A DNA stretch of 64,000 nt from Golubevia sp. BC0850 (taxonomy: Eukaryota > Basidiomycota > Exobasidiomycetes > Golubeviales > Golubeviaceae), in assembly GCA_012976225.1 (NCBI GenBank), contig JAAVVG010000004.1, positions 496,001 to 560,000 on the forward strand, read 5' to 3'. A program made the translations under genes and the position numbers. Shown here piece after piece: positions 1 to 64,000 of this stretch. The notes below the pieces were generated by a model, which was not told where the DNA came from, did not search any database, and saw only the letters and a program-made list of their open reading frames with translations. How positions within the stretch are numbered: the first letter of the stretch is position 1; each line of letters opens with the position of its first letter.

Positions 1-316
1 CGAAAACGATGAGAAAGGAAAGGGGAAGGTTAGATGGGAAAGTAAAAGGAATGAAGCTGTTAAAGGTCAGAAAGGGAAAAAGAAAAGAGGGAAGAAAGTC
101 ACTGGGAAGGAATGGATTATGGGGAAGAAAGAACTTTATAGGAAGAGAGGTAAAGAGGTGAGTTGGTGGAAATCGGTTGACAAGAAGAAAGATGGGATTT
201 GGTGCGATGAGGATTTGCTTGGTGTTGATTCTCTCTCTCTCTCTCTCTTCCCCATCTCCTAGGACGTTCCCAGAGATTCGAAGTTCACTGGAAGGAAACG
301 TCGTACAGCTTTCTAG
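1..316 (+). CDS. BUD23: BUD23, 18S rRNA (guanine-N7)-methyltransferase, C-terminal part only
   Basis: Only the 3' end of the gene is in the window. An open frame from base 2 to 157 encodes a very Lys-rich segment ending in GKKELYRKRGKE. A GTGAGT intron (158-262) follows, then an 18-codon last exon (263-316) encoding DVPRDSKFTGRKRRTAF and a stop. The KxxLYRKRGKEDVPRDSKFTGRKR tail is the conserved C-terminal signature of Bud23/WBSCR22, which methylates a guanine of 18S rRNA during 40S maturation together with Trm112. The SAM-binding domain lies outside the window to the left. The intron's polypyrimidine tract is a (CT)n run. Identification is from the tail alone, but the match is strong and in phase across the splice. 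Confidence 0.85.
230..248 (+). repeat. (CT)n microsatellite in the last intron of BUD23
   Basis: An uninterrupted CT dinucleotide run sits about 14 bp upstream of the 3' splice site (AG at 261-262), so it forms most of the polypyrimidine tract. Similar runs occur in two other introns of the window. Confidence 0.85.
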
Positions 317-827
317 AAACCTTGGCTCTTCCAACAGTCCCTTCTCTTTGCTCTTTTCATTTTCGTTTGTATTATTATTGCCTCATCTTCTTTTCACGTC
401 AACCGTATTCTTCTTTCACTCGCAGATTCCCGTTTAACCTTGACCTGGATTTGTCTCCTTGGTCACCACGGGCCCGTATCTTCTTCTTCCTGTTCCCTTT
501 CGATCAGTGGAGACAAAGGTTTTCACCCTCTTCAGAGCTAGCCTTCAATCTCCCATGATCAGGTTCCAACTCAACAAAGTGTCTCTTACGTATACCAACT
601 TGATAGGATGTTTGAAGATGAAGCAGTTGATATCACTTTGTTTCTGAGTGCGGAAGTATCTTATCAAGGGGTTTTCTTACGAGATTTCTAGAAAGGAAGG
701 GATAGGGACGTTCTCTCGTGGATTCATTTCTTTCTTGTTTATCCTTCCTCCTGCCCCCTTTTCTTATCCTCATCTGAGACTTGCATAATACCTGATTCGC
801 AGTTTCTCACTTCTTCCTTCAGTCAAA
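317..827. other. Intergenic: BUD23 3' flank and promoter of the next gene
   Basis: This stretch is pyrimidine-rich with only short, overlapping open frames of low-complexity composition. I see no splice-compatible gene in it. It should hold the 3' UTR of BUD23 and the promoter and leader of the gene starting at 828. Confidence 0.6.
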
Positions 828-2465
828 ATGGATAAATTAGAACTCAAGACAGGAGATGCCAAGGGAAGACTACTAACCAAGCTCGACAGTCTTTCAGAAG
901 ATCTGTCTGTGCAGTTAGTAGAACAAATCAGAAGTTGGACGCTGGTGAAGAATGAAGTAGAGAGAGTACAGATGAGGATGTGAGTTCACTGAGTTCATGA
1001 GTTGTCACCTGTCTGACCATTCCTTTAATCCCCATGTTCTTGGCTGAATGACTGACCTATCACTCCCTTCATCTCCTCATTTCGGTTGAGAGATTCGACT
1101 CTCAGAGCCTTGTCCCTGACGTCCAGATTAGGCCATCAAAGTTACTATCCCTCTCTCATCAGAAACCTCCGCCTCTGTCCGTCTCTATTGACTGCCTTCT
1201 CCCAAGTCTTGGAAAGAGATATGGATTCAGGCGCGCAAGCTAGATCACTCCTTCTACACCGAAAAAGAATCAGCTTTGAGAATCAAGTCTCTATCCCTCT
1301 TGCTCAACTGGACTCGTTGGTCTCTTCAACCTCAAATCAATACGACTCTTACAAGGCAGTGCCCCGTTCAGAACGTAAGCTCTACCGGGACAAAGCAGTG
1401 GAGAATGCGATGAAGACTTTCTCCAGCAAGATCCAAAGCCTGCAAACACTAGTAATTTCTCATCCGGAGGTTTGGGAGCTGCCTCTAGTGGAGCGAGTCG
1501 GAGGAAAGGGGATTCTTTTCTCTTTTCTTACCAACTCACTCAAACAGATTCACATCAGGAGGGCTGGAAATCCCGAAGGGGATCTCCATGCCAACAAGGC
1601 GATCTGGCTCCTCTGCTTCTGTCCTCTTCTACGTCAAGCCATTCTCGCTATCAATATGACGGCTAAAGCAGGGTCCTTTCTGGCAAAGTACCACGAGACT
1701 TTCAGCGGCTTATGGAAGATTGAAGACTTGGCTCTAGAGGTTTTCTTCATTCACGATCAGTCAAATAGAAGCACTTGGTGGTGATTGCCTTGGGAAAGTC
1801 GGAGGAGTTGGAGGCTAGGAAGTCGAAAGTCAGACGCTATCGGCAACCTTTTATCGATAACAAAGGAACTCAGATCTTTGGAGGTTCGTTTGAGTGTGTC
1901 ATCAAGAGAGGGAGACCACTCTCGTGTCACCTCGGAGTCTCTCTCTGTCCTGTTAGGAAGATCTCAGGAGACCTTGACTCACATGAGAATGATGGGGTTC
2001 GATGGAGTTCCAGAGCCTAAAGTGGTCCATTATAGTCTTTTCAAACAGCTTAAGTTCATCTGCCTTGGTTGCAACTCTTTAGTATTACTTTCATCAAGAC
2101 CTCAGCAGCAACTTCCATCAAGCCTGAACGTCATCTACTTCCCTTTTTACGCCGTGGATAACTCCCAACCTCAAGCTAGGGGCTAAAAAGAAGATACTCA
2201 ACTAGCCCAGATTCTCATTTCAAGACACCCTCCGAATCTTAAGGCAGTGGGAGCTCCAACAGGCCGCTGGGACCATAAGTACGAAGAGGCGGTATCTACT
2301 AGAAGCAAGGAGCTTTGGGTCGAGAGAAGAAAAGAGTTGCAAGAGTTGGAGATGTTTACCAGTGGAAAGGTTTTGTTGCAGCTTTTGAGACCGAGAAAGA
2401 TTCGTGAGTTGCAAAGATGGCTTCAATCTTTTCCAGCTAAAACTCTGAACACTTCAAGTTGTTGA
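828..2465 (+). pseudogene. Leucine-rich-repeat/F-box-like protein, interrupted by two in-frame stops
   Basis: Exon 1 (828-979) starts at ATG with MDKLELKTGDAKG. A GTGAGT intron leads to a second exon from about 1091. The second exon stays in one frame to the stop at 2463-2465 except for a TGA at 1782-1784, directly after a conserved Trp-Trp pair, and a TAA at 2184-2186. The sequence on both sides of each stop aligns with the paralogue at 13475-14956: SNRSTWW versus SDRRTWW, and PPNLKAVGAPTGR versus FPNLKEVVVPSDP. So all three frame pieces belong to one former protein of about 500 residues. Leu-rich periodic segments suggest a leucine-rich-repeat-type fold, perhaps F-box-linked; I cannot name the family. 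It could be a recent pseudogene, a truncated 280-residue protein, or carry sequencing errors. Confidence 0.6.
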
Positions 2466-3204
2466 ATCAACGCTCTCTTCACAATTCCCTCTACCACCTC
2501 AGCTGGCGACAAATCCGAAGGAGAAGGCTGCCTCACCAACGATCTCCTGTCCTCTCCATTTGAAACATGAGAGATACGATAGGCAAATGAGACATGATAG
2601 CTACAGAGGGGAATCATCGGCAGAAATGGACTAGAGGAAAAGCGACATCTCTTGGGCCTTGGGGTCGAACACTTGGAACTTGCCTATTGCCTATGCTCTA
2701 TGAAGAATATTGTTTTAACTCATTCCTCAGTCGAGAGCTCGGCCCCCTTCTAAGAAGTGAGGGTGATGGCGCAGCAGCAAGTCAAACCACGTTCGCACTC
2801 CTCTACATAGCTGTTCTCGGAATTTGCTGTACATATAAGCTCCGGCAGAGAAGTGGTTTCGGATGCCTCTATACTTGCCGAACTACACAACGTGCTGTCT
2901 AAACATCTGTCGCAGATTGAAGGGAGTGAATGAGCAGTACGCGACACGATACACGTTGGGTCGACTCAAACTGACACCTGATGTAGATGTAGAATGAGGC
3001 ATCTATTAAGTATACTTCGATTTTCGAGTATATAAGAAGAGGAGTAATGCTCAACCCAAATGCATATTCCCCACCACCTCTTTTTCATCTTCAACCTTCT
3101 TTCGTTTCTTCTTCTTCTATTTCTTCAAGTACCGACTTCCTTCTTTTCAGACTCCACATTTTTTACTTTATTTTTCTTTTTCTTTTCAATTCTACCTTTC
3201 CAAG
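2466..3204. other. Intergenic stretch with promoter of the secreted peptide gene
   Basis: No convincing coding region is seen here; short open frames on both strands lack splice or family support. The last 180 bp hold a TATA box and a CT-rich leader for the gene starting at 3205. Confidence 0.5.
3029..3035 (+). promoter_or_regulatory. TATA box upstream of the secreted peptide gene
   Basis: The sequence TATATAAG lies about 175 bp upstream of the ATG at 3205 and is followed by a pyrimidine-rich leader. That is the usual layout of a strongly regulated fungal promoter. It is seen directly, but its use is inferred. Confidence 0.5.
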
Positions 3205-3721
3205 ATGCAATTCTTCAAGCCAGCTAGCATTTTACTTCTCGCCTCTCTAGTTGCATCGTCACCTGTCGCTTCTCCGGTAAGTCCCCGTCTAACTTCCTTC
3301 CAGCTTCAACTCTCTTTTTTTCTTCTCGAAGTTATAAGTTTCACCGATTCAATTCAAATTTTGTCTGATCGATTCGACTTCCCTTACGCATTCCTTTCTA
3401 ACCTCATTCTCTTTGTCCTACCCCTTGATCCTTTAGGAGAAGCGCATGGCTGTCGGAAATGAGAACATCGTCATTGGTTCTGGTCATCCAATCGATTGGT
3501 CTCGATTCTCTCAAGTGAGTTCTTTCTCGTCTAGATCAACATTTGCACTCTGTTCTGAACCCTCGCTCTCACTTTTCACTCAGATGATGGGACGTTCTGA
3601 AGGTGTCGAACTCCAAGAACGAGGACAGACTGCAGACGTTATCAAAATGTTTGGAAGGCTGATCAATGCTTATACAGCTTTCAAAGTTACAAATGACATT
3701 GCCAATTCCCAAAAAAACTAG
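3205..3721 (+). CDS. Small secreted, cysteine-free peptide with a KR processing site
   Basis: Three exons (3205-3276, 3437-3514, 3584-3721), all joining in phase 0 at GTAAGT/AG and GTGAGT/AG sites, give 95 residues. Residues 1-20 form a clean signal peptide (FFKPASILLLASLVASS). After the first splice, residues 25-27 read EKR, a Kex2-type dibasic site. The mature part begins MAVGNENIVIGSG and holds no cysteine. No known family is recognised. It could be a processed secreted peptide, an effector-like protein or a cell-surface component. Splice phases and the signal peptide make the gene model good; the function is unknown. Confidence 0.7.
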
Positions 3722-4047
3722 TTGGCTGGGGATGGCTTTGTCGACTCAAGTCGCATTTTATTCCCACTCTTTCTGTCTTCTCATTTTGTCTTTCTGCTAT
3801 AGATCCTCACTTCCACCCTTTAAAATATCATTTTGATTCTGACTCCTTGATGTTAAGCTCCTAGCCCCATCCTCCTAGTTGGGAAACTCAGAGACACTTC
3901 TGTAGGCGGATAGGCGGGCAGCCAGTCAGATTTTTGATCGTTGATCTCCTTCGAGGGTGGAATGAAACCTGGGTCTTGTTATGAAACCTGGATCTTGCTT
4001 TTCAGCCTCATTTGCAGCCTAGGTCCCTGATCTTATAGGAAGAAGCG

Positions 4048-4053
4048 ACGCGT
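4048..4053. promoter_or_regulatory. ACGCGT (MluI cell-cycle box), distal copy
   Basis: A palindromic ACGCGT lies 92 bp upstream of the POLA2 ATG. This is the core of the MCB element bound by the fungal G1/S factor MBF, which drives DNA replication genes. The motif is seen directly; its function here is inferred from the target gene. Confidence 0.6.
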
Positions 4054-4077
4054 CCGCGTAGATTTTGACACGTAGAG

Positions 4078-4083
4078 ACGCGT
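4078..4083. promoter_or_regulatory. ACGCGT (MluI cell-cycle box), proximal copy
   Basis: This is the second ACGCGT, 62 bp upstream of the ATG and 30 bp (about three helical turns) from the first copy. Paired MCB boxes at this distance are typical of G1/S-regulated replication genes in fungi. Confidence 0.6.
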
Positions 4084-4144
4084 TGTTAGCTGCACTCGAC
4101 CTTCTCTTCTTCCCTCCTACCTCAACACATTCACAATCCCGAAG

Positions 4145-7100
4145 ATGTCAACACCTGACACAGCATCACTTTCAGCAGCCTTCAACACAGACCTAACAGA
4201 TGCTTCAGTCCTAACAGAACTAAGATCTCTGTGCAACATTTACAGCCTTGACCCAAACAATCTCTTCTACAAATGGGAAGCTTTCTCTTTGAACAACCTT
4301 CAATCAACAGATTCTAGAGATGCAACTGATCACCCAACTCTTACAATCGAGAATGTGAAACTGTTAAGAGCAAGTCTTCAGAGAGAAGTGGATAGAGATA
4401 GAAGGCAAAAGACTGCTGAAACTCCAATCAAGAGGGATGGTGGAATCGGTACTAATAGTGCTAGGAAACAACATACTCCTAGCGTGGGTAATCTGTGAGT
4501 AAGATGTATAAATAAAGCGAGATCAGGTATGCAGAACGAGATGATGTGGAGTGGTGTGGAAAGGCTAGGACGCAGAGAGAGCGGGCCAGCATGGACCTCT
4601 AGCTGAGAGGCCTCAGTAGCAGAGACGACAGATAGGCTTTATACTAATCTTAGCAGTTTGCACGGCTTAGAGCGAGGTTTCGGCAAGACGAGTCGAAGTT
4701 TGGGGATCAGCCCAACAACCTCACTCCTCCGTGTCTCCTCTCCTTTGGAAGGACTTGAAGCGATTTGCAAAATGCCCCTCTTCGTTTGGTGATACACTCT
4801 TTCGTGAAGAAAGATCGCGAACAGCCAGGACCAGATGGACGAATGACAGAGAAATGGACAAACCTTCTCTCTTGTCCTCCCTGTCCTCCATTCTTCCCTT
4901 TCGTCTCGGCTCCTTCTGACCTTCCTTCTATCTCTTGCTATCTCTCAATTCCTTATAGTCTCGGTCTCAACCCCTCGACACCTTCCTCAAAACCAAAACC
5001 TCGATCATCCTTAGCCAACTCCAATGGATTCGCAACCCCAAGCATTCCAGCTTCTGCGTCTCGATCCAACAACAACTCCACTTCTAGACTTACCAACTCA
5101 ACTTCAGCCTTTTCGACTGGAAGTGTTGGTGGAAGCGGAGGAGGAGCTTTCTCTTCTGTTACCAAACCTTCAAACTCAATCCAATCTACTCCAACAAGAC
5201 CAACCAACACCAATGGGAATGATTCAATGGACATAGATTCACCTTCTCATCAAAACTCATCTCCTCTTCAACCACTCTCTTCTTCTTCTTCTTCTCGTTT
5301 CTCAAAAACTCCTTCCAACACGATTTTAGAAACTCTTAATCCACATTTACCGCCAATCACTTCTACTGCTAATGCATCATCTTCAAATAAGAAATCAAGA
5401 GTCAAATTGGCTGTGAATAGAGATCCAAAAACTTGGAATTATAGATATCAATTCGAAAAGGAAGGAGCAAAATCTGAAGTTTTGGATGACAAGATTGATG
5501 AAATGGCTGAAGTCATTAGGGTCTTTTATGGAATTGGAGGTGGATTAGAAGGTCAAGAAGGAGAAGAGGGAGAGAAAAAGAAAGGCAAAACTGAATTTGA
5601 ACATTTAGAGTTGGGAGATCCTTCAAGATCTAGTCAACAAGATATGGTGGTGGTCGGTAGAATTCAAATGAGCGTCATTTCTTCTTCAGCTTCCTCAGCA
5701 AACCCAACCAGTACAACTACTTCTTCCAGTGGTCAGGATGCTCTAATGGAAGATTCTACAGCAACTTCTAGTCAGGATGACTTCCCGATCTTGGATTCTT
5801 TTGGTCAACCTCTTCTCTCAGCTTCTACTGCTTCTAATTCTACAAATTATCATAATCTACATCCTCACTTGTCAGAAGCAAATCTAAGTCTGGAATCCAG
5901 CAGAATGCTAGGTGCTGGAACTAGAGTTCCTTTGGTCATCTCAAAGGATTGTAGGATGAGAACTGGTCCAAATGAAGGAGATGAGGATGGGTCCAAGGTC
6001 GGAGGAAATGGAAAGACTCAATTAGGTCTCTATCCAGGTATGCTAGTCGGGTTGAAAGGGAAAAATGGAGGTGGAGATAAATTCACTGTGGAGGAAATTC
6101 TCTTGGTGAGTGACAGGGTTGAAGTTGGGCTCTCTCAATACGCTCTCGAATCCTCTGACTAACGGTTTTGACGTCCATTCCTCGTTCAAAGCCTCCTCCT
6201 CTCCCTCATTCAGCTACCCCTTCAGAAGAGCTCTACGACCTTCATCACTCAAGTAGCAAGTTGAATGGGAAACCGATGAAGTTCCTTTGCGCAAGTGGTC
6301 CTTTCACTAGTGATTCGAATCTAGAATTCGATGAATTCAATAGGTTGATGGACGGAGTCGAGAAAGAGGGTGCAGATGTTGTTTTGCTCGTAAGTGATTT
6401 TGAGCTGAAGGTTCTCCTCCAGCACGAAGCCTGGTCGCGAGTCTCAGGAGACTGGCTTGAGCTAATCCAAACTTCATTCCAACCCTTGAACCCAACAGCT
6501 CGGACCTTTCCTCTCATCTCAACATCCTCTTCTACTCTCAGGTGCTATCTCACAATCGCCGACCAATATTTTCCGAAGCAAGATTTCATCACGTCTAGAC
6601 AATTACTTAGTCTCTTCTCCAGCAAGCACTGTCATCTTAATTCCTTCTACTTTCGATGTCCTATCAGCTCATTCTGCTTGGCCTCAACCTATGCTTTCAA
6701 AAGATGACCTAGGTCTTAACAAGAAGATTAAGTGTCTGCCAAATCCTTGTATCTTCAGTATTAATGAAGTTGTGGTAGCTACTAGTACGGCGGATGTTCT
6801 TAGAGACATGAAGAAAGAGGAGATCGTTAAAATGGTTAAGATTGGAGGGACAAGTACTGTTGGAGCAGCTAAGGACGGGAAAAGAGAAATGGTGGATCAA
6901 ATGGATAGGTTTTGTAGACAGGTTTTGGGTCAGAGAAGGTGAGTGATGAAGCTTGGGTGGATTGGTCGATGTCGAAGCGTCGAGAACGAGCGAGTTGCCT
7001 TCACTCTATTCTCTACTGACGCAAAATTTGATTCCCTTTGTCGGTTTTCTTTTCCCTTTTCAAAGTCTCTACCCTCTTTTCCCTCCCTCCCTAGCTTCGA

Positions 7101-7432
7101 GGCTCTCAATCTCGACAACTCATCTTCATCTCTCGGCTTTCCACCCTGTCTCACCTGACATTCTGATCCTACCTTCATGCCTCAAGCCTTTCGCTAGGAT
7201 CGTAGATTCTACCATCTGTCTCAACCCAGGTCCAGTCGCTAGAAGTTCTAAGGAAGATGAGATGTCAGGATTAGGGAGGGATAACAGAGACACTGATGGG
7301 GCTTGGAGTAAAATCTCAGTTCAACCCTTCGAGAAGGAGAAGCTAGTCAAGAAAGAACAAGATGGTGGAGAAGAAGATCATTTGAATCACGATTGTTGGG
7401 AAAGGACTAGAGTTGAAATCGTTAAGCTTTGA
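4145..7432 (+). CDS. POL12: DNA polymerase alpha-primase subunit B (Pol12/POLA2)
   Basis: Five exons (4145-4494, 4959-6105, 6192-6389, 6499-6938, 7066-7432) join in phase to give about 833 residues, longer than human POLA2 (598). The protein links polymerase alpha-primase to the replisome. The N-terminal helical domain (residues 1 to about 90) is followed by a long Ser/Asn/Thr-rich linker. An OB-like region follows (NWNYRYQF type: KTWNYRYQFEKEG), then the inactive calpain-like phosphoesterase domain with LLLGPFLSSQHPLL, SRISSRL-like SKISSRLDNYL and VILIPSTFDVLSAH. The domain ends with CLPNPCIFSINEVVVATST and SLYPLFPP. The C-terminus ...PDILILPSCLKPFARIV...CLNPGPVARS fits the family. Convergent with COG1. 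Two MCB boxes in the promoter suggest G1/S expression. Confidence 0.9.
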
Positions 7433-7779
7433 GAGCTTTATCTGACAACACAGCCTTTGTTTCTGAGTTTGTAGCTCTCAAACGAGTTCGTGTATCCTTC
7501 TCCCCTTTTTCTTTTCTCGTTCTCGTTTTTCAATTGTCACTTCAGTTGTTGCAGATTCCAAGTCTCGTTTTCCTCTTTGCCTGTATTCCTCTTTGTCTTT
7601 CTATCTTTCTCTTGTCAATTCCACTTTGCTTGCTCTGGTCGCGCTTAATTTTGAGACGAAATCCAGAAGAGAACCCGATCTGGCTCAACGATTCTGCTCG
7701 AACAAAATCCTGCTTTCTGGTTCTGACTGACATCAACAGATCAAAAAAAAGGAACAAAGGAAATTGTGATGTCGAATAA
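7433..7779. other. Convergent intergenic spacer POLA2/COG1
   Basis: Two genes end tail to tail here. Only pyrimidine-rich 3' flank on one side and A-rich sequence on the other are visible; no gene is supported. Confidence 0.6.
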
Positions 7780-10700
7780 TTACAAATGTTGAAACTTGCC
7801 AGCAGGTGGAGGAGCAAGAAGTAAAGAACTGGAAACGTTTCTTGGAGTTGGATCTAGAAGGTTCATCGACTCATCGGTAAGAAGAGGAGCGAACAAAAGA
7901 CGTTGCTGAGATAGAGAAACAAGAACGGCTCTAGAGAAGTGAGCTTCTTGCTCTGAAGTCGCCTTGATTAATTTGATGGTCGAGTCTAAAGCTTCCACCG
8001 TTGATTGAGAGTTCAGATTTCTTTCGCAGATAGCTCGAACGAACTTCAGATCGAAAGATTTCTGATGCCGAGAAGTGGAGGTTTCGATGGAGATCTTCGA
8101 GATAAGTTGAGGGACGAATGCCTTGAGCAGAGAGGTTGAGGAAGAGGCTAGGAGTGAGGGAGAGATGCCTCCAAGCGAATGAAGTGCCTCTGCCAAGATT
8201 GAGAGAGATTTGACGATGGAAGAGCTTGGGCTCTCGGGAAGAGCTGATCCTGTAAAGTCGAAAATGAAGGAGTTGAAGATTAGCGAGAGTCTAGATTTCA
8301 CAAAATTATTCGGTTTTACTAACCATTATCAGCAAGCCCTTCATCCACGGTTCGTGCCGCTCTTTGGATAGCGTCCTCACGCCAACCTCTCACGCTTCTC
8401 TCCCACGTCCTTTCCAAGTCACCAGCGAATCTCGAATGTACCGACTGATTTCCAGACCCAGAACTGCTGAGAGCTCTCGATATGGGCTGACTTTGACGAA
8501 GAGCTAGGGCGATATGTCCAACGAGAAGCGCTTTCTCGATCGGGAGAGGCTTCGAAGTTGAGGATGGATCTGGCTTGATTTCCGGGGCAGGTTCAATGGA
8601 AGTTCCTTCCAGCACGTACGCCTGAGGTTCGTCTTCATCTCCAACCTTCACCGAGCTTTGAATGACGTCTTTGAGTAACGATTCCAAGCCTTGAACCATC
8701 TCGCTGCAGGTGTTGGAAAGTGAAGCGAGATAGTCCTGTTCGAGCTTGGCAGAGGATTCCGGAACTGAAGTAAAGTAGAGTTTCATATCTCTCCTGAGTC
8801 TTTTGAACGACTGCTCTGTCTCTAGGACGATTCCTGCGACGGCTGGAGAGCGGAGTGAGGTGAATTCTTTCGGCACTTGTCGAACAGAGAAAGATTCTTC
8901 AGTCGAGGAGAAAAGCAGCGAGAGAGCGTCGTGTTCTGTATGCGCAAGAGAAGAGGGGGAATTTGACGAATCATCAGCAAACAGTTCAGGCGAGAGGGCG
9001 ATCACTGCAGATTGACTCACCGAAAGAAGCGCTTTCTGCTTTACTTAGATTGTCGACAGCAGCTTGCGAACGAGTCCTCATTCCCGAAGTAATCGCGGAG
9101 AGCTGAACCAGATAGATCGATTGCAATCTTCTGGCTAAGAGCTGCTCCAACCCATCTTGAAGAGACTCGAGCTGCTGGAGAAGGAGAGACGAGCAGGCTT
9201 CGACTTGGGCGCTTGAGGATTGATCCAGAGCCGCTCGACTTCCATTCTGCCGCGTTTCAGAAACCCTGCTTGAAGAAGATTGGCCTAGAGCTTTAGATAC
9301 GGCTCTATGAGCCAGCTGAATGGTGGCACGCAGCGACTGTTGAACATGACCCACTTCGTGTGCCGAGTTGAGACTTTCGATCCATTCAGGAAAACTCCTT
9401 GGATGAGTTGGATTCTCTTTTGTGGTATCTACTTCGTTTCTGGATAGCAGAAAGGTCGCTTGAGAAGACGCCCACTCCTTGATCTTTTCCAAAGTCTCCC
9501 TCTTGGCTTCTGAACTAGATGCTGACCCTTCCAGGTCGATGTAGGGAGTGTGGGAGAGGACTGAAGACGGCAGATATCGGAGAAGTAGATTGGATGAAGG
9601 AAAGGCCGCTAGAGTAGAGTAAGCAGTCAATCGCTCTGGTTGCCTTGATCGAGAGGAATGAACTTGCTGACCAGGACCTGCGTGGTGTGAAGATCCAAAG
9701 ACCGATGATCGACGACGAGCACTTGAGATGACTGGAGACCTAGCTGCGGATGATAAAAACTGAGGTTGAAATTGTTCCAAATCTTGAAATTGCTCAGCAG
9801 GTCTCATCATCTCTTGAAGAAGCGAGGTGAGATGAGGAGGTGCGTCATCTGCCAGGGAAAGAGAGTTCTTAGATGGAAGTAGGAAGGCTCTGAGGGAGAA
9901 TAGAATGGCATCCAGAAAGTACCGAACGACTCTGGAGAGGGTGAAGCAGGCTTCCAGCGACATTGATGTGGCTCCAAGAGACCCTCGAATCCCTTTCTTA
10001 CTTGCGTTGACTGTTCCTGTAGAGCTCTGCCTCTGAGAGCTTCTTCTAGCTGTCGGTTGAGGAGAATAGTACAGAGCTGATCGAAGTGACCTTGAGCGTT
10101 GTGAGAGGAAGAGCGTGAGAGCGGAAGGAAGCCGAAGGTTGTCCAGGAGGATGACTGTCTGAAGACATGAGACAGTAGCCTGGCGAGCGAGAGATTTGGA
10201 GTTGTGGGTCAGTCCAAGGAGATGTTTTGCGGTCAAGCAAAAGAGAACTCACTGTGAACGAAAGACCTCCATCGGTTCCTGTTCCAGCGTAGGCGAGGAG
10301 CTCAGTAGCTCGAGTAACGATCTGTTTTCGCATTGGAGCTAGATTCGACCACTGCCGAGCAGCGAATGGGAAGGTCGTCTAAGAGGCGATTTGAGAGACC
10401 TTTCGATTCAGCGTCCGATCAGGCAAGGGCTTAGTAGAAGAGAAATTCCGACTCACTAAGACGTCCATCCTTCTATGATCCTTGACCTGATCTTTCCCAT
10501 CTCCTCCAACCGCCTGAAGATCCCACCAAGCGCTTCTAGCCACCACCCAAATCCAAGCGGCCCTCAAAGCGTGTCCTTTCTCCACGCATCTCCACATGTG
10601 CTCTGGTGCATCTAGTAACAATTTGAGTTCCAAAGCAACAGCATAGATGGCATGTTGTTTCTGAAGATCTGCTTCTTGTTTCTGCTCTTCTTTGGAAAGC

Positions 10701-11390
10701 GTAGAAAATTCAGGTTGAGTAGTTAGACCTCCTACTCTCAAAGAAGCTCTCCTTTGACCCTTCTGAGAACGAGAGATCCCAGGGGAAAGGAGAACGCTTG
10801 AGCGATTGTTGGAAGAAATTGAAGTTGAAGCTGCTTGAATCGTCTTTTGAACTTGTGAGAGATGAGCACAGAGTGATTCTGAGCTTTCTGACATTCCGAC
10901 TATCGTAGATGCTGTTCCCAGCATATCAGTATAACGCTCAGAGATCAGGTTCCGAAGAGAACCAGACATAGTGTGGTGAGCTTGTCTGGAGGAAAGGGAT
11001 GAAAGGTGATTAGGATCCAGTGCCACATCGCTACCTCAGAGCTCTTATTCGCAGCATGTAGACGTCCATCAAAACTGTTTCAGCTACAGTCTTCTCCCAC
11101 AGCTGCGAACCCATCCTTCTCCGAGCAGTAGCTATCTCTTGTCTTCTATCATTCACGATTCGGGCTACTCACTCTACTCTAGCCTGATACTGCCTAACCT
11201 GAGTGACCGACATGCTAGTGAAGACATCATCTGGATCCAGATTGAGGTCCAAGTTATCTAAATCTATGTCAGAAGGAGCTGAGAAGGTGTTTGAATCGAA
11301 AGAGGGAAGTGAGGTAGGCCCACCACCTCCGCTTCCACCTAGAACCGCTGGCGTCCTTGTGTGTTTTCTCGTTTTGGTCGGCGAAGCCAT
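7780..11390 (-). CDS. COG1: Conserved oligomeric Golgi complex subunit 1 (COG1)
   Basis: Seven exons on the minus strand encode about 1070 residues: 11390-about 11173, about 11145-11035, 10985-10457, 10378-10253, 10179-9021, 8935-8324 and 8249-7780. The N-terminal part has DPDDVFTSMSVTQVRQYQ and then SLRNLISERYTDMLGTASTIVGMSESSESL, the Vps51/Cog1 tethering signature. TTFPFAARQWSNLAPMRKQIVTRA and LPSALTLFLSQRSRSLRSA match the next conserved Cog1 block. Cog1 is part of lobe A of the COG tether that recycles Golgi glycosylation enzymes. Phases agree at every junction I checked except that intron 1 is uncertain: it is either 27 or 42 nt, unusually short either way. Divergent from MRPS5, convergent with POLA2. 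Confidence 0.85.
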
Positions 11391-11680
11391 TCTAGAGAAG
11401 AATTCGAAGTTGAAATGAAACCTTTAGCTTGATGCTTTGAGTTCGAAGATTTGAATGACTGTGTGAGGGAGAGAATTGAATTGAATTGACTCTGTCTGCG
11501 ATGCTCTTTCTTCCTCCCGACAAGCACCAACCATCGCCTCGAATCGAATCTTCCCTTTAGATTGATTAGAATCACCTGTTCAAGCAATAGGATAGCAAGT
11601 TTAACCTCAACTCAACTCAACTCAACCCAATCAACGACAGAGAGAGTAGGCTCCTCCTCCTCTCCTCTCCTTCTCCCAAG
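11391..11680. promoter_or_regulatory. Shared divergent promoter COG1/MRPS5
   Basis: The two start codons face away from each other across 290 bp with no gene in between, so the spacer must serve both. It contains a repeated CTCAA run near 11606-11626 just upstream of MRPS5. Confidence 0.6.
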
Positions 11681-12638
11681 ATGCTTTCTTCCACTTCAAC
11701 TTCTCTTCGATTCCTTTCTTCCTCAAGTTCCATTCGAGGTCTAGCGACAAGAAGGCTGATATCAACTTCAACTCAATCCTTCAATCAGAATACTCTAGCC
11801 GATCAGTCCAGTTCAAGTTCGCAAGACTCTTCTTCCTCTTCTTCTTCATCCTCTCGGAATCAAAATCGATCCAAATCCTCCTCAAAGGAAACCAAACCTT
11901 TATCCCAAACAGAAGCAATCGAATTTAAACCATCAGATCTCTCAACCTTCCCATCTTTAATTCATCGAACCTCTCCTCTTTACGATGCAGGCATAACTTT
12001 CCAATCCCCACCTGTTGAAGGAGCTCCTTATCCATCTTCCTACACTTTAGTCAATGAAGAAGGTTCAAGACTTTTCAAATCGTCTCCTCCATCAGCAGAA
12101 GCTCTGATCGCTTCTTCAGGAGGCTCGACTTCAGGAACTTCAGGTTCAGATTCAGATGGAGCAGAATATCTTTCTTCAGTAACTTCCCTTTCCGTGAGAG
12201 AAATTAATGATTTACATCGTCATGCACTCCAGATCAAAAGAGTAGTTAGAATGTCAGGGAAAGGTAAAATTGCCAGAATCTCGGCTCTAGTGGTGGCTGG
12301 AAATGGAAAAGGGTTGGTTGGTTATGGAGAAGCCAAAGATGGAAATGGTGGGGTGGCTGCAAAGAAAGCTTTTCAACAAGCCGTGAAAAGTATGGATTAC
12401 GTTCAGAGATATGAGAATCGAACTGTGGAAACCGAGATTGAGGGGAAATGGAGTGCTACTAGAGTGATCCTGAGACCTAGACCTGCAGGTGAGTTTGAGA
12501 GAAGGGTCGAGGGAAGGCACTTGAGGAGGTAGCATCAAAAGCACGGCTGTTTGATCCTCTGCAAGTGTATTTGAGCCTGCTTTTTCGAATCGACACGCAT
12601 ACATCCATCCTCTCGGAGACTGCGTCCTTCTTAGCTAA

Positions 12639-12676
<38 letters not shown>

Positions 12677-12960
12677 TTCATCTCTTCTCAGGATTCGGTC
12701 TCAGAGTGCCACCTTCAATTCATGCAGTAGCTCGTTCAGCAGGCCTCTCTGATCTATCAGCTTCAATCAGAGGTTCAACAAACCCATCAGCAGTCGTGAA
12801 AGCCACCCTTCAAGCATTATGGCCAGGCTCTGCTCCAATCGGTTTGGGAGACGGTTTAGGTGGAAAGGCTAGGAGAGCAGACAAAGGAACTGGTCCCAGA
12901 ACTAGAGAAGAAATTATGAGGGAAAGAGGTAGGAGGTTGGAGGAAGTCAGATTGGACTAA
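11681..12960 (+). CDS. MRPS5: Mitochondrial small-subunit ribosomal protein uS5m
   Basis: Two exons (11681-12488 and 12692-12960) encode 358 residues. The N-terminus is Ser/Arg-rich without acidic residues (RFLSSSSSIRGLATRRL), as in mitochondrial import signals. The S5 N-terminal double-stranded RNA-binding domain is clear: RVVRMSGKGKIARISALVV, GNGKGLVGYGEAKDGNG and AAKKAFQQAVKSM. The second exon encodes the S5 C-terminal domain: GFGLRVPPSIHAVARSAGLSDLSASIRGSTNP. The linker between presequence and S5 domain is Ser-rich, as usual in fungal mitoribosomal proteins. A (CT)n microsatellite lies in the intron, after a plausible branch site GCTAAAC near 12634. Confidence 0.9.
12642..12672 (+). repeat. 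(CT)n microsatellite in the MRPS5 intron
   Basis: About 15 CT units lie between the branch-site-like GCTAAAC and the AG at 12690-12691. The repeat makes up the polypyrimidine tract of the single intron. Confidence 0.9.
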
Positions 12961-13474
12961 ATCAAAAATGAATGGGGTTTGACGCTCCCAAACCAAAATT
13001 AGAGTCTTCTGCTAGACTCAATTGCAGCTCACATGTTTCAACTAATTTCATTCAAAACGCAATTTGTCTTGTTCTGTTCGCTACAGGATCTATTCGCGCC
13101 AACTGTCTCACACTCATTCTTCTGTTCGTCTGTGTCTCGTCAGATAGAGAAGTCTAGACTTCATCCAGAAGCAAGACCGAATTTTCAAACTAGAGGTTTT
13201 GGTCAGGATGAACTTCGTCACTTTGTATCCCGCTCCCAAGATCCTACTTTCTTGACCCTTGCCCTCTCTTGACCCTGTTATCAATGTTAAGGTTTCTGAT
13301 TATCACCACCTCCCTGATGATGACCAAGACACAGAGCTTTCTCTGAGAAAGGTAAATTCTAGAGAAACAACTACTGCTGGAATGACGCGAAATTTTCTCC
13401 TTTTGAAGCGTCGCCTGTCGATTGAAAGGAAAACGGTAACTCCAAATTGTGTCAGCAAACCCTGATTTTCGATT
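12961..13474. other. Convergent spacer after MRPS5
   Basis: Only short open frames of unconvincing composition are present (for example 13033-13272). No splice-supported gene or known motif is seen. The spacer separates two tail-to-tail genes. Confidence 0.5.
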
Positions 13475-14956
13475 CTAGAATTCGATCCCCTTAAGAGCAA
13501 ACTCACCAACTTGTCCAAGTTTCATCAGCCTCAACTTGATCTTCCCATTTCTGAAAATCTGTTGATTCTTCAGAACGGATCTCTTTCTTTCCCAAACTCT
13601 TTGATGTTGCATAGAATCAATCGGTCTCCCATCAGATCTGATAGGATCGGAAGGTACGACCACCTCCTTCAAGTTTGGAAAGTTTCTGGACTTCTAGAAC
13701 TTGCCAATCATCATGTCTTCTTCGAATTCGTCTTCAGCTGGACCACTCATATCACCAACGTAATAAGGTAAAGAAAAAATCTCTAATGAATCAGGTAGTT
13801 TAAGGTCTTTGAAAAGTCCTAACATCGCATACTCTCCAGCTGCTAGGAACTTCAGATTCTTGAATTTTGACAGGTCGGTTGAAGATCTATCATCTGGATT
13901 TGCTTCGATTGTGACCAAACGCAGAGATCTCAGAGAATGAAATGAGCTTTGAAGAGTTGACAGACAGGAAGTGTAAAGACTGTTGGTGTCTCCTGGATTT
14001 CTAGTGATTCTCATCGTGCTGATTTCCAAGAATTCATGTTCATCAGTTACTTCAAGAAGATTGATAGCTGCTTCGGTCTTTTTGTTTCCGCCTTTCCAAG
14101 CCTGATTTGATTCTTTGCTTCTACCCCACCAAGTTCTTCTGTCTGACTTTATAAACATGTAAACAATCATCAATGCTAATTGCTTGACGGATGATAGACC
14201 TTTGAAAGTTGAATGGAGGTCTGCAAGAAAGGTAAAGTCATCCATAGTTAATGAACAAACTAGGCTAGCTCGACAGAGACTTTCACAAAACACCAAACCC
14301 CAGACGTCCCTTCTTGCAGAGAATGAATGGTCCTCATCAGTATCTGGAGGTAGAAGGACTTGGATTCTCTTCAAAGAATGACTTAAAAACTTCAATGGAC
14401 TCAACTTTCATTATCTCTAGTTTGAAACGGAAAGTCAAACCAAATATTATCCATGACTAGAACTTGAAGGTCAGTGGCCTTTTCAAAGACATATCTCAAA
14501 CAATTATTAATTTCACTAACTGCATTTTGGTCGTCATATCTTCTCTCAGTCTTTGAAAGATTTAAAGTTGAGAATTGAACGAAGTCTTTCGTGGTCTTTG
14601 TGAGCTTTTTCATAGCTACTGAACCTTGAGAAACCATAGCTGTGTAGTGAAAAGTCTTGATCATTTCTCCAAATTCTTCATCCCTTTTCAGGAGAGTTCG
14701 AAGAGATTGAAGATGCTCGATTGAGACGGTGACGTTGTGCAGCAGGGAAGATTGAAACAGTCTCCAAGAGAGAAACCCAGTCTGGGGGTGCTGACAACAA
14801 ACAAGGCGACAGAGTTCTGAGAAAACTCACCGACAAATGGCAAATTAGATTCTCGAGATCTATAGATGGTAGAGAAAGATTTAAAGAATGAAGAAAAAAT
14901 TGAAGAGGTCTGTGTTTTCCCATTTCATTTTCTCCAGGACGCAAGGACCCATCCAT
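13475..14956 (-). pseudogene. Leucine-rich-repeat/F-box-like paralogue, interrupted
   Basis: The minus-strand reading starts at ATG 14956 (MDGSLRPGENEMGKHRPLQF). A GTGAGT intron lies at about 14830 down. The reading continues through HNVTVSIEHLQSLRTLLKRD and MIKTFHYTAMVSQGS. Near 14404 the frame changes by one base with no plausible intron. The next frame encodes SPLKFLSHSLKRIQVLLPP, SDRRTWWGRSKES and LPDSLEIFSLPYYVGDM. A TAG at 13694-13696 interrupts it, and the same frame resumes with KSRNFPNLKEVVVPSDP to a stop at 13475. It is clearly related to the gene at 828-2465, and both lose their frame in the same linker just before a conserved NLK segment. The family is unnamed. Both copies decaying, or an unrecognised intron at the shared linker, are the main readings. 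Confidence 0.55.
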
Positions 14957-16049
14957 GATCGACTAATCGATGACCAGACCCTCTTCTTACTTCGCCTGGC
15001 TTTTTTCCAAATCATCATCTTCGAAGCTTCGAGCTGAAGAATTCTCACTTTTCTTAACAGAATCTCTGCAGTTCAAAAAGGTGAGCTTTTGCTTCCCAGA
15101 TGTGAAGGAGGCAAAAATTGAAACCAGGGGTCTGATCGTTCTAGAGCTTGCTCTAATAGTACTTCACTGGAGAAAGCACCTGAACATGATCGTTGTCCGT
15201 TGATGAGTTCCCTATGACTACATTTCTCCAGTCATCTTTGGTCCTAGCTTTTGACATAGAGAGAAGATCACTCCCAGCACGAGTTTTTGGAGGTCCAATT
15301 TACATTCAGTTCTGTTCAATACTCATCTTTTTGTCTTCTCTTCCCTTCAGTGCCTACAGAACCAGGTTCAAATTTCGGTGACGTTGGTGAGTTTGCTGCT
15401 TGGGTCAATTTTTGTGACTGTACTTCATTCTTAGGGATCCATCCCTTCTTTCTGTCTCATCAACAGCCTCAACAGGTGACGCTTCAAAGGAAGAGCTTCG
15501 CTTCACACCAGGACTTCGCATACAAATAGAATACTGTCAAGCTCAAGCTCAAGCCCAAAATCTTCTACCCTCTGCTGGAAGAACTCGAGTCACGGAGAGC
15601 ACACGCACGGTATCAGACTTTAAGAGGTTGCAAATCAACCTAATCCACTCTGTGGTCCAACAGATTATCTCGGCCCCTTTCCAAATCACTCGATGTACCG
15701 CACTCGTTCGAGGGGGAGGTTCCGAGCGGTCGTTTTGAAGATGGAACCAAAGAAGTGAGACTTGTCACTTGAAGGGAAGGAGAAGGGGAGCCCGAAACCT
15801 CACGATCCCCTCTCGAGAGACAATCTCTTCGATTATCTGAGTGGAGCATAGAATTTCAGTAAAAGTGAGGCATGGGTAAAAGCTTTTATTTAAGGATAGA
15901 GGTGTACGGTCTCCATCGAGACAGCTCTCTCTCTCTTCTCCTGAAGCGATGGGACTGAAGCCTCCCATAGACCCTTCAAGACGAGCCTTTCTTTAGGAAG
16001 TCTCAAAGCCTCCCCACCTTTTCAAGCTCTCCCAACTTTAACATTCAAT
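14957..16049. other. Long stretch without a supported gene
   Basis: A short open frame at 14970-15203 starts only 14 bp from the divergent paralogue above and has no family match. Other short frames (15193-15529, 15640-15968) are equally unsupported. The right end holds the promoter of the mini-protein at 16050, including a TTATTTAA box near 15886. Confidence 0.5.
15886..15893 (+). promoter_or_regulatory. TATA-like box for the cysteine-rich mini-protein
   Basis: TTATTTAA sits about 160 bp upstream of the ATG at 16050. The spacing resembles that of the TATA box before the other secreted-peptide gene (3029 to 3205). Confidence 0.35.
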
Positions 16050-16657
16050 ATGAACTTCAAACTGTTGAGTATCTTCCTCGCCGCCTTGACTTTGGCCAAC
16101 ACTGTCTCAGGACAAAAATGCATCACTAGGGAGCCTAGTCCCTGCACTCAGTGAGTTGAGTAGTTGAAATATCAAGTAGAAGGCTCGCACTGTGAACCTG
16201 ACTGGTCACGCTGGTCTCTTTGTTCTGATGTTCTTTTCGCTCTCTTCGATCTTCTGTCCTTTCCTCTGTTTCTTCCTTTCTCTCTTTTCTCCTTCTCTGC
16301 TTTCAAGTAATGATTGGTGAGTGTTCAGTGTCTTGTTGAGTTCCAAAGTGGAACAAGCTCTGGACACCTGAACAACTCTGAACAGGTTGTGTTTTCTTCA
16401 TCCCTTCTTTCCATCACAGTGCGCAAGTAGGAGCCTGTCCAAGCTATGCTCCAACTTGCGATCGTTTCGTCAGTGAGTTGAGTCGAATTCTCAAGTTTTG
16501 GGTCAGAATCTTGGCTCAAGGGACGAGGAGCATTTCATTTTTGCTTTGAAATGAAAGGTTGACTTTTTGTTTTGTCCCCCCTCCCCTTTCCCGTGCCTCC
16601 AATGCCCAATCAGTCTCAGCCAATCCATGTGACATAGAGCAGTGTGGATGTTCATGA
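16050..16657 (+). CDS. Cysteine-rich secreted mini-protein, three exons
   Basis: Each exon is too short to stand out as an open frame. Exon 1 (16050-16150) encodes a signal peptide, MNFKLLSIFLAALTLANTVSG, then QKCITREPSPCT. It ends at GTGAGT with two bases of a codon. Exon 2 (16420-16472) reads AQVGACPSYAPTCDRFV and ends at another GTGAGT. Exon 3 starts at either of two AGs six bases apart (16614 or 16620), both in frame, and ends NPCDIEQCGCS with a stop at 16655-16657. The mature part of about 42-44 residues has seven cysteines. Three exons joining in frame, a signal peptide and Cys enrichment make a real gene likely. Candidate roles are effector, antimicrobial peptide or cell-wall protein; none is proven. 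Confidence 0.6.
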
Positions 16658-16981
16658 TGATTTGATCCAAATTGCTTTCCTTCAAAAGCTTCAGGGAGGG
16701 AGGAAGGGCGACGGCTCCTTTGTCATCAATGTCGATTTTTCGAATTGATGGCCCTACCTTCCGTCCTTCACAAAACCAAAAAAAAAAGACTGATTCTTCT
16801 TGGCGAGATTTTTGTGATTGCCCAGGTCATTTTACTCTAAATGCAGAGACCGGCGAAACCTTGTTCGAAAATCGTTCTGGAATCATCTTTCAGAACTGGT
16901 CAACATCTTCTCATTTCACAGAGAATTTCATCCTTCATCCTAATGATACATGCATGAATAGCATTAACCTAAGAAGGGCCG
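16658..16981. other. Convergent spacer, mini-protein gene and PEX2
   Basis: This is the 3' flank of two tail-to-tail genes. A T/A-rich run around 16780 and scattered short open frames are all that is visible. Confidence 0.5.
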
Positions 16982-19383
16982 TCACCTTTTAGAACTTCCA
17001 ACCTGAACCTTTTCCCTCTTCTCCCCGACATCAAAACTCAATTCCTCATCCTCTTCATTATCGAAAAGATTGTCTACTCCATCATGATCCTCCCCTTCCT
17101 CAACTTTCACTACTTCAACCTCTTCTTCTTCATCCTCATCCTGACCTTCCCACCTCCTAATCTCTCTAACAACACCATTGCATCTCAAACATTTCCAACC
17201 ACCAAATTCTTTATCATCACCAATTTCCTCTCCAGTTTCTTCGCTAAGTAATTCTCTACTTGAACAAACATAACAATACCTATGTTTACAAGGTAAACAT
17301 TCATAGGGGATATTAGCCTTCGTTAAAGAGTAAGGGATTCCAGTCGGAGAATATTGATTCTCTCTGCTTGTAGTAGATTGAGGAATTGAAACTGTAGTAG
17401 AAGTAGATCTTTGAATTGAATTTGATCCATCACCTTCAAGATTAGAACCTCTAGGATTTATCAAACTACCAGAACTTGGATCCAAAGGATCAGAATTTGG
17501 TATACCTCTTCTAATCATTTCTTTAGCTTTTTTCTTTCCTTTATTACCTTCTTCCAATTCTTTCTTTTGATAACAAATCGCACAGATTGAATTTGGTAAC
17601 CAATGATATTCTCCAATTTCTTTTCCTCCTTCTTCATCATCAATTCCTTTTCCTTTACTTCCAATTTTCAAACTTGTCAAAACTTTAGAATGATTAGGAT
17701 TGAACTTGACCTTCTTAGAAATTGGATCTTTAGTTAAACCAAAAGGAGTAGTTAAGAACTTTGGCAAAAGTAAGTAAAGAAGGTTTAAAACTCTAGGATG
17801 ATTTGGTAGACGAACAAGTTTTTTTAAAAGTCGTTTTGGTTTTAGGAGGGGAAGTAGAAAGAGGAGGAATTCCTGTCAAAGATGAGAAGAGGTGAGGGAA
17901 AAGGTCATTGGCAAAGGAGAAGAAGAAAGGAAAGGCTTTTTGAGAGGGCAACCCCTTTGCAAGATCTGGAAATTTTTGAATGTGAGCAGCGCATAGCATA
18001 CTCACTGTAAAAGCATGCCAAACCAATTGTCGATTCAGAAATTCAAAAGAAACGTTTCGGTTCATGATTCTCTGAGCATAAATTAATCTCATTCCTAAAA
18101 TCCTATCTGTAAGTGTTCGGAATCTGAGAAAAAAAGAAGAGGTTAAGGGTAAGCATCGATCAGTTTTCCTCTGAACCAAAAGGTCACCTTTCTCGCCATA
18201 GAATTGTTTGAAAGAACTTCTTGAAAAATCGAGTTTTCCAAGGATTCAATTTTGAAAAGAGAAAGAGAGATGCATACTCACTTCCCATCCCCCAAGAAAA
18301 CCCCAAAATTAACCAGGGCAACCAATCCATAAGCTCTCTGAACTTTGTCCAAAAGGTTCCATAACCTTCTCTGAAAGGTTTCAGGACCTGATTCAGAGTA
18401 AGAAAGGGAAGTCATGTAACGTTCTAAACGGGAATTACCATAGGGGAGTAGGATTGTTAGGAGTGGGTAGAGAGTTAATTGAAGGACTGAGAGAGGAGCA
18501 TCTTTATAGGTTGATTGGACTTCGAGGAGATGAGAAGGGGTGAAAGAGAAAGAGGGAAAAGAGGGGTAGGAGTTGGTTAGTGGGCGACAGATGGTAGGAT
18601 GAACGGGAGAAGATGTCTTGAGACTTGGGATGGGGTTAGAGTTTGAATGTTCCCTCTTCTTTTTTGGGCGAGACTTGTGTGTGTTGAGTATAGAATCTCA
18701 CTTGGTTCTCTACTCTTGTGCTTCGAAGGAAGAGCTGGAGACTCCTAATCAGCTTTCACAGTGCTTGAGATCCGGAGGTGGCCAATCCTTGTAACGTCCC
18801 TTCACAGAGTCCTTCTCTTCAGAACTGTCCGATTTCCTCTACAATAAGAATGATTCCCTTTCTTTCCAAGACTCTGTTAACTCACGACCTTTTCTATGTA
18901 ACCATTCATTTCTATACCTGAGATTTTGAAGCATAGCTCCATAAGTAGCACCTCTATCTACAATCGAGAGTTTGAACAAAGCCAGTTTTAAGATTAGAAG
19001 TAATTCGGGTTCTAGATCTGTAGGTAAAGTGGACTAGTCATAGTCATAGGAGGTCAGAGAGTGAAAGGGTTAGCTTAATGAGGGGAAAAGAAAGAAAGCA
19101 GTTTCAAGTCATACGACAGCTAAGAAGTTAGAACTGAACCTACTTTTATGTTAGCCAGAGCAGATTTTAAAGGGGATAATAACATGTTAATCAATTCTGA
19201 ATCTAACAATTCAGCATCTAATTGATTGACCCTTTGAATTCTTAAAGGTGGAGATTGAAAATGTGGAAGTCTATGCTTGATGGTTGAAATTGCAGGTGAG
19301 GCAGAAGTTGCAGCTGATGACCAGAAATGATTCAAATTCATACTTGACGTTGAATCAGCAGTTGAATCATCAGAGGATGTCAT
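16982..19383 (-). CDS. PEX2: Peroxisomal RING peroxin PEX2
   Basis: Multi-exon minus-strand gene; start ATG at 19383 (MTSSDDSTADSTSSMNLNHF). Early exons carry LRIQRVNQLDAELLDSELINMLLSPLKSAL and then DLEPELLLILKLALFKLSIVDRG, the conserved Pex2/Pex12 N-terminal part. Middle exons carry FQRRLWNLLDKVQRAYGL, then FRTLTDRILGMRLIYAQ and MNRNVSFEFLNRQLVWHAFT. After an intron (18005-17873) the last exon begins EFLLFLLPLLKPKRLLKKLVRL, the membrane segment expected in Pex2. The C-terminus is a RING (CAIC ... PCKHRYCYVC ... WKCLRC) with a 94-residue insertion between the second and third zinc ligands, then an acidic tail. Pex2 forms the PEX2-PEX10-PEX12 ubiquitin ligase that recycles PEX5. The positions of the first introns are less certain. 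Confidence 0.85.
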
Positions 19384-19474
19384 TTTGAAGATAAGGTGGG
19401 TGGGTGGCAGGAGAGGTTGAATCCGGCTATCATATCCTCCCATCCTCTTAATCATCTATCATCTATCCAGCATC
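19384..19474. promoter_or_regulatory. 91-bp divergent promoter PEX2/XAP5
   Basis: Start codons of PEX2 (minus) and the XAP5 gene (plus) are only 91 bp apart. Any core promoter must be bidirectional or overlap the other gene's leader. An in-frame upstream ATG for PEX2 at 19455 would shorten the spacer further. Confidence 0.6.
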
Positions 19475-21049
19475 ATGGCGTCATCGCAATCTGAAGGATC
19501 TCGAGCAGCTAAGCATACCAAAGCAAGAGAGACGATGATGTCAGATTTCGAAAAGCAAAAAGCTGCTTTAATTCAAGAAAGTGAAAGATCTTCAAGATCA
19601 GCTTCAGATAGATTCGTCGGTAAAATCGATTCAATAGATGAAGCTTTGAAAAAATCAACAGTCGGTTTAGTTAAATTGGAAGATTTTCAAAGGACCAGAG
19701 CTGAATTGGAAGAAAAGAAAAGGTTGGAAAATGGTAAGGGGATAGGAGAGCATGGAGAAGGAAGTAAGAAGAGAAAGTCAAAAGAAGATGGTAAAGATAA
19801 GTCAAAGGAAAAATCTAAGAAAGGAAAAGGAAAAGATAAGAAGAAGAATAACCTGAGTTTTGGATTTGATGATGAGGAAGAAGAGGGAGAAGGAATTGTT
19901 AAAAAGAGGAAACTTGATGGAAATGGAGTAGAGGAGAAAGAAAAAGGAGAAGAAACTTTGAAGAAGACTTTGCTTAAAAATCCATCTGTAGATACAAGTT
20001 TCTTACCAGATAGATCTAGAGAAGAAAAAGATAGGAGTGAAAGAGAAACTTTAAGGAGAGAATGGTTGGAAAAACAAGAGGAAATGAAATTGGAAGAGAT
20101 TTCTATCACTTATTCTTGGTGGGATGGAAGTGGTCATAGAAAAGTTGTTAGAGTGAGTACGGATTATGAAAAACACCCTTGGGATGATGATGGGGTCTTT
20201 TATACAGAGGTTTGAAGGGATGAAGAGGCATGGTCTAAGGTAGTTGAAATCGTTCATCCCTTCTTGAAATGACTCTCACAACTAATTCCACCCTCCTTTT
20301 TCTAATCAAACAGTGTCGAAAAGGAGATTCAATAGCTGCATTCCTAGAAAAATGTAGACTTCAATTTCCGGATTTAAGAGGGATAAGTGTTGACAACATG
20401 ATGTATATCAAGGTAAGTAACTAGTCCTTCTCTCTCTCTTCCTCGACATCCTTCCAACCTCTCCCGCCTTTCCCACTTTCTCAAACTTATCTAGCTTTCC
20501 CTATTATCTCCTGTTTCTCACTTCCCTCTCCTCTCTTTCTTCTCTCCCATTACCCTTCCCTCTCCAACCCCTCCCCCTCCAATCTCTCTACTCTATTCGA
20601 TCACAAACAAAAGGAAGATCTAATCATCCCTCATCATTACACCTTCTACGATTTCATAGTCAATAAAGCAAGAGGGAAATCAGGTCCACTTTTCAATTTC
20701 GACGTTCATGACGATGTTAGATTGTTGGCTGATGCTAGGATTGAAAAGGATGAATCTCATGCTGGCAAAGTTGTGGTGAGTCGCTAATCCCCCTTTCTTA
20801 TCTTTTTCATTCATTTGTTCTTTATTCTTTCGAACGAATATTTCAACGAGTAGGAGGGTTGAGATGCGAGAGAGAGAAGAGAGAGAGAGATTCGAAGGGA
20901 ATTTCGAGCTCACCAGCATCTTTTTTTTGACTTTTTTTTACAGGAAAGAGGGTGGTATAATCGAAATAAACACATCTTCCCTGCTTCAAGTGAGTCCATT
21001 CTCTCTCGTCCTGTGTCGGTCTTGACGCTGGGTTAATTAAGCTTCTTCT

Positions 21050-21121
<72 letters not shown>

Positions 21122-21186
21122 CTTTCATCTCAGGATGGGAAGTCTACGATCCAAAGAAAGATTATGGTTCTTATACTATTGGTTAA
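19475..21186 (+). CDS. XAP5/FAM50 family nuclear protein
   Basis: Five exons (19475-20152, 20314-20412, 20614-20775, 20944-20989, 21134-21186) join in phase and give 345 residues, close to human FAM50A (339). The N-terminal half is Lys/Glu-rich ([20 protein letters not shown]) and likely coiled and nuclear. The XAP5 domain follows: [16 protein letters not shown], then [57 protein letters not shown] and [17 protein letters not shown] at the very end. FAM50/XAP5 proteins associate with spliceosomal C complexes and affect transcription and splicing. The last intron contains a 64-bp (CT)n microsatellite. Divergent from PEX2. Confidence 0.9.
21054..21117 (+). repeat. Long (CT)n microsatellite in the last XAP5 intron
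   Basis: About 32 CT units in a row end 15 bp before the 3' splice site at 21133. It is the longest simple repeat in the window and forms the polypyrimidine tract. Confidence 0.95.
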
Positions 21187-23498
21187 GGTGGCTTCGAAAC
21201 TTCTGTCCTACCTTGAAATCTGGGGGAGAGAGAGTCAAATACCTGGTCTTTCAATTTCTCCTCCCTTCATTCGACCTCTCCTCCTTCTCAACTTCGCAAA
21301 ATAATCCTTGAGTCTCTGTGATCTAATTCTTTAGGAAACCTTCTTTTGTTCATTCTACATAGTAACCCCTGGTCCTCAGTCTCTGAATTTTGATGTCATC
21401 CTTCTCAAAGTTCTCGAATGCCTTGATGATCGGAATTTCGACAATGCTCCAAGGCTGATCGTCTTCGGCTGCCAGACCTCTGGAGAAAAGAAGAATAGTC
21501 ATTCGTAATGATCCCTCGTTGGGAGAAGAAGTGGAAGAAAACTGAAAACAGCATCTCGAACTCTCGTGGCTCTCGCTTTTCTCCAACAAAGAATTGAACT
21601 TGGTTCGATTTTCGAAAATGATAATGATCTGCAGATGGAAGGGACCAATCGAACCGAAAAAGCAGGGAGATCTTCTTTACTTGTCAGTTGTCGCTAACTT
21701 TATTCTTCTTTACCCTCTCGATTGGTACCGGAATTTAGATCGCTCTGCATGGTTGCTTGCTGCGGACCTTCTGGCTCCTTCACTCTGCAGCCGCTCGGAA
21801 CAACTTTTCTGCTGGAATCGGAATTCGGAGAACAAGGAGCTAGTGAAAGACGAAAAAGAGAGGATCAGCTTGGGGAACTTTGGAAGGACAGTCTCTTTCC
21901 CGTCCCAACGAGGCACACCTGGACTCGGCAAGCAGGGCTGCAGAGGGCATGGTGGTCACGGCGGCGTTGACAATCAACGATAAAACCACCATTGTTTCTT
22001 AGTTTGTGCATTGTTTCATTTGTTTGTTTGCGTGTCGGAGATGAAAATGTTAATCTACACGCCAACAACAAGGTGAGACAACAAATTCTCCGGCGAAGCC
22101 CTTCTTGTTACAGGCCTTTTAAACGATGCCCATGTGGGTCTATAGCGTCCGCAATAGTAGAAAGCCCTTGCAATTAGGAGGCTAAGTTCATAGATCGAGG
22201 ACTGACGACTCGTTTGCCCTTTCCACTGCGTCGGTTCTCGATCTGCGTGCTTTCAACACACCTTGAGGCACTTGGATGACTTGATGAGCTCGGAATTCTA
22301 CGAAAGAGATGTGTTGAAAAATGTAGATTATAATAAAATCCGAGATGAGTTCGACAAATTGAGAGTCTTGGAGAGCACAAGGATCTTGAAGAAGGCGAGG
22401 CACATCTTCCTTTCTCCCCTTTGGTCCGTAGCACAACTCGATATCGTGTGCCAGCTGGATTTCAAATGATTCGAGCTAACGACTATTAATATCGATTTTC
22501 TTTTTGGCTTGTCTTTGGGCGAGGCGAACTATTGTAGCCCGATCTCCAGAGTACTGTAAGAGGGTTTTCTATCTTTCTTCCTGTTCTGAATCCCTTTTCA
22601 CTCATTCTCTTCCTCCCTACCCTCTTTTCTCTTCTACTATTCTACTTGGATTACCTCTTTCTTTCAAGCAACTGCCATTTCATCGCATCAAAATCATTCC
22701 AGCTTTACCGAACGAGCTGCCAAAGTACTTTCAAAAGGTGGGGAATCGGAAACTGACTACGGAAGAAAGTACGACTTTTGACGACCAATCAGCTAGGTGA
22801 GTTGGCTTCGTAACTTAAGAGAATATCATCATTGTGGTCTAAGCATTCATTGGAATCGTCAGAAGCAAGAGATGCGAGGGAAGATCATCATTGGAGGTTC
22901 AGTTGAGTCTTGATAGGTTTCACTTCGCGGCACACAACTTGGACCCAAGTAAATGAGCTTGTCAAGTGACAAACGAGCTGCCAAGTGGACAGAGATTACT
23001 CTGTGTATTCAAGAGTACAATCAAACTCTTCTCGGCTGCTAAGAGAGCTCTGTATAGACCTGAGATGATCCTCAGGCGGCTTGCTGATAGGGCCAACTTT
23101 CCACTTTCATCCTTCCTGTCCACCGCACCTCTCTTTTTACTGACGTAGCTCTGTCTCGCGTCCACTCGATTAACGAACCTAGTGCTTCATCTGGTATGAA
23201 CCATTTTCATCAGCTTTAAACATCGCAGCAAGAGAAAAGTTCGAGGTCCTTGTGGTCTATCAATCGCAACTTCCTTCCACCTCACTCGTTTACTACCTTC
23301 CACCTCAAAGAATCAAGTCAGACTGATCTCCGCATCAACTGCGCGATCTCGTCAAATCCTCACCTTCAAATCTTCAAACAGTCACCTTCAAATCTCCGAA
23401 CGAGCTTCCTGCGCCTCTACAAGGTCGAGACGAAGTTTCGGTCCAAAAGGTCAGGTCCGGCTGCTTCCCTCTAGAGAGCTCGCTGTACTGATCACGGA
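21187..23498. other. 2.3-kb stretch without a resolved gene
   Basis: No family is recognised. A segment at 22263-22469 (plus) reads DDLMSSEFYERDVLKNVDYNKIRDEFDKLRVLESTRILKKARHI, which has protein-like composition. A nearby segment at 22672-22800 reads LPFHRIKIIPALPNELPKYFQKVGNRKL. They lie in different frames, and I could not connect them by convincing splice sites. They may be exons of a small gene or remains of one. A minus-strand frame at 21350-21589 is weaker. The last 300 bp are the leader and promoter of the gene at 23499. Confidence 0.35.
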
Positions 23499-26400
23499 AT
23501 GAGCAACGACTTCGGAAATCAATCCTATATACCCTCGAACTACCTCGATGACTACCAGGAAACGATCTCGGAGGACCAGCTCCACCACGGCCAAGGATCT
23601 TCCTCTCGACCATGGGCTGCTCTCAGACGAGGCAACTCCAGAGCCAGCTTCCAAGAAAGGACTTCTCTCCCTAACGATTTACAATTCTCTATGCCAAAGC
23701 ATAGATCGTTTGGAGGTTTGGAGACTATCCGAGCAGGTGCCGTCCCCGAAGCCCAGTCGACACCGGCTTGGCCATCCTCCGCTTCTCCTTCAAACCATTC
23801 AAGAGACCCTTCTTCACCAATCGCAACACGATACCAGACACTCTCCGCTCGATCTTCTCAGGGTCAATCATTCTCGCAAGGCGAGGATTCGTCATCTCAA
23901 CCTTTCACAGACTCTCTCTACGAGAATCTGACCGCCATGCTCACGCCGGGCTGGGAGGTGAGTCCTTCTCTGTTTGGTTTCTTGCTCCCTTCACAAATTC
24001 TCACCTCGCTTCTTCCGTCTCTTTCCCAAACTCAACCGAACTCAAATACTAGGGTTCCTTGGCCTCAGGTTCTAACACTGATATCGACTTCGATCATCAT
24101 CTATCTCGATCTTCTCAGCGCACTCCGCCGCCAACCACAGGAAGTTCCTCAGATCTCATCTCACCATCAAGAGTGATTCGAAATCCAAGGGATCTCATAT
24201 CACCACGACGAGCTTCGATTCACGACCCATACTCCAGCTCCACGTTCTCGAAGCTGGATTTCCGAGATGAGATTCAAGACGGAGGAAGCTTGGAGCAAGG
24301 CAGCAATCAGCCTCTGGACGCTTTCAACGATTCTGCGATGAGCTCTTCTTGGGCAGGTCCTACCTATCCAACTTCATCAGGAATGGCCGATCACTGGGGA
24401 AGCTTTCGAGATCGTTCCTTCAGCACCACGAACAGCGAGGTAGACATGGACTGGGACGCCGACCTCTCTATGGAGGACAACCGGAGCCCCTCTCCTGCTG
24501 TTTCAATGTCGCCTAGCTCTATCAGTGGCGTCTTGATACCAGGTAGCTCGCAGGCAGATTTCATGCAATCCCTCTCTCCGACGGACATGCTCCCAGCCTC
24601 TTCGAGGTTGCATCGACTCCCAGAAGAAAATAGCGGATCTGTTACAGGAAGTTCTTCTCAAGGTCACAGTGGTTCTTATCGATCTCCGTCGTCCCTCAGC
24701 CTTCGTAGTAATCGTGGAATCGGAGGAGGTTCGGGCCCAGGATCCAGTCGTCCCCTCTCCCCAAGCCAGCAACTACAGATGTCAACCTCTTCGCTAGACT
24801 CTCCTTCTTTCAGGAGAAGAGGAGCTGTTTCTCCAACAGCAACGGCTCCTCCCTCGAACATTGGTCAAAGGAGGCGAACTGGTGCTAGAAGTAGCGGTGC
24901 TCTTCGCTCTGGTCCAGGTCCAATTCGACCAACGACGGCTTCAAGCTCCTCGGTATCTTCAGGTCCTCCTTCTGCCTCTTCTCGTACTCGTGCGGGAACG
25001 GTCTCTAACATCTACATGAACTCCGCTTCCAGCACGGGCTTCTCAATGTCTCCTCACACGCAAGACACCAGAACCTCTAGTCTAGACGGAGCCAACAACT
25101 TCAATCGAACACTTCAGCGGATTGAGAGGCCTTCTTCAAGAGCCAGCCTGGGAGATGGTCGTCAGTTCATCGAGAGAGAGAGACCTAGGAGTCAGGTGCA
25201 GCCTTACACTTTGCTTCCTGGAGAAGGAGGTCTATCCGCTTCTTTATCTTCAGAACTTGCGAGTCTGGGACTTGACCCTTCGCAGCTGAGAGACGAAGAC
25301 ATAGATCTTTCCGATCTCATAGCCAACGCGTCTCGAGCTGGATCTTCTGCGATGATTACCGGAGGTTCGAGCGGGAGTGGAAGTGGTGGTCAGCAACGTG
25401 CTGCAGGCGACAGCAGTTTTGGATGGGACGACAACAGCTTCAACTCAACTTCCAACACCTCCTCTCAAGGCATGACGGCTCAAGACGATTCGCTGCTCTC
25501 TAGCGGGATGGGAAGTCGCTCATTCGGCCCTATGGGAAGAGATACGCCTCTCTCGTCTCCTGCTTCGAGTCCTTTCAATTCGAGGGAGACTTCTTTTGCT
25601 TCGATGCACCCTCTGGGCAAAAGTGGCCTGGACTCTGGACCAGTCTCGGACTTTGGAGAGCTCGAGGAATCTATGCTCGAGTCATCCAACGATCGATCCA
25701 GCACTTGGCCAAGAGTCAGAAGTCCTGGCTCTCATCAAGGCGGTCTGCAAGCTCCTCCAATGCATCAGACACGATCTTCCAACGCCGTCCAGATGCTCGG
25801 TCCCTCTTCATCCAAACGAAATCAGCAAGAATCGCAGCAACGCTTAGCTGATGCCGTTGCGTCCGTCACAGGGAATTACAAGCAAGAAAGGCGAGGTTCA
25901 GGCTCATTTGGAGGTCATCAACGAGGAAACTCTTCAGCTTCTCCGGCAGTCGAACCCAGGAATTCTGCAAGTGACTCTGGTTCTTCTCGATGGTCCATGA
26001 TCGACGCAAGCTCTGCCGCCTCAGCTGCAGCACAAAGAGGTAGCAGCATCAGGAATAGTTTAGGAAGAGGCTCGGAGAAAAGGATGGCTTCTACCTCGAA
26101 AGACTTGAGAATGAATGCTTCTTCTTCTTCTGAGGTCTACCGCTCTCCAGTTCACGAAGTATTAGCCTCCCCAAACGCTGCCGAACTCGTAGAGGAAGCA
26201 GCCAGAAGAGAGAGGAACTCCCGAGTCAAGTACAGCGAAGTTTCGGCTGCTCTGGAGACTCTTCGCCTTTTCCTTCGACAGAGGGAGCACAACCTTCAAC
26301 AGAATCCTGATCTAGGTCCTCCTTCTACTACTTCAACTCTTCGCTCCGCCCCTTCCACCAGTGAGATCTCTGTTGCCTCTACCAGTGCCAGCGTCGCCAG

Positions 26401-26698
26401 CTCATCTTCAAGAACTCAGCCAGCTAGAACTCTTCGACATCCTCCCCGTGGACCTTTACCTCCAAGAGGCTCGATTTCCTCTTCATCATCTTCTTCCCAC
26501 ACTCAAGTTGGTGCGAACGTCTCATCTAGCGAGCTCTCTTTCCCTTCACGAAACGCTTCAAGCCCGAACCATCTCTCGGTGGTGTCGGATCTCTCAGAGA
26601 GAGTAACACGTTTACGACAAAGATCAGCTCAATTCAGTCAACAAAATCTGAGGGAAGCTTACAGAACCTCTTCCGATCAAGATCGCCCTAATATTTAG
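23499..26698 (+). CDS. Ser-rich low-complexity protein, 1034 residues, function unknown
   Basis: Two exons (23499-23957 and 24053-26698) join in phase 0 at a GTGAGT donor. The protein is dominated by Ser, with Arg, Pro and Gly, and is probably disordered. It contains many SP and RxxS sites that look like kinase targets. The only segment with regular secondary-structure potential is near the C-terminus: AELVEEAARRERNSRVKYSEV followed by SAALETLRLFLRQREHNLQQ, a predicted amphipathic or coiled helix. A second short helix, SDLSERVTRLRQRSAQFSQ, is near the end. No catalytic domain is seen. Such proteins in basidiomycetes are often regulatory scaffolds, but I do not assign a role. The long uninterrupted second exon makes the gene itself certain. 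Confidence 0.8.
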
Positions 26699-27410
26699 CG
26701 TCAAATCTCAAATCTTCGTCTCAAAAGCCAACGCCTTCAGAGCAAGTTCAAAATCAATAGTGATACCCTTCAAAAGTAGTAACTCTCTTATGTCCCCTCA
26801 AACTAACACCTTACTAGCCTGCCTAATCATTCAGAAGCGCCTGCTTTATCGTCCTTAATGGTCTCTTTTTCAAATCATGTCGAATCTTTTCCTTCAACAA
26901 ACGGAATCCAACTTGAGACAGATTCTCAAGTCAGCTCAACTCAAAATCTTTCCCGTCAAGTTGCGTTTGTTCTCTCTCCATATCGTTTCGCAGCCCTTTT
27001 TATGACTAACTTTCGCCTTCTGCTCTTTGTCCCTTTTCTTTTCTCTTGCCCAACACTTTCATTTTTAGTTCCAATACTCGTCTCTTTGATAATCTCACTT
27101 CAACTTGTTCCCTTTCCCATCAACACTCAAAACACGCTCTTAAGACTTCTCTCTCATTCACATTTTCTATATATATATCGCTCTTAATCTCTCATTCCAA
27201 CAAAAGGAGATCTTCAATTAAATAGAGCTCAAATCTAACTAGTCCAAAAAAGAATCTCCTGTTCTCTCTCTCCTTCCTTTTCTGTCGTTCCCATCTTTCT
27301 CTTTTCTCTTGACATCGGCACATATATAATTTCACAATTCAATAGCATAGTTTCCTTGAAATAAATCGATTCGACCTGTATGGTACAAAAAAATTGCGAG
27401 GCTCTAAATT
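26699..27410. other. Convergent spacer, Ser-rich gene and cyclophilin
   Basis: Pyrimidine-rich 3' flank with a short TA run near 27170. A short frame at 26858-27187 has the hydrophobic composition of translated CT-rich DNA, not of a protein. Confidence 0.55.
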
Positions 27411-28662
27411 CTACTCAGAAAGAGCCTGGGCTTGAATAATCTTGACGTCTTCCTTCGGCCTATCCTGAGCGTCGGTAGAGACTAACCCTAATCTCTGAAC
27501 AACTTTGATCCCCTCTTTGACTCGTCCGAAGATTGTGTGCTTTCGATCTAAGAACGGAGTAGGAGCAAGAGTCATGAACTGAACGAGAATCAGAAAAGGG
27601 AGAAACGAGAGCGAAGATACGAAGACAGGTTCAAGACGAGAGGAGTCAGCTTCCGAATAGATCAAAAAGGCATCCCTTCAGTGCGAAGACGAGGCACAGA
27701 TATCCGGAATGGGGACATGTAGTTGAGGGCAACTCACGAATTGACTTCCATTTGTGTTAGGTCCGGCGTTGGCCATGGCAAGAATTCCGGCCCCTGTGAA
27801 TCGAAGTTCGGAAGAGATCTCGTCGGCGAACTTAAAGAGGTAATGAGGAAGGATGAGCAGGACATCAGCGTTCGAAACCTCTAGTCAAGGAAAGAAAGGT
27901 TAAAAGAAGCTCACCTTCTCTCCATAAATCGAGGATCCTCCCCTTCCGGTACCTGTCGGATCTCCACCTTGAATCATGAAGTCAGGAATTCTGAAGAAGA
28001 AGGAAGGTTGAGGGAGAGTGGATGAGAAGAGGCCGGTCAGAGCTTGTCGAGAAGACGAAGTTCAAGCCTCCTTCCTCTATGTATCGACAGGATATGCTGC
28101 CTTTAGTCTGAATGTACGCACATTCTTGTTAAGAGATTGGAGATTAAATGGACAGAGAAAGAAGAGATGGGAGAAGTGGAAGATCAAGTCAGTCTCAAAA
28201 GCATTGACTGGCTCAGGGTCTCGAATGGGCAGTATCGTCTCACCTATGAAACACCTATAGAATGGTGACAGTCGCACAACCAAGCACGCCGAAGGTGGGG
28301 AGCCGTTGATTGGAAGAGAGGGAGAGGATAAGCTTTCAAGTCCTCCTGTTGGAGATGTCTGTCTCTCCTTGCCTTTCTTCGCTGCTATTGAGCTCTCTTC
28401 CTCCTCCACTGTGTATCTTAACTAGCTTCTAATTCACTGAATCGACCCATCCTGCCTTCGAGGTCAAGTACTCATCTTAGGGTGAGGTCCCTGAAGTCCT
28501 CGATCGCCATCTTGCATCTTCCACACTCACCTGTCCATCGTAATAACCCTTTTTGGCCAACTGATAGAAGTTCTCGCACGTTTTCGGAGCGTGTGACCAA
28601 TACAGCTCCAAGGTGATAGCTCCAAGAGAGGTCTGTAGAAGAACTGATCCTTTATTCGACAT
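27411..28662 (-). CDS. Cyclophilin, PPIL1-type spliceosomal peptidyl-prolyl isomerase
   Basis: The minus-strand start at 28662 gives [20 protein letters not shown], then [21 protein letters not shown] (exon 1, 28662-28531). An 11-nt microexon (28254-28244, VFHR) follows. Exon 3 (about 27990-27915) reads [20 protein letters not shown]. The next exon reads [21 protein letters not shown] and [10 protein letters not shown]. The last exon reads [20 protein letters not shown] to the stop at 27411. The catalytic FHR...F-M-Q core and the GSQFF and HTIFGRV motifs are present. The compact form without extra domains and the sequence fit PPIL1 of the activated spliceosome. Only 68 bp separate its start from divergent CDC26. 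Confidence 0.85.
28244..28254 (-). other. 11-nt microexon of the cyclophilin gene
   Basis: The bases GTGTTTCATAG are flanked by CTATAG upstream and GTGAGA downstream on the minus strand. They supply Val-Phe-His and two bases of the Arg codon, which is completed by the first base of the next exon (AG|A). The catalytic FHR of the cyclophilin fold comes from this exon, so it must be included for activity. Confidence 0.65.
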
Positions 28663-28730
28663 ATTTGCTGATGGTCTTTGACGGAGGAAGTCAAGGCTAA
28701 CTTCCTTCCTCCCGAACACATCATACCACC
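28663..28730. promoter_or_regulatory. 68-bp divergent promoter cyclophilin/CDC26
   Basis: The two start codons are separated by only 68 bp, the shortest divergent spacer in the window. Transcription starts probably overlap or lie inside this spacer. Confidence 0.55.
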
Positions 28731-28991
28731 ATGTTCCGTCGACCTCCAACGCCTTTAATCCTTCAAAAAGATGACGTAGAAGAACTCAAAGCAGAAAGAG
28801 AGAAGCTCAGAGAGTCCAGGGAAGCAGAAGGCAAACAAGCAAAGACTACGACTTCGCCCCAAGATCAAGTTGCTGCTTCTGCGTCTGCTTCCGGTTCTGG
28901 TTCGAATCCTAACCAACCAGTACAACATCAAGCTGATGTGAATCAATTACAGAGGAATGCCATGACCAGAGATCAAAGATTGGGTCTTTGA
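28731..28991 (+). CDS. CDC26: Anaphase-promoting complex subunit CDC26/APC12
   Basis: A single exon encodes 86 residues. The N-terminus MFRRPPTPLILQKDDVEEL matches the Cdc26 signature (M-x-R-R-x-P-T-x-L-x-L-x-x-D-D-[VI]), the peptide that inserts into the TPR superhelix of Apc6/Cdc16. A charged helix (EELKAEREKLRESREAEGK) and a Gln/Ser-rich linker follow. The end, MTRDQRLGL, resembles the ...R-E-Q-R-[IL]-G C-terminal patch of animal CDC26. Cdc26 stabilises Apc6 in the APC/C ubiquitin ligase. Divergent from the cyclophilin gene. Confidence 0.8.
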   Translation: MFRRPPTPLILQKDDVEELKAEREKLRESREAEGKQAKTTTSPQDQVAASASASGSGSNPNQPVQHQADVNQLQRNAMTRDQRLGL

Positions 28992-29977
28992 GCTGCGATC
29001 TACCTTTCGGAGGGAGGGGAGAGAAGCATGAAGATGGAAGACAGAAATGAAAGGTGAGTTGCTACCGAGTCTTACTCCTTCATAGACTTGTAATGTATTC
29101 AAAGGAGGCAAACGGTCGACGTTTAAGTCTTCTAGTGTCCAAGAGGGAAGGCTCACGGCTCAAGGGAGCAAGGGACACTCCCTTTCTCTCTCCTCCCCCC
29201 CCCCTTCTCATACCCTTTCATTTGCTGATAGAAGTTTTGAACTCTAGCTCTTTTCTTATCAAGTAGCACGAACGTTATGCTAGCCCAGGAGCAAATTCGA
29301 TCGCAAGACCTAAAGGACGATTTTCAGGACTCAACTATCTTCACAAACCAAGTTAACTTCCATTATCATGATGTGATCTCATTCTGGTCTCCCTCAAGTC
29401 TCTATCAATCTTTCTCTTTTACTTGATAGCCAATTGAAGGAGGGGATTGCAAGTCAGCTTTTCTGTATTGGAGATTTAAGGTGATTAATTTATACACCTG
29501 CTACTCTACTCTACTATCTCCTATAATGTTTGACTACATTAATTAGAGGGTACGAGCAAATTCTTCAGCATGCTATCTCTATGAGCAGGGACTACCAGAG
29601 ATATTCTCATTCGAGCTCGTGCTCCGCATCCCGTTTTCAGCTTTTAGAACCACTCAAGATAAAAAAGCTCATCTTTGTAACTTTAGTATCTCCACCCAGC
29701 AAATCAAACAGACTCTTTGCATTGTTTTAGGTTCATTCCATACAGTCCTCATCAAATCTAATGTGCTCAATGGGTCTCCAAATTCTTCTAGACCTTCCTC
29801 TTTGAGCGCGTGGCAATCCTCTTTCGTACCAGAATTTGACCGAGATTTTGTTTTCAGAAGTTTTCTTCTCCTCGATGTAACTCTTTGTTCCATCGCTTTG
29901 AGCAGAAGTGCGATTGGAGAAAAGATTGAGCGAGATCTAAAAGTACAAGAGAAAAAGACATTTGCTCACTGTTTTTA
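28992..29977. other. Convergent spacer CDC26/Pelota
   Basis: Nearly 1 kb without a supported gene. It contains a C-rich run near 29195 and AT-rich sequence near 29480-29550. A plus-strand frame from 29619 runs into and overlaps the end of the Pelota gene on the other strand, and I regard it as a shadow. Confidence 0.5.
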
Positions 29978-31848
29978 TCAGCTTCTATTCGGATTTCCCT
30001 TCAACATTCTATCATTCCCTTTCTTCCTATCATCTTCTTCTTTCCGCCTTTTCCTTTCTTTTTCCTCTTCCTTTTCTTCCTCTTCTGCCATCTCTACATC
30101 CAAAGGATAAGTCAAGATTGCAGCTATTCCAGTCAAATTGTTCAACTGCCTTCCACTTTCGTGCATGGAACTGAAAATCGCGACTTCTCCATTTAATTTG
30201 CGAACGTCTTCCACTAGATCCACGAACTTCTTTCGTCGATTCGGATCTGAAGATCTGAACAAACCATCTGAGATCAAGAGAGTCCCAATAGCTCCTCGAG
30301 AAGAAGCTAGGAAGACGTGGGTTTCTCCATACCAAGCTCTTTGTTCGTCTGTTGATAACATTCGGTTGAATTTGGTAAGTAGTAGACCTTCTCGAGCGAA
30401 CTTGGTGTCCTTCAGTTGAGAGGAGACCTGCAAAAAGAAAGAATGGAGAGAGGAAGTCAGACGCACACATCATAATTTTTGAATCAAGACCATTTTTCTC
30501 ATCATCGATTCTTTCGAAAATCCCTTCCTCTAAGCTCACCTCCGGACTCCTCAAAACTTCCATCAAACTATGCAAATGACTACTGCTACAATGAATCCTC
30601 AAGAACTTTCTCAATTGCTCATTTCCAATCAAGAGCTTTTCATTCCTCTTGATTCCTTCTTCCTGTAGAAATTGAAACACTCCATCCTTCGTAAATCCAG
30701 GAGACGCTAGAATGATGACTCGTAAAGCTGGGAGTTGAAGTAATTTGAGCACTGCGACGTAGATTTGAGAATGGAATTTGGAAAGAGCTTTCTGAGATGA
30801 AGAAGGTGGGATTCCTTTGTGTTTTCTTGGAATTGGAACTTCTATGCGTTGTCGAATGATTGTCATGTGTGAAGTTAAGAGAGTCACTATTGCTGTGCCT
30901 GGTGGATTTGTGATTCAAGATTGGAAAACGGAGAGCAAGAGAGTTAGATGACTTTCTCATGAGAAGGCTGAAGCGCCTTGTGACAGGCCTGCGCTATGAC
31001 AGGCCTACGCTAGTCTTGAGAAAAATTCTCCAAAGGGAATTGATCGGCTAAGACCTTAGTAGTAGAAAGCTGGAATAGGAAAATTTGAGCGATTTCTAAT
31101 CTCATCTCCCTCATTGGTCACTGAGTGTCCTCCTCGAATGAATCTGCATTCTTCTCTTCTTCTGTCAAAGCTCTCTTGTACCGGTTCTCTGCATATATCA
31201 ATCACTCCTGACTCACCTTCACCCAAAACGACAGCTCCAACTTCAGCGCTATTCCCAGCATCCGAGCTTTCCTCCAACCTCTCCAAATGAATCCTGTCCC
31301 AACCTCCTTCTTTCTCTATCGTGATAGTCCTATGTCTTTCCACGTCCAAAGTATGAAAAGCTCCCATCTTGACATGATTATTCTCTTCAACGACTCTACC
31401 TGAAAGGTGAAGAGTTGCACCTCCACCATCAGCAGAAGCCATTGCCATTGGATTAGAGATGCCACTCTCAGGTCCAGCCGAGTCAACTTGAGATTGAGCC
31501 TGTTCAGAAGATGGATCAGGTGGTGCAGAAGAAGAAGAAGCATCGAAATTTGATTTTGTGACTTGAATGGTTAAATGAAGTTTAACTCTTTGAGAAGCAA
31601 CTGAACCGGTTGAAGATTCTGATTGAACTCTTCTAACTGCAGAAGATCTAACAACATCTCCTGGTTGAATGAGATTGTATAAATGATACATGTCTTCACT
31701 GAGAAAATATGAAGATTATAGAGTCAGCAGTGTGTCAGCTTGTCAAGCGAGGTCTCTCCTCTATTCTCTTCTCTACTCACTCATGCTCTGGAGTGACTAC
31801 TACTCTTCCAATTCCATCTTTATCCAAATGCTTAGAGTTAACCTTCAT
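29978..31848 (-). CDS. DOM34: Pelota/DOM34, mRNA surveillance and ribosome rescue factor
   Basis: Exon 1 (31848-31781) reads [20 protein letters not shown]. Exon 2, from about 31698, reads [21 protein letters not shown] and later [21 protein letters not shown], the Sm-like N-terminal domain of Pelota. After an intron come [58 protein letters not shown] and [18 protein letters not shown]. After a further intron come [21 protein letters not shown] and [21 protein letters not shown], the eL30-like third domain. The C-terminal tail is highly charged and Glu/Lys-rich. With Hbs1, Dom34 splits stalled ribosomes for no-go and non-stop decay. Divergent from the Cid1-type gene. Confidence 0.9.
30982..31013. 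repeat. 16-bp tandem duplication in a Pelota intron
   Basis: GACAGGCCTGCGCTAT is followed at once by GACAGGCCTACGCTAG, two copies differing at two positions. They lie in the intron between the second and third coding parts. Confidence 0.8.
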
Positions 31849-31988
31849 TTTGAACCTATTCTTTCCTCAATTCTGCGCCTTTTAAATCGATTGGCGGTCT
31901 GTGTAGTGTGTGGAGACAAAAGAGAAGGAGGCGCAGATCTTGGTTGCCTCCAAACCATCGCCAATCCTTATCGTCAAATCATCAAGTC
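31849..31988. promoter_or_regulatory. Divergent promoter Pelota/Cid1-type enzyme
   Basis: A 140-bp spacer lies between the two start codons and contains no other feature I can support. Two RNA-surveillance-related genes share it. Confidence 0.55.
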
Positions 31989-34081
31989 ATGGAAGCCGAG
32001 GGAAGTCGAACTGATCAACTACCTACCGGACCAAGAACTAATAACAGAGGTAGTGCAAGAGGGAATTGGAGAGGAGAGAGTAGCAGAGGGAGAGGGAGAG
32101 GCTCAAGCGAAGCTGATAGAGGGAGAAGTAGAGGTAATAGAGGCTCGGAAAGAGCAAGAGGTAGAGGAAGAGGAGCTGGAATAGATAGAAACCTTCAACG
32201 ATCTGGAGAATCTGTTCAGCAGAGCAACGAGAGAGCCAGAGAGATCAAATTCAGGGAGCTGCAAGTTCTACGTCAAGCTTCAGAACAATTCGAACTGAAA
32301 GCTCTACGTGAAGCTGCAGAGCAATTCGAAGAGAATTGTGGATCGTGGATAGGAGATGTCAATGAGATCCGTGAGGAATTGATGTTCGACTATCAACAGC
32401 ATGACGTAGCTTATGCTGTGTTGGGAAGGCAGATTAGAGGCCTATGGGAGGTGAGTGCGCTGTTGGAGGTGGTTGAATGGGATTAGAGAGGCTCCTTAAT
32501 TAAGTGGATTATTTAGAATTGCTGCCCCGGGAAACATTGGGACGTTGGTGTAGTTGGCGGTCTCGGCCAGGGATGAGCTCTCTTCAAGTCCTCGTCCATG
32601 TCCTGACTCTTTCTTTCTACCTTCCTTCTCCCCTTCTCCCCTTCTCCCCTCAACATCTCTCCAACATCTCTCCTTTACCTACCAATCTACAGTCTGCAAG
32701 ACCCTCTCGGAAAGATCTAGCTAATCGGCAATCCATCATCACTCGACTTCAAAACTTGATCTCTTCCAACTGGCCTCAAGATAATCTTCAAGTTTCATCC
32801 TTCGGTTCTTCCTTAACAGGTCTATCCACCACCACTTCAGATCTAGATCTAGTTCTCCTAGATCCTTCACATTCACGGGGAATAGGAACACCTCCAAATC
32901 AAGTTCGATTCAGAAGATCAAACGTAGTCATGATAGATGGTCGACCAGAATGGGAATCTGTTGGAGTTCTAAGCCGACTACTAAGTAGAAAAGGAAAACA
33001 ATATGGTTTCGCCGCTATCCAAAAGATCGCTCATGCAAGTATTCCAATCGTCAAATTCATAGACCAGTCTACTGGAATTCATGTCGATTTGAACTGTAAT
33101 GATAGATTTGGAATTGCTAATTCAAAGTTGATCTCAACTTATGCTCAAATTAGAGAAAGCTTGGTTAAACCTTTGATGTATTTCATTAAGTTCTGGTCGA
33201 AGGCTAAAGATTTAAATGATCCCACTGGTAGAAAAGGACCTGGAGGTGCAACTTTTTCTTCTTATTCTCTTTGTTTAATGGTGATTCATTATCTTCAACA
33301 AGATTTTCAGTTACCTTACCTACAGTCCAAAGATGCTCTAGCTCGGTGTGGTATAACGAAAGAGAACCATAATCAGGAATACGCTTATCTCAGACCACCG
33401 AAGAAAAGATTTGCTAGGGATAGAGAAAGGGAAGAGAGACAGAGGAATTCAATCCCAAGTACGGTCTGCGACCTTTCTTTTGCTCAAGACATTAGTCAAT
33501 TTGAGGAATATTTGGAATTGGAAGGAGAAGATAATCAATCTCGCAGAGACGTGGAGCTGGGTAAACATACTCTAGGATTTTTCGAATACTTTGCAAAGTT
33601 CGATAGGAAGAAGTTTGGAGTTAGCATTCTTTATAGAACTTTAGAACTAAAACCTAAGGATCGTATCAAGAACGATGACGTTACTTCATCCTCAGCTCAA
33701 GACCTTACTGAAAAACTTCAATCTCTAGACATCAACTCGACTCGAGAACTTTCCTTTCGAGCTAGAAATCCCGAACAGTACTCAGCCTCATCTGGAGATC
33801 CTGCTCCAGCTCCGAATCTTCCTGGTTTAGGCGGAAATCCAGACACTGTTTTCCCACCTCAAACTCAAGAGTGGATGGATACCTCTTGGGTTACTCAAGA
33901 TCCTTTAATTATTACCAGAAATACCTCCAGAGCTTTACATGAACCTAGTTCGATTCGATTTGAAACGGAATTGAAATTGGCAATTGAATCTATTAGACTG
34001 GGAGAATGGATTTCGGTGGTCTGTGAAGATGTCAGGATTAAGAAATTGGAGGTTTTGGAAAATCAGAAACATTCAGTCTGA
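31989..34081 (+). CDS. Cid1/TRF-type nucleotidyltransferase (non-canonical poly(A)/poly(U) polymerase)
   Basis: Exon 1 (31989-32450) starts MEAEGSRTDQLPTGPRTNNRG and is rich in Arg-Gly repeats (RGRGRG) through about residue 60. A predicted helical segment follows. The intron to 32692 joins in phase to the second exon (32693-34081), giving about 616 residues. The catalytic core is clear: FGSSLTGLSTTTSDLDLVLL supplies the GS motif and the first two metal-binding Asp, and GIHVDLNCNDRFGIAN the third. GGATFSSYSLCLMVIHYLQQ and HTLGFFEYFAKFDRKKFGVS match the central and PAP-associated domains. Family members add A or U tails to RNA for decay or maturation. Nucleotide preference cannot be told here. 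The RG-rich start suggests RNA binding or arginine methylation. Confidence 0.8.
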
Positions 34082-34200
34082 GGCTGATTTAGAGATTCTG
34101 ATTCTAAGGAGATTGTGCTAGGAATGGAAAGGGAAAATGGTTATCTATCAGTTGGGTCGATCGAGAATGCCTTTCAAGCCTCCTACAGAAAATCAAAAAA

Positions 34201-34515
34201 TTACAAGACAAAACATCTGCTCAAACCAAAAGCCTGACAATTACCTTCAAAGAACACGACCTGCAAAATTCTCGACCAAAACCTTTGAAAATTTCTCTCC
34301 TTTTCTCCTCTAGACAATCCTTTGCGTCCTCCTCTCAACTTCCCCAATGTAAGATACTCTCGTTTCAACTGTTTCACTAATACATTCAATCGTTCTTCTT
34401 GAATATGACTATAGACTTGTTACCCCGAAAGGTGGATGAATTGAGTTGCCTGATCGCTTCGCTAACATCATCCTCACCAGCTTCTAAGGTTTATTGAAAA
34501 TAGAGCATTGAGCAT
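34201..34515 (-). CDS. Possible small basic protein, two exons
   Basis: On the minus strand an ATG at 34515 gives MLNALFSINLRS before a GTGAGG donor. A CTATAG acceptor then leads in phase to HIQEERLNVLVKQLKREYLTL, GKLRGGRKGLSRGEKERNF and onwards to a stop at 34201. The composition is basic and helix-like, resembling small mitochondrial or ribosomal proteins, but I recognise no family. The donor is not the preferred GTGAGT. This is a tentative model only. Confidence 0.25.
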
Positions 34516-34610
34516 TGAGATGTCTTCCGTAATCTTCATCTTTTGGGTTGAACAAGAGAGGATTTTTTTTGTAACCTCACCATGTTCGCATGCCTCTACC
34601 GTCTCTCGTC

Positions 34611-34616
34611 ACGCGT
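34611..34616. promoter_or_regulatory. ACGCGT box upstream of membrane-protein copy 1
   Basis: An ACGCGT lies about 300 bp upstream of the start, in the diverged flank just outside the identical tract. The same hexamer is kept at the equivalent place upstream of copy 2 (63035-63040). Confidence 0.4.
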
Positions 34617-34656
34617 CAAGTCTTCGCATCAGTCGATCGCGTCTGGAGCCACTCCA

Positions 34657-37600
34657 TCGCCAGGAGCTTTTCTTCAAACACTTCAAGAATACCACAAGAG
34701 TCCTGGACAGGGGTAGCACAGCTTCGAGAGAAGCGAAGTCCAGCAAGAGAGCCCAGACCCAGCAGGCGGGTCCGCGAGGTGTAGCTCCTTTCTTCAGACA
34801 CTCAGTAGCAAGCGGCGTGCAGCTGACGAGAGCTTGAAAGATTTTGAATCTCGAATTAATCTTTCCTGTTTCCATTCCACTTCGTGTCTCAGATCCTCTT
34901 CAACTTCAACTTCAAGATGAGTTACGAACTTGTTCCGCATGGGAACAGCAGAGAAGAAGGAGACGTCGCTGGCCACATCCCAACTTTCCCTCAACCTGCT
35001 ATTCCAGGCCTGCATCGTCACTCTTCCTCTCAAGACCCTTTCAGCTCTCCCTCTTCCACTGCCCTCTCTCCAAATCTCGCATCTGGTCCAACTTCACCCC
35101 TTCAAGGACCTCCTGCCAACCAAAACTCCAACCCCCTTAAACAACCCCTGGAACTATCAGATCCTCCCATACGCACAGCCTCGCGAAGAAGAAGAGGGAG
35201 ATAAAACTTTCCACGATGAGCAAGACGACGAGAAGATGGGTCTACACAAGTACTCTCAATCCTACGATGTGGAAGAACAAGACCGAGCCTCGATTCAATT
35301 CGCAACTCGTCCCCTCCAAGATTCGCGCAGAGACTCAAGGCAAAGCTTTACCGGCTTCGGATCTGGTCAGAACTCGAGTCCCAGTCTCAGATCCTTCGAT
35401 ACCAAGAGATCTTCGAAGTTGTTGAACACAGGTAAAGACTTGGTCAAACCTGTCAACCGAGCTTACGTGGTGAGTTGAACTCATTTTATCTCGATCTCAA
35501 GAGCTGCGATTGCGGACTGACTGACCTCTCTCATCTCGCCTTTCAGGGAGCCATTGGAGTTCACATCTTCATTATCATTTTCTGCTGTCTTTGCTTGGGT
35601 CTAAGAGGAGATGGAAGCGGGTGAGTCAGGGACCATTTAGAATCTCAATCTATCGAGCTTGTCTGAAAATCGCCTTTCTCCCCAAACCCTGTGTACAGGT
35701 TCAAGACAAGTATCGGCACCAAGAACTTGGATCTTTACCAATCTGGACTGAATGGTGTGATCGGTTTCGTCGGAACCTGTATCACTGCTGGGCTTGCAGC
35801 AATGGCTGAAAGAGCTGCCACTCATCGGATCTTCGAACGCAGACACCAGGACTTGACTTACATGTCGGACGTCCTCTCTTGTGAGTGATCAGATCATGCT
35901 GAGAGTTTGATCTGTCTCAGTTCTCATTTCCTCCTTTCCTTTCTCAACTTCCTCAGCTTGGGCCGGTCCCTTCGCCTCCATGGGGGTTCTCTGGGATCAC
36001 TGCAAAGAGAAGTTCAAGCAGAGAAGGATGACGACGGAACTGGCGCTCGTCGTTCTTTACCTCATTCTGAACGCTTTACTGTCTACCATGTTTGGAGCCG
36101 TTTTCACTCGTGAGCATCGATTCGTACTATAAAGTGAAGAGGCTGTTGTCAGGGGCCAAGCGCCGATCCACTCGTTCTCTGACCGGCTTGATCTTCCTTC
36201 CCTTTTCTGTTCTCCCAATAAGTCGGTGTGGTAAGTAAGAGGTTAGCTAGAAGCAAAGGAGAGGAAGAGATGATAGACATCGGCTTTCTTTGTTCTAACG
36301 TTCCTGCTTATCTTGCAAACTCAATTTGTCAAGTTTGATGGAGTACAGTAAGTTATCGGCTCTTCCAAGACGATATGAAACGACTGCCTGGAAACTAAGC
36401 TGCTGTATTGCTTTCTTTTCGAATGCACTTTTGCTCAAGGACGGTGCTCCTCTTTCTTTGCGGAGCATATCCTTAGTCCCTTTCATAAACCTTGACGACT
36501 CCTTCCAGATCCCTTTCAACGTCTGGCAAATGTATAGGTGCGTTCAGATTTCCTCTAGGGTGAACACTTGTCTCAGACTAATAGAGCAATGTTGTTTGCA
36601 TCCTTTCGCTCTATAGCTCCACTACCTATTCCAACTTATATAGCCAGAACAGAACAATCCCTGGACAGTTCCGACGTCGCTTGTTTGACTATTCCAGTCC
36701 AGCCAATACTTCGTGAGTTCACTGTGAACCAGAAGACTTCCATCGAAGCTGACACACTTGATGTTTGGAACCCTCTTAGATCTGGATCTGTAATGGCTGG
36801 TGCCACTGATATTCAGGTTGAAGTAAGTGATGAGATAGAGCATTCTTTTTGTCTTCCATACCCAGACGCTCTCTGATCTCTCCGCCTCTTTCGATGCATC
36901 TCTTCACAAGTGTGGAGAAGTCGAGTTTGATTTCACAGCTTCCATGGATGTCACCGTTTACAATGACCGGAGGAGTGAGTAATAGTGTTTAAGAGACAGA
37001 GCCAACGAGAAAGAAGGCAAAAATGAAGTCTGAATCCGGTCAATGGATTTGTTTCCGTTTTCACTTCCTTCCTCGGTGTCTTTGTCTGCCACCTAGCACC
37101 TCAATCCTTCCCAAGCTATGTCAGGATCATCCCCTCTCTGGAAAGCAGAAACAAGCTGTTCCCTGACCTTCAATTCATCGATTCATTCCCCTGGAATTAC
37201 TGTAAGTTCTCTCTCCTTTCCTTGTCTCAACTCAGCCTTGGACGAGTGGACTGACTGAATCTTCCATCCTGCTTCTGTGATCCCTTGAAGGTTCGACCTG
37301 GCCAAGCAATGGTACCAGTCTGTTCAGAACTCTACATCCTGATCTTGGTCTTCTTTTGGGACCTGATGGGTGAGTTAAGGTCAACCTATTGTTGATGGCT
37401 CATGCTCACTCAGCTTCTTTTCGTTCCTACCATTCTGTGTCCAGCTCCGCCTTCCCTTATCCCTACATGCCAATTGCCTATTTTGCCCATTATTCTTGCC
37501 CAAACGACCCAGAGCCGGATCTTTGTTCGATGGCTCATCCAGAATATAGTTTCCCTGGCAGATGTGAAGTGAGACACTCGTGACGAGACGAAGCCGTTGC

Positions 37601-39383
37601 TAGAGTCCAAGAGTTTGCTTTCTGACAATCTTTCCTGCCTCCTCCTTACCTTTTTCTTTTTCTTCTGATTCTATCTTCTTTCCTTGATCCCACGTTTCAA
37701 GGCTCTCAAAGATGCTAAAGGAAAGTCTGCGACGTCTAGACCCATCTATCCAGAATTTGGCACAGACATTCAGAATACGCTTTACGAGCAAGCTGATCAC
37801 TTCGACTACGTGGCAACAGATCAGTATGGAAGGCTCCAGGACATTGGAATCGAGCTGGTGAGTTCTTCGTAAGCAACTCCCTGTCTTGCTCATACCTGAC
37901 ATTGCTCTTTCTCATGTTTGACTCGCTCTGCAGTCGGTTTTTGCTTGCAGTGCCAAAGCAACAGAGGCTCCGAAGGTGAATGTTCTCCTGCCGAACAATA
38001 CCTTAAGTGAAAGTAAAGACTTTTACCCTGGAGCTGAAGACGAGATTATCAAGCAGACCCGAGAGTGGGGTCCCTTCTCTCCACCAGATCCTGCAGATCC
38101 TTCGTTTCAAAACGTTTTGTCTCAGTTTCCAGTGATGTTTGATCCACTGTAAGTTCGGGACCTGCCATTTGGTTCTTCTGCCTACTGAAGCTCGAACCAT
38201 CCACCATTTCCTTTGGTCCAAAGAGGAGCACCTCTGGTATCTGAGTAAGTTTCCGTTGGACCTTCAACTTCCCATTTTCGAGTTCTGACCCTCGTGGAAT
38301 CCTCAACCTCTCTTAGTGCGGGTGGTTCAGCGAGCAACTTCAACGTTGGTTGCCTATATTATCCGTGGCGTTGCCACGTCACCACCTCGCTCGAGTGGCT
38401 TGTGTCAACTTTCTTTGATGTAGAGCTGGACCCTGACGACAGCACCTCTGCAATCGGAAACTACACTGAAAGCGCCATCACCTACAATGACCTGGCTCTG
38501 TTGGAACTTAACTTGGCTACCATCACGGTGAGTCGCCCACAAACAAGCGTCGCCGACAACAACATCTAAGATTTTCTTTCACCTTCGCCAGGCAGTCGCC
38601 CTAGCAAATGCAGGTTCTAGTGTTTCCTCTTATGGGTCATTCTACCAGAAGTCTGTCCAGCTCATCAAGGTGTCCATCAACTTGTGTGAGTAGAACTGAT
38701 CGCACACCTCTTTAGCTCGATCCCCTTGATTCAAGTCTTTTGTTTACGCTAAAATCCTCGAACAGGGCCCGCCATCTTCGGAGTTGCTGGATCTATTATC
38801 TCTCTTTTGATCGCTTTCTTGTTGTTGAGACCTCGTGAGTGTAGTCCAAACAAGTCTTTCCTAAACTTCGTCCGTTCACCTCGTTTCCTCGAACTCTCAC
38901 TTCCAGTCCCACACGGCTCGCCTCACATTCGTAAGTGGCGACTTTTTGACGATGCTCTCGAAACTTTTACTCGTTCCTACTATTGACTTTCTCACTGTTG
39001 TTCTATCACCAGGTGGTACCTCTCTGATCCACATCACGAGACTTCTGGCCGTTTCAGACATCCCAGAGAAGATGCGATCCTCGCCATGGGAGGACAAGAA
39101 GCTCAGAGCTTTCGGAAGGTTCGATGCGAGTTTCGGGAGATCCAAAGGATTGATCAAGAAAAAGTTGAGAAGGATAGGCAAATCTGATAAAATCTTCCCA
39201 CCTCTTCCTTTCACTTTCCATTTCCCTTTCCAGGTGGCTGTCGATCGAGGTGGATCGACTCTCATGTCGGAAACTGTCTTGACAGCTTCCGGTTCGAGTG
39301 CTCTCCCCATCATTACTCCGTCCTCCTCTACAAACGATGGATTGGTCTACCGTGAGAAGACTTTCTTGACTTCTCCCTATTAG
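34657..39383 (+). repeat. Inverted duplication, left arm (4.73 kb)
   Basis: This segment is repeated in reverse orientation at 58261-62987. Mirrored positions add up to 97644 along the whole length, so there is no insertion or deletion between the arms. Every stretch I compared base by base, including introns, was identical. Identity stops at 34656 on the left and at the stop codon on the right. Beyond both ends the flanks are still similar but have many differences. Confidence 0.95.
34917..39383 (+). CDS. Large multi-exon membrane protein, copy 1
   Basis: Some fifteen exons with GTGAGT-type donors are seen. The N-terminal tail ends KDLVKPVNRAYV. Membrane segments follow: GAIGVHIFIIIFCCLCLGL, GVIGFVGTCITAGLAAMAE, then ELALVVLYLILNALLSTMFGA. 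A long Cys-containing ectodomain then carries N-glycosylation sites (NGTS, NNT, NYTES) and includes PYPYMPIAYFAHYSCPNDPE, NVGCLYYPWRCHVTTSLEWL and NLATIT. A last membrane segment, WPAIFGVAGSIISLLIAFLL, is followed by a cytoplasmic tail ending TFLTSPY. Two overlapping frames compete at the N-terminus: ATG 34917 (MSYELVPHGNSREE, Ser/Pro-rich) and ATG 34939, the latter open through exon 1. I know no named family. The gene is identical to the copy at 58261-62727. Confidence 0.65.
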
Positions 39384-39955
39384 CTATCAGTCGACGGTGA
39401 AACCACCGCGCTTTTTTCCTTTCCTTTCCAAGTCATCTTCCTCAGTGCTCAGCACTTTCGGCTCCAAATGAACTTCAACCTTGCTTATTCGACCATCTTT
39501 TAAACAAATCCTGTTCTTTTTGCCTTTCCCTCATTTTGCTTCATAAGTTCAAAGGCCCCGCCCGTCCTTCTCGTTCTCTTCCGTTCCGTTTTCTTCCATC
39601 TTCACCCCTCTCAAACATTAGCTTATTTTTTGTTACGATCTTTCAGGTGATTCGGTTTATAATCAAAATATCCATTCGAAAGGAGCTCAAGGTTGGTCTG
39701 AGAAGACGCAAATGACCGTAGCGTCACGCGTCACGCATTCAGAGTCAAGAGAGGAGAGAGATTGAGCATTGGATGGATTGTATTTGATCTGAATAGGAGA
39801 TGGATTGATAGACTAGATGTAGAGATCGAAAAGAAGGGTAAATAGAAATGGTTGAAGGAGAAGAGAGAAGTCGAAAGAGGTATAGAGAGGAGATAGAATC
39901 GAGAAAATTGTTGAGAGGAGGGTAGTGGGTTTCACAGCCGATGTTCATTTGAACA
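39384..39955. other. Convergent spacer, copy 1 and the FYVE-RING gene
   Basis: The first 25 bp resemble the flank of copy 2 with differences; after that the similarity is lost. An ACGCGT lies at 39726-39731 in a GCGTCACGCGTCACGC context. No gene is supported. Confidence 0.5.
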
Positions 39956-42900
39956 TTAGACCAAAACGTCTCTAGCATGTACAGGACAGAATCGACCTCT
40001 GCGCAACCAAGAATCGATACAAGCTCGATCAAAGTAGCAGAGGCAGGGAAGTCGGGCTATCAAACTGCCTGGAACGAACTCTTCCATACAGATGGAGCAC
40101 TCCTTTCCGACGATTGGAGAGGTCTCTGGAAGTTTATAGACTAAAGGAAGAAGCAAGGGAAAGAAAGAAAGAGGGCGTGAGGGATTTGATCGGGTCGTCT
40201 CTGCCCTTTCCCAACTTTCGACTCACCCAAGTAGCGTCCACCTTGAACACTTCCACCGCCACCATTCTCAAGACAGTTCTGGGCGAAGGAGAAAAAAGAA
40301 TTGATCAAGGGTCAGAGTCAATCCAGCCATGCATAGCTTTCTCTCTCTGAAGATCGACCAACTCACTCTGACATGTTCTTCTTGTTGGACCGATCCTCCA
40401 AGTTCAACCAAAGTCTTACTGCAGACCGGGCATTCAGCAAGTTCTGAAGCTCTAGAGCTAACATCACTGGGAGCTTGTGGATGAGAAGCATCTTCTGAGT
40501 GAATACCATTCACATTAGCATGAGTAAGAAGAGCATCAGCTCCTCTTGGAACTCTTAGATTAGGAGGTAAATTTCTCTCCGCATCACAAGAGTTACAGAT
40601 TCTTGAAGCTCCTCCTGATTCAGAAAGTAACATTTCCGGTAGAGCTGGATCGATGACTAGTTCGGAAGAAGAAAGTTTGGCCCTACGAGAAGAGCAGGGG
40701 TCGCAGAAGATTCGACCGCATCGTCGACAGTGATGCTGAGGAGCAAAAGAAGTGAAGAGATTATGAGTCGATTATAGAGGCTGATAGGTAGAGACTCACT
40801 CTTATGCTTACCTTTCTCAAGAAGAAAGTGAATTTTCTGCTGCAACCTCTACATTCACCGACAGATTCATCTCTCTCCCATTGAGCTTGAAGATTATGTT
40901 CTCTCAACAAAGGCCTACTACTTTGACCTTGACTTAAACCTCCGACTCCAACTCCAGTTCCAAAGGCATTTGAAGTAGAAGCGTCTGCGCTAGAATAGAC
41001 ATTGGAACCAGTTCTAGTATTGGCACTTCCTAAGAAAGTAGAATTAGGAACGTCATTCGTCGGAACTCTAAACTCTCTTGAACTAGCTAAATCAGCAGAT
41101 CTCATAGCACCAGCGGTTGTTCCAGCTTCTGAAGGAGCCACACCTCCAAAGACGGAAGAGGCAGAAGGGACTCTGTTTCCTAGAGATGGTCTTAAAGATG
41201 AAGGTAAAAGAGAAGAACCGCCTCCTGAAGGTCCAAGTCTTGTAATGACAGAAATTCCATCGTCTTTGAAAGAATTTGGGTAGATGAACTCTTCGTCGTC
41301 ATCATCGTCTGATTCCTCTTCGTCACTCGCTTCTTCTAGACCAGCAGCTTGCTTCAATTGTCCGAGCTGAAGAGTGTATTCTTTCAACAAATCTTCAGCT
41401 TTGCTACGTCTATCAGCGTCGGTATCGTCTAGTCGAAAGGTAAAGAAGAGGCAGGCAAAATGATGAGGTTAGACGTCGATCAGCTCAAGACCTCTTCATC
41501 TCCCTTGGACTCACCAAAAGCGTTTCCTCTGAGTTCTTGAACCGCCAAATCCAATCTAGCCATTTTCTTAGCAACTTCAATTCCACCCCCTTTCCCGCCA
41601 TCTTCACTATTGCTAGTTAAAACGTCAGCAGGGGTTGAACCCATTTCCGAACCTTTTCCAGCAAGAGTAACCGCCCTCTCAATGTAATCAGATTCCGATC
41701 CTAAATTTCTAACTTGATTCCTAGCTTGATTCCTAGCTTCATTCACAGCTCTATTTGTAGAACTACTACCATTTACAGATTTTTTAGAAGCCAAAGAAAA
41801 CAAGCCTCCAGATTTGAAATCGTTTTCTTCTTCAGAATCTTCATCATCTGATCTACCTAAATGTTCGGCCCAACCGAATTCAGCAGCTTCTAAATCATCG
41901 CCGAATTCGATATCTAATCTACGTCTCATGACTCTGATCCATCTTCTTCTTCTAACCCAACCTGTTTTTTCGATTTCTGTTTCTTTTGAATTGGAGTTTG
42001 AAGCACCGGAAGCTAATTCTAGTAGTGATTGACCTGTTGAGGCTCCTGGACCTGGAAGAACTCCTCCCGTAATAGCTCTACCTAGAGAAGCTCCTAATCC
42101 TTTACCTTCTAACAATCTGTTGAGAGGAGGTGGAATTGATCCTACCCATTTCTCATCCGGAGCATTGAAGGTTTGAGCGTATTGCCAACCTGAAGATGGA
42201 TCCACTAAAGGATGAGTTAAATCGATTCTCCAATCGGATAACCAAAAGTGAGATCTCTCTCCATTAGAATGAAAAGCCGACCCTGAATTTTCAGCATCAG
42301 AGTTTCCACGAGATTTAAGAACTGATTCTAGCGTGGGGGTTGAACCCAATTCGTCCTCTACATCTTCGGCATCTGCACTTCCATCTTGATTCCTTGATTT
42401 CCCATTGATCCTTAAATTTCCACCTTCTCTTTTCCTCCTAGCATCTAACTTGGCTTGTCTAACCTTACTCCCTCTTTTTGGTAAGTCCAATTTATAAGGT
42501 TCCTCCCTCTTTGGTAAACCAACATCGTTTCTATCGATATGAGTATTGAGAGTTCTAGATTGAGCCAAAGGACCTGGAGGCATAGTACTTGGTGCTCTCC
42601 TATCAATCTTATTCCTTCTAGCAGAACTTGTTCCAGACCATCTAGGTTTCGCACCATGAGAAGCCAAAGTTCCCAATCTAGTATCCAACCTTTGATTTTC
42701 ATAAAGTAAAATTGGAATAGTAGTATGTAAAGCCAGAGGATTATAAGGACCTTGACCAGGAAGAATCTTTCCATCTCTTGTTGCATTCCCATTCTGATTA
42801 GCTTGAATTTCATTCTCATCCCCTTGATTTCCCAAGGAGAATTTCAATGCATTCCACCTTTCACTTTCGTACTTCAACAAAACTTGACAAACGAAGATTT

Positions 42901-44460
42901 CAAAAGTACTTACTGCCACATCGAAGGCAGTTTCTCCAGCTTGATTTCTAGCGAAAGGATCCACTTGACATTTTGAAGTTAAATACCTTACTAGAGTTAA
43001 ATGTCCATTTGAAGCTGCGTTCATTAAAGGTGTCCAACCTCCTCTACCTCCTCTGGCTGAAACATCTGCATCAAATCTTTCGATTAAAACTTTGGCTATG
43101 TCTAGATAACCTCTTGAACATGCGTTGTGAAGTGGAGTCCAGGCATCTGAATCTTTACAAGTAGCAGAAGCTCCGGAAGAGAGTAAGAAGGTTAATGCTG
43201 GAAGTTTACCTGCTAGAGCTGCTTTGTGAAGAGCGGTCTTGGGGAGAAGAAAGAGTGGAGATGGTTGGTTAGAAGACAGGGACGACTTTGCAGAGACTTT
43301 AGCCTGTTCATCGTTCCATCTCAAGTTATCCGATCTTTCCTACAGTCCCCAAAAATTGCTTCCAACCCCCCCCCCCCTTAACCCCTGTTCAACTCATAAG
43401 ACTCACCTCTCCCTCTCCATCCTCCAACCCAACCATGGCACCCTTCCCAACCAACCATTTACAAATGTCCACCTTCCCACACTTAGCAGCATAATGTAAC
43501 GGAGTCAATCCCAGCCCACTATGAGGATTAGGTTCATTGGCTAAAGCGAAATTTGAAATGGGAGTCCAAACCTCACTTGGAGAGGTAAGATTGGAGAAGA
43601 ATTCTTCTAGAGAGGATAATGGACCTTGAGAAGATAGGGTTGAGAGTAGAGAATGATCGATTGGGATTGAGGGTAGAGATGGAGGAGGAGAAGGGGTAGG
43701 AAGAGTTTCTGGATTTGAGGGAGTGAGATTAGGTTGAGGTTGAGAGGAAGAATAGATGAATGGTTCGTCGTCGTCATCGTCTGATTCCTCCTCTTCTGCT
43801 TTTGCTGAAGAAGAAGCAATGATGGCTTGATCTTGATTCTCTTGAGAAATTAGATTTTGTGAAGTCATTTCTTGAAGGGGAGAAGAGGCTTCCATCTGGT
43901 GACTTTCATCAGCTACTACCTCTTGAGACTCAGCTCCTAGTTCTCGTTCAACTTCAGCTGAAGAAGGTGTTTCTAGTTGAGAATCTCGAGAGATTGGTTG
44001 AGTCCAAGCTTGGATTTCTGTGGGATGAATTGAAGCTGAAGGTTCAGCTTGAGGCTCAGGCTCAGGGTCAGGCTGAGGAGAAGCAGCTGATGTTGAAGAA
44101 GTTGAAGCAATTGAATCTTGAAGCGTATCTGCTTGTACTGGATCCGGATCTGGTTGATTCCAGGGATCGTCACTGGATTAGAGGAGGAAGTGAGGGGTAA
44201 GAGAGGGTCAGATAAGGATTGGAAAGGGAAGGGCTCAGTCTTCTCTCCGCTGAATCGATTCGGCTTGGTTCTGGATTAGAATTTCGTTTTCTTTTCTACT
44301 CTTTCCCTGTAGAGTTTGAATGAATCGATTGTCGTCTGACAGCTTCGCTTCCTCTCTATTTTAACTCTACTTGCTTCCCCCTCCCATCCCCCTCTTATTA
44401 TCCTTCTTGTGCTTCCTCTGAACCTGTACTGATATTTACTCACTCTACTCTTCCACTCAT
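39956..44460 (-). CDS. Ankyrin - dysferlin-domain - FYVE - RING protein
   Basis: Minus strand, roughly 1300 residues. A 17-nt first exon at 44460-44444 (MSGRV) is likely; the reading resumes at 44172 with [12 protein letters not shown]. Order of parts: an acidic disordered N-terminus; ankyrin repeats ([80 protein letters not shown]); a dysferlin-type domain ([20 protein letters not shown] ... [16 protein letters not shown]); an FYVE finger ([17 protein letters not shown] ... [14 protein letters not shown] ... CNSCDAE); and a C-terminal RING ([12 protein letters not shown] ... CPVHARD). The FYVE finger should bind PI3P on endosomes and the RING should give ubiquitin-ligase activity, as in yeast Pib1, which lacks the ankyrin and dysferlin parts. 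Divergent from BUD31. Confidence 0.75.
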
Positions 44461-44589
44461 AATTCTGACTTTATCTCTCTCTTTCTTATTTGTGACTTTC
44501 CAACTGAATTTCAGCCTCAAAAGCTGCGATGGGATGGGTCGTACAAGAACACCGTAACCACCTTCTTCTCCCATCCCCACCCACCCACC
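44461..44589. promoter_or_regulatory. Divergent promoter FYVE-RING gene/BUD31
   Basis: About 129 bp separate the proposed first ATG of the FYVE-RING gene from the BUD31 ATG. An upstream ATG at 44529 precedes BUD31 in another frame. Confidence 0.45.
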
Positions 44590-45849
44590 ATGCCAAAAGT
44601 GCGAACTTCTCGAACCAAAGCCCCTCCCGAGGGATTTGAAGATATAGAATCGATTTTAGAGGATTATTCTAGAGCCATGAGAGATGCAGAAAATGAAGAC
44701 AATGAAGGTAAAAGGAAAGTGGAAAGTTTATGGCCAATCATGAGAATCAGTCATACAAGGAGTAGATATATCTATGATCTCTATTATAAGAGAGAAGCTA
44801 TCAGCAAAGAACTTTATGATTGGTTGTTGAAGGAAGGTTATGCTGATGCTAAGTGAGTATCTGATGATCTGACGAGAGAGAGAGAGGGAGTACTTGGGGA
44901 GGGAGAGGGAGAGGGGAGAGATGATGGCAGGCAGAGGAGGGTGGGTTCAAAGCTGATTCAAGATGGATTGAATGAGGAATGGGAAAATATGATTGACTTT
45001 TCAGATAGAGGTCAGTTTCAAGAGAGGGAGAAATTCATGGATTGCAATCAGAGATAGAGACAGCCAACAATATCTTGAAGACACTCTTTGCCATATGCTT
45101 TTCGCTCAAGTAAAGGACATGGATCCAAGCCAAACTTGGCCTTCTCAAATCTGAAGCTCCTTCAATGCTTCACAGCATCTTTCAACTTCTCCTGCGTCTT
45201 GCTTCTCTATCCTTTACAAGCTCAACACAGAACACAACTCACCTTTCCTCCCTCCTTGCTCTACCTTTCACCTCCAGTCTAATTGCAAAATGGAAAAGAT
45301 CAGGTTATGAGAAATTATGCTGCGTGAGGTGTATTCAATCTAGGGTGAGTTCTTCGAAGCTTTCGAGGTGCCTTTCTTAGCAACTTCGTTTACTTTTTCT
45401 CGTCGATCTATAGTAGAATCTCCATTTTTTGCATTAATTGAGGCAAAACTGCTCTGTTCTCATCCTTCTAGAGATTCAAAGATCCTTCGAAACGCTTCAA
45501 AGTTACTGACAAAGCATTAAGAAGAATTCCTTGAGGCTGACCTCCCCTCTGCCTCCTTCCCTCTCTACCCAACTTTCCTCAGGACATGAACTATCAAGGA
45601 TCAACCTGTGTCTGTAGGATCCCTAAGAGTCAGGTTAGGGAAGGAACGGTAGTGGAATGCGTGCATTGTGGTGAGCTTTTGGGGAAAATTACTGAAAGAG
45701 TCCTGGGTTTTTGTATCTTCAAAACGCTCTGGACTTTGCTGATCAATTTGCTTTCTTCCCTCTCCTCTCTCTTCTCTTGGATTAAATGGAATCTCGTTGG
45801 CTCTTTTTTGTTTCTCGTAGGTTGTCGAGGTTGCGCTTCTGCTGATTAG
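44590..45849 (+). CDS. BUD31: BUD31/G10 pre-mRNA splicing factor
   Basis: Four exons (44590-44852, 45278-45344, 45583-45670, 45821-45849) join in phase to give 148 residues, matching the family length of about 144-157. The start [20 protein letters not shown] and the blocks [40 protein letters not shown] and [16 protein letters not shown] are nearly invariant in Bud31. The zinc-binding cysteines (CC, C, CVC, CVHCGCRGC) are all present. Bud31 is a core component of the activated spliceosome (NTC-related group). The last exon is only 29 nt and supplies the CRGC end. Confidence 0.95.
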
Positions 45850-46328
45850 ACTGCCGTTTCCACCCCTTTCGAGCTCTCTCCTACCACTTCTCGTTCTGCT
45901 CCTTGTTTTATTTCCCTCCTTTTCAGCAAAATGTAACAATATTTCTTATCTGTCCATTCATTTGCAAATGGCATAGAGCTGTTTCCTTCGCGATGGATGA
46001 AAGCCAAAGCTGGAGGGAGGAGATGAGTCTGCGAGGCTGAAGACTTCCCTCCCCCCTTTCCACAGGAGAACTGTAGAAGACTGCATTTTCTCTCTAACTG
46101 GAAAGCGTTGAAAGAAGAGAGTTTCATCTCGAACGAGGTGAGAGCGGGTAGTGCTTGCCCTGCTGAAACTGCAACTGCTACAGCCAGAGAAAAGTTTCTT
46201 CTTCTTGCTGTCTATTCTCTCGCTCTATCCCCCCCCCCTTTCTCTTCTCTTTTACGCGAAAGGATTCATTAAGTGAATCTGGAAATCTAACCTTCAAGAA
46301 AACTTCAACGTTCAAGTCTCATAGCACG
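45850..46328. other. Intergenic spacer BUD31 to NOP58
   Basis: Contains two C-rich runs (near 46048-46056 and 46230-46239) and CT-rich leader sequence. No gene is supported. Confidence 0.6.
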
Positions 46329-48719
46329 ATGGTCTTGGTCCTTTTCGAAACGGCTGGTAAGTTTCTTCTCCTCACTTCAGCTGCAACAGGGAAGGGAAGG
46401 GATTGTGCAGTGCAGTGTGACTAAACTAATGTTCTCTTTCTCTTCATCTTCAATTCTTATCTAATCTTATCTACTTCACACTTCTCTCGATTAGTCGGGT
46501 TCTGTCTTTTCAAGATGGCAGAATCAGGCAAAGTGGAATCACCAGATCTATGGAAAGAATTCCAATCCTCTGAAAGTGCAAACACTTTACTCAAATTATC
46601 AGCCATTCATAGATTCTCTTCCACAGCAGAAGCAGTCGAAGATGCAACTGCTTTAGGTGAAGGTAAAATGTCAAAGAATTTGAAGAAGTTCTTGACTGAT
46701 GAAATCGTTGATCAGGAAGGTGGAAAGAAAGGAAAAGGGAAGAATGAACAGTTGGTTGTGGTGGATCCAAAGCTAGGTGAGTCTCGAGACATCATAGGCT
46801 TTACGATCACTTCAATTGGGTAAGGAATGGAGAATTGGAGGGGAATTGAGGAATAAGAAGAGGTCAGAGCATTAGGGTTGGATGGGCGAGGACAATCTTT
46901 CTCAATCACATCCACTCATCTCTACTACTGCTACTCCTCCCGTCCTTCTCCTGCAGGTGGAACCATTTCAAAGAAACTAGGAATTCAAGTCCTTTCAGAT
47001 ACTTCAGTCCTAGATCTTTACAGAGGAATCAGAACTCATCTGGCTTCTCTACTTTCAGCTGGTTCTGGTGCTTCAGCTGAAGGTTCTTTAGATCCTCGTG
47101 ATCTGAATACCATGAGTCTAGGTCTCAGTCATAGTCTTTCAAGATACAAGTTGAAATTCAGTCCAGATAAGGTTGATACTATGGTGGTTCAAGCTATTGG
47201 ATTGTTGGATGATTTGGATAAGGAAATCAATATCTATGCTATGAGAGTCAAGGTGAGTAGTGATAAGGATTTCAAGAAACGAGGTCTGAAGTGCATTGAG
47301 GATAGAATGAGCTGGTTGGGTAGCTTATTGGGAGAGTCGAAAGGAAGTACAAGCTTGTAGACTTCTAACCCTCTACTTCTTCTCCTCTCTTTCTCTTTAT
47401 CTCCTTCTTCTAGGAATGGTACGGTTGGCATTTCCCAGAAATGGGAAAGATCATCACTGACAACCTAGCTTACGCAAAAGTGATCAGACAAGTAGGTTTC
47501 CGTACCTCAATGTCAACTTCCGATCTCTCAGAAATCCTACCAGAAGAAATTGAAGAGACCATCAAAGCAGCAGCTGAAATTTCCATGGGAACCGAAATTT
47601 CAGATACTGACATTAATCACATTTGGTCTTTATGTGATCAAGTCATTAACATTACTGCTTACCGTGCTCAACTTTATACATACCTTCAAAACCGTATGGC
47701 TGCTATCGCTCCAAATCTTACCGCACTTGTTGGTGAATTGGTTGGTGCAAGACTAATTAGTCATGCTGGAAGTTTAATGAATTTGGCAAAACATCCAGCT
47801 TCTACTATTCAAATTCTTGGAGCTGAGAAAGCTCTTTTTAGAGCTTTGAAAACTAAACATGATACTCCTAAATATGGCTTGATTTATCATACGAGTTTGG
47901 TTGGTCAAGCTCCTCAGAAACTTAAGGGAAAGGTCAGTTGATTGAAAAGGAGGAGAGATGAGGGTTTTCTAGCTTTGCGACCCTTCTATTCCAACCTCTT
48001 GGCTAACCAATCCTCACTTCCCCTTCTTCTTCTCTCTCAGATGGCAAGAATGGTGGCCACTAAAGCAGCTCTCTCAATCCGTCTAGATGCACTAGCAGAT
48101 GCTGATTCCAAATCAGCCGAAGGAGCCCCAACCATTGGAATCGAAGCCAGAGCTAAATTAGAATCTCGTCTACGTGGTTTAGAACATCAAAGTGGAGCTT
48201 CTGGTTTACGCACAGCTCGTGGTGATGGTGGATATAAACAGAAACCTTTCGAAATGACTGGTGATGGAAAGACTTATAATAATTCAGCTGATGCTCCTGT
48301 GGCTGATGTTTCAATGACTGAAGTCAAATCGACGACAGAAGCTGAAACTTCTGTTAAATTAAGTAAGGAGGAGAAGAAAGCTTTGAAGAGAAAGGCTAAG
48401 GATGAGGATGAGGATGAGGATGAAAAGAAATTGAGTAAGGAGGAAAGGAAAGCTATCAAGAAAGCTAGGAAGAGTGAAGGTGATGTCACTAAGGAGGCGA
48501 AGGATGACAAGTTGAGTAAGGAAGAAAGGAAAGCTGCTAAGAAGGCGAGAAAAAGTGAAGGCGGAGACGTTTCGGGTGAGTATCGCTGAAATGAATTCTA
48601 GAGGTGTCTCTTTTGGATGTTGCGACCCCTTTTCTGATCTTCCATTCTCCAATTTTCGCTCCTTTGACTAAACAGTGAATGGTTCAGAAAAGAAGTCGAA
48701 GAAATCGAAGAAAGAATAA
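46329..48719 (+). CDS. NOP58: NOP58, box C/D snoRNP core protein
   Basis: Six exons (46329-46356, 46495-46776, 46957-47252, 47414-47932, 48041-48575, 48676-48719) join in phase and encode 567 residues. The start [17 protein letters not shown] is diagnostic for Nop58. The middle has [20 protein letters not shown], the coiled-coil and the NOP domain: [37 protein letters not shown] and [18 protein letters not shown]. The C-terminal tail is made of KLSKEE(K/R)KA-type repeats and ends [10 protein letters not shown], as in yeast Nop58. The protein holds C/D box snoRNAs with fibrillarin, Nop56 and Snu13 for rRNA 2'-O-methylation. Confidence 0.95.
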
Positions 48720-49287
48720 ACACCCGCAACCTTAAATCTCCTCCATTTTCAGCTATCCATCCTCTAATCATCTCTGCTTTCTCTCTCTGGTCTTTCTCTC
48801 GTTCTTTCCCCTCATATCTCATCTTTCTTTTTTCCCTCCTCTGTCCCTTGTACTCTTTTTTCTCCATCTCACCCCAAAAATAACTGCTCTGCTCCCCCAG
48901 TGCCGTTTTTTACCTCCTATCTCTTTCCCCCATTCGTTCTTTCGTTATTAGATCCTCTTGTTTCTGTCTCTCGTCTTTATTGTTTCTAGTTCCTAATCAT
49001 TTCTTTCATGAATATGCATGCACATTAGAAAAGTCGTGATCATCTTGGTTCTTGCATCGACCTCAGTTTCATCATTGCCAGTATTCTGGTTTCTGCAGCG
49101 ATGGGAGGACCTCCAATAAGGTGTATTCAATCTATCATTCAATTTTTCCTTCTCTGAAGATCTGAAGGCGTTGATGACAATGTTGGCCATCGGTTTCAAG
49201 GATTTAAGAAGCAGGGGTTCAAGTTCTTCCTTCAAATTTCTTTCTCCTTTTCTTCTCCTTCTTCTCTTCCCATCTCATCATTTTAAT
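48720..49287. other. Intergenic spacer NOP58 to aldehyde dehydrogenase
   Basis: CT-rich 3' flank, then the dehydrogenase promoter. Short frames on both strands have no support. Confidence 0.6.
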
Positions 49288-51245
49288 ATGACTTTTCCTA
49301 ACTTTCTCAAGCAATCCCCAATTCCATCAGTGGTCAACAACCAAATCTTCAAGGCTTCTTCTACTTACGATGTCATCAACCTCGCAGACCCAAGAGGAAA
49401 AGAGATTCTCCATTCCGTCTCATCCGTGACTGAGGCAGACGTTGAAAAAATCTGTCAATCAGCTTCCTCTGCTTTTCCAGCTTGGAGAGCGACTTCATTT
49501 CAAAAGAGAAGAGAAATTTTTCAGAATGCTCAAGATTTGATAAAGAGTAGAATGGAAGAGTGGGTCGCATTCACGATGGAAGAAACTTCCATGACAAAAG
49601 GGATGGCAACCTTAGACTTGATCCTCGCTTTGGATCAGATCTATGAGGCCACTCATGTACTTGCTCAAGCTTTAAGAGTCGATATGGCTCCAATTGAGGA
49701 TGATAGCACTGAGAGACAGATGATTTTGAGGGAACCTTATGGAGTCGTTTTTGGGATTGGTGAGTTTATGACTATTTGGATCTGTGAATCCCTCTCTTGG
49801 CTTTCGGGAATCTGTCGTCTTCATTGAGTCTTCTTCTCGTTTCCAGAACTTTCGATTTGTCATGAATCAATCTCTTACTGATCCACCGCCTCTTTCCAGC
49901 CCCTTGGAATTTTCCATTCAACTTGGGAATGCGGTCTATCCTCACTCCCATCCTCGCAGGTAATACCGCCATCCTCAAAACCTCAGAACACAGCCCTAGA
50001 GTCCATCTCTGTATCGCTCAGATTCTGATGGAAGCCGGATTACCAGAAGGAGTTCTATCCGTGATTCACGTCGCTCCAAAATCTGATGCTCCGAAGGTCG
50101 TAGAGGCCATCACTTCTCACCCATCGGTGAGAAAACTCAACTTCACTGGATCGACAGCTGTTGGAAGAATCATCGCTCAAGTTGCAGCCAAGTATCTCAA
50201 ACCATGTGTCTTAGAGCTCGGCGGAAAGGCTCCAATGATAGTCTTGAAAAATGCAGACTTGTCCCTAGCAAGCAATCAAATCGTCTTTTCTTCTTTAGCC
50301 AATCAAGGTCAGATTTGTATGGCTGGAGCTACGATTCTAGTTCATAGGTCCATCTCCAAAGAACTTCAAGAGAAAATTTCGACAATCTTAACCGACCACT
50401 CGGAGAAATTCAAGGCGAAGAGAGAATCTAACTCAAAGTCTCAAGACTCACATCACATTAGATCTCTATTCAATATCAACTCTGGAGAGAGAGCAAAGAA
50501 GATTTACGAAGATGCTGTTAAGAAAGGAGCCAAGGTGTTCGCAGGTAGTCCAGCTTTCGATGGGGCTTTAGTTCAACCAGCCTTCCTTTCAGGGGTGACC
50601 AGAGAGATGGAGAGTGAGTGCTTGGATCTTCGCTAGATACCGGAGCGAAGAAAAGATGATCAACTTAACTTTGCTCCCTTCCCAGTCTTCACCCAAGAAG
50701 TCTTTGGTCCTATTGTAGGACTGGTCGAGTTCGAGACCAATGAAGAGGCGATTGACTTAGCTGTGAGTGAAATGATCAAAGTTGTGGGTGTGGATGGCTC
50801 TTTCTGACATACAACACTGCACTATTTACCCACAGAACTTTAACGAGACGGGTCTGTCTGCTTCAATCTACTCTAGAGATGAGACCGAAGCTTTCAAGAT
50901 GGCTAGGTGAGTTCTTGGCTTCTTACCTTTACAGATGAATCTGATCTCTACTACCATTCTTCGAATTCCCCTGTACATTAGACGCATAGAGTCTGGAGCT
51001 GTTCACATCAACGGGTGAGTTAGATACGAGGGTGCAGATCACATCCTTCCGAAATTCGCATTCTGAACCGGGTCTATCTCTCATTTCTCAGGTCTACTGT
51101 CCATGACAATCCTTTCGTTCCTCATGGAGGTCAAAAGGCTTCAGGTTGGGGAAGTTTCAATGGCATCTGGGGTTTGTACGAGTTCACAAACTTGAAGGTC
51201 GTGACCATCTCAGATGGACATCAAGTCCCCTACGGAATCATGTAG
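49288..51245 (+). CDS. NAD(P)-dependent aldehyde dehydrogenase (ALDH superfamily)
   Basis: At least six exons. Exon 1 (49288-49759) starts MTFPNFLKQSPIPSVVNNQI. Exon 2 (49900-50613) carries APWNFPFNLGMRSILTPILA (the oxyanion Asn motif), the cofactor loop KLNFTGSTAVGRIIAQ, VLELGGKAPMIVLKNADL with the general-base Glu, and NQGQICMAG with the catalytic Cys. Later short exons give IFTQEVFGPIVGLVEFETNE, ETGLSASIYSRDETEAFKMA, RIESGAVHING and STVHDNPFVPHGGQKASGWG. The end is YEFTNLKVVTISDGHQVPYG. The overall pattern is closest to the salicylaldehyde/vanillin dehydrogenase group, so an aromatic aldehyde substrate is possible but not shown. No targeting signal is seen, so it is probably cytosolic. Confidence 0.85.
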
Positions 51246-51452
51246 AAGGAACAATGATGATTCCCTCTTCAGTACTTTTGAATCAATGAATAAGTGAAGT
51301 TGTTGGTGAAATAAGCTGAAACATGTTGTTTTGGATTCTGGAGTTTTTCTAAAGTACAAAGGAGAGAGAGTAGTCTTGCACCTTAAAATTGACCTTGACG
51401 GAAGGACGATTCTTCGAGAGGTCAACTAGAAAGAAGACCAGAAGTTTTGAGG

Positions 51453-52311
51453 CTAGTCTTTCTTCCGAAACAGTGCTTCCAAACCTTCCATGGATGTGAC
51501 ACTATTCCCTCGAACAACCTGAGAAAGGAGAGGAAAGAGCGATCGATGATTTCGAGAGGAGGGAGAATAGAAGTCAGCATGAGCTCTGAATACCCAGCCA
51601 ACGAAGTATAGCCAATTGATAAAGCATGGTACTCCCAGAGCATAAGTTTCGAGACACCAAGTCTTTTTTTGCTAGAGTGATGAGAAGGTTGAGCAGCTCA
51701 TCTTCGGAGAGAGGAAGGATCCAAGCTGCTCTCCATAATTCCACTCTCACGCCGGCCCTTTCTCGGGTCCTTTGATTCTGATTTACAGAGATATCAGTCC
51801 AGCACTCATTCTGTGGATTCAATTGAGCGTCGAAAACGATCAAAGCCCGATGGCAGCGAGCCCATTCCATTCTCAAACCCTGTTCCAAAGTGCTCCAGAC
51901 CTCCTTCCTCTTCAAACGAGCAAGCTATGAAAGTCAGTCCATCTAATCCCCTCAGCTGAATGACTGTCCTGCTGTTCTCAGGCAAATATACTCAGTTTGC
52001 CCCCGCCTTCTCTGTTTACTTGCTTCTCATCCTTCCTCCTTGCATCCAATCCTGCACCTTTCAAAGCTCAGAGCTTTCGGGGATATGAATCAATGATCTC
52101 AACTCACCACAGTGCCACATTTTTCACCCTCTACCCAGGTCAAAGTGTTTCCCTCTGTTGGATGAACTTGTTCTACAGCATCATCCACCACCAAGTTCAA
52201 GAAAATGTCGAATCCTCTCAAGACTCCTTGAATCTTTCTTCCTCCTTGAATATTGACTGAAACTCTCTTGTCTAGATATCTTTTCAGTTCTGGTTGAGAA
52301 ACTTTGGCCAT
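51453..52311 (-). CDS. SMX2: Small nuclear ribonucleoprotein SmG
   Basis: Two exons encode 89 residues. Exon 1 (52311-52108) reads MAKVSQPELKRYLDKRVSVN, then IQGGRKIQGVLRGFDIFLNL and VVDDAVEQVHPTEGN, the Sm1 motif. A GTGAGT donor opens an intron of 589 nt. Exon 2 (51518-51453) reads VVRGNSVTSMEGLEALFRKKD, the Sm2 motif (RGNSV). SmG is one of seven Sm proteins in the U1, U2, U4 and U5 snRNP core. The intron is one of the longest in the window and contains an unbroken 113-codon frame on the same strand (51915-51574) of unknown meaning. LSM12 lies just upstream in the same orientation. Confidence 0.9.
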
Positions 52312-52630
52312 CTTGAGGATATCTTGTGAGTGGAAGGTTGATCACTGAAGATGGTGCAGTGAGCGGGAAGGAAGTCTATCTCTCACTCCCCCCCCCTCAC
52401 TCCTATCCTCTCTTCTCTGGCTCGAAAACGATCACACATTCAGCTTGTTCGCAACAGACATCTCTACAAGCTAAGCATTGATCTCATTGCAATTCTTCCC
52501 TCAACCCCTCCCCTCGTCTTCTCGAAATACACTCGCTTCTCTCCCTGCTCCCTGAGCCTGATTTCCAACTTCTGAAGACCCGAACACCTCAACGAAAATA
52601 CAGCAGCTTCATTGATCCCCCTGAGATCCC
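52312..52630. other. Spacer LSM12 to SmG
   Basis: C-rich run near 52388 and CT-rich sequence. It should hold the LSM12 3' UTR and the SmG promoter. Confidence 0.6.
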
Positions 52631-54183
52631 TTAAACAGCAACAGCAGTAGCAGACTTGGGAGCAGGCGAGCTCTGGGCGGGCGAAGAGGTGTTGCCCGCT
52701 TGCCTCGCGAGAATTCTCTTCCGTTCTCCTTCAAGCTAGAGAATCAGGCAGACATCAAGCGAGATGGCAGGTATCACGAGGAAGAAAGAAAGAAGAAGAG
52801 AAGTGAAGGCAATGGAGTCAGACACGAGAACAGGTCAAAGCTAACACCGAGAGAAGCTCTTGCAGTCGCTGGAACCAGGCGGTTCAAAACCAAAAAGGTC
52901 ACCCATTAAGAGGGATTGAATGCTACTCACGACTTTGATCACTCTGGTCCAACTATTTGCTTTCGCTTTCCCTTCCGCGTTACCAGGGCTCTCGGCTAGA
53001 CTTCGAAGTTGTTCGTGAGTGAACTTTGGAACATGTGTCGAGTTCGTGTCATAGTCAGGACCGTGCTATGGAGAGATGGATTAAAGAGGAGAAGTAAGGT
53101 GAGCAAAAGGGAAAATGGAACGTCGAGGCGTTCGTTGAGGTTGCTGTGCTTTGCGTGCCGGCCTAGCGTTGGGAGCGAGCAGCTCTGAGATACTCACTAC
53201 GATAACTTCGTCTAGGACGATTATATGCTTGTCATGCCAGCGACAAGGAAGACTGGAGGAGAGCGGAGAGCAGGAGGAAGAGGAGAAGTGGGTGGTGAGA
53301 TTGGGACATTCGTCTTGGGTCGAGCGGAGAATCAACCGCTCGTCTAGTCTAGCTCAAAGCAGTCCACAGTCAAATGGATCAGCGCATCGAGAGAGCTTCA
53401 CTTCGGGGCTTGAGGCATGTCAAAGAGATAGGTAGAGAACTCGCCTATAGCTCTCCTCTCCAGCTACGCTACGCTCCATCCTATCGTTACGCCTCTCCTT
53501 GAAAGTTCAAAAGATTCCAGATCTGTTCCTGAAGCACAGTTGAACCAAGGAGAGGCTGAGAGTAGCCACATCCTCTCAAGTTGTTCCCTTCCTCGCCATT
53601 CCACCTTCTTAGCTACTCACGTCTTACTGAGACCATCGAAAACTTCCTGAGCCAATTGACTAACGTCCTTTCCCTTCCTAGCAGCTCTAGCATGGCCTTC
53701 CTTGATAGCAGCCTCCTCTCTCCTCTTAGCAGCCTCGACATGAACAGGATGAATTGAAGTCAATTCCTTAACAAACTGTAAATCCTTTGAAGGTTCCTGA
53801 TCTTTGGACAATTGAGTGACTTGAATGTTTGAAATTTCTCTTGTTTTGATGATCAGAAAACCAGAAGACTTAGTGTTGGAGGAAGGATGAGATTGAAGCA
53901 GGGCTGGAGAAGGAGAAGCTGCAGCATGAGTTGGGATTGGAATCGAAGGAGGTTGAACACCGGTCTCTAAAACTACAGTTGCTAAGGCGGAATCATAAGC
54001 CCATAGAGAACCTGTAACTATTGAGTTATTAGATAAGGTTAAACGCAAAGCAGAACCTAAGAGGGAAGTTAGATCTTGAGGAGATGCTGCTGATGCTACT
54101 GCCTGACCAGCTGCTCCTCCAGCTCCCCTTCCAGCTCCTCCTTGCCTCTGATTTGGATTCTGATTTTGTTGAGGTTGAGACAT
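52631..54183 (-). CDS. LSM12 family RNA-binding protein
   Basis: Four exons (54183-53621, 53252-53198, 53065-52931, 52735-52631) join in phase and encode 285 residues. The start is Gln/Gly-rich (MSQPQQNQNPNQRQGGAGRG). An Sm-like fold follows (SLLGSALRLTLSNNSIVTGS, LWAYDSALATVVLETG). The anticodon-binding (AD) domain is split over three introns: FVKELTSIHPVHVEAAKRRE, LAQEVFDGLSKT, then LPCRWHDKHIIVLDEVIV, then the variable middle and TRVIKVLEGERKRILARQ. These match the Lsm12 AD consensus. The yeast orthologue associates with ribosomes and Pbp1. Divergent from THI6. Confidence 0.8.
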
Positions 54184-54466
54184 TGAGCTTGAGTGTCTTT
54201 GGGGAATGAGCTCTTCGGTAGAGGATTGCTTCTATCTTCTGGGCTATCCTGTCGCTCTGGCTGATTGGCCTCTCCAAGTCTATACAATAGGTTGCTCCTT
54301 TCTTGACAGAATTCAGCTCGAAGACTGAACTTGAACTTGAATCTTGAGCCTCTCCTTTGAAATTGATTAGAACCTCAAAAGATAAGAATCTCTTCTGATT
54401 GTCGGTTGGAGGAGAAGAGAAGCTGAGAAGCTTGCATTCTTCTCTCCGAAACATACAGCTATCAGC
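54184..54466. promoter_or_regulatory. Divergent promoter LSM12/THI6
   Basis: A 283-bp spacer lies between start codons. I looked for a thiamine pyrophosphate riboswitch upstream of THI6 and did not see one. Confidence 0.5.
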
Positions 54467-56728
54467 ATGTCATCAACTTCTTCAGATGCTTTCTCTCCTT
54501 CTTCAGGTAAAGCTCTGGACAAATCAAAGGTGGACTACTCTGTCTATCTGGTTACCGGAAGGGAGCTTTTGCCAGAGGGATTTGACTTCTTCCAAAGTTT
54601 GGAGAGCTCTCTCAAAGGTGGTGTCACTGTAGTTCAGCTCAGAGAGAAGAGTATCGACAATGGAGAATTCAGGAAGATTGCTGTCAAATGTTTGGAGATC
54701 TGTGACAAGGTGAGTGGTCGCTGAGAATTGGACGTAATGAATTGGGAGGGAAGTGTCAGTTGGATGGAGGGCATAGCAGTGACTCAGCTTGCCTCTGGAG
54801 AGCATCTTCTTCTTCTTGCTTTAGATGAGTGTTCTTTCAGTCTAGTATAAATCTTCGTCGAAAGTCTCAGAAGGAGGACGGCTTGCTACTGTGAAGGTCA
54901 CGGCTTATTCCTTCCCGCCGGTTCTCACCTTCCTTCTCCCTCCCTCGCCTCCGCAGTACAACGTCCCTCTATTGATCAACGACAACCTGTCTCTTTGCCT
55001 ATCTCTTCCCCTGAGGGTCGGTCTTCACATCGGTCAAACTGACATTGCTCTACCGCTAGCCCGTTCTCTCCTAGGTCCTTCTCGTCTTTTGGGAATCTCT
55101 TGCAACACTGCATCAGATACCCAAGTTGCAAGAGAAGGTGGAGCCGACTATGCAGGCGTGGGACCAGTCTACGGAACTTTATCCAAGAAAGGGATCACGG
55201 AGGACAAGATTTTGGGACCAAGAGGAGTAGGAAGCATCGTCTCAGCTCTGGTTCACCAAGGAAGTAGAATCCCTTGCGTCTTAATCGGTGGAATCAATCA
55301 GAGAACTTGTTTAAGAAGTCTTTTCGCAAGTGTTTCCAACGTCAACTATGCAGATGGAGTAGCTGTGATTAGTGCGATTCAAGGAAGTCTAACTCCAGAA
55401 TCAGCTGCGAAGGAACTTTCAGATTTAGTAGCTTCTTACAAGAGAGGACTTTCTTCAATGCTCTCGAGTCAGACTTCTACTCAATTCGGAGTTGACTCGG
55501 CTTTCGGGTCCAACAAGAAGGGAAATGGAGCTGGAGACGTCAAAGAACTTCTGAAATTATCTTCTGAGATCCTGGCTTCTCATCGTCAAGGAGATTCTCC
55601 TCCTGTCATTCAGACTTTGACTTCTCACGTCTCTGCTAGCTTCTCTGCAAACATCTGTCTGGCTTTGAGCGGTAGTCCTATCATGAGTCAACAATTCGAA
55701 GAAGCTGAAGATTTGGGGCGGGTCACTGGAGCGGCCGTCCTCAATATTGGAACGATCGGTCCTGAAGCAAGAAAAGGCATGAAAGCGGTCGGTATGGAAT
55801 CTAACAGAGGTCGAAAGGTGAGCAGAGACATTCGGTCTGACTTGCTCTGCTTTGCAGTGACTAATCCCTTTCTTTCTTCCTGCTTTATTTTGGGACTTTG
55901 CGCTCGCTACTCTCTCCATTGACTTTCTCAGCCTGTCGTTCTTGATCCAGTTGGAGTCGGGGCTTCTGCTTTCCGAAAGGGAGCTGTCGAAGGTGACTGA
56001 GATGTTTGATAATGTTGAACTTCGACCAGCCACAATCTTACCCCCATTTTTTGTTCTTCGATTTTTCCAATCTTTTTCAGAAATCCTCAATCATACTCAA
56101 GTCACTCTCATCAAGGGTAACGCTGCCGAACTTTCAGCCATCTATGGAGGAGATGCTCAAGTTGCCTCTCGAGGTGTCGACTCTGGTTCTGGAACTTTGA
56201 AAGACGCTCCAGGCCTAGTCAAAGCTTTGGCTCAACGTGAAAGATGTCTAGTTCTACTTTCTGGAAAAGTAGATCTTCTATCGGATGGAACTAGAACCGT
56301 CTCGTGTGAGAATGGAGTTGAAATGCTTGGGAGAGTTACCAGTACAGGTTGTGCTCTAGGTGTGATTCTCGCCGTCGGGATGGCTGCTGCCAGGAATGAA
56401 TGGGTCGCAAAGAGCAGAAATGGAGAGAATCAAAAACTCAGCAGCCTGGGGATGGTCATGGTAGATGCCGAACCTCAAGAACTCTTTGCTGGAGCATTGA
56501 TGGGGTGAGTGTTTTGCTTCAAAAGTCTATGTTCCGGCTGGAAACTTACCCCGTTTCTATCTCTGTTCTTTCTTCTTCAGCCTTCTGTCTTTCACCATTG
56601 CCTCTGAGCTTGCAATGGCTCGCCCTGAAGTCAAAGGTCCAGGGACCTTTTCTCCAGCTCTGCTCGACGAGCTTGCTTCGATCTCTCCGGAGATTTTACT
56701 CGAGAAAGCCAAGATCGCTTTCGTTTGA
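54467..56728 (+). CDS. THI6: THI6, bifunctional thiamine-phosphate synthase / hydroxyethylthiazole kinase
   Basis: Five exons (54467-54709, 54957-55817, 55932-55992, 56081-56504, 56581-56728) join in phase to 578 residues. The N-terminal half is the TIM-barrel thiamine-phosphate synthase: YSVYLVTGRELLP, GGVTVVQLREKSIDNGEF, VPLLINDNLSLC, GLHIGQTDIALPLAR, DYAGVGPVYGTLSKKG and PCVLIGGINQ. The C-terminal half is the thiazole kinase: QTLTSHVSASFSANICLALS, GSPIMSQQFEEAEDL, PVVLDPVGVGASAFRKGAVE, TLIKGNAAELSAIYGG and GRVTSTGCALGVILAV with the catalytic Cys. The fused enzyme phosphorylates the thiazole and couples it to the pyrimidine to make thiamine phosphate. Both halves look complete. Confidence 0.95.
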
Positions 56729-57059
56729 TGTTGCTCTGTTTTTTTGTCCATCTGCTTTCTACTCATATCTTCCCAATGATGTCCTCGTCAACAACCCCAA
56801 GATGTACGCAATCCTGCCTACACCCTCAATCAAGCTCTTTTAAGATATTGCTCTACCGATAAGAAACGCGAGACGTGATGTGAATTTAAGCGATACCTTC
56901 GCGTCAGAAACCCGCTTCTCTAACGGCGCTGCGCAGTTCATTCCTGTTCTTCTGTCGTCTCTCGTACGGCATGACAAAACCTAGGCATTCGTTTATAACC
57001 TTCCTCTTCCTTCCTAACCTTCTCCATCTCAAAGTCTTCTCTGATTTCTGAGACTCAAA
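56729..57059. other. Spacer THI6 to the short-chain dehydrogenase
   Basis: 3' flank of THI6 and promoter of the dehydrogenase. No gene is supported. Confidence 0.6.
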
Positions 57060-57946
57060 ATGAAGTTCTTAATCACTGGTGCAAATCAAGGACTCGGTTA
57101 CTACACTGCTGAGATCTTATGTGTGGCTCCAGGTAATCAAGTCTTCATCACAAGTAGAGACAGTTCTAAAGGGGAAGCAGCTGCTGCCGAGTTGAAGAAA
57201 ACCACACATTCAACTTCAACTGTGGGTCTGGTCCACCTGGATATCACCGACGATGAGTCAATCAGCAAGGCGGCCTTGCTACCTGATCTCCAAGAGCTGG
57301 ATTGTCTAATAAATAACGGAGGAGTTGCGTTCCTCAAAGAGACCTCTACCAGAAAGATGATGATGGAAGTCTACAACGTCAACGTCTTTGGAACAGCTGT
57401 TGTTACCGAAAAGTTCCTTCCAGCTTTGAGGTAAGTCTGATATTTCTGCGATCCTCGTTCCTACATCCTCCATCAAAAAGCTACTTTGCTTCTCTCTATC
57501 TTCCTTCTTCTTCTTTTCAGCAAGTCCAAGCATCGCCCAGCCATCATTAACGTCTCAAGTGGACTCGGTTCGATTGATAGGAGAATGAAAAACTTTACTC
57601 CAAACTCGGACTCGAAGGGCCCTACCAACCTCATAGCCTACAACACTTCGAAGACTGCTCTTAATGGACTCTCGGCTTTCTTTGCTAACGAGAATCCCAA
57701 GATGAGAGTAGTATGCGTAGCTCCAGGTAAGGTGTCATTTGTCTCCAATCGTTCTCTTTCAGAAGTTCTGTTCTCACTTTCTTCTTCTACCGTGCTTCTG
57801 TCTCAGGTCACTGCGCTACCAATCTGAACAATCACGCCGCTCCTAATCCACCTCAATCAGGAGCCAGAATCATCGCCAATGCTGCAATGGACGAAGAAGG
57901 AGAGACTGGAATCTTTGTTGGTGTTGACGGAAAGATTCCTTGGTAA
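57060..57946 (+). CDS. Short-chain dehydrogenase/reductase
   Basis: Three exons: 57060 to about 57431, about 57522-57727 and about 57807-57946. Together they encode roughly 240 residues, typical of classical SDRs. The Rossmann motif is MKFLITGANQGLGYYTAEIL, with the cofactor-discriminating segment FITSRDSSKGEAAAAELK, suggesting NADP(H). HLDITDDESISKA supplies the conserved Asp, CLINNGG the NNAG-type motif, INVSSGLGSID the catalytic Ser and AYNTSKTALNGLSAFFA the Tyr-x-x-x-Lys pair. The end (GIFVGVDGKIPW) resembles carbonyl reductase-like SDRs. The substrate is unknown. Convergent with membrane-protein copy 2. Confidence 0.85.
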
Positions 57947-58260
57947 CTCAAGCGCATGATGTCGATCTGAGTATTGACTGCACTGCAATGATCTTTTCTA
58001 ATTCAATTCTTGATGCAAAGGAAAAAATTATGTGAACGGAAAAGAAAGCTTGACCTGAGATCTGGAGCAGAAATGGCTGAATTCCATGTGATTCGAGAAC
58101 AACGGTCGTGACATCTGGGACTAGGGAGAGAAAGGACCACGTCAAAAAAGTGGAATTTATTTGAAGGAACTCAAACAAATAGATGAGAAAATCGCGGAAA
58201 GTGAATGGAGATCAAAGCATTTGGAAACAGAAGGTTACCTAAAATTGGTTTCGTCGTCGA
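57947..58260. other. Convergent spacer, dehydrogenase and copy 2
   Basis: The last 20 bp before the duplicated segment (TCGACGACGAAACC when read from copy 2) match the copy 1 flank with differences. No gene is seen. Confidence 0.55.
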
Positions 58261-61200
58261 CTAATAGGGAGAAGTCAAGAAAGTCTTCTCACGGTAGACC
58301 AATCCATCGTTTGTAGAGGAGGACGGAGTAATGATGGGGAGAGCACTCGAACCGGAAGCTGTCAAGACAGTTTCCGACATGAGAGTCGATCCACCTCGAT
58401 CGACAGCCACCTGGAAAGGGAAATGGAAAGTGAAAGGAAGAGGTGGGAAGATTTTATCAGATTTGCCTATCCTTCTCAACTTTTTCTTGATCAATCCTTT
58501 GGATCTCCCGAAACTCGCATCGAACCTTCCGAAAGCTCTGAGCTTCTTGTCCTCCCATGGCGAGGATCGCATCTTCTCTGGGATGTCTGAAACGGCCAGA
58601 AGTCTCGTGATGTGGATCAGAGAGGTACCACCTGGTGATAGAACAACAGTGAGAAAGTCAATAGTAGGAACGAGTAAAAGTTTCGAGAGCATCGTCAAAA
58701 AGTCGCCACTTACGAATGTGAGGCGAGCCGTGTGGGACTGGAAGTGAGAGTTCGAGGAAACGAGGTGAACGGACGAAGTTTAGGAAAGACTTGTTTGGAC
58801 TACACTCACGAGGTCTCAACAACAAGAAAGCGATCAAAAGAGAGATAATAGATCCAGCAACTCCGAAGATGGCGGGCCCTGTTCGAGGATTTTAGCGTAA
58901 ACAAAAGACTTGAATCAAGGGGATCGAGCTAAAGAGGTGTGCGATCAGTTCTACTCACACAAGTTGATGGACACCTTGATGAGCTGGACAGACTTCTGGT
59001 AGAATGACCCATAAGAGGAAACACTAGAACCTGCATTTGCTAGGGCGACTGCCTGGCGAAGGTGAAAGAAAATCTTAGATGTTGTTGTCGGCGACGCTTG
59101 TTTGTGGGCGACTCACCGTGATGGTAGCCAAGTTAAGTTCCAACAGAGCCAGGTCATTGTAGGTGATGGCGCTTTCAGTGTAGTTTCCGATTGCAGAGGT
59201 GCTGTCGTCAGGGTCCAGCTCTACATCAAAGAAAGTTGACACAAGCCACTCGAGCGAGGTGGTGACGTGGCAACGCCACGGATAATATAGGCAACCAACG
59301 TTGAAGTTGCTCGCTGAACCACCCGCACTAAGAGAGGTTGAGGATTCCACGAGGGTCAGAACTCGAAAATGGGAAGTTGAAGGTCCAACGGAAACTTACT
59401 CAGATACCAGAGGTGCTCCTCTTTGGACCAAAGGAAATGGTGGATGGTTCGAGCTTCAGTAGGCAGAAGAACCAAATGGCAGGTCCCGAACTTACAGTGG
59501 ATCAAACATCACTGGAAACTGAGACAAAACGTTTTGAAACGAAGGATCTGCAGGATCTGGTGGAGAGAAGGGACCCCACTCTCGGGTCTGCTTGATAATC
59601 TCGTCTTCAGCTCCAGGGTAAAAGTCTTTACTTTCACTTAAGGTATTGTTCGGCAGGAGAACATTCACCTTCGGAGCCTCTGTTGCTTTGGCACTGCAAG
59701 CAAAAACCGACTGCAGAGCGAGTCAAACATGAGAAAGAGCAATGTCAGGTATGAGCAAGACAGGGAGTTGCTTACGAAGAACTCACCAGCTCGATTCCAA
59801 TGTCCTGGAGCCTTCCATACTGATCTGTTGCCACGTAGTCGAAGTGATCAGCTTGCTCGTAAAGCGTATTCTGAATGTCTGTGCCAAATTCTGGATAGAT
59901 GGGTCTAGACGTCGCAGACTTTCCTTTAGCATCTTTGAGAGCCTTGAAACGTGGGATCAAGGAAAGAAGATAGAATCAGAAGAAAAAGAAAAAGGTAAGG
60001 AGGAGGCAGGAAAGATTGTCAGAAAGCAAACTCTTGGACTCTAGCAACGGCTTCGTCTCGTCACGAGTGTCTCACTTCACATCTGCCAGGGAAACTATAT
60101 TCTGGATGAGCCATCGAACAAAGATCCGGCTCTGGGTCGTTTGGGCAAGAATAATGGGCAAAATAGGCAATTGGCATGTAGGGATAAGGGAAGGCGGAGC
60201 TGGACACAGAATGGTAGGAACGAAAAGAAGCTGAGTGAGCATGAGCCATCAACAATAGGTTGACCTTAACTCACCCATCAGGTCCCAAAAGAAGACCAAG
60301 ATCAGGATGTAGAGTTCTGAACAGACTGGTACCATTGCTTGGCCAGGTCGAACCTTCAAGGGATCACAGAAGCAGGATGGAAGATTCAGTCAGTCCACTC
60401 GTCCAAGGCTGAGTTGAGACAAGGAAAGGAGAGAGAACTTACAGTAATTCCAGGGGAATGAATCGATGAATTGAAGGTCAGGGAACAGCTTGTTTCTGCT
60501 TTCCAGAGAGGGGATGATCCTGACATAGCTTGGGAAGGATTGAGGTGCTAGGTGGCAGACAAAGACACCGAGGAAGGAAGTGAAAACGGAAACAAATCCA
60601 TTGACCGGATTCAGACTTCATTTTTGCCTTCTTTCTCGTTGGCTCTGTCTCTTAAACACTATTACTCACTCCTCCGGTCATTGTAAACGGTGACATCCAT
60701 GGAAGCTGTGAAATCAAACTCGACTTCTCCACACTTGTGAAGAGATGCATCGAAAGAGGCGGAGAGATCAGAGAGCGTCTGGGTATGGAAGACAAAAAGA
60801 ATGCTCTATCTCATCACTTACTTCAACCTGAATATCAGTGGCACCAGCCATTACAGATCCAGATCTAAGAGGGTTCCAAACATCAAGTGTGTCAGCTTCG
60901 ATGGAAGTCTTCTGGTTCACAGTGAACTCACGAAGTATTGGCTGGACTGGAATAGTCAAACAAGCGACGTCGGAACTGTCCAGGGATTGTTCTGTTCTGG
61001 CTATATAAGTTGGAATAGGTAGTGGAGCTATAGAGCGAAAGGATGCAAACAACATTGCTCTATTAGTCTGAGACAAGTGTTCACCCTAGAGGAAATCTGA
61101 ACGCACCTATACATTTGCCAGACGTTGAAAGGGATCTGGAAGGAGTCGTCAAGGTTTATGAAAGGGACTAAGGATATGCTCCGCAAAGAAAGAGGAGCAC

Positions 61201-62727
61201 CGTCCTTGAGCAAAAGTGCATTCGAAAAGAAAGCAATACAGCAGCTTAGTTTCCAGGCAGTCGTTTCATATCGTCTTGGAAGAGCCGATAACTTACTGTA
61301 CTCCATCAAACTTGACAAATTGAGTTTGCAAGATAAGCAGGAACGTTAGAACAAAGAAAGCCGATGTCTATCATCTCTTCCTCTCCTTTGCTTCTAGCTA
61401 ACCTCTTACTTACCACACCGACTTATTGGGAGAACAGAAAAGGGAAGGAAGATCAAGCCGGTCAGAGAACGAGTGGATCGGCGCTTGGCCCCTGACAACA
61501 GCCTCTTCACTTTATAGTACGAATCGATGCTCACGAGTGAAAACGGCTCCAAACATGGTAGACAGTAAAGCGTTCAGAATGAGGTAAAGAACGACGAGCG
61601 CCAGTTCCGTCGTCATCCTTCTCTGCTTGAACTTCTCTTTGCAGTGATCCCAGAGAACCCCCATGGAGGCGAAGGGACCGGCCCAAGCTGAGGAAGTTGA
61701 GAAAGGAAAGGAGGAAATGAGAACTGAGACAGATCAAACTCTCAGCATGATCTGATCACTCACAAGAGAGGACGTCCGACATGTAAGTCAAGTCCTGGTG
61801 TCTGCGTTCGAAGATCCGATGAGTGGCAGCTCTTTCAGCCATTGCTGCAAGCCCAGCAGTGATACAGGTTCCGACGAAACCGATCACACCATTCAGTCCA
61901 GATTGGTAAAGATCCAAGTTCTTGGTGCCGATACTTGTCTTGAACCTGTACACAGGGTTTGGGGAGAAAGGCGATTTTCAGACAAGCTCGATAGATTGAG
62001 ATTCTAAATGGTCCCTGACTCACCCGCTTCCATCTCCTCTTAGACCCAAGCAAAGACAGCAGAAAATGATAATGAAGATGTGAACTCCAATGGCTCCCTG
62101 AAAGGCGAGATGAGAGAGGTCAGTCAGTCCGCAATCGCAGCTCTTGAGATCGAGATAAAATGAGTTCAACTCACCACGTAAGCTCGGTTGACAGGTTTGA
62201 CCAAGTCTTTACCTGTGTTCAACAACTTCGAAGATCTCTTGGTATCGAAGGATCTGAGACTGGGACTCGAGTTCTGACCAGATCCGAAGCCGGTAAAGCT
62301 TTGCCTTGAGTCTCTGCGCGAATCTTGGAGGGGACGAGTTGCGAATTGAATCGAGGCTCGGTCTTGTTCTTCCACATCGTAGGATTGAGAGTACTTGTGT
62401 AGACCCATCTTCTCGTCGTCTTGCTCATCGTGGAAAGTTTTATCTCCCTCTTCTTCTTCGCGAGGCTGTGCGTATGGGAGGATCTGATAGTTCCAGGGGT
62501 TGTTTAAGGGGGTTGGAGTTTTGGTTGGCAGGAGGTCCTTGAAGGGGTGAAGTTGGACCAGATGCGAGATTTGGAGAGAGGGCAGTGGAAGAGGGAGAGC
62601 TGAAAGGGTCTTGAGAGGAAGAGTGACGATGCAGGCCTGGAATAGCAGGTTGAGGGAAAGTTGGGATGTGGCCAGCGACGTCTCCTTCTTCTCTGCTGTT
62701 CCCATGCGGAACAAGTTCGTAACTCAT
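58261..62727 (-). CDS. Large multi-exon membrane protein, copy 2
   Basis: This is the mirror image of the gene at 34917-39383. I found no difference in any exon or intron compared, so the same four membrane segments, glycosylated ectodomain, cytoplasmic tail and competing N-terminal frames apply. The run of five C on the coding strand at which the two N-terminal frames could be reconciled lies at 62508-62512. Promoter and 3' flank differ from those of copy 1, so the two genes make the same protein but may be expressed differently. An assembly duplication is unlikely, because the flanks are diverged homologues and not unique sequence. Confidence 0.65.
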
Positions 62728-62987
62728 CTTGAAGTTGAAGTTGAAGAGGATCTGAGACACGAAGTGGAATGGAAACAGGAAAGATTAATTCGAGATTCAA
62801 AATCTTTCAAGCTCTCGTCAGCTGCACGCCGCTTGCTACTGAGTGTCTGAAGAAAGGAGCTACACCTCGCGGACCCGCCTGCTGGGTCTGGGCTCTCTTG
62901 CTGGACTTCGCTTCTCTCGAAGCTGTGCTACCCCTGTCCAGGACTCTTGTGGTATTCTTGAAGTGTTTGAAGAAAAGCTCCTGGCGA
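58261..62987 (-). repeat. Inverted duplication, right arm (4.73 kb)
   Basis: Reverse-complement copy of 34657-39383. The arms are separated by 18.9 kb holding eight intact single-copy genes. The first clear mismatch on the outer side pairs 62988 with 34656. Confidence 0.95.
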
Positions 62988-63357
62988 AGGAGTGGGTCTA
63001 GACGAGATCGACTCGTGGGTGGTGCGAGGACGTGACGCGTGACGTAAACCGGCGGAGGCAGAGGCATTCGAAATGGGGCAAATGGAAATGGTGACGTTAT
63101 ATAGAATACAGATTTCTGGACTCTGCCAGCTCCCAGCTGCTAGTGAGCGATTCTCAATCATCTTTGTTTTGCAGACCAGCGCGCGCAGAAATTATCGAGT
63201 CGTCGCAGCAGGACTGAGTGAATCTCAAGAATCGATCTAAGGGAGTGAATTGGTAAAAATTTGACCAGTTATAGAAAGTGATACGCAATTCTCGTTTCGA
63301 TGATACTATTACGATCTCCTTCCCCTCGTCGTCATCACCTGCTTTCCAACCAATTAA
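62728..63357. other. Promoter region of copy 2 and spacer to the right-edge gene
   Basis: From 62988 to about 63100 the sequence is a diverged homologue of the copy 1 flank. It shares TAACSTCACCAT, ATGCCTCT and an ACGCGT box at 63035-63040. A minus-strand frame at 62807-63067 (86 codons) has a diverged counterpart in front of copy 1 and is probably part of the leader. Beyond about 63110 nothing is recognisable. Confidence 0.5.
63035..63040. promoter_or_regulatory. ACGCGT box upstream of membrane-protein copy 2
   Basis: ACGCGT sits in GTCACGCGTCA on the gene's own strand, as in front of copy 1, although the surrounding bases have diverged. Retention in both flanks hints at function. Confidence 0.4.
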
Positions 63358-63966
63358 TCACGAGAAGGTAACACACTCTGGCTTGTACTGTCCAGGTTGT
63401 CTTGCATTTAATTTCAAGGCACGGTGGTTGACTCCACTTCTTCTAGAGAAACAAGTTGGGTGTTGAACTTGGTTGTCACCGAATCTTGTTCCCTGGAAAA
63501 TCAGCTCCGAATGGTGTCCATCGTAACCCCAGAACATCTGTTGCTGTTCAGATGACTCCCAGTTTGAACAGTCACCTAGCACGAGAACTTGGTCGGCTGT
63601 ATCGACGGAGCCAGATTCTTAAAAAGAATGGGAAAGAAATGGGGAAGGACGATGCGAATCAGGGATCAGGGATGAGGTCCACCTTTGTCGTTTGCTTCTC
63701 CGGACTGACTAGTTTGAAGACATTTGCTTGAGTCTCCTTGAGAACTAACATGACCTGCTGTGGAGAATGGTACGGTATTCATGTAGGAAGAGCGGCAAGC
63801 AAAGAAGTCATAAAGTGGAGCGTCCTCCTTAGTGAAATCTGGAAATTTGCCTACTAGCCATTGGTTCAGAATCGCACTGAACGGTTGAGGCGCGACTCTC
63901 GATTGGAGAAGCAGAGACGTAGGCAAGAGCCGAGAGAAGTAAGGTGAGAGAGGTGTAAGATTTCAT
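63358..63966 (-). CDS. Secreted protein, possibly frame-disrupted
   Basis: The minus-strand start at 63966 gives a clear signal peptide (MKSYTSLTLLLSALAYVSAS) followed by PIESRASTVQCDSEPMAS. That frame soon stops, while a neighbouring frame continues with LVGKFPDFTKEDAPLYDFF, ACRSSYMNTVPFSTAGH and SSKCLQTSQSGEANDK. A weak GTGGAC...TTAAG intron may lead to SGSVDTADQVLVLGDCSNW, MFWGYDGHHSELIFQGT and a C-terminus QYKPECVTFS at 63358. The pattern (signal peptide, VQC, LVGK, ACxS, KCL, LGDC, Cys near the end) resembles abundant secreted proteins of basidiomycetes with a beta-trefoil-like layout; that is inference. The early frame change may be a sequencing error or a real lesion. Confidence 0.45.
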
Positions 63967-64000
63967 GGCTAGGTTCTTGAAATTGGTTGCTTGAGATTTG

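Follow-up and report, generated by a model that had tools for sequence, protein, structure and literature searches.

Identical inverted gene copies beside a diverged 5' flank in Golubevia sp. BC0850: a probable case of recent gene conversion

Introduction

Inverted pairs of paralogues have been described in Caenorhabditis, where the genes F44E5.4/F44E5.5 and the HSP16 locus are up to 100% identical, non-coding sequence included, and derive from older duplications (PMC1803023, PMC3966223). As far as the accessible text of these reports goes, gene conversion from arm to arm is offered as the mechanism, and for the HSP16 modules the case was argued from diverged flanks (PMC1803023, PMC3966223). 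In humans, inverted repeats mediate recurrent inversion, according to the available portion of a study that also puts mammalian conversion tracts at rarely more than 1 kb (with claims of up to 22 or 53 kb) and the average tract in flies at 518 bp (PMC3961182).

Here we describe an inverted gene pair in the fungus Golubevia sp. BC0850 (assembly GCA_012976225.1). It lies in a stretch of 64,000 nucleotides of contig JAAVVG010000004.1 (positions 496,001 to 560,000, forward strand), called the window below and used for all coordinates. The two arms carry homologous genes, one per arm, in inverted orientation on one contig, as in the concerted evolution of inverted paralogues. Each arm consists of one gene and its leader, the 5' ends pointing outward and the 3' ends facing the spacer (Table 1).

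Results

The two arms are identical over 4727 bp

A repeat scan of the window (exact seed of 14, minimum length of 60 bp, ungapped) returned a single inverted pair, at 34631-39383 and 58261-63013 with the arms extended through mismatches, and neither a direct repeat family nor another inverted pair was found with these settings. Comparing the left arm with the reverse complement of the right arm revealed 0 differences at 4727 positions, with a constant coordinate sum of 97644 for paired positions and no indel. The description of the arms in the first-pass annotation, as mirror images with this constant sum, no indel, and identical exons and introns, was thus borne out at every position. The 95% upper bound on arm divergence is 0.00063, i.e. 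at most 0.06%, and the identity extends to introns (1742 bp in our gene model) and to the other non-coding sequence of the arms. A DNA search of the 25.77-Mb, 64-contig assembly recovered both arms and found no third copy.

Table 1 Features of the inverted gene pair, in window coordinates
Feature	Position	Strand	Observation
Left outer (5') flank, related to the right one but diverged	34580..34656	+	Alignment score 57 vs shuffle maximum of 33
Left arm of the inverted duplication	34657..39383	+	0 mismatches in 4727 bp; two copies in the genome
Reading frame MSYELV..., from the first ATG of the arm	34917..35204	+	Present likewise in both arms
Left twin gene, hand-made 21-exon model, 801 aa	35236..39383	+	GT-AG introns, open throughout
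Left inner (3') flank: 7 bp missing from the other copy, followed by 15 probably homologous bp	39384..39405	+	13/15 bases match
Spacer, 18,877 bp (18.9 kb)	39384..58260	.	No second copy found; DNA search in two halves
Right inner (3') flank, 15 probably homologous bp	58246..58260	-	Same 13/15 match; free search at chance level
Right arm of the inverted duplication	58261..62987	-	Exact reverse complement of the left arm; repeat scan and genome search
Right twin gene, same model mirrored	58261..62408	-	Arm identity
Right outer (5') flank, related to the left one but diverged	62988..63076	-	Alignment and shuffles; no third place found

The 5' flanks are related and diverged

Immediately outside the arms, the outer flanks (34580-34655 and 62989-63076) could be aligned over 89 columns. 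The 75 aligned bp contained 10 substitutions (86.7% identity; 5 transitions and 5 transversions, K80 distance ~0.15, or 0.147), and the remaining 14 columns were gaps in 5 gap events; the base adjoining the left arm, 34656, is one further mismatch. The local alignment score of 57 was reached by 0 of 300 dinucleotide shuffles, the highest of which scored 33; 300 shuffles were made for each flank length (600, 300 and 120). Farther out, identity in 50-column blocks was 0.32-0.49, save for one block with only 10 aligned columns; unrelated sequences that are forced into alignment reach the same level. When the outer flank was aligned globally, a few more matches appeared farther out, but these are doubtful. 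Taken together, the alignment and the shuffles argue strongly for diverged homology at the 5' border. Under a single rate for all differences between the copies, the probability of finding all 10 within the 75 flank sites is ~10^-18.

In a genome search, flank DNA matched only at the two arms and at no third place; the outer flank is therefore not an evident dispersed promoter or mobile element, and that explanation of its likeness is not supported.

Homology at the 3' border is probable

The identity of the arms stops exactly at the stop codon of the twin gene, a TAG at 39381-39383 that forms the last three bases of the left arm. Right after it the left copy has 7 extra bases, which are followed by 15 bp with 13 matching bases between the two inner flanks; beyond these 15 bp nothing more was recognisable. 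Free local alignment of the inner flanks gave scores at the level of chance. At 600 bp the best score of 22 was reached by 157 of 300 shuffles and came from a pyrimidine run rather than from the border; at 300 bp the best score was reached by 143 of 300, and at 120 bp a score of 20 was reached by 43 of 300. When the comparison was anchored to the first 30 bp, a length picked after the match had been seen, a fraction of 0.00235 of 20,000 random window pairs scored as high. We therefore regard homology at the 3' border as probable, not proven.

The first-pass annotation had placed diverged homologous flanks at both borders and proposed a base-level alignment of arms and flanks as a check. On the 5' side the claim stands: the flanks are related at 86.7% identity, they score 57 against a shuffle maximum of 33, and the ~90 bp given for their extent fits the 89 alignment columns. 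On the 3' side the match of 13/15 bp is suggestive, a free search there being at chance.

The twin gene may encode a membrane protein

Automated self-trained gene finding produced 24 models in the window. As it recovered no more than a 117-aa piece of the twin gene per arm, the gene was modelled by hand. In this model, the donor GTACAG at 36343 is atypical. The last exon may contain one further intron, because four paralogous loci lack 36 residues there. Four hydrophobic segments in the 801-residue protein (residues ~72-104, 119-140, 187-221 and 643-672) are probably transmembrane. They point to a membrane protein in which the third and fourth segments are separated by a large loop or ectodomain.

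The start given in the model is provisional. In composition, the frame that opens with MSYELV resembles the N-terminal tails of three paralogues (L025, L026 and L027); in each of these an open frame spans the matching region. In both arms, this frame and the remainder of exon 1 are in different frames, and no convincing candidate was found in either arm for an intron joining the two. An unusual intron, a different start and a shared sequencing error are alternatives for this break; conversion would bring the frame change into both copies.

Related loci are few and diverged

No Pfam-A family matched the twin protein at E values up to 1. Of 7995 candidates scored in a protein database search, none matched at E up to 0.001, and for the C-terminal region (residues 636-716) none of 41 candidates matched at E up to 10; because this search works from exact words in common, more distant relatives may escape it. 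As a positive comparison, the same database gave 857 matches for the neighbouring fused thiamine enzyme. Searching the genome with the twin protein placed 13 of 43 matched pieces outside the arms, at 35-57% identity. These pieces represent six further loci (on C44, C22 with two, C63, C62 and C47), so that the related loci number at least six. From these searches, the family looks small and lineage-restricted.

DNA matches among the arm and the paralogous loci compared were 68.6-80.1% identical, the exception being a 32-bp match at 94% between the arm and L032. One paralogue pair, L026 (C22) and L027 (C63), was profiled along its length: identity was 0.51-0.84 per 200-column block and the longest exact run was 28 bp. 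This pair is a control for the ordinary decay of a same-family pair on different contigs. Conversion throughout the family, among dispersed paralogues, was not seen in the pair profiled.

The spacer, of which no second copy was found, carries unrelated genes

Genes predicted in the spacer include, by Pfam matches, an ankyrin-repeat gene, BUD31, a Nop-domain gene, an aldehyde dehydrogenase and a short-chain dehydrogenase. They also include a fused thiamine-phosphate synthase/hydroxyethylthiazole kinase and a gene in which Pfam recognised only an AD domain and which we take to be LSM12-like. A genome search with the two halves of the spacer, which skips simple repeats, found no second copy; the halves matched only themselves and one 111-bp segment at 73%, and a larger segmental duplication is accordingly not supported. 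No tRNA and no Rfam family were found in the window, and Pfam matches for 9 predicted proteins (from the 24 models and the hand-made one) included no mating-type domain.

Among the best 120 of the 857 matches to the fused thiamine enzyme, the first named ones, from Parajaminaea, Exobasidium, Ceraceosorus, Violaceomyces and Meira, stood at 53-55% identity, smut and Tilletia sequences followed at 47-53%, and mushroom and Tremella-type sequences were at ~38-41%. Parajaminaea, Ceraceosorus and Violaceomyces belong to Ustilaginomycotina, and this ranking makes it probable that the present genome does too. The top match is a 343-residue fragment from a JGI source, 100% identical over half of the query, so that public data already include this species or one very near to it.

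Base composition of the twin gene

The third-position GC of the twin gene, 0.519, lay above the range of 0.276-0.458 spanned by the other gene models that have over 900 coding bases, 11 in all. At matched codons it was also higher than that of each of the 6 paralogous loci, in comparisons that span 69 to 553 codons and in which some aligned pieces cross introns. Intron GC was 0.455 in the arms and 0.441 in other predicted introns. High third-position GC is the direction that GC-biased conversion predicts, and codon-use selection would act likewise; we treat it as neutral. A GC bias of conversion was not consistently seen, since third-codon GC agrees with it whereas intron GC does not.

Discussion

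Conversion of an older inverted duplicate

We consider it probable that an older inverted duplicate was recently overwritten by gene conversion or by break-induced copying. A membrane-protein-like gene would have been duplicated in inverted orientation, with copies now ~19 kb apart, long enough ago for the non-coding 5' edge to diverge by ~13% plus indels. Later, one copy would have been the template from which the other was rewritten, by gene conversion within the chromosome or by break-induced copying from arm to arm. This tract would run from 260 bp upstream of the arm's first ATG to the stop codon, and little of the recognisable duplicated segment would lie outside it. Given equal mutation in both parts, the last homogenisation would be at least ~230 times more recent than the duplication (0.147 / 0.00063). 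The direction of copying, the number of events (one long or several overlapping) and a mitotic or meiotic setting are matters of inference. A single 4.7-kb event would be long, because the tracts reported in the available text are mostly shorter (PMC3961182). The first-pass annotation had read the locus as an older pair of inverted paralogues across which a conversion tract was recently laid down; this is the best-supported explanation, carried by a diverged 5' flank beside 0 differences in 4727 positions, with weak evidence from the 3' side.

A crossover from one arm to the other is expected to turn the spacer around. Such an outcome is predicted, not observed, and would take the form of an inversion polymorphism of the block carrying the BUD31 and Nop-domain genes. 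A bolder proposal, which we think doubtful, is that the arms act as an active recombination switch: frequent conversion would keep two copies of a lineage-restricted surface protein identical, proximal leaders included, while crossovers repeatedly flip the 18.9-kb block, so that populations carry both orientations.

A fresh inverted duplication that involved no conversion would equally leave arms that are identical, introns included, and would put the likeness of the flanks down to chance or to edge damage from error-prone copying; the weak homology of the 3' flank suits it. The accessible text of a review also cautions that a duplication which is recent and confined to the gene may pass for conversion when the flanks are dissimilar (PMC3966223). 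A fresh duplication should, however, be bordered by flanks that are either identical or unrelated, not by homologous ones with 13% substitutions. The 5' flank found here is collinear and far above shuffles, and 10 substitutions with 5 gaps in 89 columns are far more than would be expected from junction errors. Because a collinear, ~13%-diverged 5' flank adjoins the 100% tract, conversion is preferred and a fresh duplication appears very unlikely. Selection alone, acting to hold old duplicates identical, would explain why both copies carry the same open 21-exon model; we give it almost no credence because 1.7 kb of introns are identical too, whereas the paralogous loci compared diverge.

The identity itself might be overstated if near-identical copies had been collapsed by the assembler into one consensus that was then placed twice. 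A consensus used at both places would show just such perfect identity over 4.7 kb, and the assembly is split into 64 contigs. Against this, the window contains no N and lies in a contig of 1.28 Mb; each arm is bordered by different sequences on its two sides, of which genome searches gave no copy elsewhere at comparable length, and this argues against a simple mirrored misjoin. Collapsed copies would, moreover, still have been very similar, and conversion would still be needed to account for the abrupt fall in identity at the 5' border. An assembly effect of this kind is therefore unlikely, and conversion of an older inverted pair remains our preferred reading. Zero divergence between paralogues, it follows, need not date a duplication.

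Comparison with known systems

The twin pair is a new example of a well-known process, the concerted evolution of inverted paralogues as in Caenorhabditis. We found no published report of this pair in the openly licensed literature, a result that carries little weight. The palindromes of the primate Y chromosome likewise have large inverted arms kept near-identical by conversion. They are much larger and lie on a sex chromosome; in the Golubevia pair, unlike in those palindromes, there is one gene per arm, among housekeeping-type genes.

As in the repeats behind human inversions, highly similar inverted repeats here flank unique sequence; in the accessible text, the human repeats allow recurrent inversion of the spacer, whereas the present locus is seen in one assembly and one orientation (PMC3961182). 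The copies of Cryptococcus pheromone genes in divergent orientation differ in being mating-type genes, as described in the available part of that report (PMC12510652).

With the Caenorhabditis pairs, as far as their published descriptions are accessible, the locus shares an inverted gene pair, identity through non-coding sequence and conversion as the proposed mechanism (PMC1803023, PMC3966223). It differs from them in its spacer, which measures 18.9 kb and holds several unrelated genes where theirs are 126 and 414 bp, and in its setting, a fungal host studied in one genome alone where theirs were compared across sister species. It also differs in that a diverged yet recognisably homologous flank survives. 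This retained edge of an old duplication beside a converted tract allows conversion and fresh duplication to be separated within one and the same genome, and so partly meets the warning given for Caenorhabditis in the text available (PMC3966223).

Relatives of the twin protein and features around the arms

Searching Pfam with the protein encoded by the twin gene returned no match, and a protein database search did not find a homologue. Within the same genome, at least six other loci outside the arms (L025, L026, L027, L028, L029 and L032) were found to be akin to it. In exon 1 of the twin gene, the presumed N-terminal tail is out of frame with the remainder in both arms. Upstream of the paralogue on contig C63, two copies of a 162-bp direct repeat were present, which are 88% identical to each other.

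The spacer between the arms encodes a predicted fused thiamine-phosphate synthase/hydroxyethylthiazole kinase, for which a 343-residue relative from a JGI source was 100% identical, with half of the query covered.

Directly past the right end of the window lies an imperfect palindrome of roughly 100 bp, with a self-complementarity of 80% over 102 bp, rising to 94% in a gapped core of 66 columns. Two short segments near the same end of the window displayed 75-94% identity to two places on contig C22 and to contig C61, and perhaps belong to a further small gene family.

Coordinates of the features described
Feature	Position
Presumed N-terminal tail and remainder of exon 1	34917-35469 and right-arm mirror
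Predicted thiamine enzyme	54467-56728
Short segments matching C22 and C61	63455-63507 and 63861-64000
Direct repeat	L027:4343-4504 and 4838-4999
Imperfect palindrome	L031:14-115
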